From Allacma fusca (taxonomy: Eukaryota; Arthropoda; Collembola; Symphypleona; Sminthuridae): DNA of 64,000 nt. The stretch's first letter is position 1, and the number at the start of each line of letters is the position of its first letter. The position numbers and the translations under genes are program-made. Under the pieces are notes generated by a model. That model saw nothing but the letters and a program-made list of their open reading frames with translations. It ran no database searches and was not told the DNA's origin. Location: contig OX359250.1 in assembly GCA_947179485.1 (NCBI GenBank), positions 47,155,450 to 47,219,449 on the forward strand, written 5' to 3'. Positions 1-64,000 of the stretch are shown piece after piece.

Positions 1-1529
1 ACTGTTCTAAGTTTATATCATTGTAAACAGAAATGATGCAAAGAATTACTCGTATCGTTGTGTTGACTCTCACAAAGTTAAATGTAAAGAATTATTATTT
101 CGCAATGTTGCATTATAGTGTGTACATAAGTGCATGAGTGAATAAACCGTGCAAGAATGAGTTCTCCAGTTCAAAGCTAGTAAGTACATATACACGTGTG
201 AGAATAAATTAAATAAAAACAGGAAAACACCTCACGCTTCTGTCGTATTTCTCAATTCCCTTTCCTTATTACTTCATCTCTCCCTCTTGAATCCATTTTT
301 TCAAAATGGGGCATATATAATTATATATATAATATACGGCCCCATTCAAATCAATTGTATCAAAAATAACTCCTTATACATATACATACATCATCTTGGA
401 GTTACAACATTTAATCAACAATCGGAAGTTTCCAACGGACAACCACAAAACATTCTTACATAAAACTTCCGCCACCCCGTGTTAAGAAAGCATTTTCGTT
501 GCGGACGGGAGGAATGGAAACGGGTTAGAAATCAGAAATAAGGGGGAAATTTTAAAATGTCCTGGCAAATTTGCTATTTAGGGTAAATTCATAGAATATT
601 TGAGGCAAATTATGTATATTGGCATTCAATTGGATGGATTGGAATGTCATGGAAACTTTGAAGGAAAAGCATTTAAAAAGCCTTGGAATTATTTATTTCG
701 ATGATTTTAAAATCATCGCTGATCCAGGCCGAGGTCTTAACAATAAATCACATTGGGTCGACCTGGACAAAGACACTGATTTTAATCATTTTTATAATGA
801 TTTCCTGTGCACTAAAGGATATCCAGAATACGCGTCATTCATTTCTTTGTCAAAAAATACCTTTGGATGTGGCAACCTCCCCCTCCCCCGTTTGGACATA
901 CATATATATATATATTTTGTGAAACTTCCCCAGATATCATCCACCAATTTTAAGCATTTGCAATACGTCGAAAACTTGATGCTTTAAAATGGACCAAATT
1001 TAAAACCGTTCAAAATATGGTGGAATTAAGCGGAACCAAAACTGTAGGTTCAATTGACGTGAGTGATTTGAAAATTTAGCATAGAATACACGTTTATTAT
1101 TATTCCGTAAGCACACATTGAACGTATATTTGTTCGACTAAATTAATATACATACTATTAATATATTTTCAAAAATAATAACCAATCATTTGAATTTTGA
1201 GTTTTTTGTAATTTTCGTAATTGATGTGTATAAAAAATATCCAAATAATATATCTGGGTTATCCTCCACGGTTTCTTATAAATTATTATTGCACCTTAAA
1301 TTAGTCAACTTAAAATGGACACTACCACCAAGTGACCAGAGAATTATTCTTGTGCGGTTTGTCAACCCAAGGGAATTCAATAATGAGAATAGGGTGAATG
1401 CTCAAGTGTGGCCAGGAATTTCATGCTGAACAACCAAAATTATTCGCATACTGCACGTGTTGGTTTGTTTTTAACAATAGATTCATATGTAGAATTATTT
1501 AGACTATATACATAGAAAGAAACCATATA
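1..1529. other. No gene recognised, AT-rich sequence
   Basis: Open frames here are short, begin without context and have AT-rich composition. A short TA-rich run lies near 315-340. I see no splice-bounded exon, RNA gene or transposon end. Confidence 0.5.
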
Positions 1530-1530
1530 T

Positions 1531-1645
1531 AAAAAATCAGGCCATCTTTGGGGGCCCGGCTATCTTTAGAGACCGGTCATCTCTATGTGTATGGGGTAAA
1601 ATCTTTAGAGCCCCGGTCACCTTTGGAGGCCAGGCCATATTTAGG
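1531..1645 (+). repeat. Degenerate ~18-bp tandem repeat
   Basis: The unit is roughly CCGGYCATCTTTAGAGAC and appears about five times, with one interruption around 1590-1605. Copies differ at several positions. There are no clear terminal repeats. It could be a minisatellite or the repeated core of an old MITE. Confidence 0.5.
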
Positions 1646-1954
1646 GTTTTTACGGTACTTCACTTTTACCTAAAGGCAAAACGATCTACGTGAAAGCCAA
1701 TTTCACAGCAAAATGGACGACACGCTGTTTCCACTAAAATCAAAAGAACGGTACACGTATATGTAAATACGCAGTGAAGCATGGTGCACGCAGACCACTT
1801 TACTTTTAATCGAAAATGAATCTAGACCATCCTTTATTATTAAAGAGCACTTTCTGTCCCATTATTTAAAGGTTCGCGCGATCTTAATTCAATGGCCTTA
1901 CAAAACGCCCGAAAGGTGGCATTCAATACCTGTCCGTTTATTTAAAGCGCTATA

Positions 1955-2097
1955 CTTAATATTATCGCGCACGATTTAGGCATACAACAAGTCTTTACGA
2001 CAGGGCTTGATTCGTAAGCCGTTTGGCTTTTAATTTCTACAATCACACTACCACCTCTTTAAGTAATTGTCCCTGTGCAGCACAGGGCTTTTTCTAG
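1955..2097 (+). mobile_element. Helitron 3' terminus
   Basis: A 7-bp-arm hairpin (2071-2077 with 2081-2087, loop CAG) is followed by a T run and CTAG at 2094-2097, then T. That is the canonical Helitron 3' end and A|T insertion context. The upstream ~110 bp resembles 17948-18035 and 18906-19023 in the other Helitron, sharing TTTAGGCATACA and the AAGCCGTTT block. I could not locate the 5' end of this copy. Confidence 0.65.
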
Positions 2098-2544
2098 TTT
2101 TTCCTATAATTCACGGACCTGCAGGAAATCAGACATTTAAATTTGGTGCTTTATCTTGTCTTTTCCGTAAAATTTTGAGTACTGCCAAATAGAGTGAGAA
2201 CTAAATATGGTGCTGAGACTTAAAGGTCTTCATCGGATCGGATTGATCCGGACGGATTCGGATCGGATCGGATTCGGATAGGATTGAAAACACAATTAAT
2301 CCTATCCGTCAAACATATGGCGGACCGGATGCATCATTTGAATCCGTGTATGTATTTCGGATAGGATTTGATGCAGTAATGAATGCATCCGACCGGATAG
2401 GATGAGCATGTTCTGTGTTTTCGGATGATCCGGCGGATATCCGCGGATATCCGTCTTTTAGACGAGCCCTCTCGTGAGGAATAATGCTATTATATTGTCA
2501 CGCATTTTATAGTAGAGAGATTCTTGGATTTGAAATAGAGGTGA

Positions 2545-3290
2545 GGCCAGGAAGCGGGCTATTAGATTCGGGCCGACCCGAACCCGACCCGGCCGGGTTT
2601 TTAGCCGGGTTCGGGCTGCAAATACGAACTAACGTCGGGCTCCGACCGGGTTCGGGCTGCACTAAAACAATGAAACCGGGTTAAGTTCGGGCTTGGGTCT
2701 GCATTTATTTTTCAGTTCGGGTTTCGGGCGGGTCACAAATTACAAATGACCCGACAATTCTACTAGAATATGATTTAGGACAGATAGGTGGCATGCATAT
2801 TTGACGTTGCGCAGAGTTCAAGCATTGCTTTCATGTATATTCATGCCAAAGCAAAATAATGGTTCACTGTATTTAATACTTACACATGCTTAAACATTTT
2901 GAAACGATCCCTTAAGTTTGATAGTTTATCTTCAAAAAATTTCAGAGCTAAGTTTTGCTCCGTGTGTGCACGTTTATTGGGATCGACAGTGTATGCAAAT
3001 AAAATAGAATATGTTAATAAAGGTTTCACAGCGGATTCATTTGTTAGTAAAAAGCCGGATTTTCATCGGGTTTTAAAACTATTTAAAGATTCGGGTTGTA
3101 AAATATTTTGGAGAACGGGTTTTTAACGGGCTCGGGTTTCACAAAATGTGAAGTGCATAAAACGGGCCAGGTTGAATATCGAATATTTAGCCCGTTGGCA
3201 GGCGGGGTCGGGCTAATTGAGTATTTGTTCGGGTTTCAATGTTCGGGAAAAATATTCGAGACAAAAGAATCAAGGAAAGCCGTGTCAATT
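2545..3290 (+). repeat. CGGGTTCGGG-word element nested in the GGATCGG MITE
   Basis: Repeated CCCGAACCC/CGGGTTCGGG words fill 2550-2760 and recur at 3050-3260, with a non-repetitive core between. The first ~410 bp are closely similar, in inverted orientation, to 5880-6300. Exact ends and target duplication were not resolved. Open frames inside are fortuitous. Confidence 0.55.
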
Positions 3291-3521
3291 ATATTGAATG
3301 CATAATCTATTTGTTTTCTGTTTTTTTTTAAGCAAAATTAGTTTTGCATCTAACGAGGTAATTATCGATACACCGGAATTTAAAAATTTTCATATTGATT
3401 TGAATGTGATAAAATTAGAAACATGCCCAATATATAAGATATATCTCTTTTACGGTTTCTTGAAGTAAGGTTCGCATATCCGCGGATATCCGCGGATCGA
3501 ATCGGATGCATCCGTAAATGT

Positions 3522-3601
3522 TTTGTTTGTTTGTTTGTTTGTTTATTGTAGGTCCTACAGGCTTCCGCCTATGACCCCGTAAATACAAAAATGAACATTT
3601 T
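3522..3601 (-). mobile_element. 80-bp retroposon 3' tail with 8-bp duplication
   Basis: On the minus strand a short unique piece ends in AATAAAC followed by a repeated ACAAA tail (a TTTG repeat on the plus strand at about 3522-3545). GTAAATGT flanks both sides (3514-3521 and 3602-3609). This looks like a severely 5'-truncated LINE or SINE inserted inside the surrounding MITE. Confidence 0.5.
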
Positions 3602-3913
3602 GTAAATGTATCCGACGGACCGGATCGAAAATTTTATCCGGTCCGAAAATTCCGGATCGGATACGGATACTTATAAAATGGTATCCGACTCTATCGGATC
3701 GGATAGGATAGGTGTTTTTGAAATCCGGAATTTACCGGATCGGATAGGATCGGATACGGATGAGACCAGAATCCGATCCGTGAAGACCTTTACTGAGACT
3801 AGTGTTTTCATAGGTACAGGCATACACCGAAACCGAGGCTGTCCTCAGGGGGATCTCAATGTACCAAAAAGTGTCGCCGTGTGGGGGGTGTCAAAATCTT
3901 GTACAGTCAGGCC

Positions 3914-4393
3914 TAGTGCACCAATTCAGTTCTGAATTAAAATTTTCAGTTCAATTCAATTCACTACTTTTTCGATGCAATTCAAGATGAAATTGAACCG
4001 ATTGCTTTAGTTCATAACTTTGAATTGAACTGAATCGTTTCCCTTGAATTGAAGTTCAAACAATTCATTCTGCCCCAAACATTTCAATAAAAAATTCGCC
4101 GTTTACAAACTCTCCGGATCCTTTAATAATTAGCGATTTGTACCCTTAATTTAGCTTTCTTTTGTAGTGCGCTTGGAAAACACTGCCGTCATTTCTAGAA
4201 ACCTTACTTGTAAGTATGATCTGTAGAAACCGTTGGTTTTCGATTCAGTTCAATTCAATTCAAAATTTTGAACTGAACTGAATTGAATTGGTTTTTACAG
4301 AACTGAATTAAAAATATAGTTTCAATTTAGTTCCGCATGTGAATTAAACTGAATTGGAAAAAACTGAACTGAATTGAACCGTTCCGACCACTA
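3914..4393. mobile_element. hAT-like MITE, TTCAATTC-word family
   Basis: The element begins TAGTGCACCAATTCAG and ends CCACTA. It is flanked by a perfect 8-bp duplication GTCAGGCC (3906-3913 and 4394-4401). Most of both halves is built from TTCAGTTCAATTC and its complement GAATTGAACTGAA. There is a unique core near 4080-4220. The inner repeated words are far more extensive than the short terminal repeat. Confidence 0.8.
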
Positions 4394-4401
4394 GTCAGGC
4401 C

Positions 4402-5059
4402 ATTATTATATATAAAGCTGCCAGATCTTGACGAGAAAAATAGTAGGCTCCCAAATTTTCATTGCAAGATTTATTCTTGCATGTAAAATATCTTATCTCA
4501 CCTCTCATTTGGCAGTTTTAAAGCGATAGTACAATTATTAATAATTTAGATATTAATAGTCATTTATTTGAAAATAAATAGACCATTAGAGTAGTGTAGG
4601 ATGAGACAACATCACTTCCTGTGCTAATGTTCAGTGTATAGGCAATAGGCACCAAGACACAATTTGCTCGCACTCTAGCCCATTTAAGGGCAATGGTAAA
4701 AATCTTCAATTCCTTGCTCTTGCATATCCTGGTCCCAACCGGATCGCAGCTGGGGCAGAAACCAACGTACCAACACCCGTGTTCACTTGATGAATAATAT
4801 ACTTTTTTTAATAAGTTTTATAAAATAAATAATATTCAAATTAAAAATTCGTATTTTAAATTCCCAGTAGAAATTAATTAAAACGTCTTGCAACAATACA
4901 ATATGCTAGCACATTAATAGGTTCACTACATTGGGCAGCCATGTCGGACCGAAACGCTAGTGTGGCTGAAAAAACTAAGTAAATACCTCTAAAATTACAA
5001 AATAATACAATAAAAATATAAACTAATGCTACAAAATATATAAAAAGTAAGACGAGGAA
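4402..5059. other. No gene recognised
   Basis: AT-rich unique sequence without convincing coding frames, splice-bounded exons or transposon termini. Confidence 0.45.
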
Positions 5060-5340
5060 AAATGAATGATAATAAAGAGTTGAACAGGAAGCAAAAATAT
5101 TTAGCTCCGGTTTTGGGGGTTAAGGTGGAGTGAATGGAGTGTAATATCATTGATGATATATTGGGGTATGGGCAAATAAAATATGTAGATTGTGAATTTT
5201 GATTTAATAATTTGGTACAATTTCTGCTTTTGGTGATACATGGGGATTTTAGATTTCAGATTCAGATTGTATTTTAATACGGATTCTTTTCGGGCGGCGC
5301 CCATATCATCCAAACACAGCCTAGTATTACTAATGAGAAA
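5060..5340 (+). repeat. Dispersed repeat shared with 51870-52140
   Basis: The stretch from the AACAGGAAGC word through TTTTGGTGATACA aligns with the reverse complement of 51870-52140. Shared blocks include ATTGATGATATAT and GGGTATGGGCAA. The second copy sits immediately upstream of a minus-strand LINE. It could be that LINE's 5' untranslated region or an independent element beside it. Confidence 0.55.
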
Positions 5341-5468
5341 GAACAATTAACCTAAAGATTTGCAAGGAAATTATTCCTGGCAATACAATTATGAATAAAC
5401 TTAAATATATCACATGTGAGATCCTTGGAGGGATTTCTAAAAAGTGATAGAAGAGATATCTCTTTGTT

Positions 5469-5866
5469 CAGGCTTCTGTTCGGGACGGGACGGAACAATA
5501 GATCGGGACAGAAAAATATACCTGTACAGTATACTATTGCTGTAAAAATGAATATGTATGGGAATCGTTCCGTTTAAAATTTGTTATTCCATATATAAAT
5601 ATTTTTTAAAGTAAAATTTCGCTATTATTGGAGGTTACCTTGTAGAAATAAAGGAATTTGGAGCATTTCATAAGACTGGGATTATAACCGGGACGGGACG
5701 ACGTCCCGAGGTTTTCGGGACGGGACCGGTATCGGGACAGTTTCGGGACAAAATGTTTGTCCCCATGTAATTTCGGGACTGAATCGGGACGATTTTTTTT
5801 TGTCCCGAGGATTTCGGGACGGGACAGAATTGTCAAAAAAATTGTCCCCAGTAGAAGTCCTAATTC
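5469..5866. mobile_element. MITE-like element, GGGACGGG/TCCCG-word family
   Basis: The left end CAGGCTTCTGTTCGGG and the right end, read in reverse as TAGGACTTCTACTGGGG, are similar but imperfect. Two blocks of GGGACGGGAC words flank a core at 5520-5680. Related fragments lie at 20580-20880, 43860-44000 and 46205-46390. The last shares the ATTGTTCCG and TGTACAGTATACTA blocks in inverted orientation. No target duplication was found. Confidence 0.55.
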
Positions 5867-5879
5867 CTACTCATCACAT

Positions 5880-6300
5880 TCAATAAGCGAGCTCTAAAGG
5901 AGCAAAACTTCTTTTTGGCTCTGAAAATTTTTGAACATAAACTATCAAGTGGAAGCGATCGTTTCAAAATGCTTAAGCTTGTGTACGTATTAAATACAAT
6001 GAACTATTATTTATCATGAATATACATATGTACGTGAAAGCAATGATTGAACTCTTGGCAACGTCAAATATGTATGCCGCCTATCTGTACTAAATTCGAT
6101 TCTAGTAGGATTGTCGGGTCATTTGTAATTTCTGACCCGCCCGAAACCCGGACTGAAAAATAAATACAGGCCCAAGCCCGATCTTAACCCGGTTTCATTG
6201 TTTTAATGCAGCCCGAACCCGGTCGGAGCCAGACGTAAGTTCGTATTTACAGCCTGAACCCGGCCAAAAACCCGGCCGGGCCGGGTTCGGGAACACTTAA
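5880..6300 (-). repeat. Inverted copy of the CGGGTTCGGG element
   Basis: The reverse complement matches about 2550-2970 closely, including the unique core with GGTGGCATGCATATTTGACG-like sequence. The two copies lie about 3 kb apart in opposite orientation. The high-coordinate end passes directly into GGATCGG-type words. Confidence 0.6.
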
Positions 6301-6375
6301 TGCACTTATTCGATCCGAAAATTTCGGTTCGGATCGGATCGGATATTCGATTTATCCGGTCGGATGGAAGCCTTA
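6301..6375. repeat. GGATCGG-word fragment
   Basis: A short run of GGATCGGATC words like the ends of the 2221-3792 element. It adjoins the CGGGTT repeat as it does in that element, so the pairing may be an old composite. Confidence 0.45.
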
Positions 6376-7407
6376 CTGTAGCGCAATAAAACATTTAAAC
6401 ATATCGAACATAGAAAGTTTGCGTAAACTAATCTATGACCGTGAATATAAATATTTCCCCGTTGGTACTGTTGTGATATAACGAGTACTGTTTCAAGCAT
6501 TTTATTGTATTCAATATACATACACTGCGTTTTGAAAACGTTTTACAATAGATTTCATGTATGTACAGCTCTGCGCGACATCTACCGAGTAGTGAAAACG
6601 GTAATATAATCTAATAAATAAATCAGTAAATATTGTGCGTCAGCTTACGTTCCTAGTGTCTGTAGGTATGTACTTGCATGTGTTTATACTTGACCTCATT
6701 CAATTTTTTGAGTCCAAAATGATGACCCGATTTCCTTCAACAGCACTAGACTTCTTACGTTTTACCGAATCTGCCTCTACAAAACAGTTGAGTAGTCCGG
6801 AATAATTTGTTTACTAGGTATTGTCGGACAGACATACACACCATCAGACACAATGACATCTATCATTCAATCCCGAAATTCAGCTTCGCTTCGCTCCTAA
6901 AAAGATATGTGTAAAAGAATGGGTTTCCTCAAAATGATTACATATGCACACGGTTGCACAATTGAAAATGCCATGGAAATTTCGGGATTTTCATTTTACG
7001 GCATTTTTGCCCCAATTTTTTCAATTAGAGATTTAGATATCGACTAATTTTGCATAATGAATCACAAAACAGTAGAATTTTATGAAAAACAAATTAATAT
7101 TTATAAGTTCAAATTATTGAAAAATCTCGTTCCCATGCATGGTGTAAAATTCGGGAGCAAAAATTTTTATAAAGATGCAACACAAATGTATTTGATACTA
7201 GCAAGAGTTCAATGCTTTCAAAACTGATCATCAGCAAAAAGTAGTTTTGCATTGTAAAATCTTGAACTCCAAGACTTAGTGTTTTACTTGTGCCAATATA
7301 ATTTACTATACATGCTCCAAGTTTTCAAATATTTTATAAGCACAAGTTCTTTTAAAGGCAATTGAATGTGGCTTTTCAAGGAACCTATTCTTGCTTTGTT
7401 TTTTAAA
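6376..7407. other. No gene recognised
   Basis: AT-rich sequence. A fragment around 6945-7015 (GCACAATTGAAAATGCCATGG) resembles 31420-31460 and, inverted, 33375-33400. It is probably the remnant of another dispersed element. The last bases are the left flank of the LTR element. Confidence 0.45.
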
Positions 7408-7411
7408 CTAT

Positions 7412-7946
7412 TATTAAGGTCAAGCTGAGGTCACTCCTTTTGAGTAACTTTCCAAACTTGACTAATTATGAATCGTGCTAAAAATGTAATTAATTGGACG
7501 AAAGCAACTAATAAAAGTCTCAAATGTAATCCAGAGAATTATTGAATGAAACAACCCGAAGGCTGATTGTTTATTCAAAATGAAACTGAAAACGAAATGA
7601 TTATTACTTCAACAATAACTTCAGAAACTTAAAAATAGAACAAAAGGGGAATCTCAGAGGATTCCAAAAATCAAACAGAAAGGAATAACTCTCAGTCTAA
7701 GACTGAAGTTCGCAAATAAGATTTGCACACACTTTAACACTGTCGTGTGTGATTCATACATCATTACATCATTTCATAAGATGAGACGCGTCCAAAAGTG
7801 GAGCGTGAGAAGTCCCTCGTCAGGGATTCTTTACTCTGCTCTAGACGCAGCTAGAGCTGACCTTTAACACTAATAACAATTTTATTACATGACTAAAATC
7901 ACTTCTTACAACTACACTTCTTACAACTATGTATGTATACCTTACA
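7412..7946 (-). repeat. 3' LTR
   Basis: 535 bp, identical to 15937-16471. On the element's strand it begins TGTAAGG and ends CCTTAATA, an imperfect inverted terminal pair. It contains AATAAA on the minus strand at 7570-7575, a candidate polyadenylation signal. Confidence 0.95.
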
Positions 7947-8311
7947 TCCCGGGGTCCGGGAAAAACATTTTGTCCTCAAAATGTGAACAATTTTATCATG
8001 AATAAAATATAAATGGCCAAAATTATGTCAAAATGATACCATAATAAGTACTTGTAAAGTACAAACCAGAAAATGATAGAGTAGATAGTTACAGCAAGAG
8101 AAAAAGAGAGACAAAAGATTGGTTTTGTATTTTTCATCTATACTTACACTTGATAATTTACAAGGAAGACATTATCAAGTTTGTCTCACAATCGGAAGCC
8201 ACTTAAAACTATGACAATGTGATTAATTTCATAATTCTAAGTACTAAATGCACTGGCTAAAATATTTTTAACACCACACTTTTATATACACAAGCACTTT
8301 ATTGATGAAAG
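7947..8311 (-). other. LTR element 3' UTR with weak polypurine tract
   Basis: This is the 365 bp between the ORF4 stop and the 3' LTR. The bases next to the LTR read GGACCCCGGGA on the element's strand, which is a poor purine run. If this is the plus-strand primer it is atypical; a run of A and T lies a little further upstream. Confidence 0.5.
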
Positions 8312-9049
8312 TCAATAAGCACGGGGGAAGGTAACAACGGGAGCAGGATGCTGGGCGTTGTTATTTTCTTCAGGAGTTGACACGAAGACGGCCTGCTGGA
8401 GGTGTCCGTGTTGACGCGAAGAAGTGCGGCGGTAACGGTAACAACCGTAAAGGATTAAAAGTAAACCAAAAAGAGTAAAGAAAACAATACCAGTTATGGA
8501 GAAAATTCTGAATTCCAAATTATAATCACCAGTGCCGAGGCCAACTTCAAGTTGAGGGGTTGGAATGACGGCAGGGACGACTGGAAGTTTCGAAGACTGC
8601 TCTTGTGCAGTTGGAGGGGCTGGTGTAGCTTTGGTGGACTTTACAACGTCTTCAAGGTTGAAAGTTTTAGGGTCGGCAATCATCATGAGTTGGAGTAGCT
8701 TGAAATCTTGGATGGCTTGTTCCATGGGAGACAAGGTCACGTTAGGGCTGAAATTAACACTTTCACTCGCACTAGTAACATCTTCTTTGAGAAGGTGATG
8801 TGGAGAAAGATTTTGATTGAAGGTATTAGAAGGTGAAGGCACAAAATCAAGCACTTTAGAAATTACGGGAGGAGCAAGCACAAAACCGGCTCCAAGAGCC
8901 ATCACTTTTAATGCATTAGCACGCTTTTTCTTATTTATGTCAGTGAGAAAAGGATTTGGGGCAACTTTAGAATGAAGTGTGTTAATACTTACTGACCTTT
9001 GAGGATGAATTACCAACTTTTGGTTGGAAAGAGCCTGTTGCTTGTTCAT
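8312..9049 (-). CDS. ORF4, env-like C-terminal-anchored membrane protein
   Basis: Starting at the ATG at 9049-9047 the product is 245 aa. That ATG overlaps the ORF3 stop as ATGA, so stop-restart translation is possible. A basic KKKR cluster at about residue 40 is followed by a hydrophobic, Gly/Ala-rich stretch. Together they resemble a protease cleavage site and hydrophobic segment of envelope proteins. Several N-glycosylation sequons follow. A strong transmembrane helix lies near residues 182-204, with a short RYRR-led cytoplasmic tail. It is much shorter than typical gypsy envelopes and has no signal peptide from this start. The same frame continues open upstream through a hydrophobic segment. 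An envelope role is inference. Confidence 0.6.
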   Translation of the reverse strand: MNKQQALSNQKLVIHPQRSVSINTLHSKVAPNPFLTDINKKKRANALKVMALGAGFVLAPPVISKVLDFVPSPSNTFNQNLSPHHLLKEDVTSASESVNFSPNVTLSPMEQAIQDFKLLQLMMIADPKTFNLEDVVKSTKATPAPPTAQEQSSKLPVVPAVIPTPQLEVGLGTGDYNLEFRIFSITGIVFFTLFGLLLILYGCYRYRRTSSRQHGHLQQAVFVSTPEENNNAQHPAPVVTFPRAY

Positions 9050-10173
9050 TTTGGAGAGACTGAATCCATGTGTGAGGGATGGTAAGCTGTTCCATCCTCC
9101 GGGCGGGGGTAGTGGGGCCGCTCCGCCGGAGCAGATGAGGAAGAAAACACAGAGCGTGGTGAACTTTGTGGAGAGGCCACAAATTCTCCTCTGTCGTTTA
9201 GCAGGAACTGTTGAGACATATGTGACGGAGTCATCTGAGGAGTCCCCGGAAGGTGGGACGATGATTCCCGGGGATGAGGCGGATTCTCCGAAGAGGGCGG
9301 AGGCCGGCTCATCATGCTCGTTGTGGAAGAAACTGTCGTGGACGGAAGTCCCGAACGGAGCACTTCGAAGGAGGGAAGGCGATATGCAGGAGACTCGTTC
9401 CGCACGCGAATTGGATCGCTTTGAGCGGGTCGGATTAATGACAGGTTTTTGAACTGACACTGGGGGTGAGTCACTTTTGGGGTTGAAAAATTTTGACACG
9501 CCGGAGGTACCGGGTTGGGGTGAATCTCTGGCGGAACTACTAAAAACTGAGCTCGCGAGTGACTCGGAGCTGACATTTGAATAGGCGGGCGACTGTGGCA
9601 ATGATATTTTGCGTTTGTCAAAGGACTCGAGGTAGGGAGCAACTTCCGTTGTTTCGGAACTGCCTTGAGATGCTCGAGTGTTGATTGGGTAAAAACTTCG
9701 ATGTGGATTTGAGGGTCCACTAAAATCACTGGAGTGGACAGAACGAATTCCGCTGGGGAATCCCTCATTTGATGCAACAATTGTTTCCATGTTATAGCCT
9801 GGCGGTACGCTGCCGCACAGTAAGCACCTCTCAATTGATCTATGAGCAAGGGCACAGCACTGGGTAACACAAGTCCCAGGGCGACGTGACGAAAAATTCT
9901 GGAGTAGATGGGAACTGAACAATCCGTTGCAGCAATGACTTGTCCAGTTGCATCCGAAAACTGAAGGGGAAAAATTTTTACAATACACTCGGCCACCGGA
10001 CAATAAACTGGGATATTGGATGGAGTAGGGAGTGTAACCGAAGCTAACTGCGACCAAGGGTTCTCTCCTAATTTGAAAATTGGCCGGACTCCCAGCGTAG
10101 TCATAGGAGTCAGTTGGCCTTGGAGAGTCGGATATTGCGGGGGTGCTGGAGAGTTGGGGGATGAAGAATTCAT
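9046..10173 (-). CDS. ORF3, unknown retrotransposon accessory protein
   Basis: 375 aa from the ATG at 10173, which lies 57 nt after the pol stop. An in-frame GTG at 10197 is less likely. The first ~170 residues look globular, with mixed hydrophobic and charged residues and several Cys. The rest is Pro/Ser-rich and likely disordered. I recognise no family: it is not gag, pol or a standard envelope. It is positioned where gypsy-type elements carry env, so it may be made from a subgenomic or spliced mRNA. Its stop overlaps the next ATG. Confidence 0.6.
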   Translation of the reverse strand: MNSSSPNSPAPPQYPTLQGQLTPMTTLGVRPIFKLGENPWSQLASVTLPTPSNIPVYCPVAECIVKIFPLQFSDATGQVIAATDCSVPIYSRIFRHVALGLVLPSAVPLLIDQLRGAYCAAAYRQAITWKQLLHQMRDSPAEFVLSTPVILVDPQIHIEVFTQSTLEHLKAVPKQRKLLPTSSPLTNAKYHCHSRPPIQMSAPSHSRAQFLVVPPEIHPNPVPPACQNFSTPKVTHPQCQFKNLSLIRPAQSDPIRVRNESPAYRLPSFEVLRSGLPSTTVSSTTSMMSRPPPSSENPPHPRESSSHLPGTPQMTPSHMSQQFLLNDRGEFVASPQSSPRSVFSSSSAPAERPHYPRPEDGTAYHPSHMDSVSPK

Positions 10174-10207
10174 GACGATGCATGTGTAAAACGACACAGT
10201 AGGGCAA
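9050..10207 (-). other. Upstream open extension of the ORF4 frame, overlapping all of ORF3
   Basis: The ORF4 frame has no stop for another 386 codons, through the whole length of ORF3 in a different frame. The first in-frame ATG is at 10183. The encoded text is Ser/Pro-rich and Cys-containing, with a hydrophobic segment near codons 347-360 ending CSGGA, like a signal peptide cut site. If a spliced or subgenomic mRNA enters this frame, ORF4 would gain an internal signal. Otherwise the openness is a by-product of the C-rich ORF3 sequence. Confidence 0.4.
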
Positions 10208-10229
10208 CTAAAGTAAGTATAGCAAAAAT

Positions 10230-13200
10230 TTATACACGTTTGGCTTTATCAATCAATCGCTGAGATTTTCGCACCGGAAGTGGGAGTTTAGATGGAGACG
10301 AAACTTTGGATAAAACTGGAACACGAGTCGCACTTTCAGAAGATGATGATGGAGTGGAAATGTCAGGAGAGTCGGAGGAGTGAAAATGACTGAGCCAAGA
10401 GTTAAACTCATCTTGGTCATCACGTGTGTATACATACTCAGGGTGTATTATACCATTACCTAAATCTAAACTTATAAGCTTGAGCTGTGAAAGATGACAC
10501 CGGACATTAGGTCGCAACCTTTGAGAAGGGAATGTTAAAACTAGCTCAGCATTATTGTTCTTATCTATACTTACAATTGTATAGGGGCCTATCCACCTAC
10601 AGAGTAATTTATCGGAAAGACCAACTTTACGCTGTGGTAAGTAAAATCTAACGTGGGAACCAACTTTATATTCAAAGGGTCTGTATTGCGCATCAAACTT
10701 TTCCTTGGCCTGAATCTGAGCTGTGCGAATTAATTGAGCAATTCGCTGATGCATAATTTTTACTTGATTCGGACTCAACTGAGTAATACTTAAAAGGGAA
10801 TTAGGGATCGAGTTTAGCATGGGAGCTGGAGGCTGGCGCCCGAAAAACGCTTGGAAAGGGGAAATTTTTGTAACCGAATGCTCACTGGTATTGTAAGCAG
10901 CAATTACATATGGAACATATACGTCCCAATTATCTTGATTATCGGAAACAAACTTACTAAGCATTATTGCTAAAGTTTGGTTCACTCTTTCCACGGCTCC
11001 ATGAGACCGGGGGTGAAAGGGCACACTAAAATTATGAGTAATGTTAAACTGTTGTGTTAATTTTTGCACAACTGCCGACTTAAATTCAGCGGCACCATCA
11101 GAAATTAATGTGGACATGCCTGGAAAAGTTAAAATAAATTGCTCGAGATGCATGGAAACATTCGCAGCATCTTTGACAGGAAGCAATGAAACATGAACCC
11201 ATTTAGTAAACAAGTCAGTTAAAACCAATACATATTTATTACCTCTAGGTGTTTCTTTAAAGGGGCCTAATAAATCCATCGCGTAAGTACTAGCGGGGAT
11301 TTTTATGGGAATTATTTTAAGACTGTCCATCCGTAGACGAGTCTGATGTTGGCGACTTTGGCACTCGGGGCATTGTGAGCAATGCTTGAAAGTGTCCGCG
11401 GTCATGGATCGCCACCAATAATAGGGACGGATCCTTGCCAAACATCTACGAAAACTGAGATGACCTGCTAAGGGATGATTATGGGCATTATGTAATAATG
11501 TGGGAATCAAGGCCTTAGGAACTAAAAGTAAATTAGGTTGCCTAGGATTAAACTGAATAAAATACACACCATCACTATTCGAAGTAACTTTTGAGCGCTT
11601 TTTTGTTAATAATCTCTGCAAAACAGGATCAATAGCTTGAGCATGTTTCAAGTCGTCAGGATTAATTAACGGATCAAAAGGAGTAATGAGAGAGGAAGTA
11701 AAACCAGGTAAAATCAAATCCTCCTCAGATTGTGTATCACTCGACAGTGCATATGGACAACGGGAGACGCCATCCACATTCCTGTGGAGAGAGCCTTTTT
11801 TATAACGTATCACATACCTATATTCCTGTAAAATTATAGACATTTTTGTAAGTCTAGCAGTAGGGTCACGCTGACACTTTAAAAAGCATAATGCATGATG
11901 GTCAGTGACAATTGTAAAAGGCTTTAAAAATAAAAATTCACGTAACTTTTTCGTGGAAAATACAACAGCAAGACACTCTTTCTCTGTGACACTCCAATTT
12001 TTCTCCGTAGGAGTGAGTGCACGAGAGACATAATAAACGGGATGCTCACCATCCTCAAACTGTTGGTGGAGAATCCCTGCAATTGCAAGGTTGCTCGCAT
12101 CCGTGTACAATAAACATGGAAGATTCTCATCATAATGTCTCAACACAGGGGCTTTACACACGGCCTGTTTGAGATTTTCAAAAGACTCATCACAATCCTT
12201 GGACCAATGGTACAAAGAATGTTTTTTGAGTAAGCTCTGCAATGGAGCTGCAATCTGAGCAAAACCTAAAATAAATCTTCGGTAATAACCTATAGTGCCC
12301 AAAAATTTTCTAAGAGTATCTAAATTATTGGGCTTCGGCTGGCGCATTATAGCAGCCACTTTAGCCGGTTCCGTTGTTAATCCTTGTTGGGTCAAATAAA
12401 ATCCGAAAATAATATGTTCTTGCATAGCAAAATTACATTTCCATGGACTGAGTCGAAAATTAACTCGGGATAACGCTTGAAAAACTAATTCAAGGGCGAC
12501 TAAATGAGAAGGAAAATCACGACTGTATGGAATTATATCATCTATATATGATACAGCATGTGTATAGCGTAAGCGTCCCAAAGTTGCTATAGCTAATTTT
12601 TGGAAATAGGCCGGAGCATTTTTGAGACCGAAACATACGCGGAGGTACATATATATACCAAACTCAGTAATAATAGCGCATAAATGTCTATCATCAGGAT
12701 GAATCAGAGCCTGATAATAGCCGCTAAATAAATCCAAGGGGGAAAAATACTTTGCATGTCGGAGCTGAAAAAGTAAATCATCGATACGGGGAAGAGGAAA
12801 TAACTCATCTTTAGTGATTTTGTTTAACTTTGTAAAATCACACACTAATCTCCATTTATTTAATTTTTGTCGAACTAAAAACACTGGGGTTGAATAATTG
12901 GAAGACTCACACGGGACTATAATATTAGCCTGTATGAGTTTGTCAAGTTCACTCTTTAATATTTCACGTTCAAGGGGACTTAGTCTATACGGTTTGGACT
13001 GAACTGGAACATCCGAGTTCAACTGTATACGCATGGGAGGGAGAATGCAAGCCTGTAAATCATTAATGCTCCATGCAAAAAGATAAGAATACCGATTTAA
13101 AAGTTGAATAATAGCATGACGCTGGTCTGGGGTAAGCTGAGAATTAATATTGATAACTGAAAGTTGTTCAGTAGTCAATGGTTTAATTTCGGAGGGAATA

Positions 13201-14189
13201 ACTGGGACAGAAGAGAGGGCTTGAACAAACTCATACCGTTGTGAGTAACCTAAAATTGTGCCCGCAACAATAAGTTGAGGAGAGCGAGACACATTGGAAG
13301 CCAATAAAACATTTTTACTATGGTTGATGACAGGGGGAAAAATAACTTGAAGTTGTTTTTCTACTGTAGGGCTGGGAATGAACGCACATGAATGAGTGGA
13401 ATTCATATCTGTGGTTGGAATGTACATTTGACGTCGAGGGGGAAGGTTAATGGTAAACAAGGACTTCACTGGTAAGGAACATCCACATTCCACTGAGCAC
13501 ACTTCATTGTATGCATGACTACGAAGATAATGGGTCACTTGTGAATTATACATAATACTACGACTAACATCTACAACCAATGTGTATTGTTTGAGAAAAG
13601 CACACCCTAAAATGAATGAGGGGGTGAGAGTATCTAACACATGAGCTGTAGTTGTGTAATGTATATTATCTAAATTAAAACACAAAGTTACTACACTTGA
13701 AGTTTTAAGTTTGGTTTTGTCAGCGGTCATAATATGACAGGGAGGGCCTGGCAAAATTTTACTCTCAGCTGGCACTGCACTTCGTAAAATTAAAGTATGT
13801 GTAGCACCAGTATCAACTAAAGCATCAATTGTCACTGAGGTAAAATAGCACATGATGTAGGGGCAATGTGTAGCACTTAAAACATTTACAGAGGGTAAGT
13901 AATCTGTGGGTATGACTGTAGAGTGGGATTTGCTTGAACTTGCTGGGGAACTGCAGCCTGTTGAGGAGGCGCAAAAGCAAGTTCCACTCTTTGAACAGTC
14001 TGGCGATTGTTGGGATTGTAATTGTTGTTGCGGCGGTAATTGTTGTTTTGGTAATTCCGTTGACCATTGTTGCGGTTCTGGAATTGTTGTCGATTTTGAT
14101 TGTTGTGGGGACCCTGGTTCTGATTGTTGGGTCCCCGCTGCCCATTTCCCGACCGACAATCGCGAGCAAAATGACCAAATTTGTTGCAA
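10230..14189 (-). CDS. pol: Pol polyprotein: protease, RT, RNase H, integrase
   Basis: A 1,319-codon frame that begins with a TTG directly after an in-frame TAA, so it must be entered from gag by a -1 frameshift between 14189 and 13886. The aspartic protease has DTGA at 126-129. RT has SPLDLF near 483-488 and YIDD at 548-551. RNase H has TDAS at 696-699 and TDHHAL near 762-767. Integrase has an HHCC zinc region around 903-943 and catalytic D972, D1031 and E1067, giving D,D-35-E spacing. A GPY-type WIGPY motif follows in the C-terminal part. No chromodomain is seen. All catalytic residues are present, so the enzyme set looks functional. Confidence 0.95.
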   Translation of the reverse strand: MQQIWSFCSRLSVGKWAAGTQQSEPGSPQQSKSTTIPEPQQWSTELPKQQLPPQQQLQSQQSPDCSKSGTCFCASSTGCSSPASSSKSHSTVIPTDYLPSVNVLSATHCPYIMCYFTSVTIDALVDTGATHTLILRSAVPAESKILPGPPCHIMTADKTKLKTSSVVTLCFNLDNIHYTTTAHVLDTLTPSFILGCAFLKQYTLVVDVSRSIMYNSQVTHYLRSHAYNEVCSVECGCSLPVKSLFTINLPPRRQMYIPTTDMNSTHSCAFIPSPTVEKQLQVIFPPVINHSKNVLLASNVSRSPQLIVAGTILGYSQRYEFVQALSSVPVIPSEIKPLTTEQLSVININSQLTPDQRHAIIQLLNRYSYLFAWSINDLQACILPPMRIQLNSDVPVQSKPYRLSPLEREILKSELDKLIQANIIVPCESSNYSTPVFLVRQKLNKWRLVCDFTKLNKITKDELFPLPRIDDLLFQLRHAKYFSPLDLFSGYYQALIHPDDRHLCAIITEFGIYMYLRVCFGLKNAPAYFQKLAIATLGRLRYTHAVSYIDDIIPYSRDFPSHLVALELVFQALSRVNFRLSPWKCNFAMQEHIIFGFYLTQQGLTTEPAKVAAIMRQPKPNNLDTLRKFLGTIGYYRRFILGFAQIAAPLQSLLKKHSLYHWSKDCDESFENLKQAVCKAPVLRHYDENLPCLLYTDASNLAIAGILHQQFEDGEHPVYYVSRALTPTEKNWSVTEKECLAVVFSTKKLREFLFLKPFTIVTDHHALCFLKCQRDPTARLTKMSIILQEYRYVIRYKKGSLHRNVDGVSRCPYALSSDTQSEEDLILPGFTSSLITPFDPLINPDDLKHAQAIDPVLQRLLTKKRSKVTSNSDGVYFIQFNPRQPNLLLVPKALIPTLLHNAHNHPLAGHLSFRRCLARIRPYYWWRSMTADTFKHCSQCPECQSRQHQTRLRMDSLKIIPIKIPASTYAMDLLGPFKETPRGNKYVLVLTDLFTKWVHVSLLPVKDAANVSMHLEQFILTFPGMSTLISDGAAEFKSAVVQKLTQQFNITHNFSVPFHPRSHGAVERVNQTLAIMLSKFVSDNQDNWDVYVPYVIAAYNTSEHSVTKISPFQAFFGRQPPAPMLNSIPNSLLSITQLSPNQVKIMHQRIAQLIRTAQIQAKEKFDAQYRPFEYKVGSHVRFYLPQRKVGLSDKLLCRWIGPYTIVSIDKNNNAELVLTFPSQRLRPNVRCHLSQLKLISLDLGNGIIHPEYVYTRDDQDEFNSWLSHFHSSDSPDISTPSSSSESATRVPVLSKVSSPSKLPLPVRKSQRLIDKAKRV

Positions 14190-15388
14190 TTATAGCATTG
14201 GAGCCCACGAGCAGGGTTGGGATTATTATTATTACCGTTATTTTGATTATTATTGTTACGAGGAGGACCATTATTATTATTTCTACCACCGCCTCGTCCG
14301 CGACGATTATTATTACGTTGAGCAGGTGGGTTACCATTTAATGCGTTAACTTGAGCATGTGGGGCATCAGATGTAGTTAACTTTTTGATTTGTTCTTCCA
14401 AAGCTAATAATTTAGCAGTAGTATCGGGCATGGGAGTAGCTTCTTGTTGAAATTCACGATGCTCGCAAAATCTAACAAGGGCTGCGATACTTGTAAAACT
14501 CAAGCCGCTAGTAGCTTGGGCGTATTTTGGGAGTAGTCCCGAAATGCCCCAAGCCACTCTATCAGCGACGGGCATGTTTGCATCATAACGGGAACAAAGT
14601 GTATCCATAGCATACAAAAATTTTGCACATGACTCTTTTTCTACCTGAACTTTTGATTTAAGTTGGTGCAAATAAACTTGACGGCTTTTACCGTATCTCT
14701 CTCGAAGAGCTGTATACATAGTGGGAATATCTACTACAGTGGAACCTGCACGTCTAATTTCACCCTGTAGCCAAAGAAATGGATCAGGCAATAATAAATT
14801 GGGGAGATTATTTTGTAACTCCGCCCAATCCCATTTAAGTAAACCAATAATCCGCTCCAAATCCATAATAAAATCAAAAACATCATGATTCGCCGGATCA
14901 AACTGATTAGTTTTCTTAAAATTAAGAAAAGAATTCGCTGGAGGGGTTTGAATCACTATCGTAGGCGGAACTGTCGTCGCCATTTTATTCGTATGATAAT
15001 AAACTGTTGAAAAATAACCACTAGGTTCTTGAAATAAATCACATAAATTTATTACCGGAGGTGGGATCTTAAATTTACGAGAAGCACGTTTTGCATTTTT
15101 CTGCGAAGCACTTTGAGTAAAACTAGCACTTGGGGTAGGTTTAGTAGTTTTGGTTTTAAGGGGTGGAATTAATGGAACAGTTGTAGTAGTTGGAGGAGTC
15201 TGAGCTGTGCTACTGGAAACTGTAGTTACAGGTTGGCGCTTACGAGCAGCCTTTAAAACCTTAGCTAATTGATCTTTATCTAAAATGTCAGGGTTAGAAT
15301 TTGAACGAGTTGAACGCCCTTGAGGCGGAGGTGAAATTGATGACTGAGATGCAAGGGGTTTCTTTGGAGGCTGTTTTGAGCCAGACAT
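13886..15388 (-). CDS. gag: Gag polyprotein
   Basis: 500 aa from an ATG at 15388. It has a basic, Ser/Pro-rich N-terminus and a helical capsid-like middle (about 170-350). One CCHC zinc knuckle, CYNCNKFGHFARDC, lies near residues 396-409, followed by an Asn/Gln/Arg-rich nucleocapsid tail. It forms particles and packages the RNA by family analogy. The frame is intact. Its 3' end overlaps pol by about 300 nt in the +1 relation expected for -1 frameshifting. Confidence 0.92.
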   Translation of the reverse strand: MSGSKQPPKKPLASQSSISPPPQGRSTRSNSNPDILDKDQLAKVLKAARKRQPVTTVSSSTAQTPPTTTTVPLIPPLKTKTTKPTPSASFTQSASQKNAKRASRKFKIPPPVINLCDLFQEPSGYFSTVYYHTNKMATTVPPTIVIQTPPANSFLNFKKTNQFDPANHDVFDFIMDLERIIGLLKWDWAELQNNLPNLLLPDPFLWLQGEIRRAGSTVVDIPTMYTALRERYGKSRQVYLHQLKSKVQVEKESCAKFLYAMDTLCSRYDANMPVADRVAWGISGLLPKYAQATSGLSFTSIAALVRFCEHREFQQEATPMPDTTAKLLALEEQIKKLTTSDAPHAQVNALNGNPPAQRNNNRRGRGGGRNNNNGPPRNNNNQNNGNNNNPNPARGLQCYNCNKFGHFARDCRSGNGQRGPNNQNQGPHNNQNRQQFQNRNNGQRNYQNNNYRRNNNYNPNNRQTVQRVELAFAPPQQAAVPQQVQANPTLQSYPQITYPL

Positions 15389-15924
15389 AAAAAACCATAA
15401 TTATTTACGTACCTTTTTCCAGTAAAACATCAGTAAGTCTTGATATGACCAAAATAATAAATCATTTAAACACTTGGACAGGAAAATCACTCTGTCAAAA
15501 CAACACACACAGGAAAATCTTCTGTGGAAAACTTGAAAGCAGGTAAAGGTCCTCTGCAAAAATCCAGTAAGGCAGGCAAATCCTCTGCAAAATCTTGTAT
15601 AGGCAGGCAAATCCTCTGCGAACAATGACTCAATCCTCGGAACCGTTGTGGGCCAGGAGAGTAGAATCGGGGGCAGTCCAAGACAGCTGTTGTCGCCACT
15701 TGGTCCACCTGACTTCAGTAGTTGCAATCTACAAGTCCTTTAACAAAAATTCTCGAGACGGGAATAAAATCAACCGTTAGACAAACTTCATGTTAAAAAT
15801 CAATCTCAAAAGAATGCCAAAATCTCAAACTTTTTTCTTAATTATTGCGCTTTTAACCCGGGGAGCCTAATCTGAGAGCTATTCGGGTGACTTATTCACG
15901 GGCAAACTGGTGAAAAGTCTTTGA
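15389..15924 (-). other. LTR element 5' leader with short direct repeats
   Basis: The untranslated leader is between the primer-binding site and the gag ATG. A ~30-bp unit containing GGCAGGCAAATCCTCTGC occurs twice in a row with a further partial copy (about 15540-15625). It could be a packaging or structural element. A short minus-strand frame here has no recognisable product. Confidence 0.55.
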
Positions 15925-15936
15925 CATGGGCCACCA
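15925..15936 (-). other. Primer-binding site, tRNA-Ile type
   Basis: On the element's strand TGGTGGCCCATG begins immediately after the 5' LTR. It is complementary to the 3' end of an animal tRNA-Ile(AAU), recalled as ...CATGGGCCA plus CCA, over 12 nt. The zero spacing supports the LTR boundary. The tRNA identity is from memory of insect tRNA-Ile. Confidence 0.75.
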
Positions 15937-16471
15937 TATTAAGGTCAAGCTGAGGTCACTCCTTTTGAGTAACTTTCCAAACTTGACTAATTATGAATCG
16001 TGCTAAAAATGTAATTAATTGGACGAAAGCAACTAATAAAAGTCTCAAATGTAATCCAGAGAATTATTGAATGAAACAACCCGAAGGCTGATTGTTTATT
16101 CAAAATGAAACTGAAAACGAAATGATTATTACTTCAACAATAACTTCAGAAACTTAAAAATAGAACAAAAGGGGAATCTCAGAGGATTCCAAAAATCAAA
16201 CAGAAAGGAATAACTCTCAGTCTAAGACTGAAGTTCGCAAATAAGATTTGCACACACTTTAACACTGTCGTGTGTGATTCATACATCATTACATCATTTC
16301 ATAAGATGAGACGCGTCCAAAAGTGGAGCGTGAGAAGTCCCTCGTCAGGGATTCTTTACTCTGCTCTAGACGCAGCTAGAGCTGACCTTTAACACTAATA
16401 ACAATTTTATTACATGACTAAAATCACTTCTTACAACTACACTTCTTACAACTATGTATGTATACCTTACA
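15937..16471 (-). repeat. 5' LTR
   Basis: 535 bp identical to the 3' LTR. It should contain the promoter for the genomic RNA. The host sequence resumes at 16472 with the CTAT duplication. Confidence 0.95.
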
Positions 16472-16640
16472 CTATATAGGCCTATTTGTAGGCTATTTAT
16501 AGGGTGCGAGAATTTTACTGAAGAGGATTGTAGACAAAATAGGGTGCAAGAATATACACTTAAAGCCTAGCCTACAAAATAGGTAGGCTCATCCGCAATT
16601 ATACGCATACATGTAGGCTATTGAAGCATGTCATTTTCAT
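16472..16640. repeat. TAGGCC/CTATTTATAGG-word repeat
   Basis: Words such as TAGGCCTATTTGTAGGC and AGGGTGC-AAGAAT recur. The same words make up the nested element at 35981-36368. The LTR element inserted at its left edge, so its own left end is cut off from it. Confidence 0.5.
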
Positions 16641-17653
16641 TTAAAGTCATATGGTTAGGCAAAATTAAAATCAAAAAATATTCCGGGCCTACTTGCAGAT
16701 ATTATGTTTTATGGCGTGGTTGAAGCTTGATAAGTTCGTGCTATCTCGCCTTGATATGCTGAAATCTCACCGAAAATTAAAACTTCTAAATATTCGGGAA
16801 GGGACTCGACGACTGAAGTGAAAATTTGCGTTTGAACACAATTCAAATTTCAATACGGATTTACCATGAGATATGTAGTCAGTCAACTAGTAGATCTCCG
16901 TTATCATAATCCTCTTGTTCTGCCGACTTTGGAAAATGTTTCTTGTGTTATTCAGTTTTTTAAATCTTAAGTGCGACATACCCTTTGACGAACGTTGTAA
17001 AATTTGGGCACTATTTCCGGCGTAAACCAAGTAGAAATCGACACTGTTTCGATCTTACGGACTTTGGCCAAGATGTCTAAACTCAAGCTATTTTATTCCG
17101 ATCCCATTGATTTGATACAGGATTTTTAATTTATTAGAGTAGAATTCTCTTAAATAGTCTCAGTAACGACGCTAATTCTCTTTCATCTCTAATAATTCAT
17201 CTTTACGCTATAATTTATAATTTTATGGATTCTACTTGGGAAATTACAAGCACACACATTCTCGTCTCCAGCTCTTCTAGTCCAACAAATTTCATCAAAA
17301 CTCACATTTTTGAATACCTGGCCGGAAATTTCAATTACGATTGCTGAGCAATTACATTGATTTCTAATAACTTCATTTGAGGTTACAGTTATAGCAGATT
17401 CTTAAAAATAAAAATAATCCCGAAAACAATTTTTTGAAACTTTGAAGTCTTCTAGTTCCCTTTTGTTTTGCTTCCCTTTTAGTTTCACAAATGTAGACTA
17501 GACCAGCCAAACGGACCTTACATTAAAAAATTAATTCCAAGGGAAATTTTCGAGGTGGGTAAGTTAATTAAAAGCTTTAACAGACTTGGTAAAAGTCACG
17601 GACAAAGGTTGGAAGAAATTGAATAGCCCCGTTAAAAATCATGACGAGAATAA
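16641..17653. other. No gene recognised
   Basis: AT-rich sequence without credible coding frames or transposon ends. It ends at the A that precedes the Helitron start. Confidence 0.45.
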
Positions 17654-19023
17654 TCCTAATGCTATAATTTGAAGATGATGACAGTGGAAGAAGTGGTGGG
17701 GTATTTTTAAATCCTCGCTCTATCCTAAACGTGCTTTTTAGGTTTGCGAGTACACATTGCCATAAAGCGCTTTTATAGCACGCTTTGGCTTCAGCTAGAA
17801 TTGTCGCTCTGAGTCCTCTCCTATTAAACATAGCATGCTTCCACCGACGCAGGCGGTGGCTGTGGCTATGCTGTTCGTACTTGTAATCCTTATAAATTAA
17901 TGACCTAGGGATGGAGTTTGTGGCTATTAAACTTTCGCGCTCTACTCTTAATATCAGCGCGCAAGGTTTAGGCATACAGTAAGCCCAAGACTGGGCTTAA
18001 TTCGAAAGCCGTTTAGCCTCTACACTTTTCTGCTGTTGTGTTAATTTAAAGTTGGGCGTGCTCATTTCAATATATAGCAAGCCACTATGTACTATATTAT
18101 TTCACTATATAGCCAAGCAAGCCGGTGGTATACAGCAAGTCGAGAAGCACAGCGGGCTGAAACTCTGTCGCAGACGAGAGCTTTTTCAGCTCGCTCTGCT
18201 TCTCAGCTATATACCAACTCCTTGCAGCCTACTGGAAGCTCGCAATATTACACAATTTTAGATTATCACTTAAAAGCGCTAATCGTAATTATTATAAACA
18301 TTAGACATAAATCATCAAATTTTGATTAAATTAAGTCTGACAGTGATCTTTAGTGGGTCGGAAGCTGTTGTCCCATAATTATTTGATGAAATACCAACTA
18401 TCCATGTATATGAAACGAATTGTTAGTCTAACAGTTAATAGTTCACATGTCTTATATAAGATTACTTTACCCGGCGAATAATGTTAGTCAAACGGGACTC
18501 AGCTCTTTGGGACTGAGCGAAAACATAGGGAGTGGAGTGGGATTGGAGTGAGAGTGGGACTGATATGTATGAAAACGGTTGGGACTGAGACTGAGTGGGA
18601 CTGACGGATTGAACTGATTCAAGTGCATGGACTGAGCGGGACTGATGCGCGTACAATATTAGGCAATTTTTAAATTTTCGCGCCATATATTAAAGCCCAA
18701 GGATGAAAGTGAGCGCCATTTTGTATCCTTGGGGACTGACTGGGAGTTTGACCACAGAGTCTCATTGGGACTGAGACTGAGTTGGAATCACACTGTAGAT
18801 AGCATAGGAGTGAGTGGAGTGAGTGTATCACAGCGCTTCTGGGACTGATCGGGAGTGGGACTGACGAACTGGGAGTTTGACTAACATTACCGGCGAAGCG
18901 GGACATTAATATTAAGCCTTCTCGACAGGCCTTGATACAGGATCTATAGCCATTTAAGGTTTTGTGAATACTCTCACAATTCTCAAGTAATTTCCCATGT
19001 GCGAAGCACAGGGCTTTTACTAG
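17654..19023 (+). mobile_element. Non-autonomous Helitron with nested MITE
   Basis: It begins TCCTAATGCTATAATTTGAAGATG, after an A at 17653. It ends with a TGTGC/GCACA hairpin (18994-19013) and CTAG at 19020-19023, followed by T. The A|T flanks match Helitron insertion. The first ~140 bp are similar to the Helitron 5' ends at 35585 and 37067, and the 3' end is similar to 1955-2097. It carries a 411-bp hAT-like MITE, so the original was about 950 bp. No Rep/helicase is encoded. Confidence 0.75.
18479..18889. mobile_element. hAT-like MITE, GGGACTGA-word family
   Basis: Terminal repeat TAATGTTAGTCAAAC and its complement, with a perfect 8-bp duplication CCGGCGAA (18471-18478 and 18890-18897). 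The interior is dense in GGGACTGAG and GGGAGTGGGACTG words. It is nested inside the Helitron, so it is younger. Confidence 0.85.
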
Positions 19024-19084
19024 TAATTATAAATAGAGGGAAGTTGAGAAGTTGAGCGGGAAAACAAGCTCCAGTAGTCCTCAC

Positions 19085-19985
19085 CATACCTGGGCGTTTA
19101 CAATGCACTCGCACTCACCTCGCACTCAATTACAACGGTGAACCTTTGAACTCCCCTCGCGCTCGCACTCATGAATTCTGAACCACTGCACTCAAACTCC
19201 TACCTCAAAGCACTCTTCCAAAATTATTGCACTCGCACTGAAACCTTGAGTGCACTCATAGCCCTCTTGCACCACCGAGTGAGTGATATAATTTTATGGC
19301 TGGATGGAATAAAATCTGATTTTCTGATTAATTCGGAAGTCGCAACATTGAGGAAACTAGGTGTTTTTTCGTATCTATTTCCTATATTCCCGCCACAATT
19401 CTGAGTCCAGCTGTTTTCACATTTTCACTGTGGTTTTGGAGATTTTGCCTATTTTGGTACATCCGCTAGGTCAGCGCTGACAATTTTTAAAAACCTTCAA
19501 ATAGTGATTAATGAAAAAAGTTAATTTACATATTTTGCCACACTAACTTTCGTACCTTAATTTTTGGATTAACAATGAGTGACTTCACAAGGTTCTTTTG
19601 CTTGTTTTTTTTCTTCGGTTTTCACTCAATTTTGGAAATTGTGGAAAAAAATGTACACAACTCACTTGGTTTCTTACGTTAATGCATTGGCGGTTGTTAA
19701 CTTATACATGGTAGCAAAACAGAATGTACACATCATCACACTTTGGTTGACATGCCGTTGTACCGAATTTTGAAAAAAACCGTCAGCTTAGCGGATTGCA
19801 GAGTGCAGTGTTCTGCACTCAGCCTCTGCCTCTTCAACATCAACTTTATTGAAAGAACCTCGGCCTCGTTAAGTTGAGTGCATGACGGTTACATTGGCAC
19901 TCGCACTCACTTAAAATTTTGAGTGCATAGAGTGCGAGGTGAGTGCGAGGCATGACCTCATGCCTCTTGAGTGCGCCCAGGTATG
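19085..19985. mobile_element. hAT-like MITE, GAGTGCGAG-word family
   Basis: The ends are CATACCTGGGCG and CGCCCAGGTATG with the 8-bp duplication GTCCTCAC (19077-19084 and 19986-19993). Repeated CACTCGCACTC words occupy ~180 bp at each end. The core (19290-19790) is unique, with no transposase. Confidence 0.85.
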
Positions 19986-20185
19986 GTCCTCACAAGAAGC
20001 CGATGGAATTAAATTGCCAAATTCCTGGAGAAGGCATCCACCAACTAAATACTGCGGATATTCATTTTATTATCTTCATATTTATCCCTTCAATATTTTA
20101 ATAGTCCCCTCCTCTCTGTACTCCTTCAAAGTTTCCCATTATGAACTTTTGCTCTACAATATCATAATAATTATTATGACATCAC

Positions 20186-20290
20186 CAGGGTGGCTTGATT
20201 TAAATCACGTTGATTTTAATCTTGATTTAAATCAATATTTAAATCACTTGATTTTTTTCAAATAAATCATTGATTTAAATCACAACTGAC
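20186..20290 (+). mobile_element. MITE left end, GATTTAAATC-word family
   Basis: It starts CAGGGTGGCTTGATTTAAATC, then GATTTAAATCA palindromic words repeat. CAGGG is typical of hAT termini. No matching right end is present nearby, so this is a truncated single end. Confidence 0.55.
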
Positions 20291-20579
20291 TATTCAACTT
20301 GCATGTTTAGGTAACATGTAATTTTAAATTTTGAAACGTTGTAGAAGTGCATTTTTGTGTTTTTATGAATTTTGGGTATGAGACTATTTTGGACTTTTTT
20401 CATAATTGATTATTTTCAGGATTAATTGAGTGCGTTGCATAATAAATATCTGTCAAGCTGTCACGGTCCCATCAAATTTGGATATGAGTGCTTTGAAATA
20501 TGGTATATTACTAGTGCTTCAGCTGGGGACAATTGTTGTGTCCCACAGAAGATTCCGTTTCGTTTCAAAATCCAGTGAC

Positions 20580-20880
20580 AAAAATAAGTATGTATTCCGA
20601 TCCCGTCCCGAAATAACACGGGGGCAATATTTATGTCCTGAAATTGTCTCGTCCCTAACAGAAACTCAGTATCTACAAAAATATCCCAACATCCAATCTT
20701 TCTAAGAGAGTACTATTTAGAGTGGTAAGATTTGACTGTGGGAATTTAGCATTTTTTAAATGTCATAACATCTAACGCAGAGATATTCACACTTGTTTAG
20801 ACTTAATATTCTCGATTTGCAAACAATTTTTCTGTCCCGGCTTACCCTACCATCCTGTCCCGAAACACTATATATGTACA
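20580..20880. repeat. TCCCG-word element fragment
   Basis: Blocks of CCCGTCCCGAAAT and TCCCGAAACACTATATA at the two sides match the family at 5469-5866. The ends are not resolved. Confidence 0.4.
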
Positions 20881-21660
20881 TACTTTGCACATTTTATATA
20901 ATGATATATTTATATGTATAATGTGTATAATGTGTGTATTTATATGTAGCAAAAGAATACAAATGAGACAGCTGGTAATTGTCCTACACATTGTTTGGCT
21001 TCAAAGACAAAACTCAATTCGAAATTGTCAGTTTTAAAACAAATAGTGATGATATTTAGAATTATAATATATTAAATAAGGGTAAAGGTTCACTTTTTAA
21101 CACAAGGCTTATATTTTATTCGCAGCAACGTTTCGAGCTTTTACTCTTCGTCAGGCAAATGATATACTAGTAGTAACATTCAATATAATGCATATTACAA
21201 TCAATAAAAATTGAAAAATTGAAATTATTGATTTTTCGATTATTTAAAATAATCATAATAAACTATTTTTTTTTAAATATGAATTAGTTAAGCCATTTAA
21301 AAATTTTTTTTAAATGGCTATAAACAAATGCAGATCAATTTCGAGAGAAGAATCTATTTCCGGGAATGGTTCAATCTGTTCTTTCATTTTTGGTCTGGCA
21401 TGGTCCAAGTGTAGAACCATTCCTCTAGATCCGTTCCACAATTTTCGTCCAAGGAACATTCTCCAGTAGATTTACTGTTTTAGAAGTGCTTGGCCTTTTC
21501 CATCCGTTGGAACAGACCAAATTTTGTGTCGGTGAATTTTTTTAAGTAAATGTTTCACCAAACAACAATATTTCATGTTAATTATTAATATTCTGAAATA
21601 AACTCCTTGGGTGACGTTTTAATACTCACTTGTACTCTTTTCAATAATATTGGCGCGCTA
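20881..21660. other. No gene; contains a hammerhead-like motif
   Basis: AT-rich, with TATATGTA simple-sequence runs at 20870-20950. Apart from the ribozyme-like segment at 21118-21150 and weak GGTCTGG words after 21330, nothing is recognised. Confidence 0.4.
21118..21153 (-). ncRNA. Hammerhead-ribozyme-like motif, probable Penelope remnant
   Basis: On the minus strand CCTGACGA is followed by a GAG...CTC stem and then GAAACGTTGC. CUGANGA and GAAA are the two conserved core strings of hammerhead ribozymes. GAAACGTTG is common in Penelope-like retroelement terminal repeats. Stems I and III and the cleavage triplet are not clearly formed, so it may be degenerate. Confidence 0.3.
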
Positions 21661-21880
21661 AAACCTATTGAGTTTATAAATTGCTCCTAGAAAATTTTCC
21701 GTTAAGCTCGAGTAATACAGGAATGGTATTATCTGTCTGGTCCGACATTTTGGAACAGATTTATTGGTCTGGCATGGAATTGGAACGAAATTCAAAGCAA
21801 AAGTTTCAAAATGTTCAAACTTTTGATCCAGATCAAGATTTTGGCCAAATTACCGTACAAATAGAGCCGCTGAGGGTAAA
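21330..21880. repeat. Weak GGTCTGG/GGAACAGAT-word region
   Basis: Words like GGTCTGGCATGG and GGAACAGATTTATTGGTC occur at both sides of a gap (21390-21430, 21740-21790). They recall the GGTCTGGTCC MITE at 47144-47750. No ends were found, so it is probably an old copy. Confidence 0.3.
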
Positions 21881-22009
21881 TATAGCGATTGGCAATATTT
21901 AAAAATAGGCAAGAGGAACTAATTGTCATTACCCAACTTTGGGGCATTTGTGTAAAGTAATTCAATAAATACATTGTATGTACATACATAATTACGACAG
22001 TATCAGTGC

Positions 22010-22075
22010 GTAAACTTTGATATTCCTTAAATGACGAATTATTTTACTCGGACTTCCATGCTCCACGTTATAACA
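22010..22075 (+). repeat. Dispersed repeat R22, copy 1
   Basis: AACTTTGATATTCCTTAAATGACGAATTATTTT followed by a TTCCATGCTCCAC block. It aligns with two further copies downstream. This is the most divergent of the three. Confidence 0.45.
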
Positions 22076-22824
22076 AATCGAATAGTCTGCGAGGAATATT
22101 ACATCTTATGATGTCATAATGCCCATGGATATATGTATGTAGTATGTATTTAGTAGAGCAGTAGTTGGATGATTTGTGGTCATTACGTAAGGTATTCATG
22201 ATTTTCCTGATCCACTTGCATGGACATCGGATTTTTCCCGCAGTGGTCAACTGACATCTATGAAGGAACGAGAAAACACGTTCCCTCATTTTTAGGGGCG
22301 AAGCGAAGCTGGAAGACCCTGTTGGAATTGTCAAAGAGTCTGATTGACAGATTGTTTGTCATCACGATAACTGCCAACCAATGACAGCAGGCAATTCAAT
22401 TGCTTTTACACTGACAGAGTAGCTGAAATTAATAAATCTTTTGGTGATGGGGGTAATCGTTTCATCACCTCGACAACTCTCAGTCTCTGTATTCACATAG
22501 AGCTCCGTCAGACATTCCAATGACTCTTTCAGGCCATACTTTAATGTCATGTAATTTTTGCAATTTTTCTTCCCTACTTTTACCCACCTAAATTATGGCT
22601 TTTGTACGTATATCCCATGTACGTATATTAAAGTATATCCCATTTATAAGAGCACCCCCAAAATACCTGAATGTACGTTGGTTCCCAAAGAGAAAATGTC
22701 CATTTTAGAGGGTTCTCAAATAGCTACAGATCCTCTTGGTGGTGAGGCAGTACGTATTTCAGTATACGGATGTACTTGCAATGATTATGAACTACATTCT
22801 ATATAATGCACCGGTAGAAAGTAT

Positions 22825-22945
22825 AGTATTCGTGCTTCAACTTTGATGTTCCTTTAATGGCCAATTATTTTGTTCCGTCTTCCATTCTGTTCCACTCACC
22901 CTATCACCTTGGGAGCTTCCATTACCAACTGTAAAACTTGAGATT
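22825..22945 (+). repeat. Dispersed repeat R22, copy 2
   Basis: TTGATGTTCCTTTAATGG, AATTATTTTGTTC and TTCCATTCTGTTCCACTC blocks, then CCAACTGTAAAACTT. It matches 23705-23835 over about 120 bp in direct orientation. Confidence 0.55.
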
Positions 22946-23704
22946 AATTATTTTCTTTTTCGTTTCCGGAATAAATGTTGAAATAAGGGATCGACGCAAT
23001 ATCAATATTTTCAACGCAGCTCTGCTTAAGCTCTCTCTAATATGTTCTACAATTTTTGATATTTTCGAAGTCATTCACATTCCAGTGAGTTTTCCAGTTT
23101 AATATCAATATATACAAATTTCATCCTATGACTGCTTTATGCTGTCTGTGATGTTGACTATACTATGTGCTCTTTGAAGACCAAGTCTATGAGTTGAAAT
23201 TGGAGTCGAAATTTATTGTTCCATTGGCGTATTGTTAATTTTGCTGATTAACTTGATTACCACTAACTGCACAAGGTAGCGTTATGGTGCAAAAGGCTCG
23301 CCCGGTGGACAGTTAACGGCAGAGATCACAACTCCCACAAGACGCGCGTGGTGGACAAAACAAAATTATGTGTCAAAGCTTTTATGCAGACAAGTCGAAA
23401 GATGAGACGAGAAGCTCAGATGAGCAAAACCTCACGTCTAGAAAGTCCTGTAGCAACCCATGAGGACTACCTTACTTAATAGTAGGTACATATTTAAAAA
23501 CATGCCATTACAGAATGCAGGACATTGTAGTACTTTCTGTGTAGCAGTCAGAGCCAAGACGAGACACGATCACACGATGGACAGGACAAACGGACACCAC
23601 GGGACACTCAAATAGAGAGGGGAAACGATCGTGGTGAGGCCGCACACGTGTACAAAGTAATTCAGCACGTACAAGCTTTACGTAGATACTTATTGGCAAA
23701 TAGA

Positions 23705-23835
23705 AGTCTCCATGCTGAAATTTTGATGTTCCTTTAATGGTCAATTATTTTATTCTGAGGTCCATTCTGTTGCACTCGCCGTGTTAGTTTAGGATTGGGG
23801 CGATCCAAAGCCAACTGTAAAACTTTTAGCTGCTG
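23705..23835 (+). repeat. Dispersed repeat R22, copy 3
   Basis: Direct copy of 22825-22945, about 880 bp away, with the same order of blocks. The sequence between copies is not obviously repeated. No coding region is seen between 22076 and 23704. Confidence 0.55.
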
Positions 23836-25465
23836 GTCATTAAGTTAGTAATACATACATATATGACTTTCCTTAGCACACTTAGACCCAGGAATTTTTC
23901 CCTACAAAATTAAATACTGCAGAATTGAAATGTTAATACACAATGAAATGCCGAAACACGGAAGTGCAAGAAAGTCTGATTGACTGTGAATATGATTCCA
24001 TTTTCGTACTGAAGTTAACAAGTAATTAGATTATGGAAGATGTAATTATTTAGGTAAGGATTTTGAGCAAAATGTTTTATTTCAAGAATATTGTTGAGAC
24101 TTTTTGATAGACGTTCAAAGTAAGTAATACAAAATAGTTTAATATTTTCAGTCTTTTAAAATACTAAATACAAAATACATGGCCAGTTGTTGAGGAGCTG
24201 AAAATAAAAATTATTTGAGGTCTCAAAATGCATATTTTGAAACACTGGAGCTCATCCCCACTTTCATTCAAATGTTTTGTAATCATCAGTATATACAGAT
24301 AGAGGGAACTAATGAACGTGCTATACACATTGTGGTTCAGAGTAAATTTATGAAATAACTGCACGCTCCCCCAAAGGCACTCTTTTATAAGAGGCGTCTG
24401 TGTACACATGTACATAGGTGTCAATGAATAGTCTTATTCGTACTTTATCCCGCGTTAATTTCTTTCCTTTTAAGAATCAGATTTGGCAAAACTTGAAGGG
24501 ATGACCTTAAATGTATGTACATTATACTGTGTATACGTTAACTCAAATCAATCTTAGGTATTCGTATACTGTAGACTATAATGTGTTGCATCATATATGT
24601 GAATAAAAATGTCGCCCAGCAAAACGATTCTGGCAAGACTGCTTCGCAATTCACAGGGCAGATGATATTTTCCTTTTCCTCCTATTTGATATAGCCCACC
24701 CTTTATACCGATGTGTTATACATGCATAACGAGATTTTAAGTCAGGTGTGCCCGGCCTATTGCAGAAATACGAAAACATGCTATTTTAGAGTCGTCGGTG
24801 TCGGTGATATTATGTATATCCGGCTATTATAGTCGGTGAAGAAGCCAAATGAACTATACCTATGCATTGTCGATCGACAAAAAAATGATGTACGCATGGA
24901 ATTTTTCAATAGTTATTGGAAAATGAGTTCAATGCACAAAATAATATGTATCTATGCAAGAATAATAGGAAATGGTTGTGGGAAATTTTCCTTGAAACTG
25001 TTTCCAGATCATTTGGATTTGAATCGGAAATCCAGCTTGTTCATTTTGCGTCTGCACCCATGACATTGTGTCCTGATCCTATTGAGATGGCCAATAAAGC
25101 ATTTATTGTTTTTCTGATGGAGTAAATTTTAGTACAACTGCCGTGTTTGAGTGTTGATTGAAAGCATTCGCCCTTCCAGAGTACTGCGTGTTACAAGTGA
25201 GGTCAACTTTACTGGAAACACCATTTTCCCCGACTCTCTTTCCTATAGTCTCGTGTATTTCAAATCTAAAGGTTTAATTTGAAAATACGGACAACGACAA
25301 CATTTCCAGCGGGTAAGTCATTATAAATTAAATCGTTATAAAAATCCAACCGTTATGTTTGTATTCCACGGTTTGTAATATGAAACATTTGACAGCTAAT
25401 GTTCTGTTATCGTCAGTTTAATGCAAAATATTTATCGAGTATATTCTTTATATGTCTATCTGAAG
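23836..25465. other. No gene recognised
   Basis: AT-rich, no long open frame, no splice-bounded exon and no element ends that I can recognise. Confidence 0.45.
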
Positions 25466-25965
25466 TAAGGGTGAGTATCTCGCTGGTTTTAAAATTCTCG
25501 TTTGTCTCGTTCTAGTTTTGGAAAAAATATGAGAAGGAGAAATTTTGAAAACGAGAGTACCGAGAGTAAGCAATAAACGAGACAGCGCAAGAACTTGGTT
25601 TTATTGAACTATGTAATACTTAATTGTCATTTTCACAAAATCTGGGGACAGAACATGCAAGTTTATTCAATTTCACTAATCGAATTTATTAATTATTAAT
25701 ATTTTATTTATTATTTACAATAATTATTAAAGATCTTGATAAATATAAACGAACACCTCAAACAATACAAATTAGGACCAAGAGTAGAAAAAATGCCATA
25801 ATTCTCTAAATGGCAATGCAAACCTCCGAATTTTCAGTTTATTACTAACTAGTAAAAATTAATTTCAAACGGTACTACCGCTTAATAAAACGAGATGTCT
25901 CGTCCTCTCACTTTGATACATAAAAAGGAGAATCTCGTCTCGTTGTCTCGGTATGCTCATACCTA
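25466..25965. mobile_element. hAT-like MITE, GAGACGAG-word family
   Basis: The ends are TAAGGGTGAG and CTCATACCTA, which are imperfect inverted repeats. They are flanked by ATCTGAAG (25458-25465) and ATTTGAAG (25966-25973), an 8-bp duplication with one mismatch. CTCGTTTGTCTCG and GAGACAACGAGACG-type words lie at both ends and a unique AT-rich core lies between. Confidence 0.7.
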
Positions 25966-26029
25966 ATTTGAAGCATTAAATTTTCGCTTTCCGGGAACAG
26001 TGGTCGAAATTGTTATTATGTCGTGAAGA

Positions 26030-26335
26030 TCATTTGTAATTTTCCACGCTGAGTGTTAAGTCCCTGTAGGGAAATCGACAACGATTTTGAAAGTCACTGC
26101 TGAAGAAAAGGTCACATCAAAGTTTCAAAATCATTGTTGGCAAAAATATTTTCTCTACAAAATGTTGAATTTCAGCTAAAAAAAGGTTGAGACATATTTC
26201 CCTGATAGATGCCAAGAATTTTGACATCTGAGAATCCCTGTTCAGACAAAAATAAAGTCTCTTCCTTTTGAAATTTTCCGTGCTAGAATTATTTCGTTTA
26301 CTTACCAAAATCATCCTTTTAAATTTCTTCTTGAG
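26030..26335. repeat. Diverged AAATCCCTG-word element
   Basis: Phrases such as AGGGAAATCGACAACGATTT, GAATCCCTGTTCAGACAAAA and TTGGCAAAAATATTTTC parallel the elements at 27928-28165, 41756-41924 and 56455-56861. The ends have decayed. Confidence 0.4.
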
Positions 26336-26465
26336 TAATACGATTATTTTCTTTTGCTAAGGTCGGGAATTTGTGACCACCATTATCATTTATCCCCCAT
26401 CTACCTTCTATTAGTGAATAAGTCAGACATTTATCGTCCTATTTTGCACAACAATTTCTTATAAC

Positions 26466-27889
26466 TACCCGAGTAGAAATGACTGGTCAGATTTACGTCT
26501 GAAAATGGGAATTGACGTTAGTTGACGTTAAACTGACTAAGCTCAAATTTTTGGTCACAGATGCGATGTCCCATGAACGTCAATGAGACTATCACAAATA
26601 TTATCGCAATTCTCAACAAAAATACAACGTTCTTTTAACATCAGGACCTAACGTTAATCAATAGAACATTCACGACGTTTAGTTAACGCAAAATCCCGGC
26701 GAAATAACGACAGCAACTATACCAATGGTTATATTTACGTAAACTTGACGTAAATAATAGTGCCTCCTAGCAATTGCCTTCCATAGACCCATTACATACA
26801 TACGTCAAGCCCGGTCGTTAATGCAACGTCAAATTTTGGTCAAACATAGTAAACTCGGCACATGCGTATTTACAAACTGGCCGAGAGCGCACTATAGTCA
26901 AAACTTTAAATGACTTGGCTCTGATCTGTTACTTTCCTGTAACTTCTAACAGCCAAAGATTACTTCTTTTCGTCAATTATTTCAGGTAAGCAAAACAAAT
27001 TATTATTTTATATCAAAGTGTAAGTCGTGTGTATTATTTGAAGCAACGAGTTTTATGATAACAGTTATTATTAGAATGTAAATACTAAATATGTCCCTGT
27101 TTATCAAAGGTAAGTAATTTTTAAATGATTATGGTTAAGGAAGTATGTACTTGTAAGGCAACGCTTAATGTTAGCTATTATTAATGTTGAAAGGTAGGAA
27201 ACCCTAATATTTATTTGGAATAATTATAGGGTTTCAATTTGTGACAATTTTCAACATTTTTAATAACTGATAGTGTGTCGCCAACACTATCAAGTATATC
27301 CCTACCATATCAACAATCAACATTCTTTCCAGCAAATAGTTTCTAATGCAGAAGGACAAATAAACAATAAATAATTTAATTGTGAATTCAACGCAAATAA
27401 TGTCCTCAAATATGATAATTAGTTGTAAGTTTTTAAAAGATGCAGATAATTAATTGTTGTACCTTTCTTTAAGTTGCAACTAAATCTAAAAGTGAAATAT
27501 TTCTTATTTTCAGGTTTCATTTTGACGATCGGTGGGCAGAAATTTAGATTTGGAATCAGGAATACGGACAGAAGAATGCTGCGGACAACTTTGAATGATG
27601 ACTTTTTAACTATTTAATTATTTTTTTGGGATGGAATTTAATCAGTAAATTATATTTCAACCCACGTGAACAGGGAGGTTAAATTGCGTTGCATTAACGA
27701 TAGTATTTGGCGTAAACCAGACGTTATTTCTATAGTTATCTTTTCGCAAGGTGGTGACGTTCAGCTGTCGTTGTCAGAGCGGACATATTGTATTCAGCTG
27801 GACGCCACAACTGGACTTTGTTCTGACCAATTGACGTTAATTTTTAACGTACTAATAACCGTGTACTGACTAAAATTTCTACTCGGGTA
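26466..27889. mobile_element. Large MITE, TTGACGTTAA-word family
   Basis: The ends are TACCCGAGTAGAAAT and ATTTNTACTCGGGTA. The flanks allow a TA duplication (Tc1/mariner-like) or AACT if the outer TA is excluded. GTTGACGTTAA, ACGTCAA and TGACGTAAAT words cluster in the outer ~400 bp on each side. The ~600-bp AT-rich core has no transposase. Confidence 0.65.
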
Positions 27890-27927
27890 ACTTCCTAAGT
27901 AAGCACTCCCGATAAAAGAATGTTGGC

Positions 27928-28165
27928 CAGGGGTCAGATTTTTGTAGGAAGACGAGAAGAATCTTCCCAGGGAAAAAATATTTCTGGCAGGGAAAATCTC
28001 AAAGGGAAGGGATTTACTTTTACGAACAGGGATTTTGAAAATCGTTGACCTTTTTTTGCAGTAGGGATTTTTGAAATCGTTGAGGACCTACCAGCAGGGA
28101 GATAATATTCAGCAGGGAAATTCAGAAATAATCTTCCAGGGAGATTTACAAAAATCCGACCCCTG
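27928..28165. mobile_element. hAT-like MITE, CAGGGGTCGGATTTTTG family
   Basis: CAGGGGTCAGATTTTTGTAG at the left and its near complement ending CCGACCCCTG at the right. Perfect 8-bp duplication ATGTTGGC (27920-27927 and 28166-28173). Inner words are CAGGGATTT/GAAATCGTTGA. CAGGG ends are typical of hAT. Confidence 0.9.
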
Positions 28166-28417
28166 ATGTTGGCTCGTGAATTTGAAGAGTATTTAATGAC
28201 AGTTTGCTGTTTAAAGAAAAAGCCAAATGAGGGGGAAACTGTCCAGATCCTTCAAATTCCAGTCTAAGCTTGTAAACGTGCAAGAATAAAGTGTCATTTA
28301 TTTACGGTATCTGCACATTAGATGATATTTTCAATTACAGATAGGATCTTTATATAGTAAACTTTCAACAAACATGATTGCAATTTAGTGGCTTAAAAAT
28401 GGAATTAAGTGGTATCA

Positions 28418-28590
28418 GGGGTCGTCATGGGTACAAAACGTTTGTCCCCGTTCCTGTTTCCACTCAATCAGTAGTCCCTTAAGTGTTTCCGGGCCCTTCC
28501 TGTCATAGCAGGAACATTATTTAAGGTACCCGTTCACATGAATTTAATAAAAATGTGTGCCTGAACCGGTTCCCCTGTCCAGATCAGATA
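28418..28590 (+). mobile_element. Partial MITE end, CCGTTCC-word family
   Basis: It begins CAGGGGTCGTCATGGGTACA, close to the terminus of the 29620-30479 element, and contains CCCCGTTCCTGTT words. No right terminus or duplication was found. Confidence 0.45.
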
Positions 28591-28839
28591 TTAAATATGT
28601 TTACCCAGATCAATGCTTGGGTTCATAGCGGGTAACAGATATAATTGGAACCGGGGATTGTTTAAGGATTTCAACAATATTTGTTTGCTCGCATCGCAAA
28701 TACCTCCCGATGTGTTTAATATGTATGGGTTTAAATATTTCCAGGTGAATCAATTTCTGCAAAAGAAGTGTCAGGAGGGAAATAATTCATTAATCTTTAG
28801 ACGAAGTCCGTCTTGTGATAGTACGAAATCATTGTTACA

Positions 28840-29466
28840 ATGCAAGAATCCCCAAGTTCCAAGGATTTTAAGAAATTCTCAACCCAAGTTTTCCTTTTCC
28901 AATTCTGTTTATGTGCTGCATCTGCTTTGGTCAATTTTATAATTTTCATGTCAGGTTGGTGGCTTACAAAGCCCGTTTCACCGACGCATCGCTTGCAATT
29001 TTCCCTTGTCCTTGCTGAGCTTTTAATTGCAATTTTTGTTGGAATGTCCTTATTTGTGATGCGTCCAGATTCGTTCCTTCAACAACTAGAGAGGCACTGC
29101 TTCCAAGTGATTTTTCGGACCTTTTTGCAGGTGTGTATTTTGATTTCAGTACTTCATTTAGTTGCAATACAGATCAATGCATGGATGCTTCTGGCCCGAC
29201 AGAATTACAGCACAATTATGACGAACAAATTAGCTTGGAGAATTCTCTATTCTATTTGGTTTGGGCCAATGATTGTTACTTCTGCTTACATCTTTACATC
29301 CAAGGGTTTCTACGGTAATTGTTGGGATTATTATTTTTACAAAGATTACGCATGGAGAATCCTGATTTCAGTTTTTTGTCTATGTTCCTTTATTGTAACA
29401 TTTATTTTTTATTTCCAATCCCGACGGGTTATGAAGAATCGGATTAAAATTATGTCTCGTTACCAG
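28840..29466 (+). CDS. Divergent class A GPCR-like receptor, exon 1 (TM1-TM5)
   Basis: Codes 209 aa from ATG 28840; the frame is closed just upstream by TAG at 28819. Hydrophobic helices are at about 17-40, 52-74, 86-114, 131-152 and 171-193. A Cys before TM3 (87) and one in the second extracellular loop (161) match the conserved class A disulfide. TM4 has Trp140. The E/DRY position is replaced by a Q-I-N sequence (about 110-112). The exon ends TACCAG|GTAAGG, a strong phase-0 donor. The N-terminus is short with no signal peptide. The ligand cannot be told. Gustatory or odorant receptors are less likely because the helix pattern and paired Cys fit a GPCR. Confidence 0.7.
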
Positions 29467-29594
29467 GTAAGGAGGAAATTTTAATACATAGAACCATGGT
29501 TCACTCACGAGTGCAATAACAAAATAGCCAGTATTAACCATGCTATTATTAATTACTGCATTTTTGAATTGTCTAATTTGAATTTAATTTCCAG

Positions 29595-30603
29595 AATCCT
29601 GTCCGAGCTAGGCAGAGATCAGTGCCTGTCATGGGAACAGAAAAGTCGTCCCCGTTCCCATTCCCGTTCCCACAGTTCGGGTTTGGGTACAAGGCAGAAC
29701 CCAATTCCCAAATTGCACCCGAAATCTTGTGAACAAAAGTACCGCACCCAGACTCGAAATTTTTAAAATTATAGCACCCAAACCCGTTCCCGTTCCTGTT
29801 CCCAAAAATTAATTTTGGGTGCACCCAAACCCGTACCCAAAACCCTGGAACCCGTTCCCGTACCCGAAACGGAAGTTCATATATTCAAGGATAAAAGTTA
29901 TACATTATACATATAAGTATACTTATTGTTTCAATTTTTGCTAACAATGGATACACACAATTCCACTCATTCTATTTGTTATATTTCATTTTACTTAGGT
30001 AATTAATTTTGTAATTTTTAAGTCACCTTATAACTGCTAAGCACAACATACGCATATAATTAATTTTTATTATCACATTTCATCATTCGACGTGGGATTT
30101 TCTGTTCAAACAAAGAGCGTTTGCCTCTAAACTACAACAACGACACAAAAATCACACACACCAGCAGGTCACACCACACCAAAACAAATCAATCATGTAA
30201 TTATCGTTATGCTCGCAAGATTGCTCTGTACACGGGTACGCATGAACAGAAACGGGTTTTTGAGCATACCGTTCCCGTTCCTGTTGGGTACAGATCCCAT
30301 TCAGCCTGTATTGCACCCTTTCCCATATGGGTTCCTGTTCCCACATACTATAATGGGAAAGGTTGGTTCCCAAACCTGTACCCACACTTTTGGGTGAAAA
30401 CATTTTGCACCCATATGATACCCGTTCCCGTTCCTGCACCCAAACACCCGGGTGTGACCTGTTCCCATGACAGGCACTGCCAGAGATACTCTAATTTGAG
30501 TATTCATTGTGTCATTTTGCTGGTCACATTTACACTGGGAATTTTCCTCGGTGTTTCATGGCAGGTTCTGGTTTGCAAGGACTGTGTGTTCGAACTAAGT
30601 CAG
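29595..30603 (+). pseudogene. GPCR-like receptor exon 2 (TM6), split by a MITE
   Basis: The acceptor TTAATTTCCAG|AAT is at 29594. Exonic sequence 29595-29619 continues at 30488-30603, and the two are separated by an 860-bp MITE and its 8-bp duplication. Setting the insert aside gives 141 bp, 47 codons in phase 0, encoding a TM6 helix followed by two Cys (residues 210-256). It ends CTAAGTCAG|GTAAAA. Reading into the MITE meets a stop after about 30 codons, so translation would lose TM6-TM7. The insert might be spliced: a weak CA|GTGCCT donor in the MITE end and CCAG|AGAT in the duplication would keep the frame and add two codons. Confidence 0.7.
29620..30479. mobile_element. hAT-like MITE, CCGTTCCC-word family, inside a coding exon
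   Basis: The terminal repeat CAGTGCCTGTCATGGGAACAG is matched by its near-perfect complement at the right end. The flanks are GCAGAGAT (29612-29619) and CCAGAGAT (30480-30487), an 8-bp duplication with one change. CCCGTTCCCGTTCC and GGGTACAGG-type words fill ~250 bp at each end around an AT-rich core. Open frames in it come from the repeated words. Confidence 0.9.
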
Positions 30604-31430
30604 GTAAAATCAAGTTTTACTTGTTTGTTTTAGGTTAGAGATGGCGAGGTTCGTTTGCAATCTTATGAAGAGTGATCCTAAGTTCATGCCCTCTATTAAA
30701 AAACAAATAAACCTTGCATAATCAAGCTATATATTGTAGAGTAATTGTAATGTTATATCTTTATTGTCGAACCTACGCAGACCATGGTGGTAATTTCCAG
30801 AGTGACACAGTGTAAAAAATATTAAAGATTAACAATGCGGTAATTAGATTCTAAATTTATTATTAAATTGTATCAAGTGGCCATAATAATAAACAGAGAG
30901 ATAATAATGCACAGAGTTTAAATATTTCGTGTTTAGCGGAAATGTTGGCTATTGAAGTAATGCTGTTTATTCGTGGAGGTGAAGCTTGTGTGTTTGGATG
31001 TGATGTCAAGCAGAGAGGAGTCAAATATATTATTACTGGAGGTAGTAGCGTTATGTTTGAGGAAATGTCATTGTTGGTGGGTATTGGGATAACGTAATAC
31101 TTGCATTTTAGAATTCTCCAGTAAGTAGGACCCAGTTCAAAGTTTCTTAATCCTCAGCGTAAAAGTTTTGAAAACGTAAAACCGAAACGTAAACAACCAA
31201 ACTACTACAGGGAATCTGTGTTTGATTTCTGTGGTGACCGAAATGTTCGGGAGAGTCGTTTCAACGTGGGCTGGTTTAATTTTCTGGGTTTTTTGAAAAT
31301 CATGATTTTTGCCCGGTCCTCTCAAGTTTGAAAATCGCTACGAGGACTTTCAATCACATCTTTTTTAAATAATACTTAGCAGTAGTATTGGATTAAATAA
31401 AGATTAAGACCAGGGTGGTGCAATTGAATA
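30604..31430. other. Receptor intron sequence, no feature
   Basis: Begins with the exon 2 donor. There are no recognisable coding segments. A fragment at about 31425-31500 resembles 6945-7015. Confidence 0.4.
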
Positions 31431-31576
31431 CGCCATGGCATTTTCGGAATCTATGGCACTTTCGGCATTTTGGACATATTCAGTCTATGGTAAGCATTTT
31501 TGCCATATTCGTTCAAATTTTTTCGATATGTGGCTTTGGCTACTTGCTAATTTTCCATACTCAGTCACAATGTCAC

Positions 31577-32271
31577 TAGTGCATCGCATGGGTTCAAAAC
31601 AGTCGAACCTGTACCTGAACCTGGACCCAAACTTTGGGTACCTCAAAAGCGTGAACCTGTACCTGAAAATGTACCCATTTAACAGGTTCAAATTTTTCGA
31701 TCCTGAACCTGACCCAATTGCGTTTTTGTAGTACCCGCACCTGATTAGTACCTGAACCCGAAAAAGTACCCAAAAGACGACCTGAACCCGGGTATTTTTG
31801 GACCGGACCTGAATATGTTTGGGTACTTGAGAATCCAAACTTTTTTAAATTTTATCTTGTATTAAAAGTACAATTGGGTATTTGTAGTACAAAATATATT
31901 TAAAATGCATAAGAATGAAAGTTCACTGGTTCCTGGGACACCCTGCCATTGCTTTTGCGATGGAAATCATTTGGGAAGCTTGAATTCTCCGGCCTTTAAC
32001 TTTCAATCAATGAACCCAAACATTTCAGGTCTTTTGCGATGAGGTTCAGGTCTTTTATGTGTTGCACCTGGTCCTGACAGGTAAAATCAAACCAGGTTTT
32101 TCTCTGTACCTGGTCCTGAACCTGAACCTGTACCCAATTTTACGGGTATAAAATATTGTACCCAGAAAGGACCCAAAATTATTGGGTCCAAAATAAATGA
32201 ACCCATACTGAACCTGAACCTGGACCTGAACCCAAATACCCGGGTGCGACCTGAACCCATGCGATGCACTA
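31577..32271. mobile_element. hAT-like MITE, ACCTGAACC-word family
   Basis: Terminal repeat TAGTGCATCGCATGGGTTCA and its complement, perfect 8-bp duplication AATGTCAC (31569-31576 and 32272-32279). ACCTGAACCTGTACCC words run in both orientations around a unique core (31850-32080). It lies in the proposed receptor intron. Confidence 0.9.
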
Positions 32272-32821
32272 AATGTCACAAAGCATAGTATGTTGCAAGT
32301 TGATAAAGACACAGTGTCTCTAATTATTTAGACTTCGGGAGCAAACATATATATTCGTGCAAAGATGCAAAACAAAAATATTAAATAGTCGTTAATAGAT
32401 TAAAAACACCATTGTTTGTGTGCTTCAAAACTCGTCATCATCTAAATATGTTTCTTGTTACATTTTTGACTCCTTGGATTGCAATATTTTACTAGGGCTG
32501 ATGAAATGCAATTTTCAAAGTCGACACAAAATTGGCTGCACAAGCTCCAAGTTTGGACATATTCTATAACTTACTTTATTATTAATAATATTTATAATAT
32601 TAATATTTTTTATATCTTATGTACTTAATACTGTAAAATCTGAAAATCATCTAGCAATTTTTTTTGGTTGACAAACCATTATAAAACTCTTATAAACGAA
32701 CGTATACAGGCAGTGTGCAAATAGTTCTTTTCAAACCCTATAGTTTTTTATACTCTCACGATAGGGATATCCGTATAAGGGAGTTTTGGATATAAGGGAT
32801 TGGGATTTGCACTCCCGTTTA

Positions 32822-33235
32822 GGGAGCATTCAACAATTATGTCATCAAATTTTGCCTAATTTAGACCACGTACCACCCCTTAATCATTACACGTGATTAT
32901 CGAGCGCCCCCCACCCCTATAATGACATCATTCACTGATATCCTTGGTTGCACGATTTACCGCTAACATTGAAATTCAGACTGCACTAACTGCTGCTATA
33001 AAGTTATTTATAACTTCTAACTTCAAAATTATGACTAAAAAGCAGTAAAAAATAACTACGTAAATTCCCTAAACCTACGGCATGGAGAACTTTGAAAAAT
33101 ATATTATATATTAAACGGCGTCAATATGTTATGTCATTATCCGCTGGACCCCTCTACCTTCTACTTCATTGTTTGTCAACATTTTTTGGCACCCCACTCC
33201 CCCTTTTAGTGGTGGCGTAATATTTGAATGCTCCC
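32822..33235. mobile_element. PIF/Harbinger-like MITE
   Basis: Ends GGGAGCATTCAA and TTGAATGCTCCC, flanked by TTA on both sides (32819-32821 and 33236-33238). A TTA/TAA 3-bp duplication and GG-starting ends fit PIF/Harbinger. Unlike the neighbours it lacks repeated words. Confidence 0.7.
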
Positions 33236-33594
33236 TTATAAGCGATAAATTCTGCCGGTCTATTGAGCATCCCATATAGAGAGAGGTGACTATAATATAT
33301 CATAGCTGAAGTGCTGAAGAGACAAGATGGTCTACGTGCACATGCTTTTGTACAACACTTTTTTTAGGTGGGCAGGCATAAACCCAGGGCATTTTCATTT
33401 GCACAACCCTAATCAAGACGCGTGTCGCTCATATCTACCGGTGAAACCCAAGATGATAAACATTCCTTGAATTTTACACCACAATATAGGATTTGGTCCT
33501 GTAAAAATAAGCTTCAAAGAAACACCTAAACGTAAACGGAAGTTTTTTGCTTATTCCAACAATAATAATTATATAATGTGTATTTCTTTCGCAG

Positions 33595-33702
33595 GTTCCT
33601 ACTATATTTTCCTTTCATCGACAGTGGATCATCGACACAATGATTATTTTGAAGACACTGACGATTCCGGTTATTTTTGCTGTGCGACTGCAGGTTGTAA
33701 AG
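33595..33702 (+). CDS. GPCR-like receptor exon 3 (TM7)
   Basis: A pyrimidine-rich acceptor (TATTTCTTTCGCAG) precedes 33595. The 108 bp encode 36 codons in phase 0, residues 257-292, including a TM7 helix (about 267-288) with IPVIF at the NPxxY position. It ends GTAAAG|GTAATT, a usable phase-0 donor. If it is not spliced there, the frame stays open to a TGA at 33806-33808, giving a short hydrophobic/basic tail instead. The phase agrees with exon 2 and the helix count becomes seven. Confidence 0.6.
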
Positions 33703-34046
33703 GTAATTTTCTTGATGATCATGGTCATACATGTACAAAGTGTGTTTTCCAAGGGGGTCAAAATCGCAATTTTTTTGAAATTTCATGAGGGGTCAACAGT
33801 ACTTCACTGAGGAATAAAATTAGCTAATTATTTTTTGCTATACATTTCTCAGGGAGTACTTTTACACCATTGAAATATTTCATAACGAAAACACAGGAAA
33901 ATGCGTGTAGTATTGTCAAGCCAGGTGTATATTTTGTTTAAAAGATTGTAGAATTAATACTGACATGACATGACAATACCGTCGGTATTGAGTGGGTGAA
34001 GAAGAATAATTATTTGAAAAATACGTTTTTATAATTCCTGTCACTA

Positions 34047-34290
34047 CTGGTCTAGTCTAGTCAGACTTGGCTAGGAAAGTGAAAACTTCACTGGACTAGG
34101 AAGCAACATGCACTTAAAATAATAAACTTGACTTCACTACGCATGATGTTAATATTGTGAGACTTTACTAGAACAGACAAGGACAACTTGTGAAAACACT
34201 GGACTAGACTACACTTGACTTACATGACTTCATGCAAAGGCTCGTCAAGTCACAATTACCCTCATGTAGCTGAAAATCAAAACTACAAAG
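34047..34290. repeat. CTTGACTAG-word element, copy 1
   Basis: CTAGTCTAGTCAGACTTGGCTAG and ACTAGACTACACTTGACTT words. It is collinear with 57976-58205, including the closing CACAATTAC...CATGTAGCTGAAA block. Termini not resolved. Confidence 0.5.
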
Positions 34291-34564
34291 CCAGCGTAAA
34301 ATGTCATCGTCAATACCGTTTAGTATGTCAAGCATATGGTTTTGCTTCGAAGGATCAAAAATCAAATAATTAAATTGTCCGGTGAACCACGTTGAAATAT
34401 TTAGGAAAAATCTAGTAATTACGAATTTTTTACTGATCTGCAAAAGAAATATCCAGTCAGTTTACGGAATTGCCTATCCTAATACATTCAATTTTTACAG
34501 GTATTCACAACGATTTTGATAACAATTTGATTATATGCATGCCTGTGTAATTATTTCAAGATAG

Positions 34565-34762
34565 TTGAAAACTTTTGTGGTTTACGACCAAGGGCTTGGG
34601 TCCTCAAAAATTAATTGTTTAAAAATGTCTGCCACAACTTTCCAACCCAACAACCGCGAAGGTTTTATTACACCACGCGCTGATTTGCGCCGAAAATCGC
34701 TCCAAAGTAGTTATAGAATTCCTGATCGCAGGGTATGGGACCATAACTTCAGTATTGCATAA
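34565..34762 (+). CDS. Coding-like hydrophilic segment, possible C-terminal exon
   Basis: The open frame ends with about 45 charged, Arg/Ser/Gln-rich residues and TAA at 34760-34762, followed by an AATAAA-like TTAATAAATC at 34773. It would suit a receptor cytoplasmic tail. I cannot find an acceptor giving the phase needed after exon 3. An independent fragment or chance frame is equally possible. Confidence 0.2.
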   Translation: MKTFVVYDQGLGSSKINCLKMSATTFQPNNREGFITPRADLRRKSLQSSYRIPDRRVWDHNFSIA

Positions 34763-35584
34763 ATGCATTTTTTAATAAATCAACATACGTATGTACATCC
34801 AACTCTTGGTTGTGCACCTAGTAGTGTGCTTAGATGTGACTAATATTAGCATAGGACTGGCGACGGCATACACAACAAAAGGTTGTTGCAGAGCTAAATG
34901 AAAAATAAGTAATACAGCTAAACATGTGCACGACTTCGAGAAATCGTTGCATGAAGACTAACATTTTATTTTTATTCATATTAAAACCCATGAGACATTA
35001 AGTAGAAAAAAATATAACTTTGATTTTAAAGAGGTATTTGAAGTTATATTAGAACTGAACATGAATCTTAACCGAGGCCTTTTCCTGCTATCAAAAATTC
35101 TACACGTTGGCGTATTTTCTGGTTCAAACTAGCGTGTGTTGCCCCGAAATTTGGCGATTGTAGGGACGTTGGGCAAGGTATCTGTACTCACGAGTGCAAA
35201 CGGGACGTTCTTTTATTGGTTTTGAAAATTATTAAATAAATTTGGATTTAAAAAACCAAACGAAGATACTTTTAAGCTCTTAAAAGTAAAATCAACCCGT
35301 ATCGACTCTGGGCGGATTTAAAACAAGAATAAACGAAACAATGCATCTCGAGTACGAAGTTACATATTAAGTTTAACGAGTTAATTAATGAAACACGAAA
35401 CACCCAAAATGCTTTGTTTCGTTCATTACTGTTCTAATTCCGCCCCGATTCATTATTAGTGTTTTTAATTGTAAGAGGTAAAAATATCTGGGTCTGTTTT
35501 TTTAAATATATAATTTTGGTTACAATTTATTTTTTAACAAATAATGAAATTGATTATAAGGAAAGCCAGAATATTTTCCCATTA
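34763..35584. other. No gene recognised
   Basis: AT-rich sequence up to the A that precedes the first Helitron start at 35585. Confidence 0.4.
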
Positions 35585-37066
35585 TCTCTATACTATAATT
35601 TGAAGATGATGAGGGAAGGGGAAGTGGGGCATTTTTAAATCTTCGCTCTCTCTTACGCGCGCTTTATAGGTGCGCGAGTACACACTACCATAGTACCATT
35701 AAGGATAAATAGCTTAATGGTATACCAAAGCATTTCGTATAGTAGCAAGGGCGGTGATGGTGTCACGGGATACATTTATAACAACTTAAACGGTGACTAC
35801 TCATTTACATAATAGAGATGACAGTTTCCTATTAGAGTATGCTTAGCAAAGACAGTTAATAAATGTCAGGGGCATTTTTTAAATGACAATTTTTTGATAA
35901 AGCTGGCATTTATTTTCACATGTACAACTGTAGGTTTCTTTTCGGAGGGGTGCCTGCAGAAAATTTCAATGTCGTTGTTTCCAAAGGTGTCCACCTATCC
36001 TATTTATAGGCCTATATATAGGATAAAAATAGGCAGGATGCAAAATCCAAGTAATTATAGGTAGTAAAATAGGGTGCAGTAATGCCACATAGATGATTTT
36101 TAGTTGAAAAAATAAGCCTTTATAGGCTAAAAATAGGTCTTTATAAGCTAAAAAATAGGTCTTTATAGGCTAAAAAATAGGTCTTTATAGGCTAAAAAAT
36201 ATGCCTTTATAGGCTAAAATATAGGCAGAAACATTACAGGAGTATATATGTAGGCAAATAGGTAGGCAATTTATTTTTGATAAATAATGTAGGTTAATAT
36301 GTAGGGAAGGCAAAGCTGCTAAAAATATGTAGTATTTTAGGTAGGCTGAACCTTTTGGACACCTTTGGTTGTAACTGATACTGCCGAAGGCGAAACAATG
36401 GGAAAAGGTGAAGGTATATACGTACACAAATAATTTAGTTTTTACTTTGACGGTTTGTAATTCGTTGATTTTTAATTATAAAAAAAATTGGAGTAAAAAG
36501 GCTTCACTAAGGCTATTGGCTTTCTTCATACTAGAATTTAACGATGAGAGGGCATTTTTAAATCTTCACTCTCTTTCTCCTAAACGCGCTTTATTGGTTC
36601 ACGAGTAATTGTGTGTTTAAAGAAATTCTGTAATGTTAGATTATAATCATACGAAAATGTATTTTTTTTAAATATTTTCTATTTGAATTTTTTATTTCAA
36701 CAATAGAATTTTAATGTTGGTGGATCAAGCCCTCAGGCTGCGTCGTTGTTATTATTGGGAAATTGGGGTTAATAACTGACGCAGGCGGTGGCTTCATCCG
36801 CTATCTGATAGCATAATTTGACGATGATGAAAATTAAAGCGTCGCTCTCCCTCTTTAAGGGTAAAAATTCCTATCGGTTTACGATTGCGAGTACTAATTA
36901 CATTAAAGCTAACTACCCGACCTAATTGTGGTATGTAATGTTCATGTATTTACAATTGCCGTTTTTGTATTTTCCATTGGTAAAGCAGATGACGGACTGC
37001 ATCTCATTATCCGCATTTTTTCTAGACTATTTATAATTATGTACTGCACAGTCAGTTATTTCTGAA
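35585..37066 (+). mobile_element. Helitron array unit A, lacking its 3' terminus
   Basis: It starts A|TCTCTATACTATAATTTGAAGATG, matching the Helitron 5' consensus. Two further 5'-end-like blocks occur at ~36527 and ~36800, each with an ATTTGACGATGA core and a following TCTTCGCTCTC/GCGC stretch. It ends GCACAGTCAGTTATTTCTGAA directly at the start of unit B. Compared with B it lacks the last ~74 bp with the hairpin and CTAG. It also carries a nested element at 35981-36368. Confidence 0.65.
35981..36368. mobile_element. TAGGCC-word MITE nested in Helitron unit A
   Basis: A perfect 13-bp inverted terminal repeat CCAAAGGTGTCCA / TGGACACCTTTGG. Inside, a ~25-bp unit (TAGGCTAAAAATAGGTCTTTA) is repeated several times at 36110-36230, with TATTTATAGGCCTATA palindromes. 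No clear target duplication. Unit B lacks it, which supports an insertion. Confidence 0.65.
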
Positions 37067-37981
37067 TCTCTATACTATAATTTGAAGATGAGGAAGTTGA
37101 GAGGAGGGCATTTTTAAATCTTCGCTCTCTTCTATGCGCGTTTTATAGGTTCGTGGGTACAGACTACCATTTGCTTAATGGTATACCAAAGCATTTTACA
37201 GTAGCAAGGGTTGTAATATTGTCAAGGGCGACATTTATAACAACTTAACGGTGACTACTCATTTACATTTCAGAGAAGACAGTTTCCTATTAGAGTATGC
37301 TCTGCAAAGTTTGGAAAGACAGTTAATAAATTTCAGGGACATTTTTTAATGACAACTTCAACAACAAACAAGGCGAAACAATAGGAAAAGGTGAAGGTAC
37401 GTACGCAAGTATCAATAATTAAGTTTTTAATGTGAAATTTTGTAATTTGTTGGATTTTTAATTATTATAAAAACAAATTGGAGTAAAAAAGGCCTTACTA
37501 AGGCTATTGACTTTCTGCATGCTAGAATTTGACGATGAGAGAGACTTTTTAAATCTCCGCTCTCTCTCTCTCCTAAACGCGCTTTATTGGTTCGTGAGTA
37601 CAACTTGCAAATTGTGTATTTGAAGAAGTGTTGTAATGTTAGATTATAGTCATACGAAAATGTATTTCAGAAGCAAATGTCATTATTTAAAAAATATTAA
37701 ACCGCTGGCGCAGGAGATGGTTCGATCCGCTATATGATAGCATAATCACTGACGATAATGAAAACTAAATCTTCGCTCGCCCTCTTTATGGGTAAAAACG
37801 TCTGTCGGTTTACGATTGGGAGTACCAATTACCATAAAGTTAATATTCCGCATTTTTTCTAGAATATTTATATATATATATCTATTGCACAGTCAGTTAT
37901 TTCTGAATCATATGATATGTGACTAAACCAACAAACTATGAAGACTTTCGAAGCCAGCGATAGCTGGCTGTGCAGTGCTAG
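37067..37981 (+). mobile_element. Helitron array unit B with complete 3' end
   Basis: It starts TCTCTATACTATAATTTG and parallels unit A throughout, including internal 5'-like blocks near 37513 and 37731. It ends with hairpin GCCAGC-GATA-GCTGGC (37953-37968), TGTGCAGTG and CTAG (37978-37981). The next base is the T of the following Helitron's TC start. No coding capacity. Confidence 0.75.
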
Positions 37982-38348
37982 TCCTCTCTACTAATTTGAA
38001 AGAGTGGGCCGGCCGTCTTTGTCTTGGTGTAATTTCCGCGCGCTTTTTTTATTGGCTGAGCCAGCAATAACTGGCTAAATAAATTATTAAAATTATTTTT
38101 TTTAATTAAAAAAATTACAGCATTATGCAGTAGCAAGGGCGGCTACATTGCCACGGTCAGCCGTCTACCTTCAAGACGGCCAACTCTTTCAAATAAGAAG
38201 ACAGAATTTTTTGTAAAAGGTATTAAAGAAAAATTAAATTAAAAGACCATTTTACCGTATGTTAGTCTACACTCTTACTAGGGTTTTTGCTATTATTATG
38301 ATATTGTATGTATACAACTATTTACTGCCTTTCCTATTTACATTTGCC

Positions 38349-41113
38349 CTACACATAAACAGAAGAGGGAGACAACTGCAACAATTACTTGAATCCGAAG
38401 AGCTAATAATTATAAATGGGCGCACAAGGAGTGACAGCGAAGGCAACGCAACCTTCCACTCTACCAACGGTAAATCAATGATTGATTTTTGCTTGGCAAC
38501 AGCGGGGGCAACAAAACACAAACAAGACTTTGAAACAATTGATGAACATACCTCTGATCACCTACCAATCCTACTAACTAGATATCTCTTAGAAGAGAAA
38601 TATCCGGACAAAATATTAATCAGAAGAATAAATTGGGACAAACTACTAAAGAAAAGCTTCCAGAAACGACTCTCCATACACAGCCATGACATTACAACAA
38701 GAGTGAATGGCAACATTAATACTCTATCAGAAGAGCTTTACAAATATGCAAAAGAGACAGGGATGCAAGTAACAAGACGATTGGGAGGAACCCAAGCTTC
38801 CCAACCTAGGTGGTACAACAAAGAATGCAAGAAACAAAAACAACACTGCAACAGGGCGTTAAAGGAATTAAGAAAGGCCCGAAACAATGACCTTAATATA
38901 CAGCATTATGCCACTTTAAGGAGGGAATACAAATCCCTTTGCCAAAATACTAAGCAAAACTATTATGAGGACCTCAGAAATAACATACATAACTCTAAGG
39001 ACTCGGCTACCTTTTGGAAAAGCTTGAACACATTCAGAGAAAATCAACAACGGATAGTCAATAACAATAACATAAGACTAGAATTTTGGGAAGAACATTA
39101 CAGAGATCATTTCAACGGTGACATAGATAACGACAGCCTAGAAACAATGCAGCCAGGACCGGATTTCACCGAAGAAGAAGTTAGCATAGCAATCAAATGT
39201 CTGGCTAACAATAAGTCACCCGGAGCTGACGGAATCCCCAATGAAATCTGGAAGAACCTACCACAAGAACTGCTTCCCTGCCTAGTGGATTGTCTCAACA
39301 ATTGTTTGAAGAAAGAAATACCAGTAAACTGGGGCGAAATAATAATTGCACCAATTTATAAGAAGGGCAACAAAAACATCCCCACGAACTACAGACCCAT
39401 ATCCCTAGTGAACACTATAGTGAAACTATTTACCATTCTCCTATCAAAACGATTGAATCACTGGATCACAGAAAACAAGAAACTATCGGAAGCCCAAGCA
39501 GCCTACAGAAAACACAGAAGCTGTCAAGACCACCTTTTTGTGCTAAGTAGTCTAATCTACCAACAAATTTCCAAGAAGCAGAAATTATATTGTCTCTTCG
39601 TAGACTTATCAAAGGCCTTTGACACAATCACAAGAGCAAAATTGTGGGATAGACTCCGAACCTTGCAAGTACCAAGCTACCTGATAGACAAAATAAGAGA
39701 ACTATACAAACTAGCAAAAGCAAAAGTCCAAACACTTCAAGGATATACAAACCTAATGGACATACTAACCGGAGTCCTACAAGGAGAGACGCTGAGCCCA
39801 ACTCTGTTCACTCTTTTCATTGATGAAATAACTGCAATCCTGATTTCATCAAAAGTAAGCGGAGTCAAGGTCAAATCAGTGGAAGTGCAAATTCTTATGT
39901 ACGCCGACGACATTGTACTCACAGCCAGTACGCCAGAAGACCTCCAAACGCAAATCAATATTCTCAGCAACTTCTTCCAAAAAAAGACCTGAAGGTGAAC
40001 CTAAGCAAGACCAAAGTAGTTATATTTGGGCAAGGAAGACAAAACAAGAAAATCCAATTTTACTTCGACGGGGAAGAAGTGGAAATTGTAAAAAGCTACA
40101 GATACTTGGGTTTAAAATTCCATAGAGGAGGCCATTTCAACGAGCATTGCAGAGAAACTCTCAGAAAGACGAATATAGCAATTGAACAACTCCTAAGAAC
40201 TATACAAGGGTCCAAACTCCAAGATATTAGCATTACCATGCGATTATTCAATGCTTTAGTTAGCTCTATCCCAATGTACGGTGTCACCATCTGGGGATCG
40301 AAATTTATGGAACAATTAGAAAAGATGCAGACGAAATTTCTACGCAGAATACTAGGAGTCAGTAACTTTACTCCGGGTCACATCCTCAGGTTGGAAACAG
40401 GAACCGTGTCAATTAGGACTCTAATTCTGAAGAATGTCATAACAACTCTATTTAACACAGTGTTCTCGGACATGGCGACCTCACAAGCCAAAGCCTGCTA
40501 TCAAGCCTTAATGGAATTTAAGGAAAATGCGAAACTGAATGTTATGCAACAATGGAAGCATGAATTTGAACACATGAAACTTCACAACGAATTCGCAAAC
40601 TTTAGCAAAGAGTACCTACTCAAACATTGTACAAAGTTGTTCGCACAAATAACCTTAAACTCCATAAACCAAGATGTACAAGACTTACAATTAACTGCGA
40701 ACGAAAACTATAAAATGTTAAAAACTCACATATTTCGAGAATCATTTTATGATAACAAGCACAGCTGGGCCCTGATCAAATTCATTCAGAACTTTAGATT
40801 CAGGCTTCCTAGAGTCTGCGTAAGAAATAGAATAACTAACCTAAATGCAATGAATGAGAAGTGGAAGAATAACAGAACGTCTACAAATAGCAGGTGCAGA
40901 TGTGGACAAGGAAAGGAAGACATTTATCACGTAATGTTTAAATGTGACCTGTACAAGGGAGTGAGAAAAAAATACATTCCAATGGACATCCAAACAACTG
41001 CAACAGAGGAGAACTATGTCAATGCCTTCTTTCAAAACGAAAATCCCGAATCATGTCTAAAGGAACTCTACGTGTTCTGGTGCAAAGCAATTGAACTGCG
41101 CAATCAACAATAA
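38349..41113 (+). pseudogene. LINE ORF2: endonuclease C-terminus, RT, zinc knuckle (one frameshift)
   Basis: The frame opens with the last ~75 residues of an AP-like endonuclease (TSDHLPI motif). RT follows with FVDLSKAFD, GVLQGETLSP and YADD near 39899-39910. A C-terminal CRCG...HVMFKC knuckle lies near 40894-40950, and the stop is at 41111-41113. The frame breaks at a 7-A run (39979-39985) where one A appears missing; otherwise the whole 900+ codons are open. The upstream open sequence from 38259 is host DNA. The clade is uncertain; the C-terminal knuckle recalls I/R1-type LINEs. Confidence 0.85.
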
Positions 41114-41481
41114 TAATTCCGAATGTCTCCGAAACAGACACTCTAACTAATACAGCGAAATAACCAAACAGTTGAAACCACAAGGTGGGCTAAGGCCATT
41201 AGAAATAAATTAAACTAATCTACATTGTGATAAATTAAACTAGGGACAACATTATTCTTAAAATATCTTAACCAAACAATACGCTTTATTTTATTTTTTA
41301 TTTAGTTTTAAGTCCCCATCATTACAAACTATCTGTAAATAGAAGAAATAAGTGATTTAATTAACAATTCATGCCATTTATTATTTATAAAATAGATATT
41401 ATACCTAATTATGGAATAATATGTACAGCATCAAGTGACTGTAAGGGCTTCTGTCGAATCGGTCAATAAACACATTATTAT
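38349..41481 (+). mobile_element. 5'-truncated LINE with 14-bp target duplication
   Basis: TATTTACATTTGCC flanks both ends (38335-38348 and 41482-41495). The 3,133-bp insert begins within the endonuclease domain and ends AATAAACACATTATTAT, a short ATT-type tail. The 3' UTR is about 370 bp. A perfect duplication indicates a recent event, younger than the host Helitron. Confidence 0.9.
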
Positions 41482-41755
41482 TATTTACATTTGCCTCGCT
41501 GAGCCAGCAATTTGCTGGCTGTGCAGTGCTCGTTAATAATAGCTTCTTATAAAGCCATTATATTTTCTTTGAAAAATTTGAATCGAAACCAACTGTTAAA
41601 GTTGCAAAACCTAACTACTTAACAGACTGACAATTGTTGCCTGCGTAAAAAATCTTGCTGAACATTATTATTGTATTAATGTCGCAAACTACACGTGTTG
41701 TTTCTCATTTGTACATCGTTTGATGCAAACAACAAAAAATGCAATAGACATGAGC

Positions 41756-41924
41756 CATGGTCTATGAATTTCGATGCTGAGTCTTATATCCCTGGAGTGA
41801 GGTTCTCAACGATTTCAAAAATCCCTGGTGAAGAAAACGCCAGCAATTTTCAAAATTCCTGTTGGCAAAAATAATATTTCTTCGGGTAGAATCGTTTCGT
41901 CTTCCCGTAAAAATCCTACCCATG
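41756..41924. mobile_element. hAT-like MITE, CAGGGGTCGGATTTTTG family, small copy
   Basis: Perfect 8-bp duplication ACATGAGC (41748-41755 and 41925-41932). The right end, read in reverse, matches the 27928-28165 and 56455-56861 elements over about 35 bp. The left end has diverged beyond CATGG. Confidence 0.75.
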
Positions 41925-42069
41925 ACATGAGCTAGTTTTTTGTTAGAGATATGCTCTAAAATCTGAAAATTTTGAACTCCACCATATGGTATATTTCACT
42001 CTGTAAGTTTTTTAAACCAATAGTTTTTATGTTTATAATCAAAAAGAATATTTTACAAAAAATACAATA

Positions 42070-42235
42070 TGAATAGGGGAATTGACTAGACTTGACTAGG
42101 GAACCAACTCCAGAATTAAGTGTAGAACTAGAATTGACTATTGCTACTTACACATACAGCTGACTTGACTAAACTGGACTTGTTTTTAGACTAAGCTTTA
42201 AAGAATAGCTTGTACTAGACTATGTAGCCTGGCCG
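42070..42235. repeat. CTTGACTAG-word element, copy 2
   Basis: TTGACTAGACTTGACTAGGG at the left and GACTTGACTAAACTGGACTTG/GTACTAGACTATG words at the right. Fragment of the family at 34047 and 57976. Confidence 0.4.
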
Positions 42236-42583
42236 GCGGCAGGGTGTCAAAACGTGACTGGAATTTTCTGCCATATTTTGAATGAATTTGAGTTTTTAAG
42301 GCTTCAAATTTAAAAAGTACCGTCTAGTCTACTTTATTTCGCATAACTTTAACGTAAGACGTCATGACCCTCCGGCCCGGACATTGGCCAGGCGGGAGGA
42401 TCTAGGATTTTTTTTATTTTGCAAAGGGGGTCAAAAGTAACCTTGGTATGCCCTTTGTACATGTGCGATCATGGTCTTTTTAGAAAGTCAATCGTGCCCA
42501 AGGCTGAATTTCAAAATGACAACGGGTATTTATATGGGCACTTGGGCACTCGTATATAGTTTCCAGTGTACGTTGTTACATCA

Positions 42584-43794
42584 CATCCCAGCTAGCACTG
42601 GAAGAACATAATGATTTCAGAATGACTTCAGTGACACTGTAGGGTACTTATTCATAATGACAACAGCACTTTTTCATTATTAAATCAAAACGATGCCACT
42701 ATGATCCTGAAATGTCCGCTTATTCGGCTCATTAAGCTGTCGTAATGACATCAAAGATATTTCGTGCGTGCAGGGAAATTATGACCAGATTATGAGGCAA
42801 CAGTGCTTCCTTCTAACAGTAATCAAAGAATTTATTCCCTTGCTACTACGTACTACTTCGTGTACGGCAAATACAAATTCGATAGTAATAATTAGACAGT
42901 ACAAACTTAGTTACAACTATATGCATATTAAATGAATGCAAAGTCACAATAAATGTAACGATTAGAAATAAATATTTTTTTATTAAATATTTCCAATAAA
43001 ACACTTTTTCGTCTATCTACATACGAATTCCGATCCACAAAAAATATCGCAGGTGTAAAACACTCATTTTAAATTATAAAAAGAAATTACACTCAAGACA
43101 GTATTGTGACTGTATAAATGTTAGGCTTGATTCGTATAGAGGAAACATGAATTTTTGTTGATTGCACTGATGAACAATTGAAATAAAAATATTACATGTT
43201 GAATGCTCTTATTAAGCGTGTAAGGCGTAAGTATGTATACATTATCTGCATTTGTATATGCTTAACCCACTTCACTTCACTAATTACCTAAGTCTACAAT
43301 TTAGTCCTGAAAACCATAGAGCAATGAATTCGTGTGGTATAATAAATTAAAATCCCCTGTACTTCATTCACAATCTGGCCAAACAAATTGGCACATCAAG
43401 ATCATTTATTTTACGTTTAAAAATTAATACTCTTAAGTGAATTAGGAACGATGAAGGCACGCCACTAATAAACCAACTAGGAATTTGTTAACAGTTTATT
43501 CCTGCACTGGTCTCGCGCCCTCCCAGTAAACCTGCGCACAAAGTCATTTCATAATTTTTACGGAAAATGACAAGATTATGAGCGCAGTTCAATCTTGCCC
43601 TGACATACAGAAATCATTATGAAGAACCCCAGAATCTGTAATATTTTATGCACTATTTCAGAACTGTGTCAGAAATTGCTCATTGATAAGATGCCCATTG
43701 GAAGTCATAATCTCCTCATCAAAAAGACATGAACTGATTATGAATTTCAAGCATTAATAATGATATCATTATGACGTTGAGTGCTAGCTGGGAT
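42584..43794. mobile_element. 1.2-kb TIR element, TCCCAGCTAGCACT family
   Basis: The left ATCCCAGCTAGCACT (from 42584) is matched by AGTGCTAGCTGGGAT ending near 43794. Inner TCATTATGA/TCAGAATGACTTC-type words are near both ends. The AT-rich core carries no transposase. No convincing target duplication, so the superfamily is open. Confidence 0.65.
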
Positions 43795-43859
43795 AGTATC
43801 GCTTCGCCCCTTAGTGTTAGATGATTTTTAGGGGTGGAGCAAACATGAAAGTCCCCATT

Positions 43860-44000
43860 GCGAATGTCATGGTATTTAGGGTTTCTACTGGGGACATTTT
43901 TTTTGTCCCGCCGACAATTCCGAAATCTTCTGGACAAAAAAGTTCGTCCCGATTCAGTCCCGAAATAACATGGGGTCAAGAATTTTGTCCGGAAATTGTC
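43860..44000. repeat. TCCCG-word element fragment
   Basis: It starts GGGTTTCTACTGGGGACA, like the reverse of the 5866 end, followed by GTCCCG and CAGTCCCGAAATAACATGGGG words. The right part is lost. Confidence 0.5.
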
Positions 44001-44412
44001 ACACCGATTCCAGTAACAGCTTTTAGAACAGTAGATTGTAGCAACCTATACTCACATCGACGTGATTCTGCTCAATATTGAGAATTTGAATCGTAGAATT
44101 CGGAGTAGTGATTGACCTGTGTTGTGTTACTATAGTTTCTAATTTGTTCTCTTAGTATTACCAAATAGCTTAGTAAGTTAATAATTTTGTTGATATTGTT
44201 GTCATCATGTTTAGCATGCGACAGAACATATTTGGCTTGATTGATAATCTGTATTCAGACCTGCGTTCGGGTCAAGTATTTTAAGGATCCGAACTTGAAC
44301 TTTCAAGTAGATATTTGTCATTACCCGAACTTGGCGTTTCGGGTCCCAGGAATTACTTGTCATACCAAGTCATATCTTGCAAGTAATCCTTCCTAAACCC
44401 GAACGTGATTTG

Positions 44413-44980
44413 CAGAGCTGTCCAAAATACATGCTCCCCAAATACAAATTACAAAATACTAAATACATTCCTCAGGCGTCGAAAATACAAACTACAAAAT
44501 ACATTCTTCAGGCGACGAAAATACAAACTACAAAATACTAAATACATACTCAAAACGTAGAAAATACAAACTACAAAATACTAAATACATACTTGAAACG
44601 TAGACTCTTGAATTTAGCCTTATGGGATGTTAAAACGATTGAATTTCGTTTTACTTCATTGATGTGATTGGTTTTTGGCATAAACGGAAATTTCAAACCC
44701 CAAGACAGTGCGCCAACAAAAAACACAAGTAGCTCGTATAGCGAACAAAATACAAACTGCAAAATACATTGCGGACTTCACTTAAGTAACACAAACTACA
44801 AAATACATTGCTTCGTAAGATAAAATACAAACTACAAAATACAAAATACATTGCTTCATAAGACAAAATACAAACTACAAAATACATATCTAGCCACTAA
44901 AATACAAAATACAAAAGTGTATTTGAAATACGTATTTGAAATACATGTATTTAAAATACCATGTATTTTGGACAGCTCTG
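44413..44980. mobile_element. hAT-like MITE, ACAAACTACAAAATACA-word family, nested
   Basis: Perfect 21-bp terminal repeat beginning CAGAGCTGTCCAAAATACAT, with the perfect 8-bp duplication GTGATTTG (44405-44412 and 44981-44988). AATACAAACTACAAAATAC is reiterated more than ten times. It is inserted into the outer element. Confidence 0.92.
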
Positions 44981-45351
44981 GTGATTTGATACTTGAATGT
45001 CGGGTCCATAAATCTTGCGAACCGAACTTGGAATTGACTTGAACCCGAATTTGGATTTCAAGTACTTGAACTTTACAACTTTGTAGTATGAAGTCGCAAA
45101 AAAACACCAAAGGGCGGAGCTAAGATTTTCAATTTCCGTCGTCTTTATTAAATTCAGATTCGGGTTCACTCGTCGTTTTTTCGTTGTGTTACAGTCTCAC
45201 AGGACAAATTACTTCGACAGTTTTTCAAAAATGATGAAAAATTAGAAATACAGTTTTAAGCAAGACGATTTACAGAATACACAACAGTCACTCCAAATGA
45301 AAGTGAGCTCCAGCTTCTGTGCAAATCTCTGCAGGCATGGTTTCTAGTAAG

Positions 45352-45691
45352 GATGCCAATGGTCTGGTCCGGACTATTTATAATGGTCCGTTATTGGTCT
45401 GGTCCGGTCGGATTCAACACATGGGCCACACCAGATACAATTGGTTCAGCTTCAGGACCAGACCAGACCTGACCACAGGACCATGGTCTCAAACGTACTA
45501 AAATTAAAAATTTCTGTGTTAACGAAAACCCACGGGACAAATTAAAACTGACATTTCTGGGGATAAAAGAATTTGACGGGATAAAATGTGATTATTTAAT
45601 TGCTCTCAATGGTTTTCTGCACCATGGTTCGGAGCATGGTCTTTGGTCTGGTCTGGTCCGAACGACTGGATCAGACCAGACCATTGGCATC
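45352..45691. mobile_element. GGTCTGGTCC-word TIR element, nested
   Basis: GATGCCAATGGTCTGGTC at the left has its complement GACCAGACCATTGGCATC at the right. GGTCCGGAC words are inside. It lies inside the 44255-46003 element. No 8-bp duplication could be read, so insertion boundaries may differ by a few bases. Confidence 0.6.
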
Positions 45692-46204
45692 AACAGAGGG
45701 AGAAGAACGAACAAAGGCAGCAAACGCTGGAACTAGGATACTTGAATCGGTACTTGAAAGTGCAAGTTCGGGTTCAAGTAAAATCCATGCCCAGACCCGA
45801 ACTTGAACTAGATTCTTAGATCAAGTCAATTCTGTGCGCTTGCACTTGGACCAGAACCGACTTGAAGTTCCAAGTTCGGATCCAGCAAATACTTGAACTT
45901 CACCCGATTCAACCAAGTTGAAACGCTTATGATCCCGAACTTGATCCGAACTTGACCTGACTTGTTACTTGTCAAGTACTACTTGAACTCGAGCGCAGCT
46001 CTGATCTGTATGTGCAATTTGCTGGTTGATAAAATTGCACCTAGGATTATTATGAGACAAGTAAGTCCGAATGATTATTCGTCCTTCTCGCCTTTTAAGT
46101 CTGTATTAGTTAGTTCTGTATTTGGTGAATCCATTGTTTATCTGGTTTTCTTGATTTCATATAATCTAGAAGCCGCTCCCAGTTGGAACAACAACATTAG
46201 TATA

Positions 46205-46390
46205 CTGTACATGTTTTGTTTTTCTGTCCGGATCTATTGTTCCGTCCCGTCCCGAAATCTTTGGGACAAAAAAGTTCTTCCCGATTCAGTCCCGACATAA
46301 CATGGGGACAAAAATGTTGTCCCGAAACTGTCCCGATCCGACCTCGAACCGAAAACCTCGGGACGTCCCGTCCCGAACAGAAACCTGCCT
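46205..46390. repeat. TCCCG-word element, inverted relative to 5469
   Basis: It contains ATTGTTCCGTCCCGTCCCG, CAGTCCCGACATAACATGGGGAC and ends GTCCCGAACAGAAACCTGCCTG, the complement of the 5469 end. A deletion derivative of the family. Confidence 0.5.
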
Positions 46391-47135
46391 GTGACCACGT
46401 TACGTGACACCAGGCAAATCAAATTTTATGTAGGGAAAAATTAAGTGAAAAGTAAAACACCTAATGTTTTTGAAGGAAATCGACATCCGTTTGACCTCAG
46501 TAAATTAAATCAGTTCACGTATACACACAGGCAAATATGTATGTATGGACACCGGCATGTTAAGTTTGCGTCATCTAATTATAGCATGTGTTGCTTTGCA
46601 TTAAAGTGTCCTTCATTTCGACAGATATGGCAGATATCCCACAAACGTGGACATACGCAATTTGAATGAGAGCCATTAGAGCTACCTTTTTTTCAAACGC
46701 TGGAATTTCAATTAGTCGTTAAATACATACTATACCAAAATATGTACAACTGTATAAAACGATACTTGTGTACATACTTACAATTAACTGTGTTTAGGAG
46801 TGAAACCCTATCCCGTATTTTTTGGCGACAACGAAAATAAGGTAGTTCTTAGGAACATCTATATATTTACATTTACACACATTATCTCTAATATTTAGAC
46901 TTCGGGAATAAACGTATTCCTGCCAAGATGCAACACAAAAAGATGAAATAGTTAGAAGATTAAAAACACCATTGTTTGTGAGCTCAAACCATGTTAACAT
47001 CTAAATGTATTTGTTACATTTTTGATTCCCTGGATTACAATATTTTACTAATGCTGATGAAATTCAATTTTCAAAGTCGAAGCAAAAGCCTGCACAAGCT
47101 CCAAGTTTAGACATGTTTTATAACCACCACATCTT
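46391..47135. other. No gene recognised
   Basis: AT-rich. The stretch 46900-47110 parallels 32330-32580 (shared AGACTTCGGGA, AAAAACACCATTGTTTGTG and TGATGAAAT-CAATTTTCAAAGTCG blocks), a diverged direct repeat. No coding region. Confidence 0.45.
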
Positions 47136-47143
47136 ATGTAGAG

Positions 47144-47750
47144 TAGGAATGGGACTGTTCTGGTCCGGACCAGAAATTTTGGTCCGTTCTGGTCTGTTCC
47201 ATGGTCTGTTCCGGTCTGTTCCCTGGTTACGAAAGGACCAAATGTACCTGGTCCAAGAACCTTGATAGACCAATTAAACCTGGTCCAGCTCAAAGAACAG
47301 ACCAGAATGTTTGGTCCTTTGTTTGGCCCAGACCATTTGGAACGTTCCAGCATGTATTTCAACTGGTCGGACCAGATTCAATAGATGACCATTAAGTATT
47401 TCCAATTCCCGCGAATAGAATAGCATTGCTAGATTGTACAGCATGATACGATCGATTATTCAAAACAGTATCTAAATTGTCAAATGCTTGCGTGTTGTGA
47501 TCATATTATAAACCTATTCGGTCCTAGTGGTCTGGTCTGTTCTGTTCCGGTCTGGTCCATGTTATTTTTAGGAACAGAACATATGTTTCTGTTCCAGCAA
47601 TTTGTACGGACCAGATGGTTCCGGTCCTACAGTCTAAAAGACCATATGGTCCTGGTCCTACACGGAGAACAGATCAAATGGTCTGGTCCAGGCTCAAGGA
47701 CCAGACCATTCCAAGAAATCCTGGAACATTCCGGAACAGTCCCATTCCTA
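47144..47750. mobile_element. hAT-like MITE, GGTCTGGTCC/GGAACAG-word family
   Basis: TAGGAATGGGACTGTTC with its complement at the right, perfect 8-bp duplication ATGTAGAG (47136-47143 and 47751-47758). GGTCTGTTCCGGTCTG and GGTCCAGACC words lie on both sides of a unique core (47400-47515). Related in words to 45352-45691. Confidence 0.9.
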
Positions 47751-47758
47751 ATGTAGAG

Positions 47759-49041
47759 TAGATACCTAATGACTGTAAAATCTGAAATCTACCTCTGACG
47801 ATAAAAGCTGAAAGCCATTGTCCAGTTCGAAATTTACACTGGAACTATGCAAATTGTTTTCTTCCAAACCCCATAGTTTTTTGCTATATTAATGTTGACT
47901 GTTTTCAAATTCGTTGGGGAATCAAATTCAGGATAATTGAAATTCTTAAAACCTTTTTAAATCAGTGGTTGTAATTCGTAAGTACAGCATTAATCAAATT
48001 ACAAATATTTGTAAAAACCAATAATAAAATTTTTTTAAACTGGATGAAAATCTCCCTTATGCACGCTCGAAGTGCAATAATGGTCATGATGTTAGAGCAT
48101 CTGCCATTGTGATATTTTACTCCCGATGCCGCCCGTGACCCGTTAAGTTTTACCCGTACCCGCCCGACCCAAAATTCAAGTTCAACGACAAATGCCGTCC
48201 CGGCTCGCAAATAGAATAGCAACCCGCCCGTAAATACCAGTTCAGCTTATAAATATTTACAATTACCTAATCCACGATAATTTTCGCATTCGATTTTGCT
48301 CTATCGCAATCTTGTATTTTTCGACTTTTTTGAATGAAATTGGTAATAACTGGGGTTGCTTCCGCTGATTTTTTAAAAAATTATGTCTTTCCAGAGTTGA
48401 GGACCCTGCTTGGCCCGGTTGCCAGCTAAAATATTTGTGCACTTCACATAATTTAAGTAACCTGGTCAACCAGTATGTTTAAATGCTTTCCAAACTTGCG
48501 ATATTCCTGCTACTGTAATGGTGTTAGTTGACTTTTTGAATGTTAACTAACGATTTAATTCCGGCTTTGGTAAGCACTTCTGGTGATTTTCCTGAATTTA
48601 TTGCAATGACTTCTGGATTCTTGTTACCAATATGTGAATTATTAGCAGGATTCATCTTCTAGACTAATTGTAAATGTAATTTTCCACCGAAATGAATAGC
48701 AGAATGAACTACTATTACCAAATAACAATAGCAGGTATGCCATAAAAGAATAATTGCTAGAAGACCCACACACAGTCATTCTTTGTTTTAAAGGTAAAAT
48801 TACAAATGTTCGTAATTCGTTCAATGTATTCAAGAATATCGTGGACTGAACTTGCTAACCCGCTTTAATTTAAAATGCTTAGAACGGAGACCGGCTAGAG
48901 AGATGCTTCAACAGTGCTTGCCTATAGACACAGTATATTTAGTTATAATATTGTAACTACAACTAATTCTTATTTTATAGAATTATTATTTTTTTTGTAT
49001 TAACATTATACAAGTGATTATGAGCTATCTTATAAGATCCT
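47759..49041. other. No gene; CCCGCCCG fragment at 48120-48240
   Basis: ACCCGTACCCGCCCGACCC words at 48120-48240 resemble the ends of other word-type elements but lack termini. The remainder is AT-rich and shows nothing. The last ~100 bp are likely the 3' UTR of the following minus-strand LINE. Confidence 0.4.
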
Positions 49042-51830
49042 CTAATAACACATTATTATTTCTTCTAAAAATTCCTTCTTTAAACCAAATTGATTCCGAA
49101 AATCTTCAAAACGTTTAGTTATCGTGCCACGAGCACCAATCATCAATCCAATGACTTCAATTGTTTTTACACCATATTTCTGTTGAAAATATGGAATACA
49201 TGGTTCATAAATATATTTTTTCTCTTTATCAACATCATCAGGCTGGTGATGGCCCTGTTCCCATCTTATTGTTGGATCTATAATTAAACCTGTCTTATTC
49301 TTCTTATCAATGCATAAGATGTCAACTTATCTGGTTGATCCATTTGTTTCCAAACAATGAACTTCTTCTGCATAATTTTCTTTCTTTCTAAATTCATTTG
49401 CAATTAATGTTCGAATCTGATTGTGCCTATTATTTCTCAAAAGATCTCCTTTTTCACAGTCGCCAAGAATATGAGGTAGGGTTTCTCTCCTAGTACATCC
49501 AACATGTTTGCACAAGGGGCCATCTTGACTTCTGCCTGGAATAGATCTTACTGGGAAAACATTTGTAGACATTTTTAAAATTGAAAGCCACTCCGAACTT
49601 GTAATTCCATTTTTATTTAATATTAACTTGTTTCCAAATTCACATTCTTCAAATAATTCAACACCAGCTCCACGATGAGGTTTAGAGCACCATTCTTGAA
49701 ACTGATCATCACGTAGTTTTTTTTATCAATTTAGTTATTTTCAATTTTTTATTTGATGTCTGCAAGTTTGTAACCTCTTCAAAAGTCACCTTTAGAGCTG
49801 CTATACATTCTTCAATTTCAATGCCAATATCTCTTACATAAGGGATGAATTTGTCATTAGCTTTTAACAAAGCTAAACAGATATTATAATGTTGTAGGAA
49901 CGCTTCCCATTCTGCATTCATCATTTCTAATCCACGTAATTTTCTTGATGTGTACAACATTGCATTTGGAATGTCATTTGGTAATCCAATTATTTCTTTG
50001 ATAGCACTTGAAATTAGCTTATTTAATTTTTTTAAATGACATTGGGATCTTATTTAACAGTGAACATTGCAATGGATAAATTAATGTAGGCCATATGTAC
50101 TGATTGATAATATTTAACTTCTGATCAGGTCTTAACATTGGCGTTGATACTAAATTTTGGAGATCTTTACCGAAATTTTTTATCACGGTTGGCATATCAA
50201 AAACGATTTCATCATTATAAGTGACACCTAAATATTTTATGGTCTCATCCACTTCAATGGCAGGAATGATAAAATCGTTACTAATTTGTACTTGTTGGTT
50301 AACTAACATTCCGTTGTTAATTACAATAGCCTTTTATTTACTTGGGTTTGAATTATAACCGACTTTGTTCAAATTAAACAATGCTATCCGACCCAACTCA
50401 GCTGCTCCTTCTATTGACTCCGAGGCTACTGCTAGATCATCTGCACACCCCGCATTGGTAAATTTCATGACATCAGGATGTATCTCAAAACCATATCTAT
50501 TGGCTACTTCTATTTCCGAAAGCTCTTTATGAACATGGTTAGTTGAGATATTAAATTGTAAAGGCGAACATGGCAAATCTTGAAACACTCCTTTCTTTAC
50601 TTCGATTGGTTTGGATAATCCATGTTTAGTCATTATCTGGGTTTGATTACCTTGCATCAAATTGATGGACATATTCCTCTTTGTCGGCATTATTGTGTGT
50701 TTCATTGAAAGTATCATGTGATCATGAGAGGACTCTTCGAAAGCTTTATCAACATCAACAAATAAAATGCAACAGCTAACCCTCCGACGTTTTGTCTTTC
50801 TGAGAATTCCAGCTATAATGGAAGCATTGATCTGGCATCCCGGTGTATGAACAAATCCTCGTTGATTTTCATTAATTGTAACAAAATGACGTAATTACTC
50901 TTTCAATAATTCTTCTAATTACAGAACAAATTGATATTGGTCTCCAATTTCTAATGTCATTTTTGTCACCCTTCTTGTAAATCAAAATGGTGTGTGCTTT
51001 TCGGAATGACTCTGGAACAATATTCCATTTCTGCATGATGGATGCAATAGATGCAAGTACATTTTCAGATTTAAGCCTTTTGACACTAATAGTAACTTGA
51101 TCTAAACCAGCTCCTGTATCAATGTTCATTACTTTTAACGCTTCCAAAATTTCATCCGGTGAAATAATTGTTGTGTATCCTTCATCAATGCTAGTTTGTA
51201 ATGTTAGATCTAATTGTGATCCATAATCATCAAGAGTCATATGATTAGGAGTGCTCCATCTGGTATTAAAATATTCAAATACTTCTTCCTGTTGAATTGT
51301 GCATTTAGTTTGAAGGGGATGTCAGTTTAAGTAATTTCCGAACTACTTTCCTTCTTGAATTATAATATTGATACTGAATCAATTCATAGTTATACTGAGC
51401 TCTATTATCATCCTTCTTCCTTTTAGATGTTCTTTCAGGGTTAGAAGAACGTTTATGTGTTTGTTGAAAATTCCTAAATTGTTCACGTTTGCGAACCTCA
51501 TAATATTTTCTTGCAGGATGTTTCGGACCTGGTAGTTGATCAATTGAATTTTTCAATACAGTGGACACTTCATTCACTTTTTCATCAAAATCCTTCTGGG
51601 AAGGCTTATCATCAATCATTGCACTTAACACATTGTTGATCCTTGCTAGTTCATCATTCAGTCTTTTTAAAATTGTCTTATTTTCGTCACTTTCAGTATT
51701 TTCACAAGTTTCTTGTATCACTTGATATTGATCAACTATATTTGCCTATATGTGACTTTTAAGATTTAAAAAGTGAGTGTGACAATGTGGACATTCTTTT
51801 GTTAATTTTGCAATTTTTGTTTTTTCACTT
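49042..51830 (-). pseudogene. LINE with restriction-like endonuclease (R2/NeSL-type), multiply frameshifted
   Basis: Read on the minus strand: a C2H2-like finger (ECPHCH...H) at 51746-51830; a basic linker; RT pieces with KKGDKNDIRNWRPIS (50872-51240) and the catalytic ADDLAV (near 50420-50440); and a thumb region. A CCHC knuckle (CKHVGC...H...DC, around 49455-49515) follows. Last is a restriction-like endonuclease segment with IIDPTIRWE (about 49255-49285), ending at a TAG at 49042-49044. The RT-knuckle-endonuclease order is that of R2-type LINEs. At least six frame breaks mean it is dead. Target site not identified. Confidence 0.8.
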
Positions 51831-51869
51831 TTCTTGACATTTTTTATTAAAAAAATGAATAACTTATTC

Positions 51870-52140
51870 AAATTATTAAACAATGTTTTTTAAATTTTTT
51901 CACTGAAAAAAATAGCAATGCTAATTTCATCTATTAATATAGCTTCAATAATCCCCAAATAAATAAAATCCCCTTGTATCACCAAAAGGTGAAAATTTAA
52001 CCCCAAATTAATTCGAAATTCGTAATCTGCATGACTTAATTGCCCATACCCAAATATATCATCAATGAGATCACACCCCATCCTATCCACCCAAACCCCA
52101 AATACGGAGCAAAAAATAGTGCTGCTTCCTGTTCCACAGC
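51870..52140 (-). repeat. Dispersed repeat shared with 5060-5340
   Basis: The reverse complement aligns with 5060-5340 over about 250 bp. It lies immediately 5' of the R2-type LINE in the same orientation, so it may be its 5' UTR. The other copy stands alone. Confidence 0.5.
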
Positions 52141-53316
52141 TCTATCCGTTTTTTAGAGCTATCGCACAAAACTAAAATGTAAAAACCGGCCATAATTACC
52201 AGCTTTGTTTTAATTTGTTGTTAATTTGTTGTTGTGAGCGAACTCTTCATAAAACGAGTTACGCTTGTTATTATTTTGTCACAATTGAATGATTTTGTTG
52301 TTGTTTTGTGGAACTCAAATCTAAACTTGCGTCAAAATCAAAACTTGAACCTCAATCAAATTTTAATCAAGGTTCGAATTTCAATTAATGTGCAAACCGG
52401 AACTGACGATGAGGTCTAACCGTCTAACAGGGAACTGCATTTATTTAAGTTGTTGTTTTGATTTGCAGTGCTGTTCTTCTTTTTATAAAAAAAATAATTA
52501 GTTGTGTTAATAAAATGTTTGTTACTGTATTTGCAACAAAACTGCAACTATATTGTTACATTCTACATAGGACTTATTGTGTAGCCCGAGATTCCGTTTG
52601 TTCCATTCCGTGAGTTACAGGATCAGATGTTTTATCATTCCTTTGATAATGGAATGAGCTCTGCTGAATGTACCGGTTCGTTTATTCAATTATAAGCCAA
52701 TTCAAAAAGTTCCTTTAGCTGGTACAAATGCTAGTAACTAAACACTTAACAACAAATGTAGTGGGTAAATCCCTAAACGGTATCTTCTCTTTTTGCCCCA
52801 TTTCCTGCGTTGCCCTGGATGTTCAATGGGTTTCGCTCGGATGGAGCGATCCCTGGCAAGGCTTCGTCCTTACTGGAGATGATGGTAGTTTGAAATCTAA
52901 ATTGAAACTTATCTTATTCTATTTTTTAGGTCTAAAGTTAACTAACTTTCTATTTCTTTATTTACAAAACAATTGCACTTGGCAATGATTGCACCATTGA
53001 TGTTTCGTTTCCTTTGATCCTTTCTTATTGTTATGCTTACTTAGCGTTTAATTGTATATAGGTCATAGCTTTTGTCCTTATTCGTTGTTTATGCTGACTA
53101 ATTAGTTGTACGTAACAATCTTACAACACTAGCACCGCTGATTGTATGCTCTACTACAAAGGAGATTTATGGCCTGGTTTCTCGTTAGAGTTTGTAGTGG
53201 GACCGCAATAGCCGGTCTTCATTCTAGGAATTTAAATTATAACAGGTTAGCAAGTTTAGTCGACGATATGTACATTCTTAACCACTGGTTCTCCATGCAC
53301 AACTCAAGGACTTTTA
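52141..53316. other. No gene; probably includes the 3' UTR of the LINE at 53317
   Basis: AT-rich, with GTTGTT-rich sequence at 52205-52320. The part next to 53316 should be LINE 3' UTR. I could not find its tail or target duplication. Confidence 0.35.
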
Positions 53317-56220
53317 CTAACATTCGCGGTCTTTTTTACCGCGTTGAAAAGGCCGCAACCACCTGGCAACGCACTTGGGAAGGGTAGTTCGTTTCAATTT
53401 GCAGCGGTTCCTCTTTGAGTACAATGTTAGTAGAAATCTGTCAATTTTAGCTTGTATGAGGTCTAAATTTGACTTACAGGCGTTACTCCATATAAGCAGA
53501 CAAAAATCAACATGTGACAGAACAAATGCATTTATAAGCATACACTGCGTGTTGAGATTAAGATATCTACGTACATGGGTAATAATCCCCATACTTTTGG
53601 TTACCTTTTTGAGTACATAGTTACAATGTTCCTTATAGTTTAATTTATCATCAATTATAATCCCGAGATATTTGAATGACCATAACCTCTCGATAGGCTC
53701 ATTACCAATAACAAGGGTTTCACTCACGTCCACTGCCCTGGTAGACTTGTTAAAAATAACATATTTAGTTTTTTGTGTACTGATTACAAGAGAATTATTA
53801 CGCATCCACAAATTAAGTTTGTCAAGCCAGACTTGCATTCCTGCAAACAAACTAGAAATACACTTATCAGCAATATATAATACTAGATCATCCGCGTATG
53901 CAACATAGTCAATGGTTAGTAGGTCTCCAATATCCGACAAAAAGAGTGTAAAAAGAAATGGTCCCAGAATAGAGCCTTGCGGAACACCATTTATGTCATC
54001 ATATTGTTTTGACAAGTTGTCATTGATATAGATTTTAAATTTCCTGTTATACAGATAGTCACATAGTAAACGTAGAAGCATCGGGTTACACCTGAAGTTC
54101 CTTTTAATTTTCTGCAATAGTAGCAGGCGCAATACAGAGTTAAATGCCTTTTTCAAGTCGATAAATACAGCTAGTACTTTAACAGAGGGAGCACCAAGGT
54201 ACATACATATTTGATGTACAAAGCAGAATATAGCCGTAAAGCAGGAGCGACCCTTACGAAATCCATGCTGACGTTCGTCCAAGTTGGCTTTACATTCATA
54301 TAGAAGTCGTGAATATATAATCTTCTCAAAGAGCTTGTTCAAAAAGGGCAAGCAGTGTATAGGACAGAACGAGTCAGGACTTGTCTTGCTTCCTTTCGCC
54401 TTATATATTGGAGTGATGATGGCTGTCTTAAAATGTGAGGGTATCGTGCCGTTTATCAACATTAAGTTAAACAGTAACATAATAGGAGTCACAAGAGAGG
54501 CTTTACAGAAGATCTTGCGGTTGATGCATTCGTATGTACTAGATATGCATTTCAGTTGACGAGCTGCCGTCCAGATTTCGTTAGCAGATATAGAAGCGCA
54601 GTCCATGCCAGTGGTTATTGATTGCTTGAAAGCTAGTATATCTTCGTCTGTATAGTTACAAGGAAGTGTAAATGAGTCTGCAAGACTATCACATACACTA
54701 TTAAGGTTAGTTATAACGTTGCCGTTAACATGAAGTTCATCAATAGTTGTACCACTATGTTTGCTTTTCCCCAATAACTTGTCCACAACTTTCCATACTC
54801 CATAACTTGTGTTATTGACATGTAGTTGATTTGTAAAGTACAGTCTTTTAGCTTCATAAATGTCATGTTTCACTTTAGCTCTATACCATTTATATTCAGC
54901 CCATAGAGACGACGACCTATCTGTGCACGCCAGCTTCTTTAGCTTATCCCTATATAGGATCATAGAACGTATATCACAAGAAATCCACGACTGAGTTTTA
55001 AACTTTACACGTTTTCTCATAAGAGCTGCATGCTGATCAAGAAGTACCTTTATAGTTGTACTGATTACATTGTACACAAAATCAGTATTATACTTAGCAT
55101 TGACAAGAAAGTCCCACTTAATTTTACACAGCTCTGTATTGAAAGTCACCCAGTCTATGTCATCAAGTTTACGGTACTGGATTTCTTTTACATTATGAGA
55201 TGCAGGTTTCTTAAAACTATACTTAAAGGTAATGTAATCATGGTCATAGAGGCCAGTAACATTACTATTCCAGTCCAGAGATAGGTTTACAGGTACGTAT
55301 AAGTGGTCAATAAGTGAGCTAGATTGTCTCTTCCCAAAGTCCCTTCTTGTTTGTACATTAACTACCTGCTTATAGTTATACATGCGCAGGATTGATAAAA
55401 GCTTAATTGCATCTGTTGACATATTCGAAAGGTCTATATTTACATCCCCTACAATTATGAACAATTGTTTTAGACTAGTAGTATAACGTAGCAATCCATC
55501 CACAAAAAGTTAGATACCGAGCTTTTGGGGGGTCTGTAGATAGTAACAACTACTATTGACTGAAATTCGGTTAGACCCATTTTACATGCCAATAGTTCTA
55601 CATCCGAGTTAAAATATTCAACATTAAGCTCAATGACTCGATATCTTAGCCTGTTATGGAGATAGATAAGCAGGCCGCCACCTTTTTTATGGGGACGATG
55701 TTTACACAGCATGTTATACCCAGAAATGTTATACATATCAATATTGGTTTCCTCATTAAAAAAAGTTTCAATGATTGCTACGAAGTCAAGACTTAGATTA
55801 CAGATAATGGTTTTAAGTTCTTCTGCTTTGTGTAGTGCAAAGTTATTAATGTTAAGACATAATAGACCAATATGTTTACAGGAGAGAGTATGTACCTTGT
55901 GTGTCGTTGGTAAGGACAAAGGTACTGTGTCAGCTTCAATTGGGCATTCAAGTATTGTGGCCGAGTCTGCAGTTTTACTTAAACAGGTTACACAAATCCA
56001 CAAGTCACGATTAATTGATCTGTAAACACTCAGATTCACACAGGTACGATGATAATAGCAGCCACATGTACAACAAGATAAGCAAAGTGCACGAGCTCTT
56101 ATCTTTTGAGCACAAATGATACAGATTTGAGCACTGACAGTTATTATACAGTCACAAAAATAAGCAAGGATGATAAGGACGGGGAAAACCTCGCTTGTAT
56201 GGAGTTTGAAGAGTGATCCA
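53317..56220 (-). pseudogene. CR1/Jockey-group LINE: PHD finger, endonuclease, RT (one frameshift)
   Basis: The minus-strand frame is open from about 56220. A PHD-type C4HC3 finger (CIIC...CLSC...H..C...WICVTC) spans 56123-55983. The AP-endonuclease follows, with LCLNINN, IIETFF, YRPPK, GDVNID and a final DHD. RT has HGFRKGRSC, FIDLKKAF, NGVPQGSILGP and YADDLVLY (near codon 534 of the second frame). It stops at 53317. The only break is at a 5-base A/T run (55504-55508), where one base seems missing between the endonuclease halves. No in-frame ATG precedes the finger, so the copy is probably 5' truncated or starts elsewhere. Near-intact, so fairly young. Confidence 0.85.
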
Positions 56221-56454
56221 GTCAGTCAAATGATATAATAATTTTCCTAATTATTTAAACCTGTATGCTTAATACCAAACATATTTGAAAAGTAACCTGT
56301 TTCATAGTCCAGTGTAGAAAACAAGAAATTAATCCATAATCAGCCCTAGTTAATTAAAATTTATTCACGTAGTATTTTCTTGCAAGGGTAATCTGTAATC
56401 CATAATCAATCATTTCTTTTGTGAAATATGCCCAGCTTGACCAATACAATTTAG

Positions 56455-56861
56455 CAGGGTTCGGATTTTTGTAAATCTCCCTGGTAGATTATTTCTGAAT
56501 TTCCCTACTGAATCAAATGTTCCGGCTAGGAGGTTCCCAACAATTTCAAAAATCCCTGCTGAAAAAAGGTCAACGATGTTCAAAATCCCTGCTGGAAAAA
56601 ATTATTCCCCTGCAAGTCGACAAACCTCTTTGAAATAAGGTCAACCAATCTAAAAATTCCTGTTTGCCTAACAAATTTCCAAGAAACGCGTTAACAAATT
56701 TGAAAAACCCTGCCAAAAAAAGATCAACGAATTTTTAAAATCCATGTTCGCAAAATAGAATCCCTTCCTTTTGAGACTTTCCCTGCAGGAAATATCTTTT
56801 TCCTGTCAGTAAATTTTTCCCTGGGAAGAATTTCTCTCTTCCCACAAAAACCCGACCCCTG
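56455..56861. mobile_element. hAT-like MITE, CAGGGGTCGGATTTTTG family
   Basis: CAGGGTTCGGATTTTTGTAA at the left, CCCGACCCCTG at the right, perfect 8-bp duplication CAATTTAG (56447-56454 and 56862-56869). Inner CAAAAATCCCTGCTGAAAAAAGGTCAACG words are reiterated with variations. Confidence 0.9.
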
Positions 56862-57094
56862 CAATTTAGCATAATGAAAGTTGGGGTGGGATACCTTTCC
56901 TATACCTTGTTTTGGAAGGGTACTTTTTAAAACCGTCTTTATTTGTGTGTTATAAAATATTTTCAATGATTGAAAAGCATCTCATGTGTTTTCAAATACA
57001 TTTTTAATTACTTGAAATATTAGACATGCATTCAACTTTTGAATATTTAAAATGCTTGCACATTCAGAATCTTAAATACAACTTTGTCTTTCAG

Positions 57095-57274
57095 ACTGTC
57101 CTCTACAGGATGACTTGCGGCCTTCTGTCCCATTTGCGTAAATTAAGGGTGCGGAATCAGCCCACTCCAAAAGTGCTCCAGTTTAAAGGTGCTAAGACTG
57201 AAGCACTGAACCGTGACGAGTGGTTTTATCAATTCAATACATTGCTACAAATTGCTCCAAAGGATGCTTTCTAA
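57095..57274 (+). CDS. Candidate terminal coding exon
   Basis: A TTTGTCTTTCAG acceptor precedes 57095. The following 59 codons, read in phase 0, end at TAA 57272-57274. The text is well-behaved coding sequence: a short hydrophobic start with TVLYRM, then Arg/Lys-rich, then a mixed tail. Phase 0 matches the GPCR exon 3 donor at 33702, and the first residues would suit helix 8 and a cytoplasmic tail. That would make a 23-kb intron full of transposons on the same strand. Equally it may end a separate gene whose upstream exons I do not recognise. Confidence 0.4.
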   Translation, partial: TVLYRMTCGLLSHLRKLRVRNQPTPKVLQFKGAKTEALNRDEWFYQFNTLLQIAPKDAF

Positions 57275-57970
57275 CTGAATTTTAGCATAAAATTAATATA
57301 CATACATATTTAATCATTGCAACTAAAACGTGTTCTGTTATGAATAGTTGTTTACTAGTTTGTTGTATCATTCATATACCGCTTCTGCCATAATAAAAAG
57401 AACTTTGTAGCTTATCAAAGATATTATTTCTGGATGTACATGTCTTCAGTAAGGTTCTGAACTTGGAAAAGCGATTCCTATGGTATTATTCTTACAAACA
57501 TTAGTTGTGAAATGTGAATTTACATATTGTCTAGTCACACCCTCGAATGCACTAAAGCCGCAGTGGGCAAGTATCTAGTTTAAAGGGGAACGAAAATTAT
57601 TGTTTTGTTAAATGTATTTGTTACATGTCTTCTCAGGGAAATCAGTGTTAATCTGCATTATTTGACAATAAAGCCACATCATAGCTATTTGCAAAATTAT
57701 ACAGGGTTTCCGTCACTGTCAATGAAGAGTCTGTATGATTTATAAAACAAACTCTTAGACATCTGGATTATTGTTCAACTACTCAAATTGTCACACGTTT
57801 TAATCTCAAAACATTTATAGCTTTGTTTCCTTCTTAATTTAAAGACAATGGTAGTATACACTTTGCATTGCTTCCACGTCGTTAATTATCTAATTCAGAC
57901 ACTTTGGAACGTCTAAAAACGCGAGTGGCATTTTAAAATGATCTTCAGTTATTTTGTTGGTGGTTACACT
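57275..57970. other. No gene; 3' flank of the candidate exon
   Basis: AT-rich. AATAAA-like strings near 57393 and 57668 could be polyadenylation signals. Nothing else recognised. Confidence 0.35.
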
Positions 57971-57975
57971 GCTAC

Positions 57976-58290
57976 CCTGGTCTAGTCAGACTTGAATACA
58001 AACGTCTAGACTCGGCTAGAGTTGAAAGCAAAATGCACGTGCAAGAATAAACTAAACTAGACAACGCCTGGTGCTAATACTATGAGACAACGACTACAAT
58101 ACACTAGCGCAACTTGCAAAAAATAGGACTTGACTAGACTTGATTTCTTGGAAAAGCTAGACAAGTTACAATTACTTGCGGCTCCTTTATGTAGCTGAAA
58201 GTAGCTACCCACTTGTTCCCGCTAGGGCACCCAATCAAGTTTAGTCTAGTCTTTAAATCTGAGCCCCTGCTAGTCAACTCAAGTCAGCTG
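57976..58290. repeat. CTTGACTAG-word element, copy 3
   Basis: CTGGTCTAGTCAGACTTG at the left, then GACTAGACTTGATTTC and GTTACAATTACTTGCGG...TATGTAGCTGAAA, collinear with 34047-34290. It continues with TTTAGTCTAGTC words to 58290. Termini unclear. Confidence 0.5.
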
Positions 58291-58600
58291 GAGGCTGTCT
58301 GCACCACTTTGGTAACAATTAATACCAACTTGATTCGGGATTCAGGAAGTGCATGTATATGTTACATTGCAATGTTTCTATACCTAACATAGTCACTCCA
58401 GGTATATATTCGGGGTCTCTAACATGAAGAAAAGTTTATTCAGCAAAAATGTTGCTGTATTATAAAAAAATTATTAAATATAAATATTTTTTGTATTGAT
58501 TTTGTAAAGTGTATGTGTTGTTAATTCGTTGTACTTCCTTTGATTCAAATAAACATGAGCTAGTTTTCTGCTGCAGGCACATATACGGTAAGTTGATATC

Positions 58601-58823
58601 ATGATGGGGGTGCTGATGTTAAAGCTGGCCATGTTAATTAAATGGGAAAGATGCTGACCTGAATTACACGGAGGTACTTGTTTCGGGTTAATTAACTGGG
58701 CGTAGGTGCTGGTGGTATTATACGAGGGTAGATGCTACTATCCGACGTCATGCATCTACGTCCCGTATAATCAGTCGACGTACTCCGTGCGCCATCTACC
58801 TTGCTAGTCCCTACTCCCATCAT
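58601..58823. mobile_element. Foldback-type small element
   Basis: Ends ATGATGGGGGT and ACTCCCATCAT. A strong internal stem pairs TATACGAGGGTAGATGC with GCATCTACGTCCCGTATA (near 58717-58775). GGTAGATG/CATCTAC and GGAGGTAC/GTACTCC words recur. No target duplication. Confidence 0.5.
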
Positions 58824-59026
58824 ACACGCACACTCAAATACGACAAGACCCAAATGTACTTAAAAAAACACAAGCACGTTGTAATAGGACCCAGTCAAAG
58901 GAATTGCCGCTCAACTGCTCACTAACAACAACACTTCCTCGGAAATAATTCCATCACAAAACATATCATCACATTGGAATTTACACACACAATTATTTAA
59001 ATAATAAAAAAGTGCTTAACATCCTA

Positions 59027-59233
59027 TTAATAGTGGAAAGTACTCAATAGAACTTCCAGCAAATATTTGTCCTGGTAAAGTCGACGACCCTCCGATAAGA
59101 TTCCTGAAAGCCGATCCGTCAAAAATGTCTGTAGATTGTCCAAAAGTTCATTCTCAGTGTCCTCAAACTTTCTCATGTCCGTGGGTAAGTGCACGTACAG
59201 AAAGAAGGCAGACAAAAGTCCTCCAAGTTTCAT
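59027..59233 (-). CDS. Small hypothetical protein with hydrophobic N-terminus
   Basis: 68 aa from an ATG at 59233. The first ~15 residues (MKLGGLLSAFFLYVHL) could act as a signal peptide. The rest is acidic/amphipathic helical, with codon choice richer in C and G than its surroundings. No family recognised and no promoter or splice context supports it. Confidence 0.25.
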   Translation of the reverse strand: MKLGGLLSAFFLYVHLPTDMRKFEDTENELLDNLQTFLTDRLSGILSEGRRLYQDKYLLEVLLSTFHY

Positions 59234-60789
59234 AACACTCTAAATAGCCAAACAACATTGTAGGAAATTATTATTTATTCAAGTGAGCACAGCTCAACAA
59301 AACTAAAAATTACTAGGAAATAAAGCCAATACACCAGTTGTTTTGCTGTAGTTCTTGAAAGACAAATTTCATGCGACTTGGATACCTCCTGAAACTCCTG
59401 CTGTTAACATTCTTCAAAAATTCGATGAAGTCCGTGACGCACGAGACAATAATGGGTATAATGAACGGTCAACTGTAATAAAATTTCAAGCTTTTCATAT
59501 CCACCGCGAGGAGTCCAACCTTATCATGAAGTTGGTGTTGCCAAGTTGAAGAGCAATTTGTCGTGTTCGTTAACATTTCGTTTTCCAATTTTTTTTGAGA
59601 TACGGTCTCTCAAGTGACAGAGGTAGTCTGGCTATATTAATAGTACTATAATATTAGCAGCTCGTTGAACACCATTCATCATTGTGCATTTCCTCCAACA
59701 AAAGATTCGCCAGAAGGACCTAAGCTTTCTTCCTTCCTCCACGTTTTAAGCTGGGAGATGAACTCAATGTGCTCCTTAATAACGGTCTCTACCTGGAAAC
59801 TATGGAGGAGCATGTTACAGGTGTAGTAAAATCTCACGTGCTAAGTTCGTCCCCGTTTAGATGTTCCCGCGCCTATATAGTTAGTGCTGCGTAACACTGT
59901 TTAGCATTTACATCACCGCTGATCATATACAACATTTATAAATTTAACTTCTGTCAGCATATTTGTGTTACCGATGTTATGGTTCGAATTAATGTACAAC
60001 AATTATTACCATCAGTTATTTGCAGCTCCATTCAGCCGAAATAATTCTAATTGAAATTATTAAAAATTATAATAACTAAAAAATGTGGCAATGTTCAGAT
60101 CACGTGAGGCTGTATGCCAAGTTCCATTTTCCGACTCTTAACACCTTACATTCGGTAAATTAATCAGGCCAATAATGGAAACTACAATTAAATTATTAAC
60201 ACTACTTATCTTATATCACAAAATGTGGAACCAGTAAATCGTGATAATTTAATTTAAGAATAAATTAATGAAATAAGTTTTCATATAGATTATTCTGGGA
60301 ATAAAGTCATCTATTGATTTATTCAAATGAATGTGGCCATGATTTTAAAAAATTAAGCATAATTTCACACTCAACTTAAGATCACGCCATGGAGTGATTC
60401 ATGTTAAATAAGTCAGTATTATAGCCGCTTTCCAGGATGGGGGATCTCACACATGACTTATTGTCATTCCTTAAATAATTTACTTATACACTATACTGCA
60501 AATTAAAACAATCAGATTTAATCCACTTCTCTTTTCGTGAATTCTGTGAACATGGCTGGAAAGTATTACACAAAATGTTAATTTTTGTCACAACAAATTC
60601 TAACTTTTTATTTTAAATTTGTTTATACTGGTAAGACCAAAAATTCCTTACTTTTTCCGTACTTATTTCTTTTCTACATCACTATTTGTTTGTAATAAAA
60701 ATTGCAGCCCTAAGGTACAAGTCGCGTAGGAGTTACCCATCGGGGACCATGTGAACAGACTTGTAATTCAAAATTTTGGCCACACATTG
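59234..60789. other. No clear gene; scattered coding-like pieces
   Basis: A 64-codon plus-strand frame (59355-59549) and short minus-strand stretches near 59700-59830 have coding-like composition but no recognisable domain. The rest is AT-rich. Confidence 0.3.
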
Positions 60790-61750
60790 TATAGCAGGCG
60801 TATCAAATACATGCTTGATTTTATTCATGCCTCTGACAAACTCGAAACATTTGTTATCACCTCCAGAAGTTGTAAAGAGAAACGTGCGTCCTTGCAATTC
60901 GTGCAAAGTTGCGTATCATTGAAAGGACGTGGCGTTGGTATGTTATCCAATAAGTCAGAGTCCCTCAAATCCAATACAACATCCAGTGTACATTTTTAGG
61001 ATTGTATTTCCATTTGGATGCTTGTTCCTTTTGTGACATATTGTAGCATATATTTATTTTATGCTTAACCTGATCCTTTCCAGTCTCGAATAAAGCATAA
61101 GGTAGGTAAGATACATCCGATAATTGTCTCGATGCTGGAATTAAACCTTTTTGAAAATATTCAAAAACCGATCATTTTATAGGTTTTGTCAAGTTTTTAT
61201 TCTACTTGGCTTGACACGGGTTTTGATACCATTTGTCAATTTTGTTTGGGTCGCTGCCAATTACATCAGAATTACCTGGCTCACGAATCTCAATTCTATA
61301 CATTAAACAGTTTCATAACTTGGACCTAACTGATATGTATAACTGGAAAATTCTCTACGATATGTTCTCGTCGTGTTTCTCCACTTTTAGTAGCGGATTC
61401 TGGGCTTAAAGAAACTTGCTGGTTCACACCCAATGGGATGTAACCGTACTAGTAGGAATATAGTAAGGAATAAATCAAATAATATATGTGCATTATTTTA
61501 ACTGCTTTGATAACCTGTTTCTAAATTATTTTGAGAATTTTTACCGTGCATCATCTAAGTTACGGCTACCTCGTGGTTGGTTCTTGTGTACGATTGCAGA
61601 ATGTGCAGATCGCAGGTATTGCTTGTATTCCAGATTAAATTACACATGACTACCCGTTAGCTGATACACCCCTTTTGTTTCCCAAGAGGTTAAATCGAAG
61701 AAATACCGACAGACATCTTCAATTACCAATGCCGTATAATTAAGTTACAT
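60790..61750 (-). pseudogene. Decayed coding-like region on the minus strand
   Basis: Several minus-strand frames read as plausible protein between stops. They include a segment with CTNCKDARF near 60885-60915 and one with EIREPGNSDVIGSDPNKIDKW near 61220-61300. They lie downstream, in the same orientation, of the Helitron-type fragment at 62154-62940 and may be further parts of one decayed gene. I do not recognise a domain here. Confidence 0.25.
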
Positions 61751-62153
61751 TCAGTGTGTAGCCTAATTTTAGAATCAGCTCGTGAATAAAATGTATTCAG
61801 CATCCACGCAACTAATGGTTCATGGTCAGATGATATTTATAACACATACAGGTGATTATATAATTATAAATGATCCAAAAAACCATTTACACATATATTT
61901 ATGTCATCAGTGTTTATTGGAAGTCTTGACACTTTTTGGGTACGCATATTATTTGTTGAGAATATGCTTCCCCTTGAATTATTAACTGATTAGCAATATT
62001 AACTGTCCGAGTCAATATATTCCAAACGGAAACAGACGCAATAGCAGTGGTGCGCATTAAAGTGCATTGTGATCCTATTTTAACATCAGAAATATTATAA
62101 TGTTAACTTACCACTACAGACATGAGATTTAGTACTTTCTATCCTTGAGAGAT
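61751..62153. other. No gene recognised
   Basis: AT-rich spacer between the two decayed minus-strand regions. Confidence 0.35.
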
Positions 62154-62940
62154 TTAAATGAAAATACCAATTCCCTGGTGGAGTAAATAAGCGTGGTTAG
62201 AAACATGCATGTAACCAAAATATAGAATCTTACATATTAAAAATGTCAAATCAATTTTTTCCCTTTGGTTTTCTTTCAGTGGTGGAACAAAAATGTTTGC
62301 GCCATCTATAGTGCTGTTGTTCAATATGGTGTGATCGTAAAGACGATTATTTAGCAATAACCACGAAATAGCTTCCATTAGATCGTAACGTCTTATAAGC
62401 AGTCGTCGGTGTCTGCTTTCTAGCTTTTGATGGAAAATAATTATTCCAGTTTTTCCCACCTTTAAGGGAAGCTGATTGGAGGTTTCTTCAACTAACTGCA
62501 AAATGAACCACGTTTCATTTTGTGCTAAGCTGTCATTTGCCTTCTGCAAGATAAAATATTTTCATAAAGGGTGGTATTTGATAAATCAGAAAGAGCTCTA
62601 CGTCTGACAACGCATGGACCACTTTCGGAACATCATCGGGAGTCTTGAAATGCCATTTTACAAATTCCTTTGAGATGAAAGTTTCTCTTTTCAGTTCCAC
62701 ATGTTACATCTCCAGCATAAATCAACCGATGTGAGGCTGGAGCTATAGATATAATTTGAACAGACTATCTCCTTTGTTTCTATTTCAGAAGACCCGTTTA
62801 AAACACGAAACAATGATATTAGTCCGCATAATCAGAAGTTGCTTTCTTGTACATTTCTTCGATTCTGTCAGTACTACTTGGATGTTGAGGTTTGCTTTCA
62901 TTTGCAATAACTATATCTGCAGTTGTGGGTACAAGTGACC
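62154..62940 (-). pseudogene. Helitron protein fragment (DUF6570-like), broken
   Basis: Three successive minus-strand pieces are in consistent order. One is a short segment with RIEEMYKKAT and YHCFVF (62810-62940). The next has VPKVVHALSDVELFLIYQIP and PFMKI (62540-62700). The last has IFHQKLESRHRRLL, RRYDLMEAISWLLLNNRLYD and following residues (62200-62480). Such wording is typical of the domain preceding the Rep/helicase of autonomous Helitrons. Two in-frame TGA codons near 62510-62540 and a frame change show it is dead. No Rep HUH motif or helicase is visible. Confidence 0.45.
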
Positions 62941-64000
62941 TGTTTTACAGCAATTTATAGTTTCGAGTTTCCGCGCATAAATGGTATCTGCGTTGTCAAC
63001 GCAATACTTAATACTTAATATACGTCAATGAAATTATTTTAAGCAATTACGATTGCAATTCTAACCTGACTCTATATTTTATATGTAAAATCGGCGATAT
63101 TTATGTACTAGCTTTCATGCTTCTTCAACTTAATTATGGATTAATTTTATGGTGCTTTGTTATTCGCACAAAAGCAAACTTTAAGCATGTAATGATCAGG
63201 CCATGAAGTGTTCATATTTAATTTAATTATTTTCATACCACCAATTACATAGTTGATCGTTAGACATTAAAAATTAACGTTTATTTATAGTATCTAAATA
63301 CTTGAGTGATCGTGAGTCTAGTCTCAAATGCACAGTCAACCCTCCGTGAGCAGTGTGGGACATATATGTACATCAATATTGTTATTGTGCAAGGAAACTT
63401 CTTTAGGATTGTTCATCCTTATTAATTAATTTAAATCAGTGTAATGCCTTACTACCTTGACTACCTAATTAAGGTTCAGTTTGTAGCATTTTATATGTAA
63501 TAATTTCATTGGTATGCATTTTTGTCAACTGTAATCTTTGTAGTGTATTGTATGCTGACTAGTCGGACAAGGAAATGTAAATGAAAACCTGAAAAAGATG
63601 GACAGGTCAAATGGCTCTCTCGGCTGCCTTTTCTCTGTCTCACCCGGGAAATTATTCAAACTATTTCTAAAAATATCCATTGTGTAAACTAACAACTCGA
63701 CCTATATAGATAAGACCTCGAATTTCCAACAAAAACTACTATTCTTAAAACGCTCTGGCTGTTACTAAGTCCAGGTTTTCTTATAAATAAATAATGTTTT
63801 GAACATTGTTGAGCTTTAAAACCATTCTGAAAATCCTTTCTTATTCTCACCAAACATAGTAGTTGACTCCTACTCCATCATTCAGTACATCTCATCTAGA
63901 CAACATATTACCACAAAGATTGAATTTGATCAAGCGGGTGGATGCTGTTTCAGCGTGTTATTCCAAGGTCTGTCCTGAAAATGAATTTCCAACGTCTCTC
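62941..64000. other. No gene recognised
   Basis: AT-rich sequence to the window end, without credible frames or element termini. Confidence 0.4.

Follow-up and report, generated by a model that had tools for sequence, protein, structure and literature searches.

Word-filled, mostly hAT-like MITEs in a 64-kb window of the Allacma fusca genome

In this study, a stretch of 64,000 nucleotides from the collembolan Allacma fusca (contig OX359250.1, hereafter the window) was investigated, and we observed a varied set of short insertions whose flanks carry recurring words that are largely private to each family. The word-filled MITEs described in an earlier note on this DNA are partly confirmed. We consider these elements to be, quite probably, non-autonomous MITEs, mostly of hAT type, whose flank words would serve as subterminal sites recognised by each family's own transposase through its BED domain. 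The word-filled subterminal design is already known, and it is the variety found here that is unusual.

A word-blind scan of the window, requiring an exact, non-self-complementary 8-bp target site duplication (TSD) and a terminal inverted repeat (TIR) matching at 9/10 or better, disclosed eight elements (2221-3792, 18479-18889, 19085-19985, 27928-28165, 31577-32271, 44413-44980, 47144-47750 and 56455-56861), against a mean of 0.47 and a maximum of 2 in 60 dinucleotide-shuffled windows. Relaxing the TIR to 8/10 gave 20 elements, a noisy level because the shuffles reach a mean of 5.7 and a maximum of 12. Whole-window shuffles replaced an offset control (9.4 hits), since the offsets land inside word arrays, and the candidates 2443-3483 and 2597-6271 were dropped, as their apparent TSDs were self-complementary and lay within words. 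With a targeted search and reading by eye, the TSD-bounded total came to 14 loci in the 64-kb window. The TSD is exact (8/8) in ten of them, namely the eight word-blind elements together with 3914-4393 and 41756-41924, whose TIRs are just 5 bp, so that these two calls lean partly on words or homology. It matches at 7/8 in two loci (29620-30479 and, by eye, 25466-25965), at 6/8 in one (35982-36367), and at 8/8 with a one-base offset at the left end in one (44256-46003, by eye); the boundaries at 25466 and 44256, missed by the automatic TSD search, were set by eye. The short ends, mostly with 8-bp duplications, that the earlier note had reported are therefore upheld by 14 loci, ten exact TSDs and the blind scan. 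The automatic search found no convincing pair at the four CGGGAC loci, the two CGGGTT loci, 45352, the CTAGACTTG loci (34042, 57967 and 42070), or at 20185, 21360, 28416, 26040, 48120 and 16475, and such loci were left out of the TSD-bounded count; at 5469 and 45352, a TSD was sought in the window and was absent.

Twelve of the 14 TSD loci measure 169-901 bp, and the two longer ones, at 2221 (1572 bp) and 44256 (1748 bp), contain nested inserts. They are short, non-coding and TIR-bounded, as expected of MITEs, with no transposase domain among the open reading frames (ORFs) scanned. Four families each had 2-4 matching loci in the window, at 69-89% identity (97% for one 38-base piece). When the flanks of 16 elements, E18 (47144-47750) among them, were joined and searched for in the window by BLAST, no match spanned a junction; a MAFFT alignment revealed an empty site for E18 in a related repeat at 32280-32800 that lacks it, and an empty site was found for E11 (29620-30479) too.

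The individual elements, for which strand is given as '.' throughout, are diverse. E1 (2221..3792; TIR TAAAGGTCTTCA, TSD CTGAGACT) carries the word GGATCGG and is interrupted at about 2567-3245 by CGGGTT-word sequence whose boundaries were not found. E4 (3914..4393) has the 5-bp TIR TAGTG, the TSD GTCAGGCC and the word TTCAATTC, and E3 (5469..5862; word CGGGAC; no TSD found) has ends placed by eye from its relatives, which match at 20517-20651, 43877-44014, 46191-46256 and 46240-46375. E5 (18479..18889) displays a 15-bp TIR (TAATGTTAGTCAAAC), the TSD CCGGCGAA and the word GGGACTGA, in a single orientation throughout; E6 (19085..19985) has the TIR CATACCTGGGCG, the TSD GTCCTCAC and the word GAGTGCGA; and E9 (25466..25965; word ACGAGA) was delimited by eye, with ends TAAGGGTGAG / TAGGTATGAG and TSD ATCTGAAG / ATTTGAAG (7/8). 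The AAATCCCTG-word family includes E10 (27928..28165; TIR CAGGGGTC(A/G)GATTTTTGT, TSD ATGTTGGC), E10b (56455..56861; TIR CAGGG(T/G)TCGG, TSD CAATTTAG), in which the word excess is not significant, and a relative at 41756..41924 (TSD ACATGAGC, 5-bp TIR CATGG) that lies outside the 17 word-tested loci. E11 (29620..30479; 21-bp TIR CAGTGCCTGTCATGGGAACAG, TSD GCAGAGAT / CCAGAGAT, word GGGAACGGG) interrupts a receptor-like exon, and its ends are related to those of E12 (31577..32271; 20-bp TIR TAGTGCATCGCATGGGTTCA, TSD AATGTCAC, word CAGGTTC); a third relative of this pair, at 28416..28660, has the left end CAGGGGTCGTCATGGGTACAAAAC, its right end not being found. The TATAGGC-word element at 35982..36367 (TIR CAAAGGTGTCCA, TSD 6/8) is partly a 22-bp tandem array. 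E15 (44256..46003; word ACTTGAA), read by eye, has ends CAGACCTGCG / CAGAGCTGCG and ATCTGTAT at both sides, with one extra base on the left, and contains both 44413-44980 and 45352-45691. The former, E16 (44413..44980), harbors a 21-bp TIR (CAGAGCTGTCCAAAATACATG), the TSD GTGATTTG and the word AAATACA, partly in 43-bp tandem blocks; the latter, E17 (45352..45691; word GGTCTGG), has an 18-bp TIR by eye (GATGCCAATGGTCTGGTC) and no TSD found. E18 (47144..47750) has the TIR TAGGAATGGGACTGTTC, the TSD ATGTAGAG and the word GGTCTGG / GGACCAGA. Two further word-bearing elements, read by eye, have ends unlike hAT, namely 26467..27888 (ends ACCCGAGTAGAAAT, TSD AACT or TA, word ACGTCAA) and 42587..43792 (ends CCCAGCTAGCACT, word CATTATGA, with 8 copies in one outer third, 7 in the other and 0 in the middle); these count against the hAT reading.

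The first five terminal bases of hAT elements follow the consensus YARNG, which was detected at both ends of 9/14 TSD loci, at one end of 25466 and 44256, and at neither end of 19085, 47144 and 41756; these last three, without canonical end bases, also count against the hAT reading. The 8-bp TSD typical of hAT elements is exact and adjacent in 10/14 loci, and 7/8, 6/8 or offset in the others. In E11, E12, E16 and E18, the terminal repeat continues into the word or a variant of it. E6 departs from hAT at positions 3 and 5 of its ends. The P superfamily has 8-bp TSDs, TIRs starting with CA and a P-type transposase, and the TSD and TIR of E6 would be compatible with it. Among 19 ORF translations compared with Pfam (one ORF scanned twice), no hAT transposase domain was found; the window holds 119 stop-to-stop ORFs of at least 75 aa, most of them outside these 19. 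Pattern searches for relatives gave 0 viral contigs for two patterns and 0 genome contigs for one, and a 20-base pattern present in 45 viral contigs was rejected as a coding coincidence, 33/45 lying inside long open frames.

Word excess was assessed in 17 loci, comprising 13 of the 14 TSD loci (without 41756) plus 5469, 45352, 26467 and 42587, the test coordinates being a few bases off the final ones at six of them. Allowing one mismatch at most, the best 8-mer exceeded 100 shuffles (p<=0.0099) in 13/17 loci; the other four gave 0.020 (27928), 0.020 (26467), 0.079 (25466) and 0.178 (56455). With exact 6- and 7-mers and 200 shuffles, p=0.005 was reached by at least one of two uncorrected tests in 16/17 loci, with 27928 passing by its 6-mer (0.005; 7-mer 0.144) and 26467 by its 7-mer (0.005; 6-mer 0.080). 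A recurring word of the kind described in the earlier note is recovered in all tested loci but 56455-56861, which showed no exact-word excess (p 0.214 and 0.124; 200 shuffles, 6- and 7-mers). It could be argued that base composition, together with a word-guided choice of loci, creates such an excess, as 9/17 loci were chosen or bounded with words in view, 8-mers recur in control DNA as well, where the best word of 60 segments averages 11.1 copies per kb and peaks at 20.0, and 2221, 19085, 25466, 29620, 56455, 26467 and 42587 do not exceed that control maximum. The excess nevertheless persists when each locus is compared with its own dinucleotide shuffles, and 7/8 word-blind elements pass the 6-mer test, so that this highly improbable explanation has already been largely refuted by the word-blind set.

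The words are also placed unevenly, with 161/184 copies of hand-picked words in the outer thirds and 23/184 in the middle. Subterminal repeats of short motifs are present except in 56455-56861, and their placement is not subterminal in 27928 (0 outer, 3 middle) and 35982 (1 outer, 5 middle). The earlier claim that words occur in both orientations holds for 9/17 loci; six loci (5469, 18479, 27928, 29620, 35982 and 56455) use one orientation and two more (31577 and 44413) nearly so. These features bear on the possibility that the words grew as micro- or minisatellites do, through slippage or unequal exchange, in otherwise ordinary MITEs and play no part in binding. Tandem Repeats Finder arrays occur in 4/17 loci (2221, 35982, 44413 and 47144), 44413-44980 contains 43-bp blocks, neighbouring words in 31577-32271 stand at 6-bp steps, and word number differs between two copies of the 27928 family (3 words in the 238 bp of 27928, 5 words in the 407 bp of 56455). 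Yet 13/17 loci lack such an array, copies are mostly dispersed, irregularly spaced, in both orientations in 9/17 loci and mostly avoid the core, and slippage alone does not predict one word on both flanks of an element. Simple slippage, which had been named beforehand as able to refute the reading, is insufficient alone, and we judge this explanation unlikely.

The word-by-element matrix is mainly diagonal, with about fifteen words across 17 loci in 64 kb. GGTCTGG is common to two loci (45352 and 47144), and GGACCTGA of 31577 was matched 8 times within 47144-47750. That the words differ entirely, as first claimed, is right insofar as they are largely family-private and wrong for 29620 and 31577, which use variants of a single word frame; likewise, two of the ten words first quoted hardly recur, GAGACGAG occurring once in its own element, where a shorter core of it does recur, and CAAAAATCCCTG once in 56455-56861. 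Were the words sites for a host factor of replication, chromatin or transcription, one word or a handful would be expected to recur across families; those observed are mainly private, which makes such a role very unlikely.

Our preferred reading is instead that the subterminal DNA of each family forms an array of short sites for its own transposase. We infer that the N-terminal BED zinc finger would recognise the word, that multimeric transposase would be recruited to the array cooperatively before the terminal repeat is cut, and that arrays may change by local duplication. A MITE needs only ends and sites, hence flanks that are largely sites, and each transposase lineage having its own specificity would give each family its own word. 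The earlier suggestion of transposase-binding subterminal words may stand in that it fits the position, the excess and published hAT biology, while the transposase itself was not found in the scanned ORFs. Two observations count against binding sites. Helical phasing at 10.5 bp was absent (R 0.02; 139 same-orientation spacings in 10/17 loci), and words were no better conserved than other bases in 6/7 within-family comparisons, the sole exception being 2577-2979 vs 5881-6291 (p 0.011). Weak spacing values lie near 12-12.5 bp (R 0.17-0.18; 10 loci).

The passages of the literature drawn on here offer several parallels. Maize Ac carries multiple AAACGG in its terminal 200 bp, bound cooperatively by its transposase, and Ac/Ds resemble our elements in their 8-bp TSDs, short TIRs and multiple subterminal word copies (PMC3260210). 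According to the same excerpts, Ds1 and Ac share little besides TIRs and a few hexamers, only 17/331 maize Ds1 elements have at least three hexamers, some hexamer-less Ds1 remain mobile, and Ds-like elements that do have hexamers failed to move when tested, so that word arrays are there neither strictly needed nor sufficient. Whereas Ac/Ds is a single family using a single word, which most Ds1 carry at most twice, about fifteen words occur here, with no Ac-like partner seen in the scanned ORFs. Housefly Hermes, another hAT element, has subterminal repeats at both ends (17 and 14 motif copies), and in the sections seen its BED domains, within a multimeric transposase, bind the left-end repeats but not the right-end ones; most hATs are said there to carry such repeats (PMC10368747). 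The Hermes motif is the 4-base AAG(T/C), whereas our words have 6-10 bases. Mosquito Herves likewise binds a private subterminal motif, CG/AATTCAT, present at both ends, and hAT binding sites are said to differ; unlike our MITEs, it is autonomous with long, unequal ends (PMC3143072). Unique 8-mer preferences are the rule among hAT-derived DNA-binding domains (CGGBP / hAT), and each of the four that hATs encode has a motif matching the subterminal DNA of its own element, as far as the consulted part of that account goes, a parallel to private words that covers the protein side only (PMC8097297). Since Ac/Ds and Hermes have their own repeated words and Herves its own motif, and private DNA-binding domains lead one to expect private words, the proposal of a lineage-specific mode is unsupported; the continuing expansion of words suggested alongside it is conjectural on this single genome fragment. 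CACTA and Emigrant/Lemi1 are non-hAT elements with repeated subterminal motifs, as indicated by a reference title and the listing of PMC2613891, and may be a precedent for the two elements with ends unlike hAT, 26467-27888 and 42587-43792.

The related pair E11 (29620-30479) and E12 (31577-32271) is of special concern. Their ends align by BLAST at 77% over 74 gapped columns (54/74 ungapped), and their words differ, GGAAC numbering 16 vs 1 and GGTTC 4 vs 18. At the two variable word bases, chosen after seeing the alignment, mismatches amount to 18/30 vs 21/97 (Fisher p 1.3e-4); the right end alone, under a narrower definition, gave 9/12 vs 11/62. Over whole GGAAC/GGTTC 5-mers, mismatches were not concentrated (right 10/30 vs 10/44; left 10/25 vs 9/28). 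Tentatively, and with some doubt, both may descend from one ancestor and keep its terminal and subterminal layout, the words having been replaced in concert, GGAAC to GGTTC, at aligned positions across the arrays and within the terminal repeat too, as would be expected had the array changed in step with transposase specificity; this is a single pair and a partly post hoc test. No paper on concerted word switching was among the literature matches listed.

If the switch is true and repeated, word switches would be a fossil record of changes in the transposase recognition code, and a route for new hAT families to escape cross-mobilisation; if the words bind, pairs like E11 and E12 would open to direct test how a DNA-binding domain and tens of sites evolve together. 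Should the words be binding sites, each MITE family would be a readable record of its transposase specificity, and unseen autonomous partners could therefore be matched by word; otherwise, the hAT MITEs of the window are a rich collection but not a surprising one.

Elements with short inverted ends and 8-bp target site duplications, as the earlier note had proposed, were borne out by a scan blind to their words, the short family-specific sequences repeated in element flanks. Requiring an exact, non-self-complementary 8-bp duplication and inverted ends matching at 9/10 bases or more, the scan disclosed eight elements, against a mean of 0.47 and a maximum of 2 in 60 dinucleotide-shuffled windows; loosened to 8/10 bases, it gave 20 matches against a mean of 5.7 and a maximum of 12 under the same control. 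All eight carry a word quoted in that note or, in the case of 27928, are related to an element that does. Targeted search and reading added 3914-4393, 25466-25965, 29620-30479, 35982-36367, 41756-41924 and 44256-46003, with 25466-25965 and 44256-46003 set by eye. Altogether, 14 loci display 8-bp duplications (10 exact, two matching at 7/8, one at 6/8, and one exact with a one-base offset). These structures are real and abundant. Two other word-bearing elements have ends and duplications that are not hAT-like, namely 26467-27888 (terminal repeat ACCCGAGTAGAAAT; six and one word copies in the outer thirds) and 42587-43792 (terminal repeat CCCAGCTAGCACT; eight and seven copies in the outer thirds, none in the middle).

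Word excess was assessed in 17 loci, comprising 13 of the 14 duplication-bounded loci (41756-41924 was left out) and those starting at 5469, 45352, 26467 and 42587. In 13 of the 17, the best 8-mer (at most one mismatch allowed) outnumbered that of the 100 shuffles (p<=0.0099), and the other four gave p values of 0.020, 0.020, 0.079 and 0.178. With exact 6-mers and 7-mers, p=0.005 was reached in at least one test, uncorrected for the two, in 16/17 loci; neither test was significant at 56455-56861. Sixty control segments taken from outside these loci had best-word densities of up to 20.0 copies per kb, a maximum not surpassed at 2221, 19085, 25466, 29620, 56455, 26467 and 42587, so that the case for these seven rests on the shuffle test and placement. 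The outer thirds harbor 161 of the 184 copies of hand-picked words, with the exceptions of 27928 and 35982. The word-by-element matrix is mainly diagonal, most words being confined to one family. Both orientations, also claimed earlier, were observed in nine loci, but six are uniform and two nearly so.

Private subterminal word arrays, short terminal repeats and 8-bp duplications together make up the cis-acting layout known from hAT elements. In published work, AAACGG is present in multiple copies that are bound by the Ac transposase (PMC3260210); subterminal repeats are numerous in Hermes, where those of the left end are read by BED domains in an octamer and the right end is bound by no BED domain (PMC10368747); Herves has its own motif, with diversity stressed by the authors (PMC3143072); and hAT-derived DNA-binding domains recognize mostly unique 8-mers, which for four hATs correspond to subterminal DNA of the element itself (PMC8097297). 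Since these hATs each have their own motif, private words require no lineage-specific process, and the element design is already known. The suggestion that the words bind transposase fits this anatomy, but no partner was found in the 19 ORF translations scanned (of 119 stop-to-stop ORFs of at least 75 aa), nor any helical phasing of words at 10.5 bp. Words were no better conserved than other bases in six of seven within-family comparisons, which is as expected for dead copies, yet gives no support for a binding role. Arrays are also not strictly required, as three or more hexamers occur in only 17/331 maize Ds1 elements (PMC3260210).

Other repeats were noticed in the window, whose content looks eukaryotic: a Pfam scan detected LINE- and LTR-type reverse transcriptases, and one exon has splice-like borders. 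An LTR-type retrotransposon at 7412-16236 encodes reverse transcriptase and integrase in a minus-strand ORF and has 300-nt direct repeats, whose 100% identity suggests recent insertion. A further 631-aa ORF of this element (8312-10207) had no Pfam match. A further word-rich family (CTAGACTTG) occupies 34042-34259 and 57977-58175, which are 69-71% alike, and about 42070-42230, joined by eye only; a search for its element boundaries found none. A short TTGATTTAAATCA array at 20190-20290, starting CAGGGTGGC, resembles one end of another element, and a search for its partner end was negative. An 87-nt repeat occurs at 17677-17763, 35605-35691 and 37084-37170, with TCTCTATACTATAATTTGAAGATGA-type sequence ahead of two of the copies. 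A stretch at about 37984-38204 begins with TCTCTACTA at 37984, and both features are reminiscent of Helitron ends. An ORF at 62157-62561 matched DUF6570 with a score below the curated cut-off.

Within a single family, the element at 27928 is 238 bp long with three word copies, and that at 56455 is 407 bp long with five; in addition, 43-bp blocks are repeated within the element at 44413-44980. Judging from these sequences, arrays appear to change through block duplication or loss. That same element is nested in 44256-46003, and the element at 2221-3792 contains CGGGTT-word sequence, from which we infer that families were active at different times. The element at 47144-47750 lies in a repeat whose second copy (32280-32800) lacks it, and its joined flanks align over the insertion site, imperfectly beside it; BLAST of the joined flanks of 16 elements gave no match spanning a junction. 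The element at 29620-30479 (E11) interrupts an exon-like stretch, and once it is left out with one duplication, a single frame stays open that starts at an acceptor-like site and continues across a hydrophobic segment resembling a helix. A multi-exon gene, receptor-like by eye, spans 28840-30620, and a later exon of this gene is split by E11; its first exon had no Pfam family match.

E11 and the element at 31577-32271 (E12) are alignable at their left ends and, by BLAST, at their right ends (77% over 74 columns, gapped, E 4e-8 to 5e-8; ungapped, 54 of the first 74 bases are identical). GGAAC occurs 16 times in E11 and once in E12, GGTTC four and 18 times, and the shared GGTAC seven and 12 times. 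In two ungapped end blocks, mismatches affect 18/30 variable word bases versus 21/97 other bases (p 1.3e-4, post hoc); counted over whole 5-mers, words and the rest did not differ significantly. At 28416 lies a third relative, whose terminal region contains CATGGGTAC. As it concerns a single pair, this word switch is a lead rather than a rule. The number of different words within 64 kb, together with the E11/E12 pair, is worth specialist follow-up.
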